Shown piece after piece: positions 1-64,000 of a stretch of DNA of 64,000 bases. How positions within the stretch are numbered: position 1 is the stretch's first letter; every line of letters starts with the position of its first letter. Source of the DNA: Rufibacter latericius (GTDB taxonomy: Bacteria > Bacteroidota > Bacteroidia > Cytophagales > Hymenobacteraceae); the NCBI RefSeq assembly GCF_003721515.1, contig NZ_RJJD01000001.1:930001-994000 (forward strand), read 5' to 3'. The notes beneath the pieces are model-generated. The model saw only the letters and a list, made by a program, of their open reading frames with translations, was not told the DNA's origin and searched no databases. The position numbers and the translations under genes are program-made.

Positions 1-863
1 TACGCTTCATCGCCTTTCAGGGCGGCTACATCAGCGGCGCCGGTGTACATGTACATGGCGCGCACGGCGTGGCCTGTGATTTCCTTCTGCAGTTTCACCG
101 GCACCACGTCCTGGGCGTAAGCGGTGTCTTTCCAATCGGTCCAGGTGTAGCCTTTGGCCAGTTTACGGCCCCGCTCCTCCAGAAGCCAATCGGCTAAGTC
201 CAGGTACTTTTTGTTTTTGGTGGTTTTGTACAGCTTCACCAGGGCTAGTTCCAGTTCCTGGTGCCCGGTTACCCAGTGCTGCTTGCCCGGCCCGAAAAGC
301 GAGGCGAAATGATCGGCAAACTTGATGGAAACATCCAATAGTTTGCGTTTACCGGTAGCCTCATAATACGCCACAGCCGCTTCTATGAGGTGCCCGCCGT
401 TGTAGTCTTCGTGCATGCTCATGTCGGTCCACCGCTTCTCGGGGAACTGGAGTGTGTAATAGGTGTTCAGATAGCCATCGGGTTGCTGGGCTTTCGCGAT
501 GAGGTCAATCCACTGATCAGCTTTCTTCTCCAGCTCAGCCGAGGGCTTGTTTTTGATGGAATAGGCAATCGCCTCCAGGGCCTTGTAGACATCGGAGTCA
601 TCGTAGAAAATGCCTTTGAACTCACCTTTCTTCAGACCCGCCATGATCTCGAAGTTCTGGATGCGGGGCGTTTTCACCTCGGTTTGCTCAATACAGACCG
701 GAATCGTGACGGTGGCCACTTGGTCAATACGGGGCTTCCAGAAGGCATCGTTGATGGTGACTTTGGAAAAGTTGACCGGCGCAATGTTCCTGATGCCTCC
801 CTGCGCGAACGCCCCCGTCTGCACGAGGCAGAGGGCAAATAGACTAAGTATGTTCTTCTTCAT
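1..863 (-). CDS. Beta-L-arabinofuranosidase-like GH127 (DUF1680), cut by window edge
   Basis: The reading frame is open from an ATG at 863 to the left edge, giving the first 287 residues. The protein starts MKKNILSLFALCLVQTGAFA, a clear signal peptide, so it is exported. The motif HEDYNGGHLIEAAVAYYEATG-like around residues 150-170 is typical of the GH127/DUF1680 (alpha/alpha)6 barrel, a family that removes beta-L-arabinofuranosyl residues with a zinc-bound cysteine nucleophile. The Glu/Cys zinc site lies beyond the edge and cannot be checked. It starts 89 bp after the stop of another family member (953-3352), so the two are probably co-transcribed. Family assignment is firm; substrate is inference. 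Confidence 0.88.
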   Translation of the reverse strand, partial: MKKNILSLFALCLVQTGAFAQGGIRNIAPVNFSKVTINDAFWKPRIDQVATVTIPVCIEQTEVKTPRIQNFEIMAGLKKGEFKGIFYDDSDVYKALEAIAYSIKNKPSAELEKKADQWIDLIAKAQQPDGYLNTYYTLQFPEKRWTDMSMHEDYNGGHLIEAAVAYYEATGKRKLLDVSIKFADHFASLFGPGKQHWVTGHQELELALVKLYKTTKNKKYLDLADWLLEERGRKLAKGYTWTDWKDTAYAQDVVPVKLQKEITGHAVRAMYMYTGAADVAALKGDEA

Positions 864-952
864 TTTTTTGGTCTTTTACAAAAAACAGAGCGTAAACACT
901 TGAGACAAAAAGGACCAAATAAAACCGTTTTCCTGATCCTTGTGATGAGATT

Positions 953-3352
953 CTATTTGGCAGATGCCCTTCCTGTGGCCACATTTTCCTTCACCATCCG
1001 GACACCATAGACCGGACCAGCGCTGTTCTTCGGCTTGGCCTGGAGGGTTACCGTCACCTGCTGCTTGCCTTTCACCAGCTCTTGCGGAAGGTCATACCCA
1101 ATGTCGTAGAACTTGCTTGCCTTGTACTTGTTCAGGTCCTCAGAGGCTATTTTCACGCCGTCCACCAGAATATCGAAGTTCCGGTCGCGGTTGTCCATGC
1201 CCCAGTAGGTAGCTATGAGGGTGTTCTTGGCAGTAGGCGCCACTTTCATCTTGAACACCAGCTTGCCGCCCTGTTTGGTGGCCCGCCACTTCCGGCCGTG
1301 GTCTTCTCCGTTTGTGATGCTGTCGCCGGTGAGTTCATGGTCGCGCTCGGGCTGCATCTCCCCTACCCGCAGGATGTCCACTGTGCGGGCTTCCAGGTCC
1401 CTTTGCTTCTGCTTTTCGGCTTCGTAGACTTTCTTCTGCACTGCCCACTTCTCGGGGGTGAACACGTCCCAGTAGACGGTGTAGTATTCGGTGCCGGTCT
1501 GGTTGAACGGGATGAGGTTCACCTGCTCTGGCACGGCAATGCCCGAAGTCTGGAACTGGAGTTTCTCTTCGTTGAGAGTTCTAATCCACTTGTTCGCGTT
1601 GTTCTCGCTGGTCACCAGCACCGGCACGCCGGTCACAGGCTCCGGCTCTTTCTCCCCTAACACGCCGGCCAGCAGCACCGGACCGTAGAACACGGCTTTG
1701 CGGTTGGGGTTATCGGGCATGGCTTCGGTGTAGAAATCAGATTGGGCGGTAAATTCTATTTTATCGTTGTTTTTCCAATTTCGGGTCAAAACCAGGTAGC
1801 CGTCTTTGCCTGGGGTTACTTTCTGGGGTTCGCCGTTCACTTTCACCTGCAGGTTTTTGCCCCAATGCGGTCGGCGGATGCGGAGCGGGAAGGTGGTTGT
1901 TTTAGCTGTGGCGATGGTTAGGGTGGTGTGGTCTTTGGCCGGAAGTTCGGTCTCCTGTTTCACCTTGACGCCTTTCTCCTTCCAGTCCAGCTCTGAGGGG
2001 ATGAACAGGTTGACGAACAAGCTGCCGTCCTCTCCCCGGAAGTAGATACTCTCGCCGTATTTCACGTGATTTTCCATACCCGATCCCACGCAGCAGGTGA
2101 AATCATCAAAGGGCGTGCTGTAGAACTTCCGGCCGCCCATGCGCAAGGGCACAAAGTAGGTCATCATGCCATCTGCGTGGTTCTGGGAAGCCAGGATGTG
2201 GTTATAGAGCGCTTTCTCGTAATAATCCATCAGATGCGCCGAGGGCTGCAGGGTGAACAAATGCCGAGTCAGCTTCAGCATGTTGTAGGTGTTGCAGGTC
2301 TCGGTGGTGTTGTCGGTGAGCTTATCGTTCAGTTTACCGGGCTCAGCGAGGTACTCATAGTTGCTGTTTCCGCCGGTGGCGTAGGAGTGGTTCTGGGTAA
2401 CGGTTTTCCAGAAGAAATCGGCAATGGCAATGTCCTTCTTATCACCGGTGAGCTCGTAGCGGCGGGCGCTGGCAATGATCTTTGGAATCTGGGTGTTGGA
2501 GTGCTTGCCCGGCAGGATGTCTTTTCCCTGCGCCAGCGGATCCAGGATGCTTTTGTCGTAGAACCGGTACGACAGGTCCAGGTACTTTTTATCTTTGGTG
2601 ATGGCATAGGTATTGACCAGGGTCTCGGCCATGCCGCCGTACTCACACACCATCATCTCCTGCATTTTCTCGTCGCTGAGGCCTTTGATGGTTTCGCCGG
2701 TCCAATCAGCGATGCCTTTGTTCACGGCCAGGGCTTTCTCGTTGCCGCAGTACTGGTAGGCATCCAGGAGGCCGGCCATGATCTTGTGCACGGTATACCA
2801 GGGTGCCCAGGCGCCGTTCAGGTCAAAGCCCCGGGATTCGATGTTCCCGCTGGCCACCTCGGCCCACATCTTGTCTTCGTTTGGGATAGCCCCCACGTAC
2901 CCGGTTTTGCGGGCTTTCTGGGTTTCGGCTAACTCGTCTACAATGTAGTTTACCCTGTCCAAATAGGACTTGTCTTTGGTGGACGCATACTGCATGGCGC
3001 ACGCCGAGAGGTAATGCCCTAGGCTATGCCCCGCCAAACCCGAGGATTCCCAACCGCCGTACTTAGGCGCTTTGGGCTGCATACCGGCATGGGTCCGAAA
3101 ATCGGACAATAAGCGGTCCGGCTCAATCTTGAGGAGGTAATTGGCGTCCGCTTTCATGGCCTCTTTGAAGGGGCTTTCCAGCAGTTTCACGTCCTGTAGG
3201 TTGAAGGAATAGGCCTTTATACCAACGACCGGCTTGACCTGCATCTTGATGTTGTTCCATTCCGGAACATAGGACTGCGCTTGTGCCGTTTGGATAGAGA
3301 ATAAACCACCTAGAAGCAATGGCAGGATAGACCATCTTTTTCGTTTGTTCAT
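953..3352 (-). CDS. Secreted beta-L-arabinofuranosidase-like enzyme, GH127/GH146 type
   Basis: This 799-residue exported protein has a signal peptide (residues 1-25, cut after QTAQA). The DUF1680 barrel fills about residues 45-500, followed by beta-rich C-terminal domains. The zinc/nucleophile site is visible: ETC at 351-353 and CC at 420-421. It matches Glu338, Cys340, Cys417 and Cys418 of characterised HypBA1, where the first Cys of the pair is the nucleophile. The length and C-terminal additions resemble GH146 enzymes of Bacteroides. It lies downstream of a SusC/SusD pair on the same strand but beyond a strong hairpin (3631-3689), so it may have its own promoter. Likely role: release of L-arabinofuranose from plant glycans taken up by the adjacent SusCD. 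Confidence 0.88.
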   Translation of the reverse strand: MNKRKRWSILPLLLGGLFSIQTAQAQSYVPEWNNIKMQVKPVVGIKAYSFNLQDVKLLESPFKEAMKADANYLLKIEPDRLLSDFRTHAGMQPKAPKYGGWESSGLAGHSLGHYLSACAMQYASTKDKSYLDRVNYIVDELAETQKARKTGYVGAIPNEDKMWAEVASGNIESRGFDLNGAWAPWYTVHKIMAGLLDAYQYCGNEKALAVNKGIADWTGETIKGLSDEKMQEMMVCEYGGMAETLVNTYAITKDKKYLDLSYRFYDKSILDPLAQGKDILPGKHSNTQIPKIIASARRYELTGDKKDIAIADFFWKTVTQNHSYATGGNSNYEYLAEPGKLNDKLTDNTTETCNTYNMLKLTRHLFTLQPSAHLMDYYEKALYNHILASQNHADGMMTYFVPLRMGGRKFYSTPFDDFTCCVGSGMENHVKYGESIYFRGEDGSLFVNLFIPSELDWKEKGVKVKQETELPAKDHTTLTIATAKTTTFPLRIRRPHWGKNLQVKVNGEPQKVTPGKDGYLVLTRNWKNNDKIEFTAQSDFYTEAMPDNPNRKAVFYGPVLLAGVLGEKEPEPVTGVPVLVTSENNANKWIRTLNEEKLQFQTSGIAVPEQVNLIPFNQTGTEYYTVYWDVFTPEKWAVQKKVYEAEKQKQRDLEARTVDILRVGEMQPERDHELTGDSITNGEDHGRKWRATKQGGKLVFKMKVAPTAKNTLIATYWGMDNRDRNFDILVDGVKIASEDLNKYKASKFYDIGYDLPQELVKGKQQVTVTLQAKPKNSAGPVYGVRMVKENVATGRASAK

Positions 3353-3482
3353 AAATAGGGGGTATTATTTATGTCTACTGATTTTATCCACCTGACCCGG
3401 CCTAAAGTCTAACCAGGTGCAACCTGATGGATTTACTCCCTCTTTTTGCGTGAGGCAATGCACTTTTCTACTCACTAGTCCT

Positions 3483-3518
3483 GTTTTATGCCTGTTTTCA
3501 GAAAAACAACCTTAAAAC
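3483..3518. repeat. Dispersed intergenic palindrome, copy 1
   Basis: Arms GTTTTATGCCTGTTTT and AAAACAACCTTAAAAC around a short CAG-type loop. It lies about 130 bp upstream of the GH127/GH146 start and 195 bp past the susD stop. Confidence 0.6.
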
Positions 3519-3630
3519 ACTCAGCTATTGAAATCTTCTTCTAGTGCAATAAACATTAATAACATTAGAAGAAACTTCAGCATGTTAGCTAAAGGTAATA
3601 CTATGTTAACAGCCACTTAACAAGCAGGTA

Positions 3631-3689
3631 AAAAGAAGATCTGCTCACCCTTACACCTTTTTCAAGGAGCATGAATGAGCAGATCTTCT
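3631..3689 (-). terminator. Terminator hairpin after susD
   Basis: A perfect 14-bp inverted repeat (TGAGCAGATCTTCT, 3676-3689, with its complement at 3634-3647) has a 28-nt loop. On the minus strand it is followed by a TTTT run. It starts 24 bp past the susD stop. Confidence 0.8.
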
Positions 3690-3712
3690 AACAAACAAAC
3701 CAACTACTTTCT

Positions 3713-5311
3713 CTAATACCCAGGGTTTTGCGCCAGCTTGGGGTTCTTGTTAATTTCCTCGGCTGGAATGGGGAACAAAGCCTTGTTGGGACTGCTTGGG
3801 CTATGGTTAAACCAGGCTTTCGTGCCGAAAACTCCAAACCGAATCAAATCCTGTCTGCGGTGCGCCTCTGCGGCAAACTCCCATCCCAGTTCATCCAGCA
3901 TCCGTCCGAACTGAATGTCGCTTCCGCCGCTTCCCGGGCCAGGAAGTACATTCCCGTTCTCATCCTGAAGACCATACTCATAGGTACTTCCTTGCTTTAG
4001 ATCATCGCCAGTTACGGTGGCTTTGGTGGGGTTAGTATCCCGGAATGCACGCTGACGCACCTGGGTCACCAAAACGGCAGCTTCATCGGCGCGGCCCAAG
4101 CGTAGCAGGCTTTCTGCTTTCATCATGAGCACATCGGCGTAGCGCAGCATTGGAAAATCATTGTCCAGTGCCCCAGTGGCTCCTTCCTTGATTTTGTACT
4201 TCCCAATGCGGTAGCCTTCATTTGATTCGGTGGCAGCTATACTTGGCAGTAATTTCACGTAATCAATTGCAACTTCGCCGGTAGTGGCATTTTTCTGAGG
4301 CCCCATGATCCAGGTGTCTTTCAGGCGCCCGTCTTGTTCATCATAGGTGTCAATGAACTGCGGAACGGCGGCATTGCCTCCCCAAGGCCCAGCTTGCATC
4401 TTGTACACGAATCTACTAGCGGGATCCAGCGTTTTCATATGAACAATATTGCCGGTACCGTAGATTTGGTCGTAAGGAATGGCAAAGATGATCTCCGGGG
4501 AGTTCTGGTTGGTGTAGGTAAAGACATCTGAATAGTTGGGGTCCAAGGTATACTTCTGGCTATTAATGATCTCATCAGCCTGCTGAATACATTTTTCCCA
4601 CTGTGGCGTGCCGGTATACACCCCTGCATTCAGGTAGAGCTTTGCCAACAAGGCTTTCACGCCCCATTTATTCAACTGACCATAGGTAGCTGATGGATCA
4701 TCATTCAAGACATCTACTACTTCTAATAATTCTTGCACTATGAAGTCGTACACTTGCTGCCGGGGCTTCTGATCGGGCAGTTGGGTGTCTTTGTAATTGG
4801 TTACAATGGGAACATTGCCGTGGTTATCTAACAAAAGGTAATAGGCAAAGGCTCGGGCTGCCCTCAACTCTGCTACTAGCGCCTCTTGGCCGCTTTCCAT
4901 GGCAATATCTCCATCTTCAATCTGCGCTAGCACCCGGTTAGCAGTGGTGATGCTACTATAGGCACTGTTCCAAGTGTTTTGGGGCTGCCACTGAAGAGGA
5001 GTCCAAGTGTGCGTGTGCATCCGCAGATACGTGCCTCCATCGTACCAACCGTTAGGACGGGCTGGCGTGACAATGGCATCCGCGCTTTCTTCCTGTAGGT
5101 CAAAATATCCTTGCCAGCCCATCATCAATCCCCTAAAGGAGGCATACACCGGGGCGATAATGGATGGGATGTCTCTCTCAGTTGGATTGAAACTAGTGGC
5201 CAGTACCTCTGAGTAAACCTCTTCATCCAGGTTGGTACAGGAACTGATAGTGCCCACAGCTCCTAAAGTGGTAGCCAGGGTATAGACAATTAATTTCTTT
5301 TTCATGATCAT
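3713..5311 (-). CDS. susD: SusD/RagB family glycan-binding lipoprotein
   Basis: A 532-residue outer-membrane lipoprotein. MKKKLIVYTLATTLGAVG leads to a lipobox ending SSC (Cys about residue 25). The mature part shows the TPR-helical SusD fold and the usual C-terminal run (ADVLMMKAESLLRLGRADEA, then NPKLAQNPGY at the end). SusD proteins cap a SusC channel at the cell surface and bind the oligosaccharide. The gene starts 11 bp after the SusC stop. A second ATG two codons in (5305) is an equally good start. Because the following genes are GH127-type, the ligand is probably an arabinofuranosyl-containing glycan; this is inference. Confidence 0.93.
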   Translation of the reverse strand: MIMKKKLIVYTLATTLGAVGTISSCTNLDEEVYSEVLATSFNPTERDIPSIIAPVYASFRGLMMGWQGYFDLQEESADAIVTPARPNGWYDGGTYLRMHTHTWTPLQWQPQNTWNSAYSSITTANRVLAQIEDGDIAMESGQEALVAELRAARAFAYYLLLDNHGNVPIVTNYKDTQLPDQKPRQQVYDFIVQELLEVVDVLNDDPSATYGQLNKWGVKALLAKLYLNAGVYTGTPQWEKCIQQADEIINSQKYTLDPNYSDVFTYTNQNSPEIIFAIPYDQIYGTGNIVHMKTLDPASRFVYKMQAGPWGGNAAVPQFIDTYDEQDGRLKDTWIMGPQKNATTGEVAIDYVKLLPSIAATESNEGYRIGKYKIKEGATGALDNDFPMLRYADVLMMKAESLLRLGRADEAAVLVTQVRQRAFRDTNPTKATVTGDDLKQGSTYEYGLQDENGNVLPGPGSGGSDIQFGRMLDELGWEFAAEAHRRQDLIRFGVFGTKAWFNHSPSSPNKALFPIPAEEINKNPKLAQNPGY

Positions 5312-5322
5312 ACTTTTAAAAC

Positions 5323-8322
5323 CTAGAAGGAAACATTGAGGCCGGCCGTGAACGTACGCGTAGTTGGATATTTGTCACGCTGATCGTTGCCTGGGTCGAA
5401 ACCTGAGTAGCTCACTCCTTCCGGATCCAGTCCTTTGTAGCCGGTGATAGTAAACAGGTTCAGGCCAGACACAAAAACTCTTGCATTTCTAACGACCTTT
5501 ATCAGGTCCTTAGGCAAGGTGTAGCCAAAGGTGACGTTGTCAATTTTCACGTAGTCTCCTTTTTCAATGTAATGGCTTACATACACCAAGTCATTATTGA
5601 GCCGTTTTCCATAAACTGGGTCATAAGCGGTTTTCAACATGTTATAGGCTGGGTTCTTTGGGTTTTCATAGAACATGCGCTGAAAATTGAGGATGTCATG
5701 CCCAAAGGCTCCTCTTATATTCACGGTCATGTCAAAGTTCTTGTACCGGGTAGAGTTGTTCCAGCCCAGCACATGTTTAGGAATGGCGTTACCGTAGTAT
5801 TGGCGGTCTTCCTGAGTGGCGTCATTGATAGGAATGGCCTCACCGGTTTTGCTTTCCACCAGCCAGCCGCCGTTCGCGTCTACCCCTACTGTTTTCCAAA
5901 CATAGAAGCGACCTATGGGTTCTCCAACTGCTACCCGGTGGGTAAAGTCCTGAATGGGTTCTCCGGTATATCCAGCGTCAAAGTACTCTACTGTATTATC
6001 AAACTGGTCATTGGTTAGGGAAACTAACTTTGTCTTATTAGTAGAGTAAGTCACATTGGAATTCCAGGTAAAATTCTTGGTTTCAACAGGGACAAAATTC
6101 ACCAATGCCTCAAATCCCTGGCTGCGCAGAGCACCCGCGTTGATGGTCATGAAATCAACCAAGTAAGGGGGTCTGGGAACTTCAAAGTTATAGAGTAAGT
6201 CTTCAATATCGCGACGGAAGAAGTCCAAGGAACCACTGATACGGTTTTTTAGGAAACCAAAGTCAAGCCCCACATTGTATTCCCCTTTCTTTTCCCACCG
6301 GAGATCTGGATTGAAATTACGAGCTGGTTCGAAGCCAGGCACCCATCTTCCTCCGATATAAGCACCCACATTTTGATCAAATCTATAACTGATCTGTGAC
6401 AGGTAAGGGCTGTTGGCAATTGTACCCGTAACTCCGTAACCTGCCCTAACCTTGAGGTCTGTAATAAAATCCATAGATTTCATGAAACCCTCTTGGTTTA
6501 CTCTCCAGCCCACAGAGACTGCTGGGAAAGTACCCCACTGGGAGTTAATCCCGAATTTTGAGGAGCCCTCACGCCGCACGCTGGCCATAAACAAGTATTT
6601 ATCGTTCCAGCTATAAGTTACACGACCGAAAAAGCCGATCAGTTTCCAGTTGTCTTTGTAGCTACCCATGCCGGCGAGACCAGCCTGGTCAGCTTGGCCC
6701 GCGCCAAGGTTGTTCCATCCGAAAGCATCTGTTGGAAAATTCCAGTTATCAGCGTTGAATCCCTCATTTGTTTCATCTTGCCAGCTATAGCCACCTAATA
6801 CACTGAAACTATGAGCACCAAAGGTTTTGGCGTAGTTAGAGGTGAGTTCCAGCAAGTTAGTCCGGCTAGCGCCGGTGCTTCTGCCTGCATTGCTGTTACG
6901 GTTGTCTAGCCATGTGTCTGAGTGATTAAACGTAGAGGCATACCCGTACAAAGAACCCCATTGAATATGGGACCCTAGCACCTTGAAATGCAGGTCTTTG
7001 ATGGGAGAATAGTCCAAGCTTCCGCTCATTCTCAATTCTCTGGTGGTATACTCCCGGTCAAATTCCTCTATTCTGGACACTGGGTTAAGATAGAAGTACC
7101 CGCCGCGTTCCTGCCATTCACCCGTCTCAGTTCGCACCCGGTCGGTAGGGTTACGGATAATCGCCTGCCGGTACGCATATCCGTCGCCGCCGCCTTGCAC
7201 GGAAGAACCAATCGTATTGATCAACTGGATATTTGCCTTCAATTTCTCATCAAACATGGCGTGGTTTATATCTGCGCGGGCTATGAAGCGCTCTTGCCCT
7301 GTCCTTTTCATGATTCCTTCCCAGTTTCTGTAGTTAAGCGAACCTGTGAAATTGGTCGTGGAGTTTCCCCCGAAGAAGGTTAAGTTATGGTTATGGCTAA
7401 TAGGCGTTTGCATGATCTCGTCCAGCCAGTCAGTATTGCCGCCATAGTCATCGTAGTCAATTCCTTCGTCTCTGATTAACCGTCGGTAATCATCACCTGT
7501 CAACAGTTCAGGTCTTCTGGCAATGGTCTGCACGCTGGTATAGGCATTGTATTCCACTGTGCTGCGGTCACTCTGGTTTTTGCGGGTGGTGATCAGGATC
7601 ACTCCTCCGGTAGCACGTGTTCCGTAAATAGCTGCTGCAGAGCCGTCTTTTAACACGTCCACCGATTCAATATCCTCCGGAGCCACGGTATTCAGATCAC
7701 CCGGAACGCCATCTATAATCACCAACGGATCAGAACTTCCCTGAATGGAGCTTATCCCTCTCAAGTTTATTTGAGTATTCGCGGTGGGATCACCGCTGGG
7801 GGTGGTTACCCGCAGACCGGCTACTTTCCCTTGCACCAACTGGGCTGCATCGCGCACGGCACCCTGCACAAAGTCTTCTCTGTCTACGCCAGCAACGGCA
7901 CTGGTCACATCTCCCTTTTTCTGGGTACCATACCCAATTACCACTACCTCGTCCAGCACTTGTCTATCTGACTTTAGGCGGATGTTTAACTGGGCCTGAT
8001 TATTCACCAGGACTTCCTGGGGAGTATATCCTATGTAACTAAAAACCAAGACCGCAGAATTCGGTACAGAAATCTGGTATTTACCTTCTGCATCGGTCAT
8101 AACTCCCGCTGTACCACCTTTAACAGAAACAGAAACCCCAATGAGAGGTGAGCCATCCTCTGCGGAGGTGACCAAGCCAGACACCGGCCGGTCTTGCATA
8201 GAGCCCGCCGGATACTCCATCACACCGGCAACAGCAACTCCCTGGTGAAAACCAGGAAAAACGGTGTACAAAATTACACTACCTGACAAAGCAAGTAGCC
8301 TATTCGTAAATCTCCATTTCAT
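5323..8322 (-). CDS. susC: SusC/RagA family TonB-dependent outer-membrane transporter
   Basis: About 999 residues from the ATG at 8322. A frame-open upstream ATG at 8388 would add 22 residues ahead of the natural MKWRFTNRLLALSG signal peptide, so I prefer 8322. Order: signal peptide, carboxypeptidase-regulatory-like domain (about 48-125), the SusC signature DEVVVIGYGTQKKGDVT, plug domain (about 140-260), then the 22-strand barrel ending in LNVSF. It imports oligosaccharides with TonB energy as a complex with SusD encoded just downstream. Two adjacent inverted repeats 130-180 bp upstream (8449-8498) could be operators. Confidence 0.94.
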   Translation of the reverse strand: MKWRFTNRLLALSGSVILYTVFPGFHQGVAVAGVMEYPAGSMQDRPVSGLVTSAEDGSPLIGVSVSVKGGTAGVMTDAEGKYQISVPNSAVLVFSYIGYTPQEVLVNNQAQLNIRLKSDRQVLDEVVVIGYGTQKKGDVTSAVAGVDREDFVQGAVRDAAQLVQGKVAGLRVTTPSGDPTANTQINLRGISSIQGSSDPLVIIDGVPGDLNTVAPEDIESVDVLKDGSAAAIYGTRATGGVILITTRKNQSDRSTVEYNAYTSVQTIARRPELLTGDDYRRLIRDEGIDYDDYGGNTDWLDEIMQTPISHNHNLTFFGGNSTTNFTGSLNYRNWEGIMKRTGQERFIARADINHAMFDEKLKANIQLINTIGSSVQGGGDGYAYRQAIIRNPTDRVRTETGEWQERGGYFYLNPVSRIEEFDREYTTRELRMSGSLDYSPIKDLHFKVLGSHIQWGSLYGYASTFNHSDTWLDNRNSNAGRSTGASRTNLLELTSNYAKTFGAHSFSVLGGYSWQDETNEGFNADNWNFPTDAFGWNNLGAGQADQAGLAGMGSYKDNWKLIGFFGRVTYSWNDKYLFMASVRREGSSKFGINSQWGTFPAVSVGWRVNQEGFMKSMDFITDLKVRAGYGVTGTIANSPYLSQISYRFDQNVGAYIGGRWVPGFEPARNFNPDLRWEKKGEYNVGLDFGFLKNRISGSLDFFRRDIEDLLYNFEVPRPPYLVDFMTINAGALRSQGFEALVNFVPVETKNFTWNSNVTYSTNKTKLVSLTNDQFDNTVEYFDAGYTGEPIQDFTHRVAVGEPIGRFYVWKTVGVDANGGWLVESKTGEAIPINDATQEDRQYYGNAIPKHVLGWNNSTRYKNFDMTVNIRGAFGHDILNFQRMFYENPKNPAYNMLKTAYDPVYGKRLNNDLVYVSHYIEKGDYVKIDNVTFGYTLPKDLIKVVRNARVFVSGLNLFTITGYKGLDPEGVSYSGFDPGNDQRDKYPTTRTFTAGLNVSF

Positions 8323-8448
8323 AAAGTCAATTGTTAAATTATAAAGTACAAGAATTCCCCTACCCCTCAGAATTGAAGGTGCCATCAAGTAGTATTAAGA
8401 GACACTGGGTTACTATCTGCTCAAATTGACAGACAGAAGCATTTAGAT

Positions 8449-8498
8449 TAATCAGTCAACGCCTGATTAGGGTTATATCCATCAGCAGTGTGGATATA
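8449..8498. promoter_or_regulatory. Paired inverted repeats upstream of susC (candidate operators)
   Basis: TAATCAG / CTGATTA (8449-8469, 7-nt spacer) is followed 4 bp later by TATATCCA / TGGATATA (8474-8498, 9-nt spacer). They sit 127-176 bp upstream of the chosen susC start. Function is inferred only from position and symmetry. Confidence 0.35.
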
Positions 8499-9105
8499 CC
8501 TATAAAAGGAAGTGCTGCTGCACACTTCCCACTCTCAGGAAAATTACAGAAAAGCCTGTTCTACTTTCAGTAGAATAAGCAGAAACGCAAGAGGATTGGA
8601 ACATATGGACCATCCAAACCTATTCTTCTGTTCTTTTTGATACCTAAGTCCAATTTCAACCCACTTCTAATGCACAAGCAATTGGAATCAACTTCAAAAA
8701 ATACAAGCAAAACCTTTCAGCCCTCAACGGCCCAAGTATAGTTTAAATGGCGCCTCCAAATATTCACAATACTTCTGGCCTATCTCTTAGCTCCACCCAA
8801 TAGGCAAGTCACCTTAGGATAGAGCTCCCTTGTTCATATTTTATTTTTGCCCTTCTCTCTCCAGGCTAGGCTGAATCTCATTTTTAAAATCACCAAACAG
8901 AGTTCCATGTTATCACTTCCTTGTTATTGTTTGTTCTAACCGAATAAGTTTAAACTAAAACAATATTGAGTGCGGCACCTTTACAAATCTACCATATCCA
9001 CTTATAGAACCCCTCTTCTGGATTATCTAATACAGATACTATATTAACAACTGTCTCCGGCAGGCAACCAAATGGTATAACAGGAGTAGTACAGGTGTCA
9101 ACGTT

Positions 9106-9137
9106 GTTATTAGGGCAGAATATTCTGCCCTAATAAC
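9106..9137. repeat. 32-bp perfect palindrome
   Basis: The half-site GTTATTAGGGCAGAAT is followed directly by its exact complement, with no spacer. It lies 340 bp upstream of the acyltransferase and 784 bp upstream of susC. No second copy is seen in the window. Confidence 0.85.
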
Positions 9138-9159
9138 ACGGGTTTATTAAACCTGTGTT
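9135..9159. repeat. Imperfect palindrome abutting the 32-bp palindrome
   Basis: AACACGGGTTTA and TAAACCTGTGTT form 12-bp arms with one mismatch and a 1-nt spacer. It overlaps the last 3 bases of the perfect palindrome, making a 54-bp compound site. Confidence 0.65.
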
Positions 9160-9476
9160 ATCCCATCCATCACCGGCAGCTGCCATCTTTCTGTTTCTAA
9201 AAACCTGTTAATCAGCCGTTATAAACGAGAAACTTCTTTCCCGTTTTCTTTCATAGGCTTGGCTTTTGATTATTTATATCTAATTTTAAACACAAATTTT
9301 TCTATTAAGAGTACATCTCTCCTTACTTCTGCCAATGCTTTTGACTTGGTAGAATGGATACCTAAAGCAGTTTGATCCACGGGCCTACTTCCTGAAATCT
9401 GAAAGGGAAAGCAGGATGAAAGAAAACCTTCACCTATACATACCCGAAGAAGCCTGTCACTCTAAATTAGCTGAGC

Positions 9477-10565
9477 ATGGGGTACATCAAGCAGTTAGAT
9501 TCCTTGAGAGCCATTGCCATTTTCTTTGTTCTATGTAATCACTGGCTTCCGGAGGGTAATGTCCTCCAATCGTTTTCACGAGTCATCTCTGCCCCAGACA
9601 TCTTTTTTACCATTAGCGGTTTTCTGATCACCATGATTCTGTTGAAAGACAGGAGAAAGGCAGAGGCAAACCAAACCAGCAAAGCACTTGCCTTCAAGGA
9701 CTTTTTCCTCAAGCGGTCTCTCCGCATTTTTCCGGCCTATTATCTTACTATTCTGGTCACCTATGTACTGAAACCGCACGCTGTTTCTAATTATAGTAGC
9801 TACCTAAGCTTTACGGCCAATTTTGACATGTATGCCCAAAAGTACTGGGGAAACCTTACCCACCTGTGGTCTATGTCTGTGGAGCAGCAGTTCTATTTGT
9901 TTTGGCCCTTGCTTATTCTCTTCACCCCAAGAAGGTTTCTGCCCTACACCATTCTATTATTTATAAGCATTGGGATCATCAGCCAGAATACCATCCCAAA
10001 TCGGGAGTTCTTATGGGTGCTTCCGCAGACCTGTTTCGATGCGTTGGGGATAGGTGCCCTGCTGGCCTGGGTGGTAGTTGAAAAGAATTCCGCCTTTCCG
10101 TGGTTTCATGTGGCGTTGCGCTTTTTGGGTATTCTGAGCATTCTGGTCATTGCAGGGCAGTATATTTGGGGAGAGATCCCGGTAATCCATCACCGCACCC
10201 TGGTTTCAATCATTATAGCCTGGCTTATCGCTTTTTTCATCTCAGAGGGCAATGAAAGCGCCAATAGGGTGAACCTTCTTTTCCAGAACAAGGCCTTGCT
10301 GCTGATCGGGAAAATGAGCTATGGAATTTATCTGTATCACCTTACCCTTTACTTACAGAGCCGCCGCCCACTCGGCATCCTGAACCAATCGCTTCCGCTT
10401 CCGCAGTTTATTAGGGAAAACCATTACCTGTTTGTGGCCGAGAACCTTATCCTGCTTTTTGCCTTAGCCTGGCTTTCCTGGAAATTCTTTGAGCTTCCGG
10501 TTTCAAACCTTAAAAGGCACCTGAAAAAGGAAAAAACCATCAGCGTGGTGCGGCAAACCGCTTAA
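9477..10565 (+). CDS. Acyltransferase 3 family membrane protein (OafA/YrhL type)
   Basis: A 362-residue protein with about ten hydrophobic segments. The N-terminus MGYIKQLDSLRAIAIFFVLC followed by NHW carries the conserved Arg (R11) and catalytic-type His (H22) of acyltransferase family 3. These inner-membrane enzymes transfer acyl groups, often acetyl, to sugars of surface polysaccharides, lipids or other exported glycans. The motif SGFLITMILLKD near residue 50 and the repeated TM pattern support the call. It is a lone gene with no glycan-synthesis neighbours, so the acceptor cannot be named. Confidence 0.9.
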   Translation: MGYIKQLDSLRAIAIFFVLCNHWLPEGNVLQSFSRVISAPDIFFTISGFLITMILLKDRRKAEANQTSKALAFKDFFLKRSLRIFPAYYLTILVTYVLKPHAVSNYSSYLSFTANFDMYAQKYWGNLTHLWSMSVEQQFYLFWPLLILFTPRRFLPYTILLFISIGIISQNTIPNREFLWVLPQTCFDALGIGALLAWVVVEKNSAFPWFHVALRFLGILSILVIAGQYIWGEIPVIHHRTLVSIIIAWLIAFFISEGNESANRVNLLFQNKALLLIGKMSYGIYLYHLTLYLQSRRPLGILNQSLPLPQFIRENHYLFVAENLILLFALAWLSWKFFELPVSNLKRHLKKEKTISVVRQTA

Positions 10566-10973
10566 CAGAACTTTCTCTTAGGCAAGGGAGTCCAATTGCC
10601 GTTTTCTTAGCAAATCTTTCTCTACGGAAGGCCGTCCTTCTGAATACAACCAGAACCTTTAAGTTCTTGAATGGGCTTTACATCAGGCTTGCCTGAAGGT
10701 TTTTGTGCACTACTCCCAACCCAATTCTCAGAAACATCTCCTCTCATGCCTCGTTACATTTAGATACACCGGTGAGACTAAAATGAGGCACTTATCCTAT
10801 AAATCAGTTTTAGGCACATTTAACAAAAATGGCCTATAAACCGGCCTTGAAGCTTTTAAATAAACGTTGATGGTGAAGCCCAACGCTTGTAGACAAGAAC
10901 CCGAAAGACCAGGAAAGACCTAAATAGTTTCTATTTCCATACTCTATTCTCAAATCAGAAAACAAGTAAAACG
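10566..10973. other. Intergenic region before the stress-protein gene
   Basis: 408 bp between the acyltransferase stop and the DUF2382 gene. I see no gene, no strong hairpin and no clear TAnnTTTG box. Confidence 0.5.
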
Positions 10974-11846
10974 ATGGCACAGACAGTAGTAGGAATATTT
11001 GATCAGACAGCGGAAGCGGAGGGAGCAGTGCAACACCTGAGATCTCTAGGCTTAAGTGAGGCGAACATTGACATTTCCAGGGCACGCACCAGCGTAGATG
11101 CTACCACCGCTTCTTCCACCCCGTCGCACCATGAAGGAATCAAAGGATTCTTCCGGTCTTTGTTCCATAACAACGAAAACCACGCCCGTACCTTTTCGCA
11201 TGTTGCCAGCTATTCAGAAAGCATTGTGACGGTACATGCCCAGACCCTGGAAGAAGCCCACTTAGCCGCCGAAACGCTGGACCGGTACGGCGCGATTGAC
11301 GTAGACCTCCGCGCCCAGGAATATGGGTACGCGCCCGACACGTCCTTTCCTGACGACCAGGTTGCCGAATTCACCACCGATACCCCGGCGAACAATACCA
11401 CCATTCCTATAGTAGAGGAAAACCTGCAGGTAGACAAACGCGAGGTGGCAACCGGCGGCACCCGTTTGCGCAGCCGGATTGTGGAACGTCCGGTAGAACA
11501 GCACCTGCGCTTGCGCACGGAACACATCTGGATAAAACGTCATCCCGTGAACCGCCCTGCCTCCGAGGCTGATTTCGCCAACTTCAAAGAGGGCGAGATG
11601 GAACTTCGGGAACATACTGAGGTGCCGGTGATTAACAAAGAGGCCCGCGTGGTAGAAGAGCTTTCGTTGGGCAAGGAAGTATATGAGCGCAATGAGGTCA
11701 TCAGAGACACGGTACGATCAACCCAAGTAGACACGGACAATCTGGATCCTGATCAAACCAACCTGAACACAACCCGCTCTGGCCTGGACCGTGACCAGAC
11801 CGGCCGCCCTTACCCAGATAGCAGCAACTCTCTTTCTGCTTTGTAA
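10974..11846 (+). CDS. YsnF/AvaK-type stress protein with DUF2382 domain
   Basis: 290 residues, hydrophilic, no signal peptide, so cytoplasmic. The N-terminal about 80 residues (MAQTVVGIFDQTAEAEGAV) resemble the general-stress 17M-like domain. Residues about 140-255 form the DUF2382 (YsnF/AvaK) domain, with IPIVEENLQVDKREV and the charged LREHTEVPVINKEARVVEE. The C-terminal tail is acidic and repetitive (DTDNLDPDQTNLNTTRSG). Proteins with this pairing are common in stress regulons; biochemical function is unknown. It is a single gene closed by a clear terminator (11856-11904). Confidence 0.85.
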   Translation: MAQTVVGIFDQTAEAEGAVQHLRSLGLSEANIDISRARTSVDATTASSTPSHHEGIKGFFRSLFHNNENHARTFSHVASYSESIVTVHAQTLEEAHLAAETLDRYGAIDVDLRAQEYGYAPDTSFPDDQVAEFTTDTPANNTTIPIVEENLQVDKREVATGGTRLRSRIVERPVEQHLRLRTEHIWIKRHPVNRPASEADFANFKEGEMELREHTEVPVINKEARVVEELSLGKEVYERNEVIRDTVRSTQVDTDNLDPDQTNLNTTRSGLDRDQTGRPYPDSSNSLSAL

Positions 11847-11855
11847 ATCCTTCTA

Positions 11856-11904
11856 TAAAAAACGGGGAACGGCTACTCATAAGGGTAGCTGCTCCCCGTT
11901 TTCT
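11856..11904 (+). terminator. Rho-independent terminator after stress-protein gene
   Basis: AAAACGGGGA and TCCCCGTTTT bracket an inner GCTAC/GTAGC stem. The hairpin is followed by TTTTCTTTT. Confidence 0.82.
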
Positions 11905-12060
11905 TTTAACATGATTCCTATGGCAAGGAGCAAGGGCGCTTTCGGCCCCAAAATTCATTTTCAGGTTCAAAATGGCTTTCTTTACGTTTGGGCTATTCCA
12001 GAATCTTGCAGAAAACGCTTTTTCGTTGCGCAAGGAAAACAAACGTCTTAGCCTTCCTTG

Positions 12061-12100
12061 CTTTAGATTTCGGCCTGTTTTCAGGAAAACAGCCTTAAAG
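12061..12100. repeat. Dispersed intergenic palindrome, copy 2
   Basis: The core GGCCTGTTTTCAGGAAAACA leads into GCCTTAAAG. It lies 44 bp upstream of the GH13 start, one of the few copies nearer a 5' than a 3' gene end. Confidence 0.65.
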
Positions 12101-12143
12101 CGTCTTAAAACCTTTTACCACTTATCACTCCATCACCAAACAA

Positions 12144-13997
12144 ATGGTCAAAAACGAAACAAGCCTCACAGCGGGGAGAACATCGAAACGAAGGATGCTT
12201 TCTCTGCTCTTCGTGTACCTCTTTGGCGGCGCCTCGCTGGGCTGGGCGCAACAGCCGAAAGATTTTACCCCTGAATGGAGCAAAGGCGTGGTGTGGTACC
12301 AGGTCTTCCCGGACCGGTTCTACAACGGAGACCCCTCCAATGACCCCAAAGTCACCGACCAAAGCGGCGCCTACCCCTTTGATGACTCCTCGGCTTTCCA
12401 GATTCATCCCTGGACCAGTGACTGGTACCAGTTGCAGCCTTACGAGCAGAAAAACGGGAAAGACATTTACTACAACCTCCAACGGCGTAGGTACGGGGGC
12501 GATTTGCAGGGGGTGATCAAGAAGCTGGATTACCTCAAAAACCTGGGGGTCAATGCCATCTACATGAACCCTATTTTCTGGGCCCCTTCCTCGCATAAAT
12601 ACGACGCCCTCACCTACCACCACGTAGACCCTACCTTCGGCCCCGATCCCGAAGGAGATAAAAAGCTGATGGAAAAGGAGAATCCCCTAGACCCCGCCAC
12701 CTGGGTGTGGACCTCAGCCGATAAACTGGCCCTGAAGCTCATTGAGGAAGTACACAAGCGCAAGATGTACATCATCTTTGACGGTGTGTTCAACCACATG
12801 GGCGTTAACAGTTTCGCGTTCCGCGATGTGGAGAAAAACCAGCAGGCATCGGCTTACCGTGACTGGTTCATGGTTGACAGCTGGCGCGATCCCGCCAAAG
12901 GCACTCCCTTCAAGTACAAAGGCTGGTTTGGCGTGAAAACCTTACCCGAACTGAAGGAAGACAGCACCGGCATAGTGGCCGGCCCCAAGGAATACATCTT
13001 CAATGCCACCAAACGCTGGATGAACCCCATGGGCAAAGGCGCGGCGCACGGCATTGACGGCTGGCGCCTTGATGTGGCCTATGACGTGGGGCACCCTTTC
13101 TGGAAAGAGTGGCGCAAGTGGGTGCGCAGCATCAACCCGCAGGCCTACATGACCGCCGAACTTGTGTTTTCCATTGAGCAGACCCGCCCTTACCTAAGCG
13201 GAGACGAGTTTGACGCCACCATGAACTACAACTTCGCCTTTATCACGCATGACTTCTTCGTGCAGGAAAAAACTGCCTCTACCGTCACCCAGTTCGATAC
13301 CAGGCTGAAGGAACTGCGCGAGGCGTTTGGCGAAGGCGTGGCCCATAACATGCAGAACCTCATGGACAGCCACGATGCCACCCGCCTTGGCAGCGCCGTA
13401 GCCAACCCAGACGGCCTCAAGTTCGGGGACTGGGGGAAATACTTTAACTGGAGCCAGAAAAGCAACAACAAGAATTACAACGCCCGCAAACCTACAGCCG
13501 CCCAGTTGCAGAAACAGAAACTGATTGCGGCTTTCCAGTTGCTCTACCTGGGTGCACCTATGATCTATTACGGTGATGAGGTAGGCATGTGGGGTTCCAA
13601 CGACCCAGACTGCCGCAAACCCATGGTGTGGCAGGAAATGAAATACCAGCCAGAAACCCACAACCCAGACCAAAGCAAGCATGATCCAGACCAGGTTGCC
13701 TTCAACAAAGACCTGTATGCGTGGTACAAGAAATTCATTGGGTTACGCAACCAGTACAAGTCCATCAAGCTTGGCAACTACACTACCCTGGAAACAAACG
13801 ATGCGCAGAAACTGTACGCCTTCAGCCGCAAACTAGGCAATGAGGAAGTGATTGTAATTATCAACCGCGGAGACAAACCCGCCTCCTTTACTCATGCGGC
13901 CCTGCAGAAGGGCGGTTTTAAGGACGTTTTCACAAAATCGGCCTCGAAACAGGTTACGGTGAATCCTATGAATCTGGCAGTGCTTAGCAACAAGTAA
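12144..13997 (+). CDS. Secreted alpha-amylase family enzyme, GH13
   Basis: 617 residues with an exported N-terminus (hydrophobic 18-34, cut near GWAQ). Translation could also begin at Met18. The GH13 regions are all visible: region I DGVFNH (213-218), region II GWRLDV with nucleophile Asp310, region III TAEL with acid/base Glu339, region IV MDSHD with Asp411. The N-terminal VVWYQVFPDRFYNGDP resembles the neopullulanase/cyclomaltodextrinase branch. It hydrolyses alpha-1,4-glucans or maltodextrins, probably in the periplasm. It stands alone between the stress protein and the ars operon and is closed by a hairpin. The GH13 call is firm; subfamily is not. Confidence 0.92.
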   Translation: MVKNETSLTAGRTSKRRMLSLLFVYLFGGASLGWAQQPKDFTPEWSKGVVWYQVFPDRFYNGDPSNDPKVTDQSGAYPFDDSSAFQIHPWTSDWYQLQPYEQKNGKDIYYNLQRRRYGGDLQGVIKKLDYLKNLGVNAIYMNPIFWAPSSHKYDALTYHHVDPTFGPDPEGDKKLMEKENPLDPATWVWTSADKLALKLIEEVHKRKMYIIFDGVFNHMGVNSFAFRDVEKNQQASAYRDWFMVDSWRDPAKGTPFKYKGWFGVKTLPELKEDSTGIVAGPKEYIFNATKRWMNPMGKGAAHGIDGWRLDVAYDVGHPFWKEWRKWVRSINPQAYMTAELVFSIEQTRPYLSGDEFDATMNYNFAFITHDFFVQEKTASTVTQFDTRLKELREAFGEGVAHNMQNLMDSHDATRLGSAVANPDGLKFGDWGKYFNWSQKSNNKNYNARKPTAAQLQKQKLIAAFQLLYLGAPMIYYGDEVGMWGSNDPDCRKPMVWQEMKYQPETHNPDQSKHDPDQVAFNKDLYAWYKKFIGLRNQYKSIKLGNYTTLETNDAQKLYAFSRKLGNEEVIVIINRGDKPASFTHAALQKGGFKDVFTKSASKQVTVNPMNLAVLSNK

Positions 13998-14040
13998 AAC
14001 AACCCTTTGGGAACCTAAGCCAGGCGAACGAAGAAACATC

Positions 14041-14085
14041 AGAACTGGGGTGTGGAGGAAAACTCTGCACCCCAGTTCTGCTTTA
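14041..14085 (+). terminator. Terminator-like hairpin after GH13 gene
   Basis: A perfect 12-bp stem AGAACTGGGGTG / CACCCCAGTTCT (14041-14052, 14068-14079) has a 15-nt loop. The T-tract after it is poor (GCTTTAGG). Confidence 0.7.
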
Positions 14086-14143
14086 GGCTGGGCCGGAAGT
14101 CAAACCTCTTTCTTACATGGCATAACACCACGGGCATCAATGA

Positions 14144-14179
14144 TTTGCTTTCGCGCTAGCTTCATCGTATCTTTACGAT
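14144..14179 (+). promoter_or_regulatory. Promoter and ArsR operator of the ars operon
   Basis: A Bacteroidota-type promoter is visible: TTTG at 14144-14147, a 20-nt spacer, then TATCTTTA at 14168-14175. The palindrome ATCGTA-TCTT-TACGAT (14164-14179) covers the -7 box and ends 21 bp before the arsR ATG. A repressor bound there would block polymerase, which fits ArsR autoregulation released by arsenite. Confidence 0.7.
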
Positions 14180-14200
14180 AAATTAAACAACCCTACTTTC

Positions 14201-14533
14201 ATGGGAGTCACCAAAACAGAAAACTTCACAGCCGAGCAAAACCTGGTGGCCGGGTATGCAAAAGCACTGGCGCATCCTGCCCGAATTGCGATTCTGCAGC
14301 ACCTCCTGCAAAAGCAGACCTGCGTTTGCGGTGATTTGGTGGACGAACTTCCGCTGGCCCAGGCCACCGTCTCCCAGCACCTCAAAGAGCTTAAATCGGT
14401 GGGATTGATCAAAGGCACCGTAGAAGGCACCAGCGTCTGCTACTGCATTGACCAGAACAAGTGGGCCGAGGTCAGGGACATCTTCCTGCAGTTGTTCTCC
14501 AGCCCTGTTGCCTGCCAGGACTCCTGCTGTTAA
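14201..14533 (+). CDS. arsR: ArsR/SmtB family arsenic-responsive repressor
   Basis: 110 residues with a winged helix-turn-helix: ALAHPARIAILQHLL (residues 22-36), recognition helix LAQATVSQHLKELK (52-65), then the wing. Metalloid-binding cysteines are present as CVCGDLV (Cys41, Cys43), near the place of the classical ELCVCDL motif. Further cysteines end the protein (Cys105, Cys109, Cys110). It is the first gene of a four-gene operon and should bind the palindrome at 14164-14179 until arsenite or a related thiophilic ion releases it. Confidence 0.93.
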   Translation: MGVTKTENFTAEQNLVAGYAKALAHPARIAILQHLLQKQTCVCGDLVDELPLAQATVSQHLKELKSVGLIKGTVEGTSVCYCIDQNKWAEVRDIFLQLFSSPVACQDSCC

Positions 14534-14568
14534 AAACCTGCTTTCTTCTAGCGTAACATTTCAATCAT

Positions 14569-15141
14569 ATGAATCATCATAATCTTTTTACCTGGGGAGC
14601 TTTCAAAAGCGAGCTTGCCCAATACCCCGCTCTCCCGTTGCAGTTCCAGTACGCCGAGGACAAATGGGTAGACGCCTCTTACCACATCACTGAGATCAAA
14701 CAGGCTCCCATTGTGTCTGTTGACTGCGGCGGGCAGATGAACAGTTGGACCGAGGTCATTGTGCAGTTGTGGGAACCCGGTCAGGGAAACGACGGTCAGC
14801 CCATGGCGGTGAGCAAGGCGCTTTCCATCATTGAGGTGGTTGAGAAGGTTTTGCCGTTGAACCCGTTGGGCATCGTAAAAATAGAGTTCGGGAATGCTCA
14901 GTTTGACACGCGCCAGATGTACCCGGCCCAATTGACGGTGAACGGAGGAAACCTGGTGGTGAACCTTACGCCCGATGCCACGCAATGCAAAGCCATAGAG
15001 CGCGGCGGAAGTTGCGGCACCACCGCCTCTGGGGAAGAATGCTGCGCACCTGCTCCGGCGTCGGAGAAAAAGAAAATCCAATTGGTAGAGCTCACCACCT
15101 TTCAGGGTGATAGCTGCACTCCGGGCTCGGGCTGCTGCTAA
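14569..15141 (+). CDS. DUF6428-like protein with Cys-rich tail in ars operon
   Basis: 190 residues, no signal peptide or membrane segment. The body (residues 1-135) is a compact alpha/beta domain that I recognise as DUF6428-like, often found in Bacteroidota arsenic operons. The last 50 residues are rich in Cys and small residues: GGSCGT, GEECCAPAP and a terminal DSCTPGSGCC. These could bind As(III) or another soft metal. It starts 35 bp after arsR and ends 32 bp before arsC, so it is in the operon. Function is unknown; a metallochaperone role is inference from cysteines and context. Confidence 0.72.
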   Translation: MNHHNLFTWGAFKSELAQYPALPLQFQYAEDKWVDASYHITEIKQAPIVSVDCGGQMNSWTEVIVQLWEPGQGNDGQPMAVSKALSIIEVVEKVLPLNPLGIVKIEFGNAQFDTRQMYPAQLTVNGGNLVVNLTPDATQCKAIERGGSCGTTASGEECCAPAPASEKKKIQLVELTTFQGDSCTPGSGCC

Positions 15142-15173
15142 TTCCCCTTTTGACCTTACTTTTTGAAAACCAC

Positions 15174-15593
15174 ATGAAAAACGTACTTGTTCTGTGCACC
15201 GGCAACTCCTGCCGCAGCCAACTAGCCGAAGGGTACCTACGCCAATTTGCCAACGGGAAAGCCAACATCTACAGCGCTGGTATTGAAACGCATGGCGTTA
15301 ACCCTAAAGCGGTAGCTGCCATGGCCGCCGATGGCATAGACATCTCGGGGCACACCTCTAACCACATAGATGAATACCGCCAGATTCCGTTTGACTACGT
15401 CATCACGGTGTGCGACCATGCCCAGGAAAACTGCCCCTATTTTCCTACCAATGCGGAGCGTATCCACCATAACTTCCCAGATCCAGCAAAGGCCACGGGC
15501 ACACCAGAGGAAATCACCGCCACGTTCCACCAGGTACGCGATCAAATCAAACAATTCAGCCAGCAGTTTGTAGAGAAGTATCTGCCAGAGTAG
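15174..15593 (+). CDS. arsC: Arsenate reductase, low-molecular-weight phosphatase type
   Basis: 139 residues from the ATG at 15174. A frame-open earlier start at 15150 would add eight residues before the natural MKNVLVLCTGNSCRS. The P-loop is CTGNSCR (Cys8), and the redox pair is Cys80 and Cys87 in VCDHAQENC. All three are two positions from the Cys10/82/89 triad of the pI258-type ArsC. The HNFPDP segment holds the general acid Asp. It reduces arsenate to arsenite using thioredoxin, supplying the substrate of the exporter encoded next. Confidence 0.94.
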   Translation: MKNVLVLCTGNSCRSQLAEGYLRQFANGKANIYSAGIETHGVNPKAVAAMAADGIDISGHTSNHIDEYRQIPFDYVITVCDHAQENCPYFPTNAERIHHNFPDPAKATGTPEEITATFHQVRDQIKQFSQQFVEKYLPE

Positions 15594-15611
15594 ACTATAG
15601 GCAGAAGTGCC

Positions 15612-15650
15612 CTGTTTAGCACCTGTTTTAAGAAAACTGCCCAAAAAGAG
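15612..15650. repeat. Dispersed intergenic palindrome, degenerate copy
   Basis: TTTAGCACCTGTTTT-AAG-AAAACTGCCCAAAA, 18 bp past the arsC stop, in the arsC-acr3 gap. A weak match. Confidence 0.4.
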
Positions 15651-15702
15651 TACTGCCTTTTATTCTCATAAGGCCCGTACCCCTTTTAATTAGGACGAAG
15701 AT

Positions 15703-16797
15703 ATGAGTCAATGCACTGTAGATAAACGCAAACAGCTTTCCACCCTGGATCGTTTTCTCACCCTCTGGATTTTCGTGGCCATGGGCGCAGGCGTGCTCCT
15801 GGGGTACCTGTACCCCGGCACCGAAGACGTCATCAACACGTTTCAGGCGGGTACCGTGAACGTGCCCATCGCTGCGGGCCTAATTCTCATGATGTACCCG
15901 CCGCTGGCCAAGGTGCGCTACGAGCAGTTGGGCCGCGTGTTTGAGAACGTGAAGGTGATTACCCTGTCGCTGGGGCTCAACTGGATCATCGGGCCGGTGC
16001 TCATGTTTCTGCTGGCCATTATTTTCCTACGAGATTACCCCGAGTACATGGTGGGCATCATCCTCATCGGGCTGGCCCGCTGCATTGCCATGGTGCTGGT
16101 CTGGAACGAACTGGCCGAGGGCGACCGCGAGTACGCCGCCGGGCTGGTGGCGTTCAACAGCATTTTCCAGGTTTTGTTCTACAGCGTCTTCGCCTTTGTC
16201 TTCATCACGGTGCTGCCCACCTGGTTCGGGCTGGAGGGGAAAGTGGTGGACATCAGCATGGGCGCCATTGCCGAGAGCGTGTTCATTTACCTGGGCATTC
16301 CGTTCCTGCTGGGCTTTTTGTCACGGCTCTTTCTCCGTAAAATCAAGGGCGATGCCTGGTACACGCAGAAGTTCCTTCCGGCCATCAGCCCTATAACGCT
16401 GGTGGCGCTGCTGTTTACCATTGTAGTCATGTTCAGCCTGAAAGGAAACCTGATTGTGAGCATTCCGCTGGATGTGTTGCGTATTGCCGTGCCGCTGGTG
16501 ATCTACTTTGCTATCATGTTCCTGGTGAGCATTTACCTGGGCAAAGCGTTGGGGGCCAATTACCCCCAGAACGCCTCCGTGGCCTTCACTGCCACGGGCA
16601 ACAACTTTGAACTGGCCATTGCGGTGGCCATTGGCGTGTTCGGGTTGAACTCAGGGCAGGCATTTGCCGGCGTGGTGGGCCCCTTGATTGAGGTACCGGC
16701 GTTGATTGGCTTGGTAAACGTTGCTTATTGGTTCCGGAGGAAATACTACAACTCTGAGCCCCTGCTCACTTCTACTCCTGAAACAGGCAAGATGTAA
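15703..16797 (+). CDS. arsB: Acr3-type arsenite efflux permease
   Basis: 364 residues with about ten membrane segments, starting at about residue 19. The ACR3 hallmark [14 protein letters not shown] carries the essential TM4 cysteine (Cys127). The motif [19 protein letters not shown] near residue 287 is also typical. It extrudes arsenite using the proton gradient. It is the last gene of the ars operon, 109 bp after arsC; the longer gap contains a palindromic repeat but no clear promoter. Acr3 and the unrelated ArsB are both annotated arsB in databases; this is the Acr3 kind. Confidence 0.95.
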
Positions 16798-17411
16798 GAA
16801 AAACAGGCCCTAAACGCAGGCTGACTTTTGCTCACGTCAATCAGGCAGTTCCTCTTCCTGATCTTTTCCCGGCTCAACCTTTCTGAATCAGGGAAAATTA
16901 CAAGAGAATACGGACATCGGACAGCCTGCCTCCTGCTTTGGCTACACGCTTTTACTGTGGTTTGCTCCTTTTGTGCCCAAAGCGGGAACCCAGGAACAAC
17001 CGCCCCTTAGAGTACTTCAGCCCGCCGCTTTTTAAGACAGGCCCTCCCCAAGTGGTTCCCACTCGCTTAGAAGTCCCTTTTCCCCGGCTCACCATCGGCC
17101 TGAATCCTGGCAAACGGTTAATTGGGCAAATCTTCGGACCTAAATCCCTCTGGAAAACAGCTCTGGCACTTACAAACTTACCTCCCTATCACCTCTCTCA
17201 TTCAAGGCATTCGCTGCACGATAATTGAAATTATAATATACCCATTAAAGTTTGGATTTCAATTCCATAGTTTTCAATTGGAATCAAGCCATAATATTAT
17301 AAATCTCGTAATTGAAGTAATATTGTTGAGGCAACTTATTAGCCTTTAGTCAATTATGTAAGGACTTTTAGGTCAGTTCAGCAGAGTTTGTACCCTTATA
17401 CCAAACTACCT
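16798..17411. other. Intergenic region upstream of second susC
   Basis: 614 bp. Near 16800-16817 there is a right half of the dispersed palindrome (AAACAGGCCCTAAACG). From about 17220 the DNA becomes very AT-rich, as expected for a promoter region, but I cannot pick a convincing TTTG/TAnnTTTG pair. Short frames here look like chance. Confidence 0.55.
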
Positions 17412-20378
17412 ATGAAACAATCCCTACTCCTTCTCCTTATTTACCTGTTAACCCTCAACCTTGCCCATGGGCAGAGCACCGTTACCATAACTGGTCGGGT
17501 TACCGATGCTGGTACCGGTGAAGCCCTTATTGGCTCGAGTGTACAGGTAAGGGGCACCACCCTAGGTGCCCAGACCGACGCTACCGGTGGGTTCACCATC
17601 GCTAACGTGCCGCCAGATGCTACCCTGGTGATCAGCTACATTGGCTACGTTGACCAAACCGTAGCCGTGAACGGCAGAACCTCTATCAACATTCAATTGG
17701 CGCCTGCTTCTACTGAGTTAGCGCAGGTAGTGGTAGTGGGCTACGGAACGCAGCAGAAACGAGACGTGACCGGCTCCATCTCCTCGGTAAAGAGCGTAGA
17801 GTTTGAGCGGCAGTCATCGCAAAATCCAGTCAGCTCTATTCAAGGGAAAGTGGCCGGCGTGCAGGTGACCAACTCCGGGGCGCCGGGCGCGGCTCCGCAG
17901 GTCAGGATCAGAGGAGTAGGCTCTGCCCAGGGCGGGGTTGAACCGCTGTATGTGGTAGATGGCACCTTCGTACCCAACCTGAGCTTCCTGAACCCTGCCG
18001 ATATTGAGTCCATGGAGATTCTGAAAGATGCTTCCAGCGCCTCTATCTACGGCATTAGGGCGGCTAACGGAGTGGTTATTGTGACCACCAAGCGTGGGAA
18101 AGCCGGCGAGACCAGAATCAACTACAACGGGTTTGTGGGCATTCAGCGGGCGACAAACAAACTAGAAATGGCCGATGCCCGGGAGTATGTGGAGTTGTAC
18201 AATGAGAAAAACGCCCGAGATACTGCCACAAATATCGCCAGCACTGACTGGTTTGATCAGATTCTGCGCACCGCCATGATCCACAACCACCAGATCTCTG
18301 CCTCCGGCGGATCTGAGAAAGCGACTTACAACGTGAGTGCCGGTTACCTGAAACAGGAAGGTTTGGTGAGAAGCCATAACTATGAGCGGATTACGGCCCG
18401 GCTTCAGTCAGATCTGAAGCTTTCTGATAGAGTGAAAGTAGGCTACAACGGTATTTTCTCCGGCTACAGGTTCAGGGACAGTATTCCCAACAACATCTTC
18501 TACCAAGCGTATGTTCTGCCTCCCATTGTACCCGTCAGAGATGCCAGTGGGAACTATGGTGATCCCGCAGCAGTCGGCACCTTTTCCAATCCGCAGGTTA
18601 CCCTTGACTGGTTTAACCAACGGTCTAGTGGCCAGCGGGTAACCGGCAACGTGTTTGGGGAGTGGAATTTCCTGAATGCGTTCACGTTCCGGACCAGCCT
18701 GGGCCTGGACTATAGCATAGATGAATTCCGGACCTTCCAATCCGCTGAGTTCTTTACCGCTGCCCAAAACGCCACCGTCAGCTCTTTAACCAGAAGCCGG
18801 AGTAAAACGAACAGTTGGCTTTGGGAAAACACACTTACCTTCCAGAAAACCTTTGGGGACCATGAGGTGACGGCTCTGGCGGGTACGTCCTCCCAGGAGG
18901 CCTTTGCCGAAAGGCTGGGAGGCTCTGTGAGAGGCGTGACCTATGAAACCGAAGCCAACCTCTACCTCAGCAACGGCGACCCAACCACCCTCATCGCCAA
19001 TAACAGTGCCAGCAGGGAGAAATTCCTGTCCTACTTCGGGCGGATCAATTATTCTTTCCTGGGAAAATACCTGTTAACGGCCACCCTCCGGTACGACGGT
19101 TCCTCTAAATACCCTGAAAGCGACCGCTATGATTATTTCCCTTCTATTGGGGTAGGCTGGGTAGTAACAGAAGAGTCCTTCATGCAGAACCAGGATGTCC
19201 TGGACTTCATGAAAGTGCGGGCAAGTTGGGGCAAACTGGGAAACAACAACGTACCGGCCAACATTACCTCTGTGACCGTATCCAACCTGCCAAGGTATAT
19301 CGCCTTCTTCAATGGCGTTCCTAGCCCCGGAAGGAACATCAACACGGTTGCTCCTCCCAATTTGCTATGGGAGGTAGTAGAGGAGACAGATATTGGAGCG
19401 GAGTTCGCTCTCCTGAATAACCGGTTAACCTTTGAGGTAGACTGGTACAACAAGAAAACCGAGAACGCAGTCTTCTCCATTCCGTTGATTGGTACTTCCG
19501 GCGCTGAGAACAATTCTATTACGGGTAATTATGCCACGTTCCAAAACCGAGGATTTGAGCTTGCCGCGCGCTGGAACACCACGGTAGGCAACGATTTCTC
19601 CTACAGCGTGGGGGTTAACTTCGCCAAAAACAAGAACGAGGTTATTGGCCTGGCTACCGGTAACACTTCCCTGGCTGCCGGGTCTCTAGGCTTTGGCCAG
19701 TATCTGGTTACCGTTTCCAGAGTGGGTCTCCCCATTGGTTCTTTCTACGGATACCAGGTAGACGGCATCTTCCAGACCGACCAGGAAGCTGATGAATCTG
19801 CCCAGCCCAATGCCGTTGCCGGTGATTTCCGGTACCGTGACCTGAACGGAGACAATGTCATTGACGCCAGTGACAAAACATTGTTAGGCAATCCAAACCC
19901 CGGGATTCTCTACGGCATCAACACCAGTTTTACGTATAAGAACATAGACTTACAGCTAGATATCCAGGGGGTTGCCGACGTAGACATCTACAACGCCAAC
20001 CGAAATATCCGTTTCGGTAACGAAAATTACGACCAAGACTTCTATGACAACCGATGGAGGGGACCTGGCACCTCTAACACCTACCCTTCCGCCAGACTGA
20101 TAGGCTCCAATTTGGACCCGAGCAGTTTCTATGTTGAGAGCGGCGATTATATCCGGATCCGGAACCTGCAATTGGGCTATACCTTCCCCACCACAACCAT
20201 CTCCCGGTGGAAAATGCAAGGGCTCAGGGTCTTCCTCAATGCGCAGAACCCGATCACCATTTTTGACTACAACGGTTTCTCCCCAGAAGTGAGCGGCTCA
20301 CCAATTGAATCTGGGATTGACCGCAACGTCTACCCACTCTCCGCTACTTACAACTTAGGTGTGAACGTAACTTTCTAA
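17412..20378 (+). CDS. susC: SusC/RagA family TonB-dependent transporter
   Basis: 988 residues from the ATG at 17412 (MKQSLLLLLIYLLTLNLAHG, a good signal peptide). A TTG at 17388 is in frame but would spoil the signal. Order: carboxypeptidase-regulatory-like domain (about 24-105), signature AQVVVVGYGTQQKRDVTGS, plug (to about 230), barrel to the terminal LGVNVTF. It pairs with the SusD gene 13 bp downstream to import an oligosaccharide. The following GH144-like, GH43 and GH3 enzymes suggest a beta-glucan, perhaps beta-1,2-linked; the substrate is inference. Confidence 0.95.
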   Translation: MKQSLLLLLIYLLTLNLAHGQSTVTITGRVTDAGTGEALIGSSVQVRGTTLGAQTDATGGFTIANVPPDATLVISYIGYVDQTVAVNGRTSINIQLAPASTELAQVVVVGYGTQQKRDVTGSISSVKSVEFERQSSQNPVSSIQGKVAGVQVTNSGAPGAAPQVRIRGVGSAQGGVEPLYVVDGTFVPNLSFLNPADIESMEILKDASSASIYGIRAANGVVIVTTKRGKAGETRINYNGFVGIQRATNKLEMADAREYVELYNEKNARDTATNIASTDWFDQILRTAMIHNHQISASGGSEKATYNVSAGYLKQEGLVRSHNYERITARLQSDLKLSDRVKVGYNGIFSGYRFRDSIPNNIFYQAYVLPPIVPVRDASGNYGDPAAVGTFSNPQVTLDWFNQRSSGQRVTGNVFGEWNFLNAFTFRTSLGLDYSIDEFRTFQSAEFFTAAQNATVSSLTRSRSKTNSWLWENTLTFQKTFGDHEVTALAGTSSQEAFAERLGGSVRGVTYETEANLYLSNGDPTTLIANNSASREKFLSYFGRINYSFLGKYLLTATLRYDGSSKYPESDRYDYFPSIGVGWVVTEESFMQNQDVLDFMKVRASWGKLGNNNVPANITSVTVSNLPRYIAFFNGVPSPGRNINTVAPPNLLWEVVEETDIGAEFALLNNRLTFEVDWYNKKTENAVFSIPLIGTSGAENNSITGNYATFQNRGFELAARWNTTVGNDFSYSVGVNFAKNKNEVIGLATGNTSLAAGSLGFGQYLVTVSRVGLPIGSFYGYQVDGIFQTDQEADESAQPNAVAGDFRYRDLNGDNVIDASDKTLLGNPNPGILYGINTSFTYKNIDLQLDIQGVADVDIYNANRNIRFGNENYDQDFYDNRWRGPGTSNTYPSARLIGSNLDPSSFYVESGDYIRIRNLQLGYTFPTTTISRWKMQGLRVFLNAQNPITIFDYNGFSPEVSGSPIESGIDRNVYPLSATYNLGVNVTF

Positions 20379-20391
20379 ACAGACAAAAACC

Positions 20392-21861
20392 ATGGAAAAT
20401 AGACTATATCAGAAAAAACGTGGCACCTGGCTGTTGACGGGGGCTTTCGCACTAGGGATTTTGTACTCCTGCAATGATTCATTCCTGGATGTGCCGCCCG
20501 AAGGGAAGGCGGTGGAAACCCAGTTTTTCCAAACCCCGGCCCACGCCGTGGAAGCGGTGAACTCAGTTTACGGTAACCTAAGGGAATGGAACAACATTGC
20601 GTTCGCGCACATGGCTTTAACCACCGTTACCTCTGACGATGCAGACAAAGGAAGCGTGGAAGGCGACGCTGACTTCATGAATCTATATGACCAATTTACA
20701 TTCACGTCCACCGAGGGGCAATTAAACGGCTACTGGGTAGGGCAATACCAGGGCATCAACCTGGCTAACCGGGTACTGGACAATGTACCGGGAATCAGCA
20801 TGGATGAAAACCTGAAAACCCGGATGTTGGCTGAAACTAAGTTCCTGCGGGCCTATCACTACTTCAATTTGGTTCGGGCCTTTGGCGGGGTGCCCATTGT
20901 GAGCAAAGTTCCGGAGACCCCGGAAGAACTGAACCCGGCCCGGGCTTCCCGCGAAGAGGTATACGCGTTTATTGAACAGGATCTGAATGATGCCATTGCG
21001 GTGCTGCCCGTTTCTTACCCGGCCTCAGATAAGGGGCGGGCTACCAAAGGAGCCGCCCTTAGCTTATTGGCCAAGGTGAACCTCTACCAAAGCCAGTGGC
21101 AAGAGGTACTCACGCTCACCGAGCAAGTCATGGGCCTGGGCTACAGCCTGACACCTGATTTTTACCAGATTTTCCGGATTTCGGGCGAAAACAACAATGA
21201 GTCTATCTTTGAGATCCAGGCCCAATCCTTGCCCGGTAACTGCGATGCGGCCAACAGCCAATGGGCAGAGGTACAATCTCCGCGCCTTCCTCAGATAGGC
21301 TGGGGTTTTTTCACTCCCTCTGAAGACTTGGTCAACGCCTTTGAACCCGGTGACGAGCGCAGAGAGGCCACCATTCTGTTCCGCGGCGAGACCACTCCAG
21401 AAGGAGACCTCATTAGTCCCGATGCTCCCAACCCCCGGTACAACCAGAAAGCCTATGTTCCTTTCAGCGTAACCAGAGTGTGTGGATATGGCAAAGACCA
21501 GAACATCAGAATTCTGCGCTACGCGGAAGTACTGCTCATGCACGCCGAAGCCGCCAACGAATTAGGGCAAACCGGCAAAGCGGAAAGCTCCTTGAACATG
21601 GTGCGGCAGCGGGCCGGTCTGGATCCGGTCGCCTTCACCACCAAGGAAGACATGCGCATGAGAATCTGGCACGAACGCCGGGTGGAGTTGGCGCTGGAAA
21701 ACGGCGAACGCTTCTATGACCTGGTACGCCAGGGCCGCGCTGAGCAGGTGCTGAGGGCCCTGGGCAAGAACTTCACCACAGGTAAAAACGAAGTATTCCC
21801 CATACCGCAGACCCAGATCACCCTCAGCGGCGGAAGGCTGGAGCAGAACCCGGGTTACTGA
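20392..21861 (+). CDS. susD: SusD/RagB family glycan-binding lipoprotein
   Basis: 489 residues. The leader ends at a lipobox GILYSC (Cys27), so it is a surface lipoprotein. The region AETKFLRAYHYFNLVRAFGG (about residues 144-163) is the SusD hallmark helix, and the C-terminus EQNPGY is also typical. It forms the binding lid on the SusC encoded 13 bp upstream. A GC hairpin follows the stop. Confidence 0.95.
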   Translation: MENRLYQKKRGTWLLTGAFALGILYSCNDSFLDVPPEGKAVETQFFQTPAHAVEAVNSVYGNLREWNNIAFAHMALTTVTSDDADKGSVEGDADFMNLYDQFTFTSTEGQLNGYWVGQYQGINLANRVLDNVPGISMDENLKTRMLAETKFLRAYHYFNLVRAFGGVPIVSKVPETPEELNPARASREEVYAFIEQDLNDAIAVLPVSYPASDKGRATKGAALSLLAKVNLYQSQWQEVLTLTEQVMGLGYSLTPDFYQIFRISGENNNESIFEIQAQSLPGNCDAANSQWAEVQSPRLPQIGWGFFTPSEDLVNAFEPGDERREATILFRGETTPEGDLISPDAPNPRYNQKAYVPFSVTRVCGYGKDQNIRILRYAEVLLMHAEAANELGQTGKAESSLNMVRQRAGLDPVAFTTKEDMRMRIWHERRVELALENGERFYDLVRQGRAEQVLRALGKNFTTGKNEVFPIPQTQITLSGGRLEQNPGY

Positions 21862-21879
21862 TAGTTACAACAGGTAAAA

Positions 21880-21902
21880 GGCCGGAGCTTGCTGCTCCGG
21901 CC
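21880..21902 (+). terminator. GC hairpin after susD
   Basis: A perfect 9-bp stem GGCCGGAGC / GCTCCGGCC has a 5-nt loop, 18 bp past the stop. No T-run follows, so it may be a transcript-stabilising or attenuating hairpin inside the locus. Confidence 0.55.
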
Positions 21903-21942
21903 CCATCTATGAAATGCCTGCTTCTTGTGCAAACACCCCAGC

Positions 21943-21977
21943 GTTTTAGGCCTCCTTTCAGGAAAATGGCTTAAAAA
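21943..21977. repeat. Dispersed intergenic palindrome, copy 3
   Basis: GTTTTAGGCCTCCTTT-CAGG-AAAATGGCTTAAAAAC, between susD and the first GH144-like gene. Confidence 0.65.
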
Positions 21978-22028
21978 CAAACCTACGCTATCCGTTACCT
22001 GCCGGAGACTTCACCAGCAATTCATGCC

Positions 22029-23660
22029 ATGCCTCCAATGACGAAACTGACGGTTTACTTCCTCTGCCTGCCGCTAGTTTGGCTTGCCTTCGCCTGCGAT
22101 ATAGGCAAAACCGAACCAGACGGCTCCACAGGGCTCCCGCCAGAAAACCCAGTAAATACCGAGCCTGATAAGGAGTTGCTGGACCGCGTGCAGCGGGAAA
22201 CATTCAATTACTTCTGGGAGTATGCGCACCCCACCTCCGGCATGACGCGGGAAAGAACCAACTCCGGCGAAACGGTCACCAGCGGCGGCACCGGGTTCGG
22301 CGTGCAGGCCATAATCGTAGGCGTGCACCGCAAGTTCATCACGCGACAGGAAGCTACCGAACGCTTACTGAAGCTTTGCAACTTTCTGGCCCCAGCAGAC
22401 CGGTTCCACGGAGTTTGGCCGCACTGGCTCAATGGCAGCAACGGTAAAGTAATTCCATTCAGCGCCAAAGACAACGGCGGCGATGTGATAGAAACCGCTT
22501 TCCTGATAAACGGGCTGCTTACCGCCAGAGCTTACTTCAACGGCGCCGATGCTCAGGAAACTGAGTTGCGCACCAAAATCACCCAACTCTGGGAAACCGT
22601 AGAATGGGATTGGTACGCCTCCCGCGGCGACAATAAGTTATACTGGCATTGGAGTCCTGATTACGGTTGGGAAATGAACATGCCCATCCAGGGCTGGAAC
22701 GAGGGGCTCATTGCGTACGTGCTGGCGCTCGCCTCCCCTACCCATGCCATCTCTCCGGCGGTGTACCAAACTTCCTGGATTGGCAGCGGCTTTAGAAGCA
22801 CCCAAATGCTGGAAGGCTATCAACTGGAGATTGGGCCACCCTATGGCGGGCCGCTGTTTTTCGCCCATTATTCATTTCTGAGCCTTGATCCCCGTCAGAT
22901 GCAGGACCAGTACGTGAACTACTGGCAGCATAACGTAAAGCACACGCTCATCAACCGCTCCTACAGCATCTACCTGGCCCCAAAGGCTTACGGATATTTT
23001 GAGCAACTGTGGGGGCTAACAGCTTCTGATGATCCATTCGGCTACTCGGCCCACAGCCCTACCAACGATAATGGCACCGTTACGCCTACGGCGGCACTCA
23101 GTTCCTTTCCCTACACACCTTATTACTCCATACAAGTACTTCGGTATTTGTACGGCGGATTTAACGGCCAAATGATCGGGGCGTATGGTCCTTATGATGC
23201 TTACAATAAGCCTCGTAACTGGATAGGTAAGGATTACCTGGCCATTGATCAAGGGCCTATTGTGGCCATGGTTGAGAACTACCGCAGCGGGCTTTTATGG
23301 GGTCTTTTCACCAATCTGCCCGAAATCCAGGCTGGCTTGACCAAAGCAGGCATCACAAAACCAGTGTATGAAACCGGCTTCTACCTGGCCATTCCGGAAG
23401 TAAGAAGCGGTCAGTTTCACATGCTGAAACACCCCGATGCCGATGCTTACGGGATAGACGTGGCGGTGAAAGAGGCAGGCCCCATGACCCTGACCGTGGA
23501 GATGCCAGACGGAACCGTCATGGAGACGCTCTGGAACAATGAAAGTAAAGCCAGCGGGCAGTACCAGGTCAATTTCGGGAAAACCCTTTCGCCGGGGGCT
23601 TACAAACTCAAACTTAAAACCAGTACCCTCAACAAAGAACTGGCGGTTTTCCTGCATTAA
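22029..23660 (+). CDS. GH144-like (glycoamylase-domain) lipoprotein, candidate beta-1,2-glucanase
   Basis: 543 residues. A lipobox LAFAC (Cys23) marks a lipoprotein; the start may be the ATG at 22029 or 22038. Residues about 48-440 form the glycoamylase-type (alpha/alpha)6 domain, with ETFNYFWEYAHP, GVWPHWLNG, LYWHWSPDYGW and GWNEG (Glu225). This domain defines GH144, whose known members cut beta-1,2-glucan. A beta-rich C-terminal domain of about 100 residues is absent from the next gene's product. It lies 167 bp after susD and 48 bp before its paralogue. The family is well supported; activity is inferred from family and context. Confidence 0.82.
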   Translation: MPPMTKLTVYFLCLPLVWLAFACDIGKTEPDGSTGLPPENPVNTEPDKELLDRVQRETFNYFWEYAHPTSGMTRERTNSGETVTSGGTGFGVQAIIVGVHRKFITRQEATERLLKLCNFLAPADRFHGVWPHWLNGSNGKVIPFSAKDNGGDVIETAFLINGLLTARAYFNGADAQETELRTKITQLWETVEWDWYASRGDNKLYWHWSPDYGWEMNMPIQGWNEGLIAYVLALASPTHAISPAVYQTSWIGSGFRSTQMLEGYQLEIGPPYGGPLFFAHYSFLSLDPRQMQDQYVNYWQHNVKHTLINRSYSIYLAPKAYGYFEQLWGLTASDDPFGYSAHSPTNDNGTVTPTAALSSFPYTPYYSIQVLRYLYGGFNGQMIGAYGPYDAYNKPRNWIGKDYLAIDQGPIVAMVENYRSGLLWGLFTNLPEIQAGLTKAGITKPVYETGFYLAIPEVRSGQFHMLKHPDADAYGIDVAVKEAGPMTLTVEMPDGTVMETLWNNESKASGQYQVNFGKTLSPGAYKLKLKTSTLNKELAVFLH

Positions 23661-23708
23661 CGGAAAAACGGCCTCAAAACAGAACTGCACACCACCAACC
23701 AACGAACT

Positions 23709-25049
23709 ATGAAGCAATTCTACACCATAGCACTTCTGCTGATTCTCTTCTGCGGCTGCGTGAACGCCCAGAAGAAAGGCACCCTGAAACGCCCCAAGAA
23801 CCTCTCCGATGAACAACTCATGGAGCTGGTGCAGCGGCAGACCTTCCGGTATTTCTGGGATTTCGGGCACCCGGTGAGCGGTATGGCCCGCGAGCGGAGC
23901 AACGTGGCCTTTGACTACGGCGGCGAGGTGGTGACCACCGGCGGCACCGGCTTCGGGGTGATGGGCATCATCGTGGCCGCCGAGCGCAAGTGGATTACCC
24001 GCCAGCAGGCCGCCGAGCGGATGCTCAAAATCGTGAATTTTCTCTGGAAAGCCGATCAGTTCCATGGCGTGTTCCCGCATTGGCTCAACGGCGAGACGGG
24101 CAAAGTAATCCGGTTCAGTCCCAAAGACGATGGCGGCGATCTGGTGGAAACCTCCTTCCTGTTTCAGGGTCTGCTCTGCGCCCGCCAATACTTCAACCAA
24201 GACAACCCCACCGAGAGCCAGGTGCGCAACAAGATCCTCTGGATGTGGGAAGGAATTGAGTGGAACTGGCACACCCAGGGCGGACAGAACGTGCTGTACT
24301 GGCACTGGAGCCCCAACAACGGCTGGAGCATGAACCACCAGCTCCGCGGCTGGAACGAGGGGCTCATCACCTACGTACTGGCGGCCTCCTCGCCGCGGTT
24401 CAGCATCCCTCCGCAGGTGTATCACCAGGGCTGGACCACGAACAACTACTTCCGCAACGACCGCGAGTTCTACGGCATCAAACTGCCGCTGGGCTTTGAC
24501 TACGGCGGGCCGCTGTTTTTCGCCCATTATTCCTTTTTAGGCCTTGATCCGAGGGGGCTCAAAGACCAGTACGCTGATTACTGGGAGCAGAACAAACGCC
24601 ACACGCTCATCAACCGGGCCTATTGCATTGACAACCCTAAGAAGTACAAAGGCTACTCAGAGAACTCCTGGGGCCTCACCGCCAGCGACAGCTACCGGGG
24701 CTACGCCGCCCACTCGCCCACCGAGGACCTGGGTGTGATCACCCCCACCGCGGCCTTGTCCTCGTTCCCCTACACGCCGGAGTATTCCATGAAAGCGATG
24801 CGGTACTTCTATGACACCCTCGGCGATAAAACCTGGAGCGAGTACGGCTTCGTGGATGCCTTCAGCGAGCACCACAACTGGTACGCCAACTCGCACCTGG
24901 CCATCGACCAGGGCCCCATCATCGTCATGATCGAAAACCACCGCACCGGCCTGCTCTGGAAGCTGTTCATGAGCATTCCCGATGTGCAGAACGGCTTACG
25001 CAAACTCGGGTTTGAGAGTCCTCAGTTACCAGTAAACGCTAGCAAATGA
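23709..25049 (+). CDS. GH144-like (glycoamylase-domain) exported enzyme
   Basis: 446 residues with a hydrophobic export signal (LLLILFCGC then VNAQ; lipoprotein or periplasmic). The glycoamylase-type domain covers almost all of it, with QTFRYFWDFGHP, GVFPHWLNG, VLYWHWSPNNGW and GWNEG (Glu217). It is a clear paralogue of the preceding gene without its C-terminal domain. The stop overlaps the next start by 4 bp (ATGA), so translation is coupled to the GH43 gene. Two such enzymes side by side suggest one surface and one periplasmic step on the same glucan. Confidence 0.82.
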   Translation: MKQFYTIALLLILFCGCVNAQKKGTLKRPKNLSDEQLMELVQRQTFRYFWDFGHPVSGMARERSNVAFDYGGEVVTTGGTGFGVMGIIVAAERKWITRQQAAERMLKIVNFLWKADQFHGVFPHWLNGETGKVIRFSPKDDGGDLVETSFLFQGLLCARQYFNQDNPTESQVRNKILWMWEGIEWNWHTQGGQNVLYWHWSPNNGWSMNHQLRGWNEGLITYVLAASSPRFSIPPQVYHQGWTTNNYFRNDREFYGIKLPLGFDYGGPLFFAHYSFLGLDPRGLKDQYADYWEQNKRHTLINRAYCIDNPKKYKGYSENSWGLTASDSYRGYAAHSPTEDLGVITPTAALSSFPYTPEYSMKAMRYFYDTLGDKTWSEYGFVDAFSEHHNWYANSHLAIDQGPIIVMIENHRTGLLWKLFMSIPDVQNGLRKLGFESPQLPVNASK

Positions 25050-26803
25050 AAACAGTCCTACACCTGGGCCTACTCCTGCTCATCGCCTTGCTGATGCACC
25101 TGCCGGCAGCCGCGCAGAAAACGCAACGCACCTACTGTAACCCCATGAACCTGGATTACGGCTACACGCCCATCCCCAACTTCACGGAATCGGGCAAACA
25201 CCGCGCTACCGCCGACCCAGTCATTGTCATGTACAAAGGCGATTATTACCTGTTTTCCACGAATCAGTGGGGATACTGGTGGAGCAACAACCTCTACAAC
25301 TGGAACTTTGTCTCCAAGTCTTTCCTGAAGCCGCACCACAAAGTCTATGATGACCTGTGCGCCCCGGCGGTGTTCGTGCTGGGCGATACGCTGCTGGTCT
25401 TCGGGTCCACGCACGAGAAGAATTTCCCGCTCTGGATGAGCACCAACCCCAAGGCAAATCAGTGGAAAGAGGCCGTGGAGCCGTTCCAGGTGGGTGCCTG
25501 GGACCCCGCCTTTTTCCTGGACGATGACAACCGCCTGTACCTCTACTGGGGCAGCAGCAACGTGTACCCCATGTACGGCATTGAGATCAACCGGAAAACC
25601 TTTGAGCCCATCGGCGAGAAAAAGGAGATGATCGGGCTGAACCACGAGCGGTTTGGGTGGCAGCGTTTCGGGGAGTACCTGGACAACACCTTCCTGGACC
25701 CGTTCATGGAAGGCGCCTGGATGGACAAGCACAACGGCAAGTATTACCTGCAATACGGCGCGCCCGGCACTGAATTCAGCGGCTACGCCGATGGCGTGCA
25801 GGTGGGCGACAGCCCATTGGGGCCGTTCAAGCCGCAGGCGCATAATCCGTTCGCCTACAAACCGGGCGGGTTCGCGCGCGGCGCGGGGCACGGCAACTCG
25901 TTCAAAGACAAATGGGGCAACTGGTGGCACGTCTCCACGGTGGTCATCTCGGTGAAAAATAACTTCGAGCGGCGTCTGGGCGTTTGGCCCGCTGGGTTCG
26001 ACAAAGACGGCGTCATGTACTGCAACACCACCTTCGGGGATTACCCGCACTATCTGCCCAACGGCCCTTCTGATCACCTCAAGAGCCGCTTCACCGGCTG
26101 GATGCTCCTCAACTACAACAAACCTGTGACGGTTTCCTCCACGCTGGCGGCCTACGCACCCAACTACGCCGTGGACGAGAGCATCAAAACCTATTGGAGC
26201 GCCGCTACCGGAAACAAAGGCGAGTGGATCCAGACCGAGCTCGGCCAACCCAGCACCGTGAACGCTATCCAACTCAACTACGCTGACCAAGACGTGACTT
26301 TCCTAGGAAAGCAAACGAACATCTACCACCAGTACAAGCTGTACCATTCCCTAGACGGCAAAACCTGGAAGGTGCTGGTAGACAAAAGCCAGAACAAAAC
26401 CGATGTACCGCATGACTACATTGAGTTAGACAAACCGGTGCAGGCGCGGTACCTCAAGCTGGAGAACCTGCACATGCCCACCGGCAAATTCGCCATCAGC
26501 GGGTTCAGGGTATTTGGAAGCGGCAACGGCAAAAAGCCCCAAACCGTGAAAGACCTCACCATCCTGCGCACCGAGAAAGACAAACGCAGCGCCTGGATCA
26601 AATGGTCGCAGGTGAGCGATGCTTACGCCTACAACCTCTACACGGGCGTGGCGCCAGACAAGCTCTACAACTGCATCATGGTGCACGGCGGCGGCGAGTA
26701 CTACTTCAAAGGTATGGACAAAGAGCTGCCGTACTACTTCCAGATTGAGGCCATCAACGAGAACGGCGTTTCCACCAGAAGCAAAGTGATAGAATCTAAG
26801 TAG
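25046..26803 (+). CDS. GH43 family enzyme with CBM32-like and FN3 domains
   Basis: 585 residues with a signal peptide (cut after PAAAQ). The five-bladed GH43 propeller spans about residues 28-345, with the acidic triad in place: base Asp57 (ADPVIV), modulator Asp153 (AWDPAF), acid Glu222 (FMEGAW). About residues 350-490 form an F5/8C discoidin (CBM32-like) sugar-binding domain and about 495-583 an FN3 fold. It overlaps the upstream GH144-like gene by 4 bp. GH43 members act on alpha-L-arabinose, beta-xylose or beta-galactose linkages, so its place in a glucanase operon is unusual. Substrate not predictable. Confidence 0.85.
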   Translation: MKTVLHLGLLLLIALLMHLPAAAQKTQRTYCNPMNLDYGYTPIPNFTESGKHRATADPVIVMYKGDYYLFSTNQWGYWWSNNLYNWNFVSKSFLKPHHKVYDDLCAPAVFVLGDTLLVFGSTHEKNFPLWMSTNPKANQWKEAVEPFQVGAWDPAFFLDDDNRLYLYWGSSNVYPMYGIEINRKTFEPIGEKKEMIGLNHERFGWQRFGEYLDNTFLDPFMEGAWMDKHNGKYYLQYGAPGTEFSGYADGVQVGDSPLGPFKPQAHNPFAYKPGGFARGAGHGNSFKDKWGNWWHVSTVVISVKNNFERRLGVWPAGFDKDGVMYCNTTFGDYPHYLPNGPSDHLKSRFTGWMLLNYNKPVTVSSTLAAYAPNYAVDESIKTYWSAATGNKGEWIQTELGQPSTVNAIQLNYADQDVTFLGKQTNIYHQYKLYHSLDGKTWKVLVDKSQNKTDVPHDYIELDKPVQARYLKLENLHMPTGKFAISGFRVFGSGNGKKPQTVKDLTILRTEKDKRSAWIKWSQVSDAYAYNLYTGVAPDKLYNCIMVHGGGEYYFKGMDKELPYYFQIEAINENGVSTRSKVIESK

Positions 26804-26807
26804 TGGT

Positions 26808-26843
26808 GTTTTAAAGCCGATTTAAGCAAAACTGTTTTAAAAC
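26808..26843. repeat. Dispersed intergenic palindrome, copy 4
   Basis: GTTTTAAAGCCGATTT-AAG-CAAAACTGTTTTAAAAC, 4 bp after the GH43 stop. Confidence 0.6.
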
Positions 26844-26887
26844 CTCCACCCATAATATTAGGTGAAAAGCGCCTGGAGTATAGTTCC

Positions 26888-26923
26888 GTTTCGGGGCTGA
26901 TTTTATTAAAACAAACTTAAAAC
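26888..26923. repeat. Dispersed intergenic palindrome, copy 5
   Basis: GTTTCGGGGCTGATTT-TATT-AAAACAAACTTAAAAC, 44 bp after copy 4 and 99 bp before the GH3 start. Confidence 0.6.
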
Positions 26924-27022
26924 AGCAGGTCCATATTTCTCCAAGCGAGAGGTTATCGGCGGCCGCTAAATAATATAAGAGAATATAAGAGAATACCATT
27001 AGAAGCCACTAAACACGCGCGA

Positions 27023-29413
27023 ATGATGAGAAATTTTACCCTTGCCTTGCTCCTGCTCATAAGTGGCGGCTGCACACAAATGCCCCCGCAGAAAACACCG
27101 GAAACTGCCTCCGTCGGCTCCGGACAAAACCAGCCTGCCGCTACCGCCACTATCCCCATCCCCAATCGGCCGCAGGACCCTAAGATGAAGAAGTTCATTG
27201 ATGACCTCATGGGCAAGATGACGCTGGAAGAAAAAATCGGGCAGCTGAACCTAGTATCGGTGGGCTTTACCGTAACTGGGCCGGTGGTGAGCGAGAACGT
27301 GGACGAGAACATCACTAAAGGTTTGGTAGGCGGCGTGTTCAATACGTTCACGCCTATTGCCGTGCGCAAACTGCAGGAGAAAGCCATCACCCAATCCCGC
27401 CTTAAAATCCCGCTTCTGTTCGGGTACGATGTGATCCACGGGCACCGTACCATTTTCCCGATGCCCATCGCCTTGGCCGCATCCTGGGACATGGCCGCTA
27501 TTGAGCGCAGCGCCCGAATTGCCGCCGATGAAGCCTCGGCCGATGGCCTGAACTGGGTCTTCTCGCCTATGGTAGACATCGCCCGTGATCCGCGCTGGGG
27601 CCGCATAGCTGAGGGGGCAGGCGAAGACACCTGGCTGGGCTCTCAGGTAGGCAAAGCGATGGTGCGCGGCTATCAAGGAAATGACCTGGCCGCCAACAAC
27701 ACTGTGATGGCCTGCGTGAAGCACTTTGCCTTGTACGGTGCCGCCGAGGCTGGCCGCGACTACAACACCACCGACATGAGCGAACGCCGCATGATGGAGG
27801 AATACCTGCCGCCCTACAAAGCCGCGCTGGATGCGGGTGCAGGCAGCGTCATGTCCTCCTTCAACGACATCAACGGTGTGGCTGCCACCGGTAACCGTTG
27901 GCTCATGACCGAGCTGCTCCGGAACCAATGGGGCTTTGATGGGATGGTGGTCACCGACTACACCGCCATTAATGAGTTGATTCCGCATGGCTTAGGCAAA
28001 AACGAGTACGAAGTAGCCAAAGTAGCCTTAGATGCTGGCATTGACATGGACATGGTAGGTGAAGTCTTCCTGAAACACCTGGGCCAATTAGTGAAAGACA
28101 AAAAAGTCACCGAGGATCAGATCAATGTCGCCTGCCGCCGCATCCTGGAAGCCAAATACAAGCTGGGTTTGTTTGAAGACCCGTACCGTTACGCCAACGA
28201 ACAACGCGCCAAAGAAACCTTATTGAAAAAGGAGTACCGCGATGCTGCGCGTGACATTGCCCGCCGTACCATGGTGCTGCTCAAAAACCAGAACCAGACG
28301 TTGCCACTAAAGAAAACAGCATCTATCGCCTTAGTGGGACCTCTGGTGAAAAGCCAGGTAGACCAACTGGGCAACTGGAACGGCGCCGGCGACTGGAAAC
28401 AAGCCATCTCTGTAGAACAGGGCATCCGGAACGTAGCTGGCGCGGGCGTGAAAATCACCTACGCCAAAGGCGCTAACATCGCCGATGACACGCTCATGCT
28501 ACGCCGACTGAACGCCCACGGCGGCAACATTGAAGTTGACCCACGCTCTGCCGAGGCCATGATTAGGGAAGCGGTGCAGGTCGCCCGCCGGGCCGATGTG
28601 ATAGTAGCCGTGGTAGGCGAGTCGCAGGGCATGACGGGCGAGGCCTCCAGCCGTTCCGATATCACCTTACCCGGCCGCCAGCTGGATCTGCTCAAAGCCC
28701 TGAAAGCCACGGGCAAGCCTTTGGTAGTTGTGCTTATGAATGGTCGGCCGCTGGCCTTGAAATGGGAAAGCGACAATGCCGATGCCATTTTAGAGACCTG
28801 GTTCGCTGGCACCGAGGGCGGAAACGCCATCGCCGATGTATTGTTCGGGAACTACAATCCGTCCGGAAAGATTACGGCCACTTTCCCGCAGAACGTGGGC
28901 CAGGTGCCTATTTACTATAACCAGAAAATGACGGGTCGGCCTTACGGTGGGCAACAACTGGACAAGTACAAATCGCGCTACCTGGATGTGCCCAATGATC
29001 CGCTGTATCCGTTCGGGTTCGGGTTGAGCTACACCACGTTCTCCATCTCAGCGCCTACCTTAAGCACCGCCAATTTGCAGCCGGGGGGCAACATGACCGT
29101 GAGCGTGCAGGTGCAGAACACCGGTAACTATGACGGAGAGGAAGTTGTGCAACTGTATGTGCAGGATTTGGTGGGCACCGTCTCTCGGCCGGTGAAAGAG
29201 CTGAAAAACTTCAAGAAAGTCTTCCTCAAGAAAGGCGAGACGCAGACGGTGACCTTCACCCTCACGGAGAACGACCTCAAGTTCTATGACATCAACATGA
29301 AGTACGTGGCCGAGCCCGGCGATTTCATCGTGTACGTGGGCCCCAACTCCCGTGACGTGAAGTCAGCGCCTTTCACGCTCACGTCTTCGGGAGCCGCAGC
29401 CGGGAATCCGTAA
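27023..29413 (+). CDS. GH3 beta-glucosidase, BglX-like
   Basis: 796 residues. A lipobox LISGGC (Cys17) makes it a lipoprotein; Met1 and Met2 are adjacent possible starts. The GH3 N-terminal barrel carries KIGQLNLVS, GYDVIHGHRT, KHFALYGAAEAGRDYN and the nucleophile Asp312 in VVTDYTAIN. The alpha/beta sandwich has GEASSRSD (acid/base Glu region), and the protein ends in an FN3-like domain (YPFGFGLSYTTF onward). It removes terminal beta-linked glucose. With two GH144-like endo-enzymes upstream it would finish a beta-glucan down to glucose, as a sophorose-type glucosidase does in known beta-1,2-glucan loci. The linkage is inference. Confidence 0.93.
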   Translation: MMRNFTLALLLLISGGCTQMPPQKTPETASVGSGQNQPAATATIPIPNRPQDPKMKKFIDDLMGKMTLEEKIGQLNLVSVGFTVTGPVVSENVDENITKGLVGGVFNTFTPIAVRKLQEKAITQSRLKIPLLFGYDVIHGHRTIFPMPIALAASWDMAAIERSARIAADEASADGLNWVFSPMVDIARDPRWGRIAEGAGEDTWLGSQVGKAMVRGYQGNDLAANNTVMACVKHFALYGAAEAGRDYNTTDMSERRMMEEYLPPYKAALDAGAGSVMSSFNDINGVAATGNRWLMTELLRNQWGFDGMVVTDYTAINELIPHGLGKNEYEVAKVALDAGIDMDMVGEVFLKHLGQLVKDKKVTEDQINVACRRILEAKYKLGLFEDPYRYANEQRAKETLLKKEYRDAARDIARRTMVLLKNQNQTLPLKKTASIALVGPLVKSQVDQLGNWNGAGDWKQAISVEQGIRNVAGAGVKITYAKGANIADDTLMLRRLNAHGGNIEVDPRSAEAMIREAVQVARRADVIVAVVGESQGMTGEASSRSDITLPGRQLDLLKALKATGKPLVVVLMNGRPLALKWESDNADAILETWFAGTEGGNAIADVLFGNYNPSGKITATFPQNVGQVPIYYNQKMTGRPYGGQQLDKYKSRYLDVPNDPLYPFGFGLSYTTFSISAPTLSTANLQPGGNMTVSVQVQNTGNYDGEEVVQLYVQDLVGTVSRPVKELKNFKKVFLKKGETQTVTFTLTENDLKFYDINMKYVAEPGDFIVYVGPNSRDVKSAPFTLTSSGAAAGNP

Positions 29414-29447
29414 CCGGGAACGGAACTTGGTAGAAAGACCCAATTGG

Positions 29448-29483
29448 GTTTAGGGGCTGTTTTCCAAGAAACAGCCCCTAAAT
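29448..29483. repeat. Dispersed intergenic palindrome, copy 6 (well conserved)
   Basis: A perfect 12-bp stem TAGGGGCTGTTT / AAACAGCCCCTA (29451-29462, 29469-29480) with a 6-nt loop, 34 bp after the GH3 stop. It could act as a terminator. Confidence 0.75.
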
Positions 29484-29655
29484 GCGTTTCAGCCTCTAGG
29501 CAACACAGTCCTTTCTCCGCCAGATCCTTTGTACCTTCCGGGGAATACACGCAAGACAGATTGGGCAGGCTTTTTTGAAAAGAGCCACTAAACCCTCATC
29601 CTCCACTAGAGTGAAGCAAATGCAAACGTTGGCAACTTGTCTAAGCTGGATTGAA

Positions 29656-29688
29656 TTGCTTTCGTCTCGTCAAAATCAAGTAGCTTTA
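29656..29688 (+). promoter_or_regulatory. Possible promoter of first GH97 gene
   Basis: TAGCTTTA at 29681-29688 resembles the TAnnTTTG -7 box. TTG at 29656 lies 22 nt upstream and the GH97 ATG 30 nt downstream. Spacing is slightly long. Confidence 0.35.
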
Positions 29689-29715
29689 TTGATTCCATTC
29701 AACAATCGCATATAA

Positions 29716-31899
<2,184 letters not shown>

Positions 31900-31922
31900 T
31901 TTTAGCCTGATTTTCATAAAGT

Positions 31923-31973
31923 AAACCAGAAACGGGTTGGCGGTTTTTCCGGCCAGCCCGTTTCTGGTTTATG
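31923..31973 (+). terminator. Terminator after first GH97 gene
   Basis: 19-bp arms (31923-31941 and 31952-31970, one mismatch able to form G-U) have a 10-nt loop. AAACCAGAAACGGG pairs with CCCGTTTCTGGTTT. Confidence 0.8.
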
Positions 31974-32011
31974 CACCTTGAGGACGATATTCCTTTTTAA
32001 ACCTTTGCTGC

Positions 32012-32046
32012 GTTTAGAAGTCCTTTTCAGAAAAGGAGCCGTAAAT
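32012..32046. repeat. Dispersed intergenic palindrome, copy 7
   Basis: GTTTAGAAGTCCTTTT-CAG-AAAAGGAGCCGTAAAT, in the gap between the two GH97 genes. Note compensating arm changes (TCCTTTT / AAAAGGA). Confidence 0.65.
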
Positions 32047-32121
32047 CAAAAAGGAGCCTTTAACTTGCACAACACTTTCTTCTGGTTTCAGCCTCACCCG
32101 CTGACATCCGGAGAGAGAAAA

Positions 32122-34331
<2,210 letters not shown>

Positions 34332-34353
34332 GGCGTTTCTTACTTGATTTAAC

Positions 34354-34394
34354 AAAAAGCCCTGTCAAATACATTGACAGGGCTTTTGCTTTTA
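34354..34394 (+). terminator. Rho-independent terminator after second GH97 gene
   Basis: A perfect 14-bp stem AAAAGCCCTGTCAA / TTGACAGGGCTTTT has a 5-nt loop, then GCTTTT. Confidence 0.9.
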
Positions 34395-34541
34395 CGCTTG
34401 TAATGTGATCAGTATCTCTCATACATCTAACTGACTTGCTGCCTGTATCACTGTTTCAGCGAATACTTCCCTTGAGGATTGCCCAAACGAGAGTTTGAGG
34501 CAGCAAACGCAGCTCTAAAAAGGGGTGTTTACACGCATATC

Positions 34542-34715
34542 GTCCCCCTTCGAAGGGGGTAGGGGGATGATTCACTCCTGCTGATAACGGCATTTCCGAA
34601 ATGTAGGGGCAATCCCTTGTGGTTGCCCTTGCCCGAGTACTGCATACTTCTATTACAAAAGCAGAACGGTTCTTGAAACGCCCTTGTCATCCCCCTACCC
34701 CCTTCCAAGGGGGAC
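34542..34715. mobile_element. MITE-like element with 29-bp terminal inverted repeats
   Basis: The left end (34542-34570) begins GTCCCCCTTCGAAGGGGGTA. The right end (34687-34715) is its inverted copy with one mismatch. The 174-bp unit encodes nothing. An internal G-rich hairpin (34605-34630, GGGGCAATCCCTTGTGGTTG) resembles another repeat common in environmental bacteria. It lies in the 434-bp gap between GH97 and the DinB gene, which has no gene. No transposase is present, so any movement would need help in trans. Confidence 0.65.
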
Positions 34716-34765
34716 GGAACGCTTGACAACAGGAATATTCCCCGAGTTCAAATTACAGCAATTCC

Positions 34766-35293
34766 TTACATACCTGTCTCATCGGCGCTTGGGCCGTAGC
34801 TGCCGGGGATGGGCACGTTGAGCAGACGAAGGAACACGCCCAGTTGCGCCCGGTGGTGGATGATCTGGCTCATAGTCATGCGCAGCACATCGTATTTAGT
34901 GGAGGTGAGATAGATGGTGTCTCCGTCTCTGAGGGTCCATTCCTCGTTCAGGTACTCATCGGTGTTTTCAGCGAGATGCTTTCTGGCGTCTTCCAGCATT
35001 TCCTCAAAATAGGCCAGCAACTCGGCGGTTGTATTCACCACTCTAGGCTGGTAGGGATTTTTGGCGAAATCCAGTTCAGAAGTGGTCAGGGTCATGCCTA
35101 CCCAAGATGGCAAATCTGCGATGTGCGTGGCCAAGGTCCGGATGTCCATGCTTTTGGGGTGAGGTCTCCAGTCGTACTTGTCGTCTGGAATCCGCTCCAG
35201 CATTTTACGGGTAGTGACAGCTTCCTGTTCTAGTTCTTTGGCGAGCAGATCCAGGATAGTAGTGGTGGCGATGGAGGTTTGCATTTCTGACAT
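34766..35293 (-). CDS. DinB family protein
   Basis: 175 residues, cytoplasmic, mostly helical. The DinB four-helix bundle is recognisable from LERIPDDKYDWRPHPKSMD, LATHIADLPSW (His57) and SQIIHHRAQLGVFLR (His146/147), the likely metal ligands. Many relatives are uncharacterised metal-dependent hydrolases or thiol transferases. It could start at Met1 (35293) or Met4 (35284). It is the most downstream of four small minus-strand genes, 156 bp after the WYL regulator, which may control it. Confidence 0.88.
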   Translation of the reverse strand: MSEMQTSIATTTILDLLAKELEQEAVTTRKMLERIPDDKYDWRPHPKSMDIRTLATHIADLPSWVGMTLTTSELDFAKNPYQPRVVNTTAELLAYFEEMLEDARKHLAENTDEYLNEEWTLRDGDTIYLTSTKYDVLRMTMSQIIHHRAQLGVFLRLLNVPIPGSYGPSADETGM

Positions 35294-35391
35294 AAGGTTA
35301 GTGGTTTAGTGATGACACAAAGAAATAGCCACCCACTGACAACCCTATGGCAGTCTACTTTCAGGAAATGAAAATTATTTTTTGAGTTCTG

Positions 35392-35427
35392 CTTTAAGCC
35401 TGATTTCTGAAAACAAGCCTAAAAAAG
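35392..35427. repeat. Dispersed intergenic palindrome, copy 9
   Basis: CTTTAAGCCTGATTT-CTG-AAAACAAGCCTAAAAAAG, 22 bp past the WYL-regulator stop on its downstream side. Another half copy follows near 35434. Confidence 0.65.
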
Positions 35428-35449
35428 ATTTTTCAAACAAGCCCCTAAA

Positions 35450-36139
35450 TCAATACGGCACGGGCAGTTGCTTCATGTACTCGCTCACTGCCATGTGCTC
35501 GGTTTTACAGAAAGGCAGTCCGGTGTTCTTGATGGTGAGAATGCGGGACACCCTAAAATCTCGGTAGTCCTGACGGTGGTGGCACCACCCGATGAGGTGC
35601 CAGCTGTAGGCGTAGAAGATCAACCCGATGGGTTCCAGTTGCCGTTTGCTAACTTCCTCTTTTTTGTTTTTGTACCCGATCTCTAGGATGGTTTTCTCTG
35701 AGATGGCCTGCTGAATAATTGCTAGGTACTCGTAGTCATTGTTGATACACGGCGGCAGCTGCAGCTTGATGTGGTTGTCCAGGAAGTCTAGCTTTTCTTT
35801 CTGGGTGGTGCGCAGCACAGCTTTCACTTTGCTCAGCGCCGAAGCATAGTGCGTATGGATAGATTTATCGGTGAACCCGAAGACCATGGCCTCCATCAAC
35901 AGCAGCGCGTTGGCTTCCTCGGAGGTAAACGAGACGGGCGGCAGAAAATAGCCCTGCACCACAAAATAGCCTTTGTGCGGCTCAAAGCCCACGGGCACGC
36001 CTTGCTCGCCCAACGCTTTTACATCACGGTACACGGTGCGCACACTGATGGAAAACGCCTCAGCGATCTTTTCGGCGGTCACGTATTTCTTGGACTGCAG
36101 CAAGGTCAGTATCCCGAAAAGCCTGTCTACCCGGTTCAT
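35450..36139 (-). CDS. YafY-type transcriptional regulator (HTH_11 plus WYL)
   Basis: 229 residues. The N-terminal helix-turn-helix (residues 1-55) contains YVTAEKIAEAFSISVRTVYRDVKAL. Residues about 140-225 form the WYL domain, with LEPIGLIFYAYSWHLIGWCHHR and DFRVSRI. WYL domains sense small ligands or nucleic acids. The target is unknown; neighbouring DinB and DUF1801 genes are the obvious candidates. Confidence 0.92.
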   Translation of the reverse strand: MNRVDRLFGILTLLQSKKYVTAEKIAEAFSISVRTVYRDVKALGEQGVPVGFEPHKGYFVVQGYFLPPVSFTSEEANALLLMEAMVFGFTDKSIHTHYASALSKVKAVLRTTQKEKLDFLDNHIKLQLPPCINNDYEYLAIIQQAISEKTILEIGYKNKKEEVSKRQLEPIGLIFYAYSWHLIGWCHHRQDYRDFRVSRILTIKNTGLPFCKTEHMAVSEYMKQLPVPY

Positions 36140-36228
36140 GCGTTTAGTTTGTTTGTATTTGAAAGGAAAAGGTAATTTGTGGGAAATGCTAAACTGCCGC
36201 GATGTTGCCGTTAAAGGAAAGTCCGTCT

Positions 36229-36666
36229 TCAGATTTTTCGGTGGATTTTGCTTTTCTCTTTCTTTTGGGCAAACAGCCTGCCATCCACTTCCCCGGCCTC
36301 GTACAGCAGCACCTTGATTAGGTCGTAGTCTAGTTCATTTACCTGAGCGAATGTTTTGGTGAACACCTGCTTCCGTTTGCCTTTCTCCAGGTAGTCAGCG
36401 TCATCTTGTAGCAGGTTTCCGTTGCAGAAGCCTAGTTGCACGCCTTTTTGCTTCACCGTTCCCCAAGGCACCGAGCCGGGCCAGATAAAACAGATGCGAG
36501 TATGTCCCACGTAGAAGGGCACGTTGTAGGAAAGCTTTTCGGAACAGAACGGCAGGCACTCAAAAACCAGCTGCCGCAACTCAGCCACCAACTTCCGCTC
36601 CTCCAGAGGCAGGTACGCCAGCAACTCTTCCACGGTGTCAAACTTCTGGATTTCTTCTGCTTCCAT
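36229..36666 (-). CDS. DUF1801 (YdhG-like) domain protein
   Basis: 145 residues, cytoplasmic. The DUF1801 fold is visible in LVFECLPFCSEKLSYNVPFY followed by CFIWPGSVPWG and VQLGFCNGNLL. These proteins share a frataxin-like fold and have no settled function. It lies 89 bp upstream of the WYL regulator on the same strand. Confidence 0.85.
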   Translation of the reverse strand: MEAEEIQKFDTVEELLAYLPLEERKLVAELRQLVFECLPFCSEKLSYNVPFYVGHTRICFIWPGSVPWGTVKQKGVQLGFCNGNLLQDDADYLEKGKRKQVFTKTFAQVNELDYDLIKVLLYEAGEVDGRLFAQKKEKSKIHRKI

Positions 36667-36786
36667 ATCGCCTATGTTTACTTACAACAACCGTTTAGCG
36701 CAGGATGAAGATAACCCAAATTGCCGAATCTAAGGAGCCCTAGACCAGATAAAAATGACTTCCTAAAGAGAATCCTTGAAAAGTTA

Positions 36787-36826
36787 TTTCAGGCCCGTTT
36801 TTCCTAAATCGGAACAAAAACAGGCC
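36787..36826. repeat. Dispersed intergenic palindrome, degenerate copy
   Basis: AGGCCCGTTTTTC-CTA-AATCGGAACAAAAAC, 19 bp beyond the stop of the 36846-37244 gene. Confidence 0.45.
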
Positions 36827-36845
36827 GAGACATTCTTTACAGAGA

Positions 36846-37244
36846 TCACTTTCCTGCCAAGGAGGCTTTCACGGGATGTCGGAACGTAATCAGCCCGAAC
36901 AGCACCGCCAACACGGCATACACCACAGCCAAAACCCAGATAGCTTCAAGCTGATGTCCCGCCTGCAGGCCTTTCAGAAGCGCCATCGCTCCGGCGAAGA
37001 AGTGCAGGAAATTTCCCATAGCCAAGGGCCGCGCGTAAATCCCTCCAATCAATATGCCTTTTGCCATCCAGTTCAGGATCGCGAAACCCAGATAAAGTGC
37101 GCCCAATATCTGCACCAGCAACGGCGCTACTCCGGTGGGCTCAGCGCCCAGGTAACTCAATACTTCCTGCGGCAGAAAGGAAGCGGTGAATCCTAAAATG
37201 GCCATCACCACAGCACTACCCGACATAATAATTCTTGTGTTCAT
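36846..37244 (-). CDS. Small four-TM membrane protein of unknown function
   Basis: 132 residues from the ATG at 37244 (MNTRIIMSGSAVVMAILGF). An upstream in-frame ATG at 37301 falls inside a terminator hairpin and is less likely. Four hydrophobic segments (about 5-23, 42-60, 75-92, 103-122) fill most of the chain. I recognise no catalytic motif. It is a single minus-strand gene between the DUF1801 gene and the sugar permease. Confidence 0.7.
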   Translation of the reverse strand: MNTRIIMSGSAVVMAILGFTASFLPQEVLSYLGAEPTGVAPLLVQILGALYLGFAILNWMAKGILIGGIYARPLAMGNFLHFFAGAMALLKGLQAGHQLEAIWVLAVVYAVLAVLFGLITFRHPVKASLAGK

Positions 37245-37281
37245 AGGGTAGGCAAGATAGAAACTTTCAGGAATGAATGGT

Positions 37282-37330
37282 AAAAACGAACGGCCCTGCA
37301 AGAATAAACACTTGCAGGGCCGTTCGTTTT
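37282..37330 (-). terminator. 20-bp-stem terminator of the sugar permease gene
   Basis: A perfect 20-bp inverted repeat (37283-37302 and 37311-37330, core CGAACGGCCCTGCAAG) has an 8-nt loop. Read leftward from the permease it ends in TTTTTA. A second palindrome (37340-37378) lies between it and the stop. Confidence 0.88.
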
Positions 37331-37339
37331 CAGGCGATC

Positions 37340-37378
37340 TATTTCAGGGCCATTTTCAGGAAATCAGCCCGTAAACGG
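37340..37378. repeat. Dispersed intergenic palindrome, copy 10
   Basis: TTTCAGGGCCATTTT-CAGG-AAATCAGCCCGTAAA, 5 bp past the permease stop, placed before a canonical terminator. Confidence 0.6.
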
Positions 37379-37383
37379 TTTAA

Positions 37384-38814
37384 CTAATCTACCAGCCGGT
37401 GACTCTCGCGGGTACGATAGCCTCTGAAACCGTAGAAAACGATGTAGAGGTAGCAAAGCATGGGCACAATGAAGGAAAGCTGCACATCACCGGTGACATC
37501 GGCGATGGCGCCCTGAAGCGGCGGAACAATGGCTCCCCCCACAATGGCCATTACCAAAAGCGAAGAACCTTGGCTTGTGTGGATGCCCAGTCCTTTAATA
37601 GCTAAGTCAAAAATGGTAGGGAACATGATGGAGTTGAACAACCCAATGCCGATCACCGCCCACATGGCCACGGCGCCCTGTCCGAAGGTTCCGATCAAGA
37701 GCAGCACGATCACCGCGGTGGCGTAGAGGCCCACCGTCCGGTTCGGAATGAAACCGCCTAGCAGCAGCACCACAAAGTTGGCGGCAATCAATCCCAGGAT
37801 GATGAGCGCCTGATCCAGATCATAGATGGCATACACCGTCCCGAAGGTCACCGCCGCAATTACGGCCATGATCACGTATTTAAGCGAATTGTTGCGGAAC
37901 TGCGCCAGCGCCACCGCCCCGAAGAAACGACCGATCATGGCCCCACCCCAGTAGAACGACAGAAAGTGCTTGGCTTCTGACTCGTCCAGACCGGCAATCT
38001 GCGGCAATTTGAAGTAGTTGATGAGCATGCTGCCCACGGCCACTTCGCCGCCTACGTACATGAAAATACAGATAATCCCCAGCACCAGGTGCTTGTGCTT
38101 TAACGCGCCTGAACCGGCCACCACAGTGTTGCTGTCGCCAGTGAGGCGGGGCAAACGGGCCAGTTTAATGATCACGGCAATCACAATCAAAGTAATAGCC
38201 AGGCCCACGTACGGCATCTTTACTGAATCCGCGGTGGCAGCATCGTTAGACACCTGATCGAAAATAAGGTAGCCCCCGATGATAGGCGCAATGGTCGTTC
38301 CGAAGGAGTTGAGAGCCTGGGTCATGTTCATGCGGCTGGAGGAAGACTCCGGCGGACCCAGAATGGAAACGTACGGGTTGGCCGTGATCTGCAGCACCGT
38401 AATGCCCGAGGCCAACACGAACAATGCGGCCAGGAACAGTCCATAAGAGTGAGAATCAGCCGCGGGCAGGAACAGAAGACAGCCAATGGCCGTCACGGCC
38501 AATCCCACAATGATCCCGTTCTTGTAACCGATCTTCAGGATAGGATCACCTTTGGTCACCGAGAAGATGAAGTACAACAGCGAAACAATGAAGTAGGCCC
38601 CAAAGAAGGCCGTCTGGATGAGCATCGCCTGCCAGTTCTGCAACGTGAAAACCTGCTGCAGTTTCGGGATGAGGATGTCGTTCATACACGTGATGAAGCC
38701 CCACATAAAGAAGAGCATGGTCACCACCATCAAGGCGCCGGTGTAGCTTTTGCCGGTGGTGCCGGCCGCTGTTGCTGCGGGAGCCGAGGCCGCGCTGCTG
38801 GAAATTCCTGCCAT
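37384..38814 (-). CDS. FucP/GluP-type sugar:H+ symporter (MFS)
   Basis: 476 residues with twelve predicted membrane segments after an unusual Ala/Ser/Thr-rich 20-residue N-terminus. Motifs of the FucP group are visible: FFMWGFITCMNDILIPKLQ (about 35-53) and ITANPYVSILGPPESSSSRM (about 142-161). It imports a hexose such as fucose, glucose, galactose or mannose with protons. It lies downstream of the GH9 gene on the same strand across a 432-bp gap, so it may take up the glucose released by the GH9/GH3 pair. Confidence 0.92.
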   Translation of the reverse strand: MAGISSSAASAPAATAAGTTGKSYTGALMVVTMLFFMWGFITCMNDILIPKLQQVFTLQNWQAMLIQTAFFGAYFIVSLLYFIFSVTKGDPILKIGYKNGIIVGLAVTAIGCLLFLPAADSHSYGLFLAALFVLASGITVLQITANPYVSILGPPESSSSRMNMTQALNSFGTTIAPIIGGYLIFDQVSNDAATADSVKMPYVGLAITLIVIAVIIKLARLPRLTGDSNTVVAGSGALKHKHLVLGIICIFMYVGGEVAVGSMLINYFKLPQIAGLDESEAKHFLSFYWGGAMIGRFFGAVALAQFRNNSLKYVIMAVIAAVTFGTVYAIYDLDQALIILGLIAANFVVLLLGGFIPNRTVGLYATAVIVLLLIGTFGQGAVAMWAVIGIGLFNSIMFPTIFDLAIKGLGIHTSQGSSLLVMAIVGGAIVPPLQGAIADVTGDVQLSFIVPMLCYLYIVFYGFRGYRTRESHRLVD

Positions 38815-39246
38815 ATTGGTTGTTTTGTTTGTAAAGGGGGTGAAACGTTAAAGTTCTGGTCTTCAGAAGCGGACTAAGGAAGCTGGTTTCTTCAGGAGGT
38901 GAAAGGTTTACAGTCAGCAGGGCCGCGGCGGAAGTACTTCACGTATTCTTCCCTTTCGTGGATTCCTGTTTTAGGGCGATTTTCCTAAAAACAAGCGTAA
39001 AATCTGCCGTCCTGGTACCACCTTCTACCCTTCAAAAAAGCATCCTTGTGTAAGTAGCGGCTTTCTGACAATAGAATCTTCAAGTATACTGTTTTATCGG
39101 CAGATTTCTGTCATAAAGAGGGGTAGAAATAACTGTTTCCAGACCGTTAAAACAATTTAGCAAAGAATAAAGGGGAAGAGAATAAAGTCAGACCTTTTCT
39201 CTCCTCCTTCCAACAAAAGGATACCCTTCATCAGTACACTTCCTGA
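38815..39246. other. Intergenic region between GH9 and sugar permease
   Basis: 432 bp holding one copy of the dispersed palindrome (38968-39003). No gene, and no clear terminator or promoter box. Confidence 0.5.
38968..39003. repeat. Dispersed intergenic palindrome, copy 11
   Basis: GTTTTAGGGCGATTTT-CCT-AAAAACAAGCGTAAAAT, 154 bp upstream of the permease start. Confidence 0.6.
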
Positions 39247-41055
39247 CTACTTGGCGCTTTTTGCGGCAAAGCCTGCCTGCTGTTGCAGGGCTTCCAGGGC
39301 TCCAGTCAAATAAACCAACGGGGCGTTCCAGTTGATGGCGATTTCGTTCGAGGCGTAGGAGCAGTCTGAGTCCACGTACATCTCATCTGGGGAGGTAGCG
39401 GTATACCCCTGGCATTTGTCCTGCTTGTTCGCGTTGCCGTTGGTTCCGCCAGAAAGCAGGCCCGGTACCGGCTCCTTGATGCCATCGGCCATGGACGGAC
39501 GGTGGTGCGGGTTCATCGTGGACTTTTCCCCGAACCCGGTGACAAAGGAATACCCTACCGCGTTGCGGCCCAGCAGGTAATCCAAGTTAGAGAGTGCTGC
39601 CTGCAGGTACTTTTTGTTTCCGGTGATTTGATAGGCTTGCACCAGGGCAATGCCTTGATTGGCAGCCACCGAGGAGCTTCCCCAGATATAGTCTTCCTTC
39701 ACTCTGCCCATCACCGTGCGGTAAGCACCGGCCTCGGCTCCTGTTACCATGTCATCGGCAACCTTCAGCAGTCTTTTCTTTATTTCCGGCAGGTCTTTCT
39801 GCAGAGTAGCGCCTTTGTTGTTCTTATTCCGCAGCAAGGTATAATAGCCTAACAGCCGCACTTGCGCCCAGCTGGGGATAGGCATTTTGGGATCGGGCAG
39901 CATGTTTACGGCTTGGTAGTAGCTTTCTTTCTGGGTAGTGGTGTAAAGCTCGGCGGCGGCCCACAGGAACTCATCACTGAAATCTTTGTCGCCGTAGGCG
40001 CCGGTGGTCACATCTGGGTCGAAGCTTTTATTGATGGCTTCCTGCTCGTAGGCAACATTAGGGTTTTTCTGGGCCCAGTCCCAAGCTTTGGTGGCGGCGG
40101 TAAGGCAAGAGTCTGCCAGCCCCGGGAAGTCTTTGGAGAAATTTCTGTACACCCGGCTTGCCTGCGCCATGACGGCGGCAAAGTTCAGGGCGGCGCCGGT
40201 TCCTTTCTGCACCACATACCTATGCTTGGTAGCCTGATCAGGCATGATGATGCCGTCAAAGGAAGGGTTCGTCAATTTGTGGTACACGCCACCGTCCTGA
40301 GGGTCTTGCATGGTGAGCATCCACCGGAGGTTCCACAGGCTTTCGTCCAAGATGTCAGGAACCCGGTTTCCGCTCTCAGGGATGTTCAGTTTCTGAGCCT
40401 GGTAAAACTGCGGAAAATCTTCGTAAGCCGACAGCAGCGTACCCATGGTGATACCGCTGTTCACAATGTATTTGTTGTAATCGCCGGCATCGTACCAGCC
40501 GCGCGGAGACGAGATTACTGTGCCGGCCGGGCGTTGGGTTGTAGCTGCCGAAGGATGCACCAGTACTTTATCATCTGGATGACCGGCCGGCCGATGCCAT
40601 TTCCCGGCGTACTTCTCTGGTAGGTCAATAGCCGTACGCTGGAAGTAAAACCCTTTGATGGCTGCGGCGGCCACGTCCTTGTGAACCTGCTGCTTTATCT
40701 CAAACGGGTAAGATCTGCCCACACCCTGAATCTCCAGCACATAGGCTCCGCTGGCGCTGAACCCGCTGAAATCAGCGACCCTAGTGGGTTTGCCTGAAAG
40801 CTCGGCGGGTTTGGTGTCGGTTAGTTTCCCGGTGAAAACGGTTTTTGATCCATCGGCGGTTTTCAGGGTAAAGGTAGTAGCCTCGTTCTCGCCCGCCACC
40901 ACGGCTATTTTAGCGGCGTTTGGGTAAAAACCCACCTGATTCAGGCGGATGCTCTCCACGCCTTGCACGGTGTTTTGGGAAGCATTCTGCGCTTGGGTGC
41001 AGGAGAAAGAAAGACAGAGCAGGGCTCCGCCGAGGGTCTTGTAGAAGGGATGCAT
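39247..41055 (-). CDS. GH9 endo-glucanase/glucosidase with N-terminal Ig-like domain
   Basis: 602 residues from the ATG at 41055 (MHPFYKTLGGALLCLSFSC, a lipoprotein-like signal with Cys19). The longer frame to 41277 has no signal and is rejected. Residues about 33-120 are the CelD-type Ig-like domain (IRLNQVGFYPN). The rest is the GH9 (alpha/alpha)6 barrel: GWYDAGDYNKY with Asp189/Asp192, HHRPSMADG (His517/518) and YASNEIAINWNAPL with acid Glu571. It cuts beta-1,4-glucan, xyloglucan or glucomannan. It sits 243 bp downstream of the hybrid sensor gene on the same strand. Confidence 0.93.
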   Translation of the reverse strand: MHPFYKTLGGALLCLSFSCTQAQNASQNTVQGVESIRLNQVGFYPNAAKIAVVAGENEATTFTLKTADGSKTVFTGKLTDTKPAELSGKPTRVADFSGFSASGAYVLEIQGVGRSYPFEIKQQVHKDVAAAAIKGFYFQRTAIDLPEKYAGKWHRPAGHPDDKVLVHPSAATTQRPAGTVISSPRGWYDAGDYNKYIVNSGITMGTLLSAYEDFPQFYQAQKLNIPESGNRVPDILDESLWNLRWMLTMQDPQDGGVYHKLTNPSFDGIIMPDQATKHRYVVQKGTGAALNFAAVMAQASRVYRNFSKDFPGLADSCLTAATKAWDWAQKNPNVAYEQEAINKSFDPDVTTGAYGDKDFSDEFLWAAAELYTTTQKESYYQAVNMLPDPKMPIPSWAQVRLLGYYTLLRNKNNKGATLQKDLPEIKKRLLKVADDMVTGAEAGAYRTVMGRVKEDYIWGSSSVAANQGIALVQAYQITGNKKYLQAALSNLDYLLGRNAVGYSFVTGFGEKSTMNPHHRPSMADGIKEPVPGLLSGGTNGNANKQDKCQGYTATSPDEMYVDSDCSYASNEIAINWNAPLVYLTGALEALQQQAGFAAKSAK

Positions 41056-41211
41056 AGGTTGCCTTAGGGTTACAGGCGCGGGAAGAAACCGAACGCCTTT
41101 AGAATGACTGATAAATAAAGCCAAGGTCATCTCTGACCTGGCACTCGGGTTGCGTTTTTCTGCGTAGCTAAGGTAGGCACGCCCCGTGGTTACCAGGGTT
41201 ATCAAATGTTT

Positions 41212-41219
41212 CAAATATA
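41212..41219 (-). promoter_or_regulatory. Candidate -7 box upstream of GH9
   Basis: Read on the minus strand, TATATTTG matches TAnnTTTG exactly, 156 bp upstream of the GH9 ATG. No convincing TTTG lies about 20 bp further up. Confidence 0.35.
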
Positions 41220-41298
41220 TCCTTGGGATGTTAACCTGCTCCTCCAGATTGTCTAAAGGAGCGTTAAGCGGAAGCAAAACAGCAACCAGACCCAGTCA

Positions 41299-44200
41299 CT
41301 ACACCTGCTTTCGCTCGTTTTGCTTGATTTCAGCGTACTGCGAAGGCAGGATGTTGTATTCGTCTTTGAAGTACTTGGTGAAGTACTTGCGGTTGTTGAA
41401 CCCCACTTTGTAGGCGACCTCGGCTACCGTTAACTGGCTCTTTTCCAGAAACTGGGCTGCATGCTGCAAACGGATCTTCCGGATGAACTCCACCGGCGAC
41501 TGCCCGGCAATGGCCATCATTTTCTTGTACAAATGTACCCGGCTCACCCCCAGTTCCCGGCTCATTTCCTCTACAGACAGGTCTGGGTTGCTCAGGTGGG
41601 CTTCCACGTACTGAATGGCCTTCCGGATGAATTTATCATCCAGAGAGACAATCTCGTTTTCACTGGCCTGCACGCTTATCTTTTTCTCAAAGACCTTCTG
41701 CAAGAGCTCACGTTGTGAGATCAGGTTCCGTAAGCGCGAGAGCAGGAGATCGAAATTGAAAGGTTTGGTGAGGTAATCATTGGCGCCCACATCTAAGCCT
41801 TTCAGTTTCTTCTCATCTGAGGCATGGGCGGTAAGCAGCACAAACGGAATCTGGGAGGTGCGGGAATCAAACTTGATCTTTTTGCAGAACTCCACGCCAT
41901 CTACCTCGGGCATCATGAGGTCACTCACAATGAGGTCTGGTAAATGGAACAAGGCCTTTTGCCAGCCTTCTTTTCCGTCTTTGGCTTCCAGCACATGGAA
42001 GTACGGTTTAAGGCTGTCTTTGAGGTAAAACCTAAAATCTTCGTTGTCTTCCACCACCAGCACCACCGGTTTGGCATCCGGCGAAAGGGTTTTCTGCAAT
42101 TTGGCAGGAGCGATTTCTGCGGCAGTTTCCAAATCTTGCGGCTCCACAATAACTTCCTCCTGAATACCTTCCAGGGTTCGCTCTTTTACCGGAAGAGTTA
42201 CCGTAAAGCAACTTCCCTGACCTGGAGCGCTTTCCACGTTGATCACGCCGCCGTGCAGGTGCACAAACTCCTGCACCAAGGCCAGTCCGATGCCGCTGCC
42301 CTGGTTCATTAGGTGGCTAGGTACCGCATCCCGGAAGAAACGCTCAAAGATCTTCTGCTGGTTTTCCTTGGGTATGCCAATGCCGCTGTCTTTCACCTTG
42401 ATCTCCAGAATCTTGATTCCCTCTGAGGAAGAGTCGTTTTGGTGGCAGTTCAGGGCAACCTCAATTTTACCGTGCTCAGGGGTGAACTTGAAAGCATTGG
42501 ACAGCAGGTTGAACATGATTTTCTCCAGCTTGTCTTTGTCAAAGGACGTGTACAGCTCTTTGACGCCTGCCTGAAATGTGAGCGAAATACTTTTCTTGTC
42601 AGACAGATCAGCGAAGGAGTCTACGGTTTCCTGCACAAAGGCCACCACATTGCCCTCAGAAAGCGAAAGCCGAATGTCTTCCATGTCCATCTTCTTGAAA
42701 TCGAGGAGCTGGTTCACCATGTTCAGGAGCCGTTTGGCGTTCTTATGGATCATCTGGTACTGTTGGTGCACCTCGGGGTCTGGGGTTGACTTGAGCAGTT
42801 TCTCAATAGGAGCCAGAATCAAAGTCAGTGGGGTCCGGAACTCATGGCTCACGTTGGTGAAAAACTTGATCTTTAAGCTATCCAGCTCGTGCAGCTGAAC
42901 AGCCTCCCTTTTTTCCTGCTCCTGCTCCATCCGGGAAATGGTCTTTTTCAGTTCCGTCCGGCGTAGCCAAACCAAGCCTAAAGCAATGGCCAGGGCATAC
43001 AGCAGAAAAGCGAGGGGCGTTCGCCAGAAAGGGGCCAGCACGGTGATCTTCAGGGTAGTCGGGGTTGGACTCCAGACACCGTCGTTATTGGCGGCCAGCA
43101 CCTTGAACTCGTACTCGCCCGGGTCCAGGTTGGTGTAGGTAACCCTTCGCTCCTTGCTGCCCACGGTGTGCCATTCCTTGTCAAATCCCTCCAATTTGTA
43201 GCGGTACCTGTTTTTCTCCGGATGAATGTAGTTCAGGGCCGCAAACTCCAGGGAGAACACGTTCTCATCATGCTCCAGGGTAATCTGCTTTGTGTGGGTG
43301 ATGGCCTGTGACAGAATGGTCCTGCCATTGAAGGCTTTATTGGTTTCCAGGCTTTTATTGAACAGCTGAAAGTCGGTGAATACCACCCGCGGCGCGGCCT
43401 TGTTTTTCTGGATACTCTCGGGCAGGAAGAGGTTGAAACCGTTCGCGCCACCAAAGATCAGCTCTCCTTTACGCGTCCCTAGGGCGGCATTCACGTTAAA
43501 GACTTTGGCCTGCAGCCCGTCCAACTCGTCATAGTTCCGGAAATCATTCTGGTATCTCTGCCCTTTCTTCTGGATAATCAGGTTAGCTACCCCGTTATGG
43601 GTGCTCACCCACAGGTTTCCGCTTTTGTCTTCCAGCAAGGTGGTGATCGCATTGTGGGGCAGCCCGTCTTTGACCGTAAAATGGGTAAAGGAATTATCGC
43701 GCTCGTTGTACAGGTCCAATCCCTCAGTGGTGCCTATCCAGAGTTGGTTCCGGCGGTCTCTGAGCAGGGAGGTGATGTTGTTGCTACGCAGGCTCTTGGG
43801 GTTCTTGGGGTCATGGAGGAAATAGGTACTCTTACCGGTTTCCTTGTTGAAGACATCAATGCCGTAGCCACCGCCCACCCAAAGGTTCCCCTGCCGGTCT
43901 TCGGCCATGGCCGAGATGTAGTTGCAGTGGATGGGGAATTTTCCTCCTTCTACCTTGGAATGGACAAACCCGTTCTGATTGGGGTCAAACAACTCTAGCC
44001 CGCCCCGGAGCGTGCCAATCCAGAGGTTGCCTTTGGCATCTTGGTACAGTTCCCAGATGCTGTTATCCGCCAGGCTTTTGGGGTTTCCGGGCTCGTTTTT
44101 ATAATGGATGAACTTTTCGCCGTCGAAACGGGAGAGTCCGCCCAGGTAGGTCCCTACCCAAAGCGTCTTGTTCCGGTCCAGAAGCAAACTCACGATTACG

Positions 44201-45471
44201 TCGCTGGAGAGGCTGCTGGCATCGGCGGGGTTATGGGCATAGCGGGTGTACTGGCCAGTGGCGCGGTTCAGGTACAGCAGGCCAGATCCGTTGGTGCCAA
44301 TCCAAAGGTTGCCATTCTCATCTTCGGCAAAGGCATTTACATCGTCAAAAGGGAGGCTGCCCGGCACAGAGGCCTGGTGTCTGATGTGCGGAAACCGGAT
44401 GAGGTTGGGATGAAAGTAATTGATTCCTCTCTTGAACGTTCCTACCCAGATGATTCCCTCCGGGTCTTTGTAGAGCGCATTGATGCTGTTATCGGCCAGG
44501 CTTTGGGTCACTTCTTTGTTGTGCCGAAGGTACTGTACCGTGCCCGACTTTTTATGGATCACGTTGATGCCACCGTGGTCGGTGCCCACCCAGATTTTGC
44601 CGGGCTCCGCTTCCACAATCCCCCGGATGAGGTTGTTGTTGAGTTTCGTCGGGGAAGAGTTTTTGTGGAAATGCTCTAGGCTTTTCTGGGCGCTGGAATA
44701 GAAATAAACCCCACCTTCCTTTTCGCGCACGTACAGCCAGAGGTCATTTGCGGCATCTACGGTGAGGGCGTAATCCAGGGCTTCCTGGCTGTACTTCCGG
44801 TAGATCTCGTCGTTGCGCTCTACCACTTTCAGGGTTTTGCCGTCCAGTTTCTCCAGGATGCCGTTGTGGTGCACCAGCCAGATATCTCCGCCTGAGGTTT
44901 GCCCGATGGCCGAGATATTGTCGGTACTAAGGCTGCTTTTGGCCGGAAAGGAGTGTTTGAGGTGAAGGGAACTGCGCGTACGCGGATTGTATCTGACTAC
45001 TCCCTTTCCCGAGAGGACAAACCAGAAATCCCCACGTTTGTCTTTCAGGATGTCAGCTACCACGCTGTTGGCGGGCAAATGGTATTGTTTCCGAAGAGTG
45101 GCTTGGTTCCGGGAAAACTGCTCGGTGACCGGATCAAAGACACAGTTCCCTTGCAGGGTCTGGACCCAGATTTTGCCGTCTGGCCCTTCCACCAGTTTGG
45201 TGACATCGTTGCTGATAAGGGAGGTGGTGTCGTCTGACGCGTGGGTAAAGGCTTTGAACTGATAGCCATCGTAGCGGTTCAGGCCGCCGGCAATGGTGCC
45301 TACCCACAGGTAGCCGCGGCTGTCTTTCAGGAAACACTTGACCTGGTTACTGGACAGCCCCTGGTTGATGTCGAGCAGCGAAAACCTGAACTGCTCGGGC
45401 ATTTGGCCAAAACCTTGGGTCCATATCCCCAGGAACATCAGCGCCACTATGATCCATCTATCTACCCTCAT
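41299..45471 (-). CDS. Hybrid two-component system regulator (HTCS)
   Basis: 1390 residues joining sensor kinase and regulator in one chain. Signal segment (1-22), two seven-bladed propellers of Reg_prop repeats (about 30-690, many LWVGT/LWIGT motifs), Y_Y_Y domain (about 730-812), membrane segment (814-836), HisKA with His876 (NVSHEFRTPL), HATPase (about 980-1095), receiver domain with Asp1184 (VSDLMMPEVDG), AraC-type HTH (about 1285-1385). Such proteins bind an oligosaccharide in the periplasm and switch on polysaccharide-use genes. It lies between GH9 (same strand) and a divergent GH3, with no SusC/SusD beside it. Beta-glucan or glucomannan is the likely signal. Confidence 0.96.
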   Translation of the reverse strand: MRVDRWIIVALMFLGIWTQGFGQMPEQFRFSLLDINQGLSSNQVKCFLKDSRGYLWVGTIAGGLNRYDGYQFKAFTHASDDTTSLISNDVTKLVEGPDGKIWVQTLQGNCVFDPVTEQFSRNQATLRKQYHLPANSVVADILKDKRGDFWFVLSGKGVVRYNPRTRSSLHLKHSFPAKSSLSTDNISAIGQTSGGDIWLVHHNGILEKLDGKTLKVVERNDEIYRKYSQEALDYALTVDAANDLWLYVREKEGGVYFYSSAQKSLEHFHKNSSPTKLNNNLIRGIVEAEPGKIWVGTDHGGINVIHKKSGTVQYLRHNKEVTQSLADNSINALYKDPEGIIWVGTFKRGINYFHPNLIRFPHIRHQASVPGSLPFDDVNAFAEDENGNLWIGTNGSGLLYLNRATGQYTRYAHNPADASSLSSDVIVSLLLDRNKTLWVGTYLGGLSRFDGEKFIHYKNEPGNPKSLADNSIWELYQDAKGNLWIGTLRGGLELFDPNQNGFVHSKVEGGKFPIHCNYISAMAEDRQGNLWVGGGYGIDVFNKETGKSTYFLHDPKNPKSLRSNNITSLLRDRRNQLWIGTTEGLDLYNERDNSFTHFTVKDGLPHNAITTLLEDKSGNLWVSTHNGVANLIIQKKGQRYQNDFRNYDELDGLQAKVFNVNAALGTRKGELIFGGANGFNLFLPESIQKNKAAPRVVFTDFQLFNKSLETNKAFNGRTILSQAITHTKQITLEHDENVFSLEFAALNYIHPEKNRYRYKLEGFDKEWHTVGSKERRVTYTNLDPGEYEFKVLAANNDGVWSPTPTTLKITVLAPFWRTPLAFLLYALAIALGLVWLRRTELKKTISRMEQEQEKREAVQLHELDSLKIKFFTNVSHEFRTPLTLILAPIEKLLKSTPDPEVHQQYQMIHKNAKRLLNMVNQLLDFKKMDMEDIRLSLSEGNVVAFVQETVDSFADLSDKKSISLTFQAGVKELYTSFDKDKLEKIMFNLLSNAFKFTPEHGKIEVALNCHQNDSSSEGIKILEIKVKDSGIGIPKENQQKIFERFFRDAVPSHLMNQGSGIGLALVQEFVHLHGGVINVESAPGQGSCFTVTLPVKERTLEGIQEEVIVEPQDLETAAEIAPAKLQKTLSPDAKPVVLVVEDNEDFRFYLKDSLKPYFHVLEAKDGKEGWQKALFHLPDLIVSDLMMPEVDGVEFCKKIKFDSRTSQIPFVLLTAHASDEKKLKGLDVGANDYLTKPFNFDLLLSRLRNLISQRELLQKVFEKKISVQASENEIVSLDDKFIRKAIQYVEAHLSNPDLSVEEMSRELGVSRVHLYKKMMAIAGQSPVEFIRKIRLQHAAQFLEKSQLTVAEVAYKVGFNNRKYFTKYFKDEYNILPSQYAEIKQNERKQV

Positions 45472-45597
45472 GCGTCACCTTAAATAGTATTTCCTTTAGA
45501 AAGCCAGAACCCCTTTCCGGCCACTGCTTCTTTTAACTAAACCTACTCTATTCTCCCTTCACCCGCTTGGGCTAATGCCACTGAAAATGCCGCCTCC

Positions 45598-45632
45598 TTT
45601 TGGGGCTGTTTTCTGAAAAATGGCCCCAAAAA
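45598..45632. repeat. Dispersed intergenic palindrome, copy 12 (well conserved)
   Basis: TTTTGGGGCTGTTTT-CTG-AAAAATGGCCCCAAAA, with an 8-bp outer GC stem; 127 bp upstream of the HTCS start. Confidence 0.7.
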
Positions 45633-45729
45633 CTGAGACCCAGGTTTCTGCGGAAAATCTTGCCAGCGGGTTATCCTTTCATTCCCCTCCTACACAGGTG
45701 GGCATCAGAAAACGTTCCAAGTCAAGGCT

Positions 45730-45769
45730 GCGCTTTGGGGCAGTTTTTGCCAAAACAGCCTTAAAGCGC
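45730..45769. repeat. Dispersed intergenic palindrome, copy 13
   Basis: GCGCTTTGGGGCAGTTTTT then GCC and AAAACAGCCTTAAAGCGC, with outer arms extended by GCGC. Confidence 0.7.
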
Positions 45770-46070
45770 TTTTAGTCGTTACCCTGGATTTCGGCTCCCT
45801 AATTTACCACTTTGGCAACATAACTCAACCTGTGCCTCAGAAAAGCGGGAGAATGTCAACCAACAGCCAGCTCTAAATTCAACGGCTTTCCCACAAGTTG
45901 CGGCCTTGGCTGAGCCTGGCACGTATCAAATGTTTCCTTTTGATGGTTCATTTGTTAAGAACCCTTTATTGCCGAGGGTGTACTCAAAAAGATGCTTTAT
46001 ACTTGTATTCCCGCATTGGCGGGCACTTTAAAACAGGACGCTCTTACCCTTAAACCAATCAACAAAAAAG

Positions 46071-48389
46071 ATGAAATATATCACCCCGTTGGCGTTGGTG
46101 GTGGCACTGGGGCTGCAGGCTTGCAGTTCTTCCCAGACAGGCCAGTCTGGTCAATCGGCACCAGCTGCCGCTGCAACCAGTAACACGGCCTCCACTCCTG
46201 CCCCTGCTGAACCCGCCCGCGACAAGCAGATCGATGACCTGATTTCCCGGATGACGGTAGAAGAGAAAGTTGGGCAGATGACCCAGCTCACCATCGACCT
46301 GATCCTGAAAGACACTGAAGCGGCCACGGTAGATACCGCCAAACTGCGTCAGGTCCTGGTGAACCACCACGTAGGCTCCATCCTGAACGTGAAAGGCCGG
46401 GCTTACACCATTGACGAGTGGCACACCATCCTGAACGCCATCCATGACGTGACCGACAGAACCCGTCTGAAGATTCCGGTGATTTACGGGATTGACGCCA
46501 TCCACGGGAACAACTACCTGGCAGGTACTACCCTTTACCCGCACAACATCGGGATGGCCGCCACCCGTAACCCCGAGTTGGTGAACCGACTGGCACAAAT
46601 CACGGCCCTGGAAACCAGAGCTGCCGGTATTCCGTGGAACTTTGACCCGGTTTTGGATGTAGGCCGTCAGCCGCTTTGGCCCCGTTTTGAGGAAACCTTC
46701 GGCGAAGACGTGTTTGTGGTAAAAACCATGGGCAGCGCCGCTATCAGAGGCTATGAGCAGAACGGCAAGGGCCAGGATTTCTCGGTTGCCTCCTGCATGA
46801 AGCACTTCCTGGGGTACTCTTACCCTTCTACAGGAAAAGACCGCACGCCTTCTTACATTCCGGAGCAAATGCTGCGCGAGATTTTCCTGCCGCCGTTCAA
46901 GGCAGCCGTAGAGGCCGGTGCCTCTACCGTCATGATTAACTCCGGTGAGATCAACGGCGTGCCCGTACACGGCAGCAAGTATTACCTAACCCAAATCCTG
47001 CGGAACGAACTAGGCTTCCAGGGCGTGGCCGTGTCTGACTGGGAAGACGTGATTCGGTTGCACACCCGCCACAAGGTTGCCGCCACCCCGAAAGAAGCCG
47101 TAAGAATGGCCGTAGAAGCCGGTTTGGACATGAGCATGGTGCCTACTGATTTATCGTTCTACAACCACCTGGTAGCCTTGGTAAAAGAAGGCACTATCTC
47201 TGAGGAACGCATCAACCTATCGGTGCGCCGCATTTTGGCCCTGAAGAAGAAACTGGGTCTGTTTGAGCAGGTGAGACCGAAGGCGGCCCTGAAAACCACC
47301 ATCCACAAAGCAGAGTTCGATCAGGTATCGCTGCAATCGGCGCTGGAAAGCATCACCCTGCTCAAAAACAACAACCAGGTATTGCCGCTCAAGAAGACTT
47401 CCAAAATTCTGGTAGCCGGTCCAACCGCCAATACCCTGGCGGCCCTGCACGGAAGCTGGTCCTACATCTGGCAAGGGACCGATGAGTCGCAGTATCCATC
47501 TAAAGCCAAGACGTTAGTACAGGGTCTGATCGCTGAGATTGGCAAAGACCGCGTGATTTCCCGCTCCGTGGCTGATTTCAACGGTGCCGCCAACTATGAC
47601 GTAGCCCAACTGAGAAAAGACGCTGCCCAGGCCCAAGCCATTGTGCTTTGCCTAGGTGAGAAAGCGTACGCTGAGAGCCCCGGTGTGATTGATGACCTTG
47701 ATTTGGAGGAAAACCAATTGGCCTTGGTGCGAGCCGCTAAAGCGACCGGCAAACCGGTAATTATTGTACTGCTGGAAGGCAGACCGCGCGTATTATCCTC
47801 GGTGGAGCCACTGGCTAATGCCGTGGTGATGGCGTACCGTCCGGCTACGTTCGGGGCCGCGGCCATCGCCGATGTGCTGTTCGGGGACTACAACCCTGAT
47901 GGCGTGCTACCGTTCACTTATCCGCGCTTCTCCGGCGACGTGCTCACCTATGACCACAAAGGCACCGAGATCATCCGGGAAGACATTCCTAACGCAGCCG
48001 GTAACCGTGGGTTCAACCCGCAGTGGCCGTTCGGGCATGGCCTGAGCTACACCACGTTCGCTTTCTCTGACCTGCGCGTGGACAAGACTACCTTCGGGAA
48101 CAATGACAATCTGAAGGTCACCGTGAAAGTGCGTAACACCGGCAGCAGAGCCGGTAAGAAGACCGTGGAACTCTACAGCCACGACCAGTATGCCAGCATC
48201 ACGCCTTCTGCCAAACGCCTGCGCGCTTTCTCCAAAGTGTCGCTGCAGCCCGGTGAAGAAAAAGAAGTAAGCCTGACCATCTCCGCTAAAGACCTGGCAT
48301 TTGTGAACGAAGCCGGCCAATGGGTGACCGAACCCGGTGCCTTCGACCTGATGGTGGGCGACCTGAAAACCGTAGTAACGCTGCAATAA
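46071..48389 (+). CDS. GH3 beta-glucosidase-like lipoprotein
   Basis: 772 residues. A lipobox GLQAC (Cys18) and a long Ala/Ser/Thr/Pro linker (20-48) precede the enzyme. GH3 barrel motifs: KVGQMTQL, YGIDAIHGNNY, MKHFLGYS and the nucleophile Asp323 in VAVSDWEDV. The sandwich domain and FN3-like C-terminus (WPFGHGLSYTTF onward) follow. It differs from the other GH3 here in having GNNY instead of GHRT after the DAIHG motif, as in exo-beta-1,4/1,3-glucanase types. It is divergent from HTCS and probably cuts cello- or gluco-oligosaccharides made by GH9. Confidence 0.93.
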   Translation: MKYITPLALVVALGLQACSSSQTGQSGQSAPAAAATSNTASTPAPAEPARDKQIDDLISRMTVEEKVGQMTQLTIDLILKDTEAATVDTAKLRQVLVNHHVGSILNVKGRAYTIDEWHTILNAIHDVTDRTRLKIPVIYGIDAIHGNNYLAGTTLYPHNIGMAATRNPELVNRLAQITALETRAAGIPWNFDPVLDVGRQPLWPRFEETFGEDVFVVKTMGSAAIRGYEQNGKGQDFSVASCMKHFLGYSYPSTGKDRTPSYIPEQMLREIFLPPFKAAVEAGASTVMINSGEINGVPVHGSKYYLTQILRNELGFQGVAVSDWEDVIRLHTRHKVAATPKEAVRMAVEAGLDMSMVPTDLSFYNHLVALVKEGTISEERINLSVRRILALKKKLGLFEQVRPKAALKTTIHKAEFDQVSLQSALESITLLKNNNQVLPLKKTSKILVAGPTANTLAALHGSWSYIWQGTDESQYPSKAKTLVQGLIAEIGKDRVISRSVADFNGAANYDVAQLRKDAAQAQAIVLCLGEKAYAESPGVIDDLDLEENQLALVRAAKATGKPVIIVLLEGRPRVLSSVEPLANAVVMAYRPATFGAAAIADVLFGDYNPDGVLPFTYPRFSGDVLTYDHKGTEIIREDIPNAAGNRGFNPQWPFGHGLSYTTFAFSDLRVDKTTFGNNDNLKVTVKVRNTGSRAGKKTVELYSHDQYASITPSAKRLRAFSKVSLQPGEEKEVSLTISAKDLAFVNEAGQWVTEPGAFDLMVGDLKTVVTLQ

Positions 48390-48396
48390 ACAACCT

Positions 48397-48432
48397 GTTT
48401 TGGGGCTGGTTTCTCTAAAACAGCTCTTAAAC
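48397..48432. repeat. Dispersed intergenic palindrome, copy 14
   Basis: GTTTTGGGGCTGGTTT-CTCT-AAAACAGCTCTTAAAC, 7 bp past the GH3 stop and just before its canonical terminator. Confidence 0.7.
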
Positions 48433-48444
48433 GAAGATAAAACC

Positions 48445-48495
48445 AGAAGCCCGATCAGACAGATGCATCATCTTGTCTGATCGGGCTTCTTCTTG
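48445..48495 (+). terminator. Terminator between convergent GH3 and AraC genes
   Basis: A perfect 17-bp stem (48445-48461, 48474-48490; AGAAGCCCGATCAGACA) has a 12-nt loop and T-rich flanks. It probably works in both directions. Confidence 0.85.
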
Positions 48496-48519
48496 TGTAA
48501 TGCTTAGCGAAAGGGATTT

Positions 48520-48555
48520 GTTTTAGACCTGGTTTCAAGAAAACAGCCTTAAAAC
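48520..48555. repeat. Dispersed intergenic palindrome, copy 15
   Basis: GTTTTAGACCTGGTTT-CAAG-AAAACAGCCTTAAAAC, 13 bp past the AraC-regulator stop. Confidence 0.7.
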
Positions 48556-48568
48556 CCAAGAATCCTGT

Positions 48569-49441
48569 TTAGATAAACACCCTGGAACCGGAGTAGTTCT
48601 GCCGGAATTCTTTAGGCGTGCACCCGTTCTTGCGCCGGAAAATGCGGTTGAAGTACGACAGATTGTTGAAGCCGCATTTAAACGACACCTCAGAGATGGT
48701 TTCAGTGGTATCAATGAGCATGCGGGAGGCATGGCCCAACCTGATTTCGTTCAAGCTTTCGATGAAGGTTTTTCCTGTCCGTTTTTTGATAAACCGGCTA
48801 AAAGAGACTTCGGGCATATTCACCACTTTGGCCACATCGGCGAGGGAAACCTCCTTGTCATAGTAGGTCTGCATGTACTCAAATGCCTTTTCTATGCGGC
48901 GGCTGTAATAGTTGAACTGGTCTGAGGTGAACGTGCTGTTGGAGAGTGTGCGCATGTTACGGGAAACCGACAGATCATGCAGAATGGAGATCAGTTCCAG
49001 CACCGAGTCGAAGCCGCCTTTCTGGGTGAGTTGTTCTAACCTGGGCCTGAACGCTTCCTTTACCTCGCGGGAAAAAGAAATACCCTTACTGGCCCGCTCT
49101 AATAAAGCCCTGATAAAACTCAACTGGTTGCGGCGCAGAAACTTCTCGTCAAAAAGGTCTTTGTGGAATTGGATGGTGATCTCCACAATTTCCTTGCTTT
49201 TGCATTGGTGCGTAAACCAGCCGTGCGGCAAGTTGCTGCCCACCAGCACCAATTCCAGGTCATCTATGACTTCCACGTGGTCGCCCACCACGCGCTTGGC
49301 CCCGGCGGCGTTATAGATGAAGTTCAACTCAAAGTCTTCATGGTAGTGAAGCGGGAAGTTGAATTCCTCTTTTACCCTGGAGAACAAAGTGAAACAATCG
49401 TTCTGGGTTAACGGGGTAATTTCACGGTAGATAGCACTCAT
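48569..49441 (-). CDS. AraC family regulator with cupin sensor domain
   Basis: 290 residues. The N-terminal cupin (about 20-110, with FPLHYHEDFELNFI and NLPHGWFTH) binds a small ligand, usually a sugar in this family. Residues about 180-283 hold two helix-turn-helix motifs, VSLADVAKVVNMPEVSFSRF and ISEVSFKCGFNNLSYFNRIF. It is transcribed divergently from the mannan locus, across a 565-bp gap, and is the best candidate for its regulator. A role as sensor of mannose or mannobiose is inference. Confidence 0.92.
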   Translation of the reverse strand: MSAIYREITPLTQNDCFTLFSRVKEEFNFPLHYHEDFELNFIYNAAGAKRVVGDHVEVIDDLELVLVGSNLPHGWFTHQCKSKEIVEITIQFHKDLFDEKFLRRNQLSFIRALLERASKGISFSREVKEAFRPRLEQLTQKGGFDSVLELISILHDLSVSRNMRTLSNSTFTSDQFNYYSRRIEKAFEYMQTYYDKEVSLADVAKVVNMPEVSFSRFIKKRTGKTFIESLNEIRLGHASRMLIDTTETISEVSFKCGFNNLSYFNRIFRRKNGCTPKEFRQNYSGSRVFI

Positions 49442-49814
49442 AATAGCGGATTTACTCTGTGAAGTTACACATTCTTGCGTTTACTTACTGCCTAATGGTT
49501 AAAAAAATACCAGTTATTGACTCAATAATATCTCAGCCAAGCATTGCCTTCTGGTTCCGCATGTAATTCTTCCTGAATTTATCTTCTTGTCCACAGTGGC
49601 TTCAAACAATTTATTCGTTAAAAACTTAAAGAGTATTATTGTGTTTCTATAGCTTTTCTCAAGCAATAGGCTTCATTTTCATGAGCTTTTCATTTTCTTG
49701 CAAAGCACCGATGAATCAGATGTAAAAGGCTGTTCCGGCATAACACCGCTAGTCTCTTCTATATTTCATCAAACAAACGATAAAATAGTATTACCCCTCA
49801 GCCTAAAAACTACC

Positions 49815-49822
49815 TAGTTTTG
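49815..49822 (+). promoter_or_regulatory. Candidate -7 box of mannan locus
   Basis: TAGTTTTG is an exact TAnnTTTG match. No good -33 TTTG is seen, which is common for activator-dependent promoters. It implies a leader of about 175 nt before the GH26 ATG. Confidence 0.45.
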
Positions 49823-49971
49823 TAAAGTAGCTTAGATGTACTCCATAAGTTGTTCTGCATTTAGAAAGAAGGGCACTTATTTCCATTGGTGCACTTCTGG
49901 CACAAGCTCAACGGCAAACCACCAATGAAGAGACAGAAGCGTAGGCTATGGCCTAGTTAAAGCTACTTTAC
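49822..49971 (+). repeat. Long-range inverted repeat in GH26 leader
   Basis: GTAAAGTAGCTT (49822-49833) and its exact complement AAGCTACTTTAC (49960-49971) are 126 nt apart. They lie between the predicted -7 box and the GH26 start codon. Confidence 0.5.
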
Positions 49972-50006
49972 GGTGAACATTCTTTACCTTTTCCCAATTA
50001 GAACCC

Positions 50007-51164
50007 ATGACTAGAACCTTACTGGCTTTCCTTTTACTGGCGTTCACTTATCTTCCCTCCCAGGGGCAGGTTTCTCCCATTAACAAGAAAGCCACCCCTG
50101 AAACCAGGAACCTCTACACCAACCTGAAACGCCTTTCCCAGAAAGGTATCATGTTCGGCCACCAGGATGCGTTGGCGTATGGGGTTGGTTGGAAATATGA
50201 ACCAGGCCGCTCTGATGTAAAGGAAGTAGTGGGCGAGTACCCTGCGGTTGTTGGTTGGGAACTGGGCCATTTGGAACTGAACAAACCCATGAACCTGGAC
50301 AGCGTGCCGTTCCAGAAAATGCGGGAGTATGCGCAGGAAGTGTACGCCAAAGGTGGTTTGAATACCTTTAGCTGGCACTTGAACAACCCCGTGGACCCGG
50401 CTAAAACCAGCTGGGATGCGGCAGATTCTACCATCCGGCACCTGTTCCAGGACAAAAACGCCATGAAACGTTACAAGTCGTGGTTAGATGGGTTGGCCGG
50501 TTTCATGAAAAGCCTGAAAGGCCCCAACGGTGAGTTGATTCCGTTGGTTTTCCGTCCTTTTCACGAGCATACCGGAAGTTGGTTCTGGTGGGGCCGCAAG
50601 CATTGCTCTCCCGAGGAATACAAGCAGATGTGGCGTTTCACCGTAGACTACCTGCGCAAGAAGAAAGCCAACAATCTGCTGTTCGCTTACTCCACCGACC
50701 GTTTCACCTCCCGCGAGGATTACCTGGAGCGGTACCCTGGCGATGACTACGTAGACATTGTGGGGTTTGACATCTACCACCGTCCGCCCGCAGATCCAGC
50801 ACAACTAGCGCAGGCGAACCAAAACTACATCAAGGAAGCCCGCCAGATGGTGGAGACGTTGCGTCAGATTGGCCAGGAGAAAAACAAGGTTTGGACTTTA
50901 AGCGAAACCGGCCTGGAAACTTTACCGCAGGCCGATTGGTGGACCAACATCCTTTCGCCCATTGTCCAGGACGCTGGCTTGTCTTACGTGATGGTGTGGC
51001 GAAACGCCAGAACAGACCATTACTACGCGCCTTATCCCGGGCAGAAAAGTGCCGAGGATTTTAAGGTCTTTTACAGGAATCCCAAAGTCTTCTTCCTTGA
51101 CAAAGTAGCCAAGGAACGTCTCTATGCTCCAACTACTCAGGACAAACTGGGCAGCAGAAAATAA
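50007..51164 (+). CDS. manA: GH26 beta-mannanase / mannobiose-releasing enzyme
   Basis: 385 residues with a signal peptide (cut after PSQGQ), periplasmic or secreted. Single GH26 (beta/alpha)8 domain. Acid/base Glu187 lies in RPFHEHTGSWFWWG and nucleophile Glu300 in WTLSETG. It hydrolyses beta-1,4-mannan; similar single-domain enzymes release mannobiose. First gene of an operon with the symporter, GH130 phosphorylase and epimerase, the set of the Bacteroides fragilis mannan route. No lipobox, unlike many surface GH26 enzymes. Confidence 0.95.
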   Translation: MTRTLLAFLLLAFTYLPSQGQVSPINKKATPETRNLYTNLKRLSQKGIMFGHQDALAYGVGWKYEPGRSDVKEVVGEYPAVVGWELGHLELNKPMNLDSVPFQKMREYAQEVYAKGGLNTFSWHLNNPVDPAKTSWDAADSTIRHLFQDKNAMKRYKSWLDGLAGFMKSLKGPNGELIPLVFRPFHEHTGSWFWWGRKHCSPEEYKQMWRFTVDYLRKKKANNLLFAYSTDRFTSREDYLERYPGDDYVDIVGFDIYHRPPADPAQLAQANQNYIKEARQMVETLRQIGQEKNKVWTLSETGLETLPQADWWTNILSPIVQDAGLSYVMVWRNARTDHYYAPYPGQKSAEDFKVFYRNPKVFFLDKVAKERLYAPTTQDKLGSRK

Positions 51165-51219
51165 CGCACACCCCGCCTCTTCACACCACTACTAAAAACA
51201 AAACCTTTACTTCTTTCGC

Positions 51220-53091
51220 ATGAAACTAACCGCGCTAGACATCGGCATCATCATCCTCTACCTCGTCTCGGTGGCGGCGATCGGGCTGATCCTGCAGAAC
51301 CGGGCCAAGGCCAACAAGGAAGCGTACATGCTGGGCGGCAACACCCTGCCGTGGTACGCGCTGGGCCTCTCCAATGCCTCGGGCATGTTCGACATCTCCG
51401 GCACCATGTGGATGGTGATGCTGGGCTTCGTCTACGGCCTGAAGAGCATCTGGATCCCGTGGCTGTGGCCGTCCTTCAACCAGATCTTCCTGATGATGTT
51501 CCTGGCCGCCTGGCTGCGCCGCTCCAACGTGACCACTGGGGCCGAGTGGATGCTCACCCGCTTCGGACGGGGCCGCGACTCCAACAAGTCGCACGCCATC
51601 GTGGTGGCCTTCGCCTTGCTGAGCTGTTTGGGCTTCCTGGCCTACGGCTTCATCGGGCTGGGCAAGTTCGTGGAGATCTTCGTGCCGTGGTCGGTGGTGC
51701 AGCCGTATGTGCCCTTCACCGTCTCGCCTGAGTTCGTGCCGCACTTCTACGGCATGCTCTTCACCTTCTTCGCGGTTTTCTACTCCATTCTGGGCGGCAT
51801 GGCCAGCATCGTGTGGGCCGACGTGCTGCAGTACGGCATCATGACCGCCGCCTCCGTTGTGGTGGCCATCCTGGCCATGAACAACCTGGACACCGCGCCG
51901 CTCAACGTGCCCGAGGAATGGAAGACGCCTTTCTTCGGGGCCACGCTCAACATGGACTGGACCGGCATCATTGACGACGTGAACGCCAAGATCCAGTCGG
52001 ACGGTTACTCTTTGTTCGGGATCTTCTTCTCGCTGATGGTCTTCAAGGGCATTCTGGCCAGCTTGGCCGGCCCCACGCCCAACTATGACATGCAGAAGAT
52101 CCTCTCCTCCCGCTCCCCGCAGGATGCGGCCAAGATGAGCGCCTTCGTCTCGGTGGTGCTGATCCCTACGCGGTACCTGATGATCATGGGCTTCACGGTG
52201 CTGGCCATCCTGAACTACGACCAACTGAACCTGCAATCGGCAAGCGGCATCGACTTTGAGAGAATCCTGCCGGCCGCCATCCAGCGGTTCGCCCCCACCG
52301 GTTTGATGGGCCTGATCCTGGCCGGGCTTCTGGCGGCGTTTATCGGCACGTTTGCAGGGACCCTGAATGCGGCGCAGGCGTATCTGGTGAATGACGTATA
52401 TCTGAAATACGTGAACCCCAAGGCCAGCAACGCTACCGTGAACCGCATGAACTACGCCACCGGCATTGTGGTAGTGCTGGTGAGCATGGCCCTGGGCTTC
52501 CTGGCCAAGGACGTGAACAGCCTGCTGCAGTGGATTGTGGCGGGTCTGTACGGCGGCTACATCTCGGCCAACGTGCTCAAGTGGTACTGGTGGCGCTTCA
52601 ACGCTAACGGCTTCTTCTGGGGCATGCTGGTGGGTATAATAGCGGCCCTGGTCTTCCCGTACTTCACCGAGGGCCTGGACCTCTACTACTTCCCGTACCT
52701 GCTGCTCATTTCCCTGGCTGGTAGCCTTATAGGCACCTACACGGCTCCGCCCACTGAGGCCGAGACCCTGAAAAGCTTCTACCGGAACGTGCGTCCGTGG
52801 GGCTTCTGGAAACCGGTGGCCCAGCAGGTGAAGGCTGAGGACCCGTCCTTCGAGGAGAACAAGAACTTCAAGCTGGACATGTTCAACGTGGTCATTGGCG
52901 TGGTGTGGCAGATGAGCCTCACGCTCCTCCCAATCTACCTGATCCTGACCATGTACACCGAACTTATGGTGACTACCGGTATCCTGATCGTGTGCAGCGC
53001 CATCCTGAAGAAAACCTGGTGGGACAAACTGCCCAAGGATGGTGACTCCGTGGCCTCTATCCTCAAACGAAAATTAGTTTCTGTTTCATAA
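51220..53091 (+). CDS. SSS family sodium:sugar symporter
   Basis: 623 residues with about 13-14 membrane segments. Sodium:solute symporter signatures: [20 protein letters not shown] (about 39-58) and [20 protein letters not shown] (about 364-383). Because the flanking genes make and use mannobiose, the likely cargo is beta-1,4-mannobiose or mannose across the inner membrane. It starts 56 bp after GH26. The coding sequence is markedly GC-rich. A small hairpin (53100-53114) separates it from GH130. Confidence 0.92.
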
Positions 53092-53099
53092 GTCAAAGG

Positions 53100-53114
53100 C
53101 GGCCTGACAGGCCG
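53100..53114 (+). other. Small intercistronic hairpin
   Basis: CGGCCT-GAC-AGGCCG, a 6-bp stem with a 3-nt loop, 9 bp after the symporter stop and 28 bp before GH130. It may trim or stabilise the transcript. Confidence 0.4.
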
Positions 53115-53141
53115 TTTAGTAACCCTTTTACCCAAATCACC

Positions 53142-54362
53142 ATGGAAAACCCCTTCCAAAAAAGACAGCAGGCCCTGGAGCAGTTCCATGCGGCCCTGAT
53201 CACCAAGAAGAACGAGAAACTGCCGCTCGGCAACGGCATCTACGATAGATACAAGAACCCAGTCCTGACCAACCAGCACGCCCCCATCGCCTGGCGCTAT
53301 GACCTGAACCCGAAGACCAACCCGTACTTCATGGAGCGGATCGGGGTCAACGCCACCTTCAACGCCGGGGCCATCAAACTCCATGGCAAGTACCTGCTGG
53401 TGGTGCGGGTGGAGGGCAACGACCGCAAGTCCTTCTTCGCGGTGGCCGAGAGCCCCAACGGCATCGACAACTTCCAGTTCTGGGAGAAACCCATCACCAT
53501 GCCCGAGACCCAGGACCCCGACATCAACGTGTACGACATGCGCGTGGTGCAGCACGAGGACGGCTGGATCTACGGCCTGTTCTGCACCGAGCGCAAGGAC
53601 CCGGCCGCCCAACCCGGCGACGAGTCATCTGCGGTGGCGCAGTGTGGCATCGCCCGCACCAGGGACCTGGTTTCCTGGGAACGCCTGCCTGACCTGAGAT
53701 CCACCTCGGCGCAGCAGCGCAACGTGGTCCTGCACCCTGAGTTCATCAACGGCAAATACGCGCTCTACACCCGTCCGCAGGACAGCTTCATTGAGGCGGG
53801 CAGCCGCGGCGGTATCGGTTGGGGCCTCACCGACTCGATGGAGAACGCCGTGGTGGACGAGGAGTTCATCGTGGACCCCAAGGCCTACCACACGGTGTAC
53901 GAGGTGAAGAACGGCCAGGGCCCCGCTCCCATCAAAACCGAGAAAGGCTGGCTTCATTTGGCGCACGGCGTACGGAACACCGCCGCCGGCCTGCGCTACG
54001 TGCTCTACATGTTCCTGAGCGACCTGGATGACCCGTCCAAGGTAATTGCCAAACCAGGCGGGTATTTCATCGCCCCGGAGGGCGAGGAGCGGGTGGGCGA
54101 CGTTTCCAACGTGGCCTTCGCCAACGGCTGGATTGTGGACGAGGACGGCACCGTGTTCATCTACTACGCCTCCTCTGACACCAGAATGCACGTGGCCACC
54201 TCCACCGTGAATCAGCTTCTGGACTATGTGCTGAACACCCCGGCCGACGGGCTCCGCTCTGCCGCCTCGGTGGAGCAGATCAACCTGCTGGCGGAGAAGA
54301 ACAAAGCCTACATCAAAGGCAAGAAACAGGTGATGGCTCCCGAGTTAAACGGCGCGAATTGA
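53142..54362 (+). CDS. 4-O-beta-D-mannosyl-D-glucose phosphorylase, GH130
   Basis: 406 residues, no signal peptide, cytoplasmic. The five-bladed GH130 propeller matches the mannosylglucose-phosphorylase subgroup (GH130_1): [34 protein letters not shown], and [14 protein letters not shown] with general acid Asp132, equivalent to Asp131 of the Bacteroides fragilis enzyme. It converts mannosyl-glucose and phosphate to mannose-1-phosphate and glucose, saving one ATP per disaccharide. Its stop overlaps the epimerase start (TGATG), so the two consecutive pathway enzymes are translationally coupled. Confidence 0.94.
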
Positions 54363-55591
54363 TGGCTACCGTTTCCGATACCACCCTTGCCTCCCAGCTT
54401 TCCACCTACCGGCAGGAGATGGAAACCGAGTTGGAGAGGATATTGGCTTTCTGGACGGAGCACACCCTGGACCACCGGAGCGGCGGCTTCGTGGGGCAGA
54501 TCGATAACAACGGCAAGGTGAACCCCGAAGCGCCCAAGGGTAGCATCCTGAACGCCCGCATCCTGTGGACGTTTTCAGCCGCTTTTCGGCAAACGGGGCA
54601 GAAAACGTATCTGGAGATCGCGACCCGCGCTTTTGATTACCTGACAACCTCCTTCCTGGATACCGCCCACGGCGGTATCTACTGGATGGTGGACGCCCAG
54701 GGCCAGCCTCTGAACACCCGCAAACAGATCTACGCCCTAGCTTTCACCATCTACGGGATGAGCGAGTACCACCTGGCCACGCAAAACGAAAAGGCTTTGC
54801 AGGTGAGCCAAGGGCTTTTCCGGTGGATTGAGCAGTACAGCTTCGATCCGGAGCACGGCGGGTACCTGGAGGCTTTCAGCCAAACGGGCGAACTGTTGGA
54901 GGACCTGCGCCTGAGCGAGAAGGACTGCAACGACCCCAAGACCATGAATACGCACCTGCATATTTTGGAGGCCTACGCTAACCTGTACCGCGGCTGGCCG
55001 GACCCACTGCTGGAAAAACAACTCAGAGGCCTGATCGAGGTGTTCCTACAGCGAATCATTGATCAGAACACCGGCCACCTGAAACTGTTCTTCTCCCGCG
55101 ACTGGGTCTCTTCGGCCAACCTGGTCTCCTACGGCCATGACATTGAGGCTTCCTGGCTGTTGCAGGAAGCCGCCGAAGTGCTGGGCGATGAGGAATTGCT
55201 GGCGAATGTGAAGGAAGTGGCACTCACCATGGCCCATGCCACGGCAGAGGCCCTGCTCCCGGACGGAAGCCTGTACCATGAGCTCAACATGGACGAGAAC
55301 CACTACGACAAACACCGTGAGTGGTGGGTGAGCGCCGAGGCGATGGTGGGTTTCTTCAACGCCTACGAACTGACCGGCTCCGAGGACTTTCTGCAAAGGT
55401 CTTTGGACTCTTGGAAATTCGCGCAGACCTATTTCCTGGACCTGGAGCGGGGCGAGTGGCATTGGGGAGTGAACGATGACTATTCTTTGATGAGCAAAGA
55501 AGACAAGGTCGGGTTCTGGAAATGCCCTTACCACAACGCTCGGGCCTGCCTGGAAATCATCCATAGATGCAAGAAGTCGGCGAAAGCCTAA
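54362..55591 (+). CDS. ce: Cellobiose 2-epimerase (AGE family)
   Basis: 409 residues from the ATG at 54362, which shares a base with the GH130 stop; a TTG one codon earlier is not needed. Cytoplasmic (alpha/alpha)6 barrel. Residues matching the known active site: Arg66 (NARILWTFS), His259 (SYGHDIEASWLL), Trp321/322 (REWWVSAEA) and His391 (KCPYHNARACLE). It epimerises the reducing-end sugar of beta-1,4 disaccharides, here mannobiose to mannosyl-glucose, feeding GH130. Confidence 0.94.
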   Translation: MATVSDTTLASQLSTYRQEMETELERILAFWTEHTLDHRSGGFVGQIDNNGKVNPEAPKGSILNARILWTFSAAFRQTGQKTYLEIATRAFDYLTTSFLDTAHGGIYWMVDAQGQPLNTRKQIYALAFTIYGMSEYHLATQNEKALQVSQGLFRWIEQYSFDPEHGGYLEAFSQTGELLEDLRLSEKDCNDPKTMNTHLHILEAYANLYRGWPDPLLEKQLRGLIEVFLQRIIDQNTGHLKLFFSRDWVSSANLVSYGHDIEASWLLQEAAEVLGDEELLANVKEVALTMAHATAEALLPDGSLYHELNMDENHYDKHREWWVSAEAMVGFFNAYELTGSEDFLQRSLDSWKFAQTYFLDLERGEWHWGVNDDYSLMSKEDKVGFWKCPYHNARACLEIIHRCKKSAKA

Positions 55592-55610
55592 AGCCTTCCC
55601 GCAAGCTGCT

Positions 55611-55645
55611 GCTTTAGGGTGGTTTTTCAGAAATAAGCCCTAAAC
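55611..55645. repeat. Dispersed intergenic palindrome, copy 16
   Basis: GCTTTAGGGTGGTTTTT-CAG-AAATAAGCCCTAAAC, 19 bp past the epimerase stop. Confidence 0.65.
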
Positions 55646-55720
55646 AGCTAGCAGATTAGCCGCGGATCAGAGAAAACAAAGGAAGTACTTTCAACAAATT
55701 CGTACCCACAACTACCTGGC

Positions 55721-57472
55721 ATGAAAACACTTCTACGATTACTTTCCTCCGTCTCAGGGCGGGCGTACCTGGCTTGGTTGGCGTTGTCTTTTTTCCTGGC
55801 CTCTACCTCTTGCACCCAGGCAGCAGATATCAAAATTGAGGCTGAAAACGCTACCCGCACGGGAGTAACCGTGGCTAGTTCCATGACGGGGTTTTCGGGC
55901 AGTGGGTACGTGCAGGGGTTTGACAATTCCTTCGCCAAGAACGTACGGTTCACCGTCGACGTTGCCACAGCCGGCATCTACGACCTGACCATCCGGTACG
56001 CCACGCCATCGGGCGAGAAAGGGTACGTGCTGGAGGTAAACGGAAGTCGTTCAGAGGGAATGTTGACCCCCGTTTCAGGGTACGGCACAGCGCAGGCGGG
56101 CAAGTTCCTGCTGACGGCAGGGGCTAACTCCATTACCATTGGCGGCGGCTGGGGATACTACATTATTGATTACATTAACCTAAGTCCGGCCACGATTCCT
56201 TTGCCGGCCAAACCGCCCAAGACCTTGACCGATGCCAACGCAACGGCTTCCACCAAGAACCTGTTCTCGTATCTGGTAGACATCTACGGAACCAAAGTGC
56301 TGGCGGCCCAGCAGGAAACCAACGAGCTTCAGGAAATGGACTACGTGCGCACGCACTCAGGGAAAGATCCGGCCATCGGGTCATTTGACCTGATTGAGTA
56401 CTCGCCTTCTCGTATCCAGTTTGGGTCCAACCCCACGGGATTCTCGGAAAAAGCCATCCAATGGGCCCAAAAAGACCAGGGCCGCGGCATCATCAGCCTG
56501 ATGTGGCACTGGAACGCCCCCACTGATTTGATCAACCAAAGCCCTGACAAACTCTGGTGGAGCGGGTTCTACACCCGGGCCACCACCTTTAACTTTGCTA
56601 CCGCCCTCGCCGATAAAAACGGGGCCAATTACCAGCTTCTGCTTCGTGATATTGATGCCATTGCGGTAGAACTGAAGAAGTTTCAGGCACAAGACATTCC
56701 GGTACTGTGGCGTCCCTTGCACGAGGCGGCCGGTGGCTGGTTTTGGTGGGGCGCCCAGGGAGCCGCTCCGTTCAGGGAGCTTTGGCAACTGATGTACGAC
56801 CGCCTCACCAACCATCACCAACTGCACAACCTCATCTGGGTCTACACCGCCGAACGCGGGAAACCCGATTGGTACCCCGGCGATGCGTACGTAGACATAG
56901 TAGGCATTGACATTTACGAAAACACCGCTGTGGCTTCTAACCTGAGCGGCCAATGGACCGAGCTGCAGAACCTGTTCAACGGCAAGAAACTGGTCACGCT
57001 CTCAGAGACCGGCAACCTCCCCAACCCCGAATTCATCCGAACCTTCGGGACGTGGTGGTCCTGGTTTGCTGTGTGGCCGGGCGCGGATTACACCAGAAAA
57101 CAAGCCTCCAGCCTCATTCACTCGGTCTTCAACGATCCAGATGTCATCACTCTGGACGAATTGCCTAACTGGCGGAGCTACACTGCGGTGACCAGCAGCG
57201 CGCTGGAAAAAGAACTTGGGAAATTATCGGTGTACCCCAACCCTTCCCAGGAAGGCCAGTTGACCATCAGCACCACCACCAAATCTCCTTTAACGGCTAC
57301 GTTTTCGCTGTTCACTACCACCGGAGCCAAAGTATTGGAAGTGTCCCGGCATTTGAGGAGCGGGCTGAACCAGGTTCAGCTTCCGGTTCAGCAGCTTCCG
57401 GCGGGCATGTATGTGCTTTCCATCCAAAAAGGAGGCGAACAGATTTCCCGGAAAGTGGTGCTGCAGAAATAA
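55721..57472 (+). CDS. Multidomain GH26 beta-mannanase with CBM35-like and T9SS sorting domains
   Basis: 583 residues. Export signal to about residue 35. Residues about 36-157 form a CBM6/35-like sugar-binding module (IKIEAENATRTGV, DYINLSPA). The GH26 barrel spans about 175-485, with acid/base Glu335 (RPLHEAAGGWFWWG) and nucleophile Glu429 (VTLSETG). The last about 80 residues (LSVYPNPSQEGQLTIS to ISRKVVLQK) are a type A Por sorting domain, so it should leave the cell by T9SS. It therefore acts outside on polymeric mannan, complementing the single-domain GH26 at the start of the operon. Confidence 0.93.
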   Translation: MKTLLRLLSSVSGRAYLAWLALSFFLASTSCTQAADIKIEAENATRTGVTVASSMTGFSGSGYVQGFDNSFAKNVRFTVDVATAGIYDLTIRYATPSGEKGYVLEVNGSRSEGMLTPVSGYGTAQAGKFLLTAGANSITIGGGWGYYIIDYINLSPATIPLPAKPPKTLTDANATASTKNLFSYLVDIYGTKVLAAQQETNELQEMDYVRTHSGKDPAIGSFDLIEYSPSRIQFGSNPTGFSEKAIQWAQKDQGRGIISLMWHWNAPTDLINQSPDKLWWSGFYTRATTFNFATALADKNGANYQLLLRDIDAIAVELKKFQAQDIPVLWRPLHEAAGGWFWWGAQGAAPFRELWQLMYDRLTNHHQLHNLIWVYTAERGKPDWYPGDAYVDIVGIDIYENTAVASNLSGQWTELQNLFNGKKLVTLSETGNLPNPEFIRTFGTWWSWFAVWPGADYTRKQASSLIHSVFNDPDVITLDELPNWRSYTAVTSSALEKELGKLSVYPNPSQEGQLTISTTTKSPLTATFSLFTTTGAKVLEVSRHLRSGLNQVQLPVQQLPAGMYVLSIQKGGEQISRKVVLQK

Positions 57473-57513
57473 CGACGGAAATCCGGCGCTCTCCGCCTAA
57501 AACTTCTGGGCCT

Positions 57514-57548
57514 GTTTACAGCCCGATTTCAAAGAAATGGCCTAAAAC
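57514..57548. repeat. Dispersed intergenic palindrome, copy 17
   Basis: GTTTACAGCCCGATTT-CAAAG-AAATGGCCTAAAAC, 41 bp past the GH26 stop. Confidence 0.6.
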
Positions 57549-57620
57549 CAGTCCTGATAGAAACAGCGAACAAATCTTGAATTCCATACTCCCACTCACC
57601 TAACAGCCCAGACAAAACCC

Positions 57621-58850
57621 ATGAAAAAACTATTGCTCTCCCTGGCAGCCCTCACGCTTTCGGTTACGGCTTTCAGCCAGGGAAACAACTACGCGCAGAA
57701 CTACAAGAAGTATGAAGGCCTGGCCATGACGCCGCCCATGGGCTGGAACAGCTGGAACAAATTCGCTTGCAACGTAGACGAGAAACTGATCCGGGAAACC
57801 GCCGATGCCATGGTGAGTTCCGGTATGAAAGCCGCCGGCTATGAGTACATCAACATAGACGACTGCTGGCACGGCGACCGGGACAGCCTGGGCTTTATCC
57901 ACGCTGATCCAAAGCGCTTCCCATCGGGCATGAAAGCCCTCGCCGACTACGTGCACTCCAAAGGGTTGAAACTGGGTATCTATTCAGATGCCGGTTCCCA
58001 GACCTGCGGTGGCCGTCCGGGAAGCCGCGGTTATGAGTTCCAGGATGCCCAGATGTACGCCTCATGGGGCATCGATTACCTTAAATATGATTGGTGCAAC
58101 ACCGAAGGCCTGAAAGCCGAGGGTGCTTACAAAACTATCGCCGCCGCTCTGCAAAAAGCAGGCCGCCCGGTGGTACTGAGCATCTGCGAGTGGGGTAATG
58201 ACAAGCCCTGGGAATGGGGTCCGGCGGTAGGGCACCTGTGGAGAACCACCGGCGACATCTACAACTGCTTTGACTGCGTGGAAGATCACGGTACCTGGAA
58301 ATCATGGGGCGTGATGCAGATCCTGGACAAGCAGGAAGGCTTGAGACAATACGCGGGCCCAGGCCACTGGAACGACCCAGACATGATGGAAGTAGGTAAC
58401 GGAATGGCCGTAAACGAAGACCGCGCCCACTTCACCATGTGGAGCATGATCGCCGCGCCTCTCATTGCCGGAAACGACCTGCGCAAGATGAGCAAAGAAA
58501 CCGTGGCCATCTTAACCGACAAAGAAGTGTTGGCCATCAACCAGGACAAACTCGGCATTCAGGGCTTGAAACTCTCTGCCAAAGACAGCCTTGAAACGTG
58601 GGTAAAACCTCTGGATGGCGGAAAGTGGGCCGTTACTTTCCTGAACAGGGCAAAGAATCCTCAGAAAGTGACCTTTGACTGGAAGAAAACGCCCATCAAC
58701 GATGACCTTTCCAAACGGGAACTGAACGCCAATACTACCACTTACAAAATTTGGAACGTGTGGACGAAGAAAGCCCAGGGTACCACCAAGAAAGCCTTTG
58801 AAGCCACCGTACCCGCGCACGACATAGTACTACTGGTTCTGTCTGAATAA
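57621..58850 (+). CDS. GH27 alpha-galactosidase
   Basis: 409 residues with a signal peptide (cut near AFSQ). GH27 barrel: LAMTPPMGWNSWNKFAC, NIDDCW, nucleophile Asp157 in LKYDWCN, acid/base Asp254 in HWNDPDMMEVG. A C-terminal beta-sandwich spans about residues 310-409. It removes alpha-1,6-galactose side groups from galactomannan or its oligosaccharides, exposing the backbone to the mannanases encoded on both sides. Confidence 0.95.
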   Translation: MKKLLLSLAALTLSVTAFSQGNNYAQNYKKYEGLAMTPPMGWNSWNKFACNVDEKLIRETADAMVSSGMKAAGYEYINIDDCWHGDRDSLGFIHADPKRFPSGMKALADYVHSKGLKLGIYSDAGSQTCGGRPGSRGYEFQDAQMYASWGIDYLKYDWCNTEGLKAEGAYKTIAAALQKAGRPVVLSICEWGNDKPWEWGPAVGHLWRTTGDIYNCFDCVEDHGTWKSWGVMQILDKQEGLRQYAGPGHWNDPDMMEVGNGMAVNEDRAHFTMWSMIAAPLIAGNDLRKMSKETVAILTDKEVLAINQDKLGIQGLKLSAKDSLETWVKPLDGGKWAVTFLNRAKNPQKVTFDWKKTPINDDLSKRELNANTTTYKIWNVWTKKAQGTTKKAFEATVPAHDIVLLVLSE

Positions 58851-58863
58851 ATTTCGTTTCTTT

Positions 58864-58899
58864 GTTTAGGGCCTGTTTTCCAGAAAGCAGGCCCTAAAT
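58864..58899. repeat. Dispersed intergenic palindrome, copy 18 (well conserved)
   Basis: TTTAGGGCCTG and CAGGCCCTAAA form a perfect 11-bp outer stem around TTTTCCAGAAAG, 13 bp past the GH27 stop. Confidence 0.75.
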
Positions 58900-58978
58900 G
58901 CTTTCTAGCGGCCGCCAGCGAAGAACCCCTGCATTGGCTTCCGCTAACCTTCACCATTCACGTCATAGTTCAGGAAAG

Positions 58979-60379
58979 ATGAAACTGAAATCACTGAAAA
59001 AACTTTTCATTGTCGCGCTCCTTTCCGCCTCTTCCACCTCGGCGGGAGCGGTCTCCCTGCCAGCCATCCTTGGAAGCCACATGGTGCTGCAACGAAACGC
59101 CGAGGTCATTCTCTGGGGTTGGGGCAGCACCGGCGAAGAAGTCACCGTGACCGGCAGCTGGGACAACAAACCCGTTAAAACCAAGGTCAATAACCAGGCG
59201 CAATGGTCAGTAAAACTGCAGACTTCCGCCGCCAACGGCCCGCAGACCGTGACCGTGAAAGGCTACAACACCCTGGTGCTGGAAGACGTGTTGCTGGGCG
59301 AGGTCTGGTTATGCTCCGGTCAATCTAACATGGACTGGAATGCCAACGCCGGAATAGACAATGCCGAGCTGCACATCAAGGAAGCCAATTACCCCTCCAT
59401 CCGGTTTTTCCAGGCCTCCAAACGCACCGCCGATGCTCCGCAGGTGGACCTGCAGGGCCAATGGGTAGTCTGCACGCCGGAAACCATGAAGAACTTCAGC
59501 TCGGTGGGCTACTTCTTCGGGAGGGAAATTCACCGGAACCTGAACACGCCGGTCGGGTTGATCAACAGCAGCTGGGGTGGCACCCCCATCGAGATTTGGT
59601 TCAGCGGGCAGGCCATCGCTTCTAACCCTGTTTTGGCCGAAGCAGCCGCAAAACGCAAAGAGGTAGAATACGGTCCGGTGCAGCCAGCCAAAGCCTACAA
59701 CGCCATGATTGCGCCGCTCATCCCCTTCCGGCTGGCAGGTGCCCTGTGGTACCAGGGGGAATCTAACGTAGATGCCCCCGAAGTGTATGCCCAGATGCTG
59801 CCCACCCTTATCCAGGATTGGCGCACCTCCTGGAAAAATGATTTCCCCTTCTACTACGTGCAGATCGCGCCCTGGAAGTACGGCACCCCCGAAGAACGGG
59901 TGCGGCTCGCCGAGGCCCAGCTGAAAACCATGACCGTTCCGAAAACTGGCATGGCGGTCATCAGTGACGTGGGCGATACGGTGGACATTCACCCCAGAAA
60001 CAAACTGGATGTAGGCAAACGCCTCGCCTCCTGGGCTCTGAACAAAACCTACGGTAAAAAAGAGGTGGCCTTCTCTGGCCCCGTGTACCGCGACATGAAA
60101 GTGGAAGGAAACAAAATTCGACTGTCTTTTGACCACGCAGACCAAGGCTTGGTAGCCAAAGGCAAAGAACTCACCCATTTTGAGATTGCCGGCGAAGACC
60201 AGAAGTTTGTGCCCGCCAAAGCCAAAATAGACGGCAAAACCATTGTGGTGAGCGCCAAGGAAGTGAAAAAGCCGGTAGCTGTGCGGATGGGCTGGAACAA
60301 CACCGCTGTACCTAACCTCTTCAACAAGGCAGGTCTACCCGCCTCCACCTTCCGGACTGATAACTGGCCCCGTAAGTAA
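58979..60379 (+). CDS. SASA-domain carbohydrate acetylesterase
   Basis: 466 residues from the ATG at 58979, which has AGGAAAG just upstream and opens a proper signal peptide (MKLKSLKKLFIVALLSAS). The frame-open start at 58898 lies inside a repeat region. The SASA/SGNH-type fold shows nucleophile Ser116 in SGQSNMDW, WYQGESNVD near residue 258, and the Asp336/His338 pair in DIHPRNK. The family deacetylates sialic acid or plant polysaccharides (CE20-like). Between GH27 and GH5 mannanase it most likely removes O-acetyl groups from acetylated mannan; substrate is inference. Confidence 0.85.
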   Translation: MKLKSLKKLFIVALLSASSTSAGAVSLPAILGSHMVLQRNAEVILWGWGSTGEEVTVTGSWDNKPVKTKVNNQAQWSVKLQTSAANGPQTVTVKGYNTLVLEDVLLGEVWLCSGQSNMDWNANAGIDNAELHIKEANYPSIRFFQASKRTADAPQVDLQGQWVVCTPETMKNFSSVGYFFGREIHRNLNTPVGLINSSWGGTPIEIWFSGQAIASNPVLAEAAAKRKEVEYGPVQPAKAYNAMIAPLIPFRLAGALWYQGESNVDAPEVYAQMLPTLIQDWRTSWKNDFPFYYVQIAPWKYGTPEERVRLAEAQLKTMTVPKTGMAVISDVGDTVDIHPRNKLDVGKRLASWALNKTYGKKEVAFSGPVYRDMKVEGNKIRLSFDHADQGLVAKGKELTHFEIAGEDQKFVPAKAKIDGKTIVVSAKEVKKPVAVRMGWNNTAVPNLFNKAGLPASTFRTDNWPRK

Positions 60380-60417
60380 CATACCATCTAGAATTATCTT
60401 CTTCCTTTGTACTCCAC

Positions 60418-61731
60418 ATGAAAAGTATTTACTTTCTTGTAGCTCTCCTTTGCGCTTCTTTCACCCAGGTTCTTGCCCAGAAAGCATCGGACTTTGTGAA
60501 AACCGATGGACATACCTTTACGTTAGGCGGCAAGCCTTACTACTACATCGGGACGAATTATTGGTACGGTGGTTTGTTGGCCTCTACCGGTCAGGGCGGG
60601 GATCGCAAAAGATTGGTAAAGGAGTTGGATTTGCTTAAGAAAGCCGGTGTCACGAACCTTAGAATCCTGGCCGGCGCCGAAGGCCCGAACAACCAGCCGT
60701 ACCGCGTCTCGCCAGCTCTGCAGATGTCACCCGGCGTGTACAATGACACGCTGCTGGCTGGTTTGGATTTCCTGCTCGCCGAGATGGCCAAACGCGACAT
60801 GAAAGCGGTGCTGTACCTGAACAACGCCTGGGAATGGTCGGGTGGTTTTAGCCAATATGTGAACTGGAACACCAACGTGCCCATTCCCTACGCCTTGGCT
60901 AACAACAATGACTGGGCCAGCTTCATGAAGTACTCCGGTCAGTTTCACCAGTGCGATCCCTGCAAGGAGCAATTCGCCGACCATATCAGATTCATGCTAA
61001 GCCGCACGAACCAGTTCACGAACCAGAAGTACACAGAGGACCCCGTGATCATGTCCTGGCAGATCGCCAATGAGCCCCGCGCCTTCTCCATGGCCAACGT
61101 GCCCGCTTATGACCAATGGATCAAAAGCACCGCTGCCCTGATCAAGTCCCTGGACAAAAACCACCTGGTGTCTACCGGCTCAGAAGGCTCGCACGGCTCA
61201 GAGGGCTCCATGGACGTGTTCAAACAAGTCCACACTGATCCCAATATCGATTACTTTACCATGCACATCTGGCCGCGCAACTGGGGCTGGCTGGATAATA
61301 AGAACATCAGTGGCTCTTTGGATTCTGCTATTGTGAAGACCATGCAGTACATGGACCGGCACATCACCTTCGCCCGGGAGCAGAAGAAACCAATTGTGAT
61401 GGAGGAATTTGGGTTGCAGCGGGATAACAACGAGTTCAGCCCCTCGGCCAAAACCAACCACCGCGACCGATATTACACGCAGGTGTTTGAACGCGTACTT
61501 TCCAGCGCTAAAGCGAAAGATGCTCTAGCCGGGGCCAACTTCTGGGCCTTCAACGGAATCGCCCGTCCTCACCCAACCCGCCACTTCTGGAAACCCGGCG
61601 ATGACCTCATGGGCGATCCCCCCCAGGAAGAACAGGGCCTCTACGGCGTTTTCGACACCGATTCTACCATGCCGCTGATTGCAAAGTATAGCAAGGCGGT
61701 TAGGAAGGCTGGGAAGAAAAAGAAGAAGTAG
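60418..61731 (+). CDS. GH5 (subfamily 7-like) endo-beta-1,4-mannanase
   Basis: 437 residues with a signal peptide (cut after VLAQ). GH5 barrel: GTNYWYGGLLAS, NLRILAGAEG, acid/base Glu219 (QIANEPRAF), HIWPRNWGW, nucleophile Glu330 (VMEEFGLQRD). These fit the GH5_7 mannanase group. The chain ends in an odd basic tail, RKAGKKKKK, with no T9SS domain. It is the last gene of the mannan locus, 38 bp after the esterase, and is closed by a 22-bp-stem terminator. Confidence 0.93.
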   Translation: MKSIYFLVALLCASFTQVLAQKASDFVKTDGHTFTLGGKPYYYIGTNYWYGGLLASTGQGGDRKRLVKELDLLKKAGVTNLRILAGAEGPNNQPYRVSPALQMSPGVYNDTLLAGLDFLLAEMAKRDMKAVLYLNNAWEWSGGFSQYVNWNTNVPIPYALANNNDWASFMKYSGQFHQCDPCKEQFADHIRFMLSRTNQFTNQKYTEDPVIMSWQIANEPRAFSMANVPAYDQWIKSTAALIKSLDKNHLVSTGSEGSHGSEGSMDVFKQVHTDPNIDYFTMHIWPRNWGWLDNKNISGSLDSAIVKTMQYMDRHITFAREQKKPIVMEEFGLQRDNNEFSPSAKTNHRDRYYTQVFERVLSSAKAKDALAGANFWAFNGIARPHPTRHFWKPGDDLMGDPPQEEQGLYGVFDTDSTMPLIAKYSKAVRKAGKKKKK

Positions 61732-61828
61732 ACACTGCCTTAAAATTGAACGGGCGCCGGGAAAAAGGAAGGATGCTTCAACCAGAGTCCTCCTCTTGTG
61801 ATCGTTCAAGGAATAGATTTTACCCTCC

Positions 61829-61864
61829 GTTTTAAGGCAGCTTTTGTAAAAACAAGCCAGAAAT
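61829..61864. repeat. Dispersed intergenic palindrome, copy 19
   Basis: GTTTTAAGGCAGCTTTT-GTA-AAAACAAGCCAGAAAT, overlapping the left edge of the terminator. Confidence 0.55.
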
Positions 61865-61911
61865 AGCATAGAAAAAGCGCAGTGGTTTGCTGCGCTTTTT
61901 CTATGCTATTT
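61861..61911 (+). terminator. Bidirectional terminator between convergent genes
   Basis: A perfect 22-bp stem (61861-61882, 61890-61911; core AGCATAGAAAAAGCGCAG) has a 7-nt loop. T-rich stretches on both strands suit GH5 and the convergent lipoprotein gene, whose stop is at 61920. Confidence 0.9.
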
Positions 61912-61919
61912 CTTCTAAA

Positions 61920-62399
61920 CTACTTCTTCAAAGGAGCTCCTACGGCAATACTACAGTCATGCCCCGGTTGCCCGTGGGGCGGGTTCATGCCTTTGGCGGT
62001 GGTAACCGGAGGGCCCATGGGTAGAACAGGGGCGGGCGGCAAAGCAGAAGGCCGGGCATTAGGAGTGGCCGTAGCGCCTGAGTTGGGGGTTACCCCCGGA
62101 TTAACGGTTACTCCGGGAGGCGAGTTCAAGGGCGCGCCCACCTGGATATCGCACCGATGGCCCGGCTCGCCGTGAGCAGGGTTTAAACCAGTGGTCACTA
62201 CCGGAGTGCCAGCAGGCGTTTGTTGGCCTACGGTGGCCGGTTGTGAAGTTACTGGCGCAGTAGAGTTAGAAGAGGTATTTACCGGCAAAGAGGTATTCTT
62301 CGCGGTATCGGCTCCTGCGGCTGGCTCATTTTTGCTTTTGGAACACCCTACCCCGCAGCACAGAGAGGCAATGATCAGGATCTGTATTGTACTTTTCAT
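61920..62399 (-). CDS. Lipoprotein with two NPxHGxPGHxC repeats, function unknown
   Basis: 159 residues. The signal ends in a lipobox GVGC (Cys19). A Ser/Thr/Pro/Ala-rich low-complexity stalk carries two near-identical 21-residue units (71-91 and 137-157) with the pattern NPxHGxPGHxCxIxVGAPL. Each unit offers two His and one Cys (His76, His81, Cys83; His142, His147, Cys149), plausible ligands for copper, zinc or haem. I recognise no named family. It is followed by a strong terminator and lies 84 bp downstream of the MCP-like gene. Confidence 0.8.
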   Translation of the reverse strand: MKSTIQILIIASLCCGVGCSKSKNEPAAGADTAKNTSLPVNTSSNSTAPVTSQPATVGQQTPAGTPVVTTGLNPAHGEPGHRCDIQVGAPLNSPPGVTVNPGVTPNSGATATPNARPSALPPAPVLPMGPPVTTAKGMNPPHGQPGHDCSIAVGAPLKK

Positions 62400-62483
62400 A
62401 ACTGGTTTTCAGCTTGTAAAATGAAAATGATTTACGAAACCTGCCTCGTTCTCTAAGCCGAACAGAAGCACAGGCAAATCTCT

Positions 62484-63149
62484 CTAGTTCAGCATAGGAT
62501 TTTGTGGAAACTTAGAGAACCTTGATTTAGAGGCGAAAATAAGCATTTGAATCAGGATGCCGATGACGATGATCAAAACAAACTCCAGCTGGGTAAGAAT
62601 AGCCGACCCTGCCATCATCTGCTGAGACGAATCATTCAACCGTTTGCCTTCTGCGACCTGAATGCGGGAAAGTTGGTTCAGGTAGTTTGTAGCCTGTTGG
62701 AACCGGGTATCCAACTCTTTCTTGGCTGGCAACACCTCTTTTCCTCCCAACTGCCGCAAATATTGGTTTTCCAAAGCTTTCAGTTCCCGGTGGTTTCGGT
62801 CAAAGGCAACTAAGTACCTGGCTTCGGCATCGGTTAACCGGGTTTTGCCAAATTCTGTGAGCAGGGTGGCAATGGCCAGGTTGTTTTCCTGTAACCCGGA
62901 AGCCAGATGGCCATCATTCCCGGCATAAAAAGAATTGTCCACCAGCATTTTCTTCTGGTACAGGTGCCCAGACAGTTGGTAAATGTAACTTTCCACCAGC
63001 AGCCGGTCTTCGTAGACGGTGGCGAAGGAAGTACCCAGTTTCGTCACCGTTTTATTGTCCAGCGTATTTTTAGCCAGTACCAAGACCATCACCACCGCCA
63101 GCAGCAATGCGGCCTTTGTTTTATGTTTCACACTATATACCCATCTCAT
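62484..63149 (-). CDS. Membrane protein with MCP-type four-helix sensor domain
   Basis: 221 residues from the ATG at 63149 (MRWVYSVKHKTKAALLLAVV); an earlier in-frame ATG at 63191 is less likely. TM1 (about 11-28), a periplasmic helical domain (about 30-180) resembling the four-helix-bundle MCP sensor (YEDRLLVESYIYQLSGHLYQ), TM2 (about 187-207), then only about 14 cytoplasmic residues. There is no HAMP, methyl-accepting or kinase domain. Function unknown; it may signal through a partner. Confidence 0.72.
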   Translation of the reverse strand: MRWVYSVKHKTKAALLLAVVMVLVLAKNTLDNKTVTKLGTSFATVYEDRLLVESYIYQLSGHLYQKKMLVDNSFYAGNDGHLASGLQENNLAIATLLTEFGKTRLTDAEARYLVAFDRNHRELKALENQYLRQLGGKEVLPAKKELDTRFQQATNYLNQLSRIQVAEGKRLNDSSQQMMAGSAILTQLEFVLIIVIGILIQMLIFASKSRFSKFPQNPMLN

Positions 63150-63349
63150 CTTTCCAAAAAATAAGGAGTGAAAACTAGAAAGGGAAAGCACTTACAGGAA
63201 AACAATCTTTTGCAATCTGCAGAAGAGAGAAACAAGGCTTCGCCCTGCACGGAAGTTACAAATTTTAAACCTTAAAAGCCAGACCTTTATCCTTAAAAGT
63301 ACTTCTCTGATTCCCTGAGGCCAAGGAAATAAAAAGGGTTCGGGGAAGG

Positions 63350-63385
63350 GTTTGAAGCCTGATTTCGGAAAAGGGCCCCAAAACG
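63350..63385. repeat. Dispersed intergenic palindrome, copy 20
   Basis: GTTTGAAGCCTGATTT-CGG-AAAAGGGCCCCAAAAC, 1 bp past the SDR stop. Confidence 0.6.
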
Positions 63386-63386
63386 C

Positions 63387-64000
63387 TTACGCCCATCTGG
63401 AATTCATCTCCAGAAAGAAGGCATCATTTTCTTCCCGGGAGGCTTTTCTTCTCACTTCCGAAGTCCCGAAACCAACTTCCAGTTCCCCGTTGTCAATGCG
63501 CTGCATCACCGAGTCAGCGAACTCATTCAGCGGTGCCCCGAAGGTGTGCAAGCCGGTTCCCCCCAAGTCGGTATTCACAGCAGGCGGCACAATTTCCACC
63601 ACTTCCACGCTGGTTTTGGAAAGCAAGTACCGCAACGACATGGTAAAGGAATGCAGAGCCGCTTTGGTGGCGCAATACACCGGCGCGAAAACACCCGGCG
63701 TAAAGGCCAGCCCCGAAGTGACATTGATGATGGCTGCCGTTTCTTGTTGGCGCAGGTGGGGCACAAAGAGGCTGCTTAGGTGAATGGGCGCTTCCAGGTT
63801 AATGGCGATTTCCTGTTGCGTTTGGCTCCACTCCTCCTGCTCGTCTACCAGGTTGACCCGCCGCTGAATACCGGCGTTGTTCACCAGCACATTCAACTGC
63901 GGGAATTCAGCGGTGGTCCACTCCAGCAGGGCGATGCGGTCGGCCTCGCGGGCTACGTCACAGGCAATGGTATGAATCTCGGGGTACTGGGCCTTGACCT
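63387..64000 (-). CDS. Short-chain dehydrogenase/reductase, start beyond window
   Basis: The frame runs from the right edge to a stop at 63387, giving the C-terminal about 204 residues. SDR landmarks: ACDV after the third strand (dinucleotide region), NNAG, the Ser of INVTSG, and YCATK (Tyr/Lys catalytic pair), followed by VVEIVPPAVNTDL. The N-terminal glycine-rich cofactor motif lies off the edge. An internal TTG at 63896 is not the start. The pattern resembles the DltE-like oxidoreductases; substrate cannot be predicted. Confidence 0.9.
   Translation of the reverse strand, partial: VKAQYPEIHTIACDVAREADRIALLEWTTAEFPQLNVLVNNAGIQRRVNLVDEQEEWSQTQQEIAINLEAPIHLSSLFVPHLRQQETAAIINVTSGLAFTPGVFAPVYCATKAALHSFTMSLRYLLSKTSVEVVEIVPPAVNTDLGGTGLHTFGAPLNEFADSVMQRIDNGELEVGFGTSEVRRKASREENDAFFLEMNSRWA

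Follow-up and report, generated by a model that had tools for sequence, protein, structure and literature searches.

Several described systems come close to the repeated element reported here. DNA uptake signals (DUS/USS) are present in high copy, occur in dialects and are scarce on plasmids, and a substantial share of their copies lies in coding DNA. BIMEs of E. coli provide gyrase-like sites at transcript ends. The sites of MatP, Noc, SlmA and HU/IHF are distributed genome-wide, are chromosome-specific and in several cases are dyad-symmetric. REPs, as described in PMC3733652, are high-copy palindromes of 20–40 bp, mostly intergenic and downstream of genes, which lie between convergent or unidirectional ORFs and sometimes inside genes.

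The present study concerns a dispersed palindromic element in a window of 64,000 nucleotides from Rufibacter latericius (contig NZ_RJJD01000001.1, positions 930,001 to 994,000). It resembles DUS/USS in copy number, dialects and plasmid scarcity but differs in its long palindromic form, in its anchoring to stop codons and, in five of six species, in its rarity inside genes. As with the sites of MatP, Noc, SlmA and HU/IHF, the element is chromosome-specific and dyad-symmetric; it differs in numbering ~1,400–3,100 per genome, in lying near gene ends and in its length of 36–40 bp. With the REP/BIME elements and their RAYTs it shares, as far as that source describes them, the form of a high-copy, mostly intergenic, gene-downstream palindrome that is sometimes found in genes. 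Unlike these, it has no terminal GTAG/CGTC, its arms are alike with little or no covariation, its T/A skeleton is kept at each locus, and one carrier species is without a Y1_Tnp match. Literature searches found no description of this Rufibacter element, and a search of a plasmid collection with a 1.6 kb piece of the window gave no match.

The element and its copies in the window

The unit is a 36-base dyad in which two 17-bp arms flank a centre of mostly 2 bp. Each arm reads approximately GTTT-N8/9-TTTY with G/C-rich middle bases. The T/A tracts, spaced one helical turn apart, are the most constant part of the unit, not the G-C pairs. The initial annotation had listed 22 intergenic copies and three half copies. 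All 22 are present within 5 bp of the starts given there, and further intergenic copies at 862, 10807 and 31898 had been missed. The last of these had been taken for a half copy (at 31899); the other two half copies, around 16800 and 35434, are no more than expected by chance. Contrary to the statement that no copy falls inside a gene, 9 sites of at least 16 bits lie in called window genes, the best being at 13915 and 54571. Genes were called by our own hexamer model and not taken from annotation. The copy at 32012 scored below 21/34 in the plain consensus scan, yet reached 28 bits by later bit scoring.

862..897, unstranded, element copy absent from the earlier list, 25 bits
3483..3518, unstranded, element copy, listed earlier
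10807..10841, unstranded, element copy absent from the earlier list, 29 bits
12066..12101, unstranded, element copy, listed earlier
13915..13950, unstranded, element copy within a called gene, 35 bits
15614..15648, unstranded, element copy 20 bp past the stop of 15174-15593
21943..21978, unstranded, element copy 81 bp past the upstream stop (G003: 86 bp)
26808..26843, unstranded, element copy 4 bp past the upstream stop (4 bp in G003 and G013 too)
26888..26923, unstranded, element copy with orthologous elements in G003 and G013
29448..29483, unstranded, element copy 34 bp past the stop (34 bp in G003 too)
31898..31933, unstranded, full element across a stop codon, earlier a half copy
32012..32047, unstranded, element copy with orthologous elements in G003 and G013
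32123..32158, unstranded, element copy with orthologous elements in G003 and G013
35391..35425, unstranded, element copy kept at the same place (offset 97/98/98/98) in G003, G008 and G013
36786..36821, unstranded, element copy, listed earlier
37341..37376, unstranded, element copy 7 bp past the stop of the minus-strand gene 37384-38814
38968..39003, unstranded, element copy with orthologous elements in G003 and G013; the G008 gap is shorter and has none
45597..45632, unstranded, divergent-gap element copy with orthologous elements in G003, G008 and G013
45732..45767, unstranded, divergent-gap element copy with orthologous elements in G003, G008 and G013
48397..48432, unstranded, element copy in a convergent gap, 7 bp past the stop of the plus-strand gene
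48520..48555, unstranded, element copy in the same convergent gap as 48397, 13 bp past the stop of the minus-strand gene
54571..54606, unstranded, element-like site within a called gene, kept in 7/8 relatives; the stretch may be protein-conserved
55611..55645, unstranded, element copy with orthologous elements in G003, G008 and G013
57514..57548, unstranded, element copy with orthologous elements in G003, G013 and, at a weak 18 bits, G008
58864..58899, unstranded, element copy 13 bp past the stop; the two arms change in concert in G008 and G013 (compensatory example)
61829..61864, unstranded, element copy, listed earlier
63350..63384, unstranded, element copy, element in G003, weak site only in G008

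Abundance and symmetry

Scans of 464 kb of this genome (G000) were carried out with a symmetric arm matrix trained on the same sequence, and 276 sites were found against 4.0 in shuffled sequence. A comparison with shuffled intergenic DNA had been proposed in the initial annotation; 212 of the 276 sites are intergenic, against 2.7 in such shuffles. By extrapolation, G000 carries ~3,100 copies, and the sampled species ~1,400–3,100 sites per genome. Within the window, the plain consensus scan gave 22 sites at ≥24/34 matches (not the same 22 as listed earlier), where 10 first-order Markov shuffles averaged 0.0, and 29 sites at ≥22/34 against 0.7. Chance composition as the source of the sites was ruled out by the shuffles and a backwards-pattern control. 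The observation of a dispersed family under selection was confirmed, and the family is bigger than noted.

Half copies outside full sites showed no excess in G000 (e.g. 74 observed against 81, 73 and 71 in shuffles), and half-site recognition was rejected on this ground. Both arms are needed in this genome. The arms are alike in the recognition consensus and half-sites are not maintained (half-sites in G000 only), as in a two-fold-symmetric site. A search for a preferred distance from one element to the next gave no sharp value.

Distribution, dialects and conservation of place

The family is present in 16 of 16 Rufibacter genomes examined and nearly absent from other genera of Hymenobacteraceae. 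A phenomenon of the whole bacterial family was rejected, since samples of five other genera showed neither a comparable density of sites nor the dyad. Samples of 20 kb from each of five plasmid contigs bearing Rep3 held 0–0.05 sites per kb; one chromosomal stretch held 0.50. Six sampled species gave five dialects of the middle bases, which read GTTTTTGGCCTG in G014 and G006, GGGCTCA in G018 and GTTTAGGGGCTG in G004.

Between species, place and T/A skeleton are kept while the flanks diverge. In orthologous gaps, arm positions 3, 4, 14, 15 and 16 are 92–97% identical, positions 8–10 78–82% and position 6 43%; the figure for flanking intergenic DNA is 67%. The relative has an element in 29 of the 30 copy-by-species comparisons passing the length filter. 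When ordered comparisons were made among nine genomes with a generous measure of same place (≤40 bp), sites coincided in 347/431 tandem, 55/68 convergent and 76/134 divergent cases. Conservation of place is incomplete. Between G000 and G014, all tandem or convergent gaps with a G000 site have a G014 site (8/8), in a different dialect, and neither of two divergent gaps has one (0/2).

Placement at gene ends

The median distance past the stop codon is 40–90 bp in six species. Of 107 sites in tandem gaps, 57 are ≤60 bp from the upstream stop against 33.2 expected; in divergent gaps, 1 of 23 lies near a gene start against 6.5 expected. Elements occupy 33 of 41 convergent gaps in G000. Divergent gaps hold sites too, and those of one such gap in the window are retained in G003, G008, G013 and G005. 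Among ortholog pairs differing in gap length, 63/70 are stop-anchored and 7/70 start-anchored, in a count free of the bias of picking the closest element.

Comparison with REP-like mobile palindromes

A high-copy intergenic palindrome near gene 3′ ends is also what a REP is. The units could be an old mobile palindrome, spread by a transposase (RAYT or other) and still homogenised, with a location that reflects tolerance at gene ends and perhaps later exaptation. Information per site is 31–54 bits, somewhat inflated by choosing sites over threshold, and ~11 bits are needed for that many places; such a surplus also fits a copied element or drive. Some copies are identical, e.g. 7/83 in G018. REPs likewise occur between convergent and unidirectional genes and in some genes, according to PMC3733652.

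The search for a RAYT/Y1_Tnp gene suggested in the initial annotation gave matches over the Pfam cut-off in 15 of the 16 genus genomes (best E ~1e-25 or lower in 3, 3e-9 to 4e-6 in 12), but G006 carries elements with no Y1_Tnp match at E ≤ 0.001. At 8 Y1_Tnp loci, of 45 matches listed, 15 elements were counted in 26 kb. At least one element lies inside ~1.5 kb at 7/8 of these loci, and the density (~0.57 per kb) is near background. The Y1_Tnp distribution and this density do not support a RAYT-borne REP, nor the supposed relic of a RAYT-mobilised element. The flanks are without a GTAG or CGTC tag; a weak pyrimidine at −1 was seen in G000, YC in G014 and TCC in G018. Three aligned gaps with a presence difference showed no clean 36-bp insertion, which is weak evidence as the alignments are diverged. 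The greater conservation of skeleton bases than of flanks, locus by locus, and the scarcity on sampled plasmid DNA also speak against a mobile palindrome, and we consider this origin unlikely.

Comparison with RNA hairpins and terminators

The initial annotation had read compensatory changes in the arms as selection on structure. Pairing of arms within copies slightly exceeds that between copies in G000 (z 4.7) and G001 (z 3.2), and core-pairing covariation was absent in G014 (z −2.5), G006 (−1.1), G018 (0.4) and G004 (1.0). The compensatory excess therefore stands, at a small size, for two of six species and fails in four, and selection on a hairpin is not upheld; a selected hairpin or cruciform was rejected by these covariation tests. 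Compensatory stem changes of the kind seen in structured RNAs are thus without excess in four of six species; taken by itself, G000 shows them weakly.

A hairpin transcribed at mRNA 3′ ends, with a role in transcript stability, processing or termination, would agree with sites close after stop codons, with largely complementary arms, with the loci at which both arms change together (e.g. 58864) and with the small covariation excess in G000 and G001. It is improbable in view of the four species without covariation and of T/A tracts more constant than the G-C pairs. Moreover, 122 oriented copies had no T run in their 3′ flanks, no marked arm asymmetry relative to transcription was seen, and no Rfam family reached gathering score in the window. 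In a single piece of 701 bases, four sub-threshold Rfam matches to families of microRNA and lncRNA were taken as chance.

The earlier view that the unit is not a U-tailed terminator agrees with the lack of a T run 3′ of it. An intrinsic terminator was rejected on this ground and on the independence from terminator-like hairpins: among 41 convergent gaps, 33 have elements, 28 have hairpins and 23 have both, approximately as under independence. Where a separate terminator-like hairpin is present, it may precede or follow the unit.

Copies inside genes and comparison with uptake signals

In 243 trimmed coding sequences of G000, 49 sites were found against means of 0.4 (codon shuffle) and 2.3 (synonymous shuffle). 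In-gene copies make up 44/255 in G000 and 1/89, 1/83, 2/83, 2/66 and 0/51 in the other five species. Identity of the in-gene skeleton was 0.829 against 0.794 for the gene average and 0.721 for other TTT/AAA (131 comparisons, 20 sites); several of these sites are one locus in different species, and the result is not independent of protein constraint. In a smaller set of 20 comparisons no extra constraint was seen (0.786 against 0.806). Judged from these alignments, in-gene sites may carry slight extra constraint at most.

A DNA uptake signal built up by biased uptake (molecular drive), comparable to DUS/USS, would be expected to show dialects, high information, genus restriction, stable positions, scarcity on sampled plasmid DNA and the in-gene copies of G000. 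The substantial coding share of uptake sequences is lacking, however, with 0–2 in-gene copies in five of the six species, and the long palindrome without half-site excess does not suit such a signal; one literature search showed none for this phylum. Placement is moreover anchored to stop codons, and the chances of an uptake signal are slight.

It is also very unlikely that the units are bound by a universal topoisomerase or condensin, acting at gyrase-like sites at transcript ends, and not by a genus-specific protein: gene-end placement (33/41 convergent gaps in G000) and T/A tracts one helical turn apart agree with it, but genus restriction and dialects are not explained by a universal enzyme alone.

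A putative chromosomal protein at gene ends

Among the four options of the initial annotation, a nucleoid-protein site fits best. We give about an even chance to the explanation that the units are dyad-symmetric sites for a putative genus-specific chromosomal protein at gene 3′ ends, where they would mark a gene-end boundary. Protein binding, a single genus-specific protein and the boundary function are what we infer from the sites. The putative protein would read the four T/A tracts and also the G/C-rich bases between them, the latter in the dialect of the species. Many 3′ ends of chromosomal genes or operons would carry it in bound form. There it may act as a gene-end boundary that limits transcriptional read-through, and/or absorb or bridge supercoils arising at these places, in a nucleoid or topology role. 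HU (PF00216), HU-HIG (PF18291) and serine resolvase (PF00239) were searched in the bacterial family as candidate binders and rejected, their presence not being genus-specific; a search for Y1_Tnp (PF01797) confined to the genus likewise yielded no such candidate.

For palindromic intergenic repeats in general, a covariation test is advisable before the label of RNA hairpin or REP is given. The 16 related genomes with their natural dialects offer a route to the partner protein by co-variation. A broader possibility, put forward tentatively, is that a dedicated, sequence-specific predicted protein at one to three thousand post-stop sites of 36–40 bp serves as a general marker or boundary of chromosomal gene ends, site and protein co-evolving into dialects. 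If true, this would be a genome-wide 3′-end roadblock or insulator system, of which we know no bacterial example. A site that is present in the majority of the larger tandem and convergent gaps sampled, is held near stops, is scarce on sampled plasmid DNA and is respelled between species suggests a so far undescribed level of chromosome or transcription-end organisation in Rufibacter.

Abundance and anatomy of the element

A 464 kb sample of the Rufibacter latericius genome (G000, 5.67 Mb), made up of the window (C10:930001-994000) and 20 stretches of 20 kb each, was scanned with a weight matrix for symmetric arms, for which the same 464 kb had served as training set. At a threshold of at least 16 bits, 276 sites were found (212 intergenic and 64 in genes), whereas shuffling left 2.7 in the intergenic DNA and 4.0 in the whole sequence. 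All 22 copies listed in the window by the initial annotation were recovered, and the family is commoner than chance, the number of sites being far above that in shuffled sequence. As a check independent of matrix training, the exact 16-base skeleton GTTT-N8-TTTY-N3-RAAA-N8-AAAC was counted; it occurred 98 times in G000 and 4-222 times per genome in 16 of 16 genomes of the genus, and the pattern read backwards had no match in any genome. Over the six species sampled, element densities of 346-550 per Mb extrapolate to about 1,400-3,100 copies per genome.

In 206 of the 276 copies, a spacer of 2 bp separated the facing 17-bp arms. T was present in 89-97% of arms at positions 3-4 and 14-16, positions 6 and 17 being nearly free. 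Relative to transcription the profiles of the two arms were much alike, and no T run was seen downstream of the element. Single arms outside full sites were not in excess over shuffled sequence; both arms therefore seem to be needed.

Selection for pairing should make arms match better within one copy than between different copies. A slight excess was seen at the core positions in G000 (0.477 within, 0.434 between, z 4.7) and in another Rufibacter genome, G001 (0.701 and 0.662, z 3.2), and paired arm changes do occur at individual loci, e.g. 58864. To this extent the compensatory arms described initially stand; they fail in four other genomes of the genus, which had no excess (G014, z -2.5; G006, z -1.1; G018, z 0.4; G004, z 1.0). 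Since within-copy covariation is scant, the palindromy mainly reflects the match of each arm to one recognition consensus, like a site read by a symmetric protein dimer or tetramer.

Placement relative to genes

Gene calling relied on a hexamer model built from the sampled sequence, without annotation, so gene starts are approximate. One window gene has Rufibacter sediminis and Rufibacter sp. XAAS-G3-1 as closest named relatives (84-85% protein identity). The window is rich in carbohydrate-active enzymes (GH127, GH97, GH3, GH26, melibiase, SASA esterase, cellulase-like), which made up 7 of the 9 window proteins scanned against Pfam.

Carbohydrate-active enzyme-rich region of the window (Pfam)
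953-3352, part of the region
32193-34331, part of the region
46071-48389, part of the region
50007-51164, part of the region
57621-58850, part of the region
58898-60379, part of the region
60418-61731, part of the region

Among G000 gaps of at least 60 bp, convergent ones carried the element in 33 of 41 cases, tandem ones in 91 of 133 and divergent ones in 17 of 35. Of the tandem gaps measuring 250-500 bp, 32 of 33 were occupied; divergent gaps held the element in 2 of 12 cases at 120-250 bp and in 15 of 21 when longer. Elements were concentrated at the upstream stop and depleted near gene starts. In 119 ortholog tandem-gap pairs with one element each, which share ancestry and are not independent, the two stop distances differed by no more than 15 bp in 82, where uniform placement predicts 21.8. 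Where gap lengths differed by at least 30 bp (70 pairs, likewise non-independent), 63 were stop-anchored and 7 start-anchored. Where a G000 gap carried the element, the more distant G014 had one too in 8 of 8 tandem or convergent gaps and in 0 of 2 divergent gaps; it was retained in one divergent gap shared by G000 and G005. In a convergent gap of 566 versus 257 bp, the elements of the two genes lay 25/26 and 30/23 bp from their own stops.

Terminator-like hairpins were independent of the element, sitting either before or after the unit; those of at least 10 bp were found in 28 of 41 convergent versus 6 of 35 divergent gaps of the 464 kb. Long perfect hairpins of the window, with 17-24 bp stems, are distinct from the elements.

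Long perfect hairpins of the window
61859-61913, terminator-like
37283-37330, terminator-like
48445-48490, terminator-like
9105-9138, terminator-like

Copies inside genes had been thought absent. In G000, 49 sites lay within 243 trimmed coding sequences, against 0.4 expected by codon shuffle and 2.3 by synonymous shuffle. They used all three frames, their middle bases still leaned to the consensus, and their conservation was raised slightly at best. In eight near relatives, 60-80 kb contained 1-6 sites that lay outside intergenic DNA; wider samples of five other species had 0-2 inside genes.

Constraint at orthologous loci

G003, G008 and G013 were compared at orthologous gaps (lengths within 120 bp): for copies of at least 24 bits, 29 of 30 copy-by-species comparisons had an element at the aligned place. 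Identity was 92-97% at arm positions 3, 4 and 14-16, 78-82% at positions 8-10 and 43% at position 6, the flanking intergenic DNA being 67% identical. A looser count over nine genomes scored ordered comparisons for an element no more than 40 bp from the same place: 347 of 431 had one in tandem gaps, 55 of 68 in convergent gaps and 76 of 134 in divergent gaps; thus about one fifth of tandem and convergent placements have been lost or moved. Four gaps were aligned, and no clean 36-bp insertion was seen in the three that differed in presence.

Dialects and host range

The majority middle bases of the arms differ between species: YCGTTTTTGGCCTGTTTTC in G014 and G006, TCCGTTTTCGGGCTCATTTC in G018, TCTGTTTTTGGGCTGTTTTC in G001 and TGCGTTTAGGGGCTGTTTTT in G004. 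A search with the R1 model gave at least 115, or 103-105, matches in every one of 14 genomes of the genus; of 46 genomes from elsewhere in the family, 6 had 1-3 matches (best E 5e-7). Five other genera of Hymenobacteraceae (g5-g9) had 0-2 sites of at least 18 bits per 80-120 kb sample, smaller samples agreeing, and no comparable dyad in the 80-120 kb samples.

Different repeats were met there. In G019 (g5; L120, L176-L179) the dyad AAACGCTAT...ATAGCGTTT, possibly another repeat family, was present about four times in 29 kb of sequence between genes; in G021 (g7; L119, L164-L168) a short dyad, AATTT-N2-AAATT, was over-represented between genes (10 versus 1.1 expected). In the window, about 180 bp in a convergent gap (34542-34716) had further matching places in G003 and G013 (L103:8788-8970, L107:2990-3173) and therefore appears to be another dispersed repeat, longer than the element.

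Five plasmid contigs with a Rep3 initiator (first 20 kb each) had 0-0.05 sites per kb; the figure for a single stretch of 20 kb from the G003 chromosome was 0.50. Contigs L181, L186 and L190 (7.3-7.5 kb; G008, G003 and G013) were chromosome-like, unlike the plasmid contigs, at 0.40-0.55 elements per kb; they may be chromosomal repeats that have collapsed, for instance rRNA operons.

Proposed role

A copied, REP-like origin is unlikely; the main point for it is that each site carries 31-54 bits of information versus about 11 needed. No description of the element was found in the literature on Rufibacter, Hymenobacter and Hymenobacteraceae repeats, REPs, uptake sequences, nucleoid proteins and roadblocks, a coverage outside which most subscription journals lie. 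Searches for HU, HU-HIG, serine resolvase and Y1_Tnp revealed no candidate binder. The symmetry at the DNA level, scant covariation, constraint at loci, dialects and anchoring at gene ends together point to the element as the target of a putative sequence-specific chromosomal protein. Once bound, this protein may have any of three roles, which the data do not separate: a block to transcriptional read-through, a topological barrier, or a bridge between gene ends.
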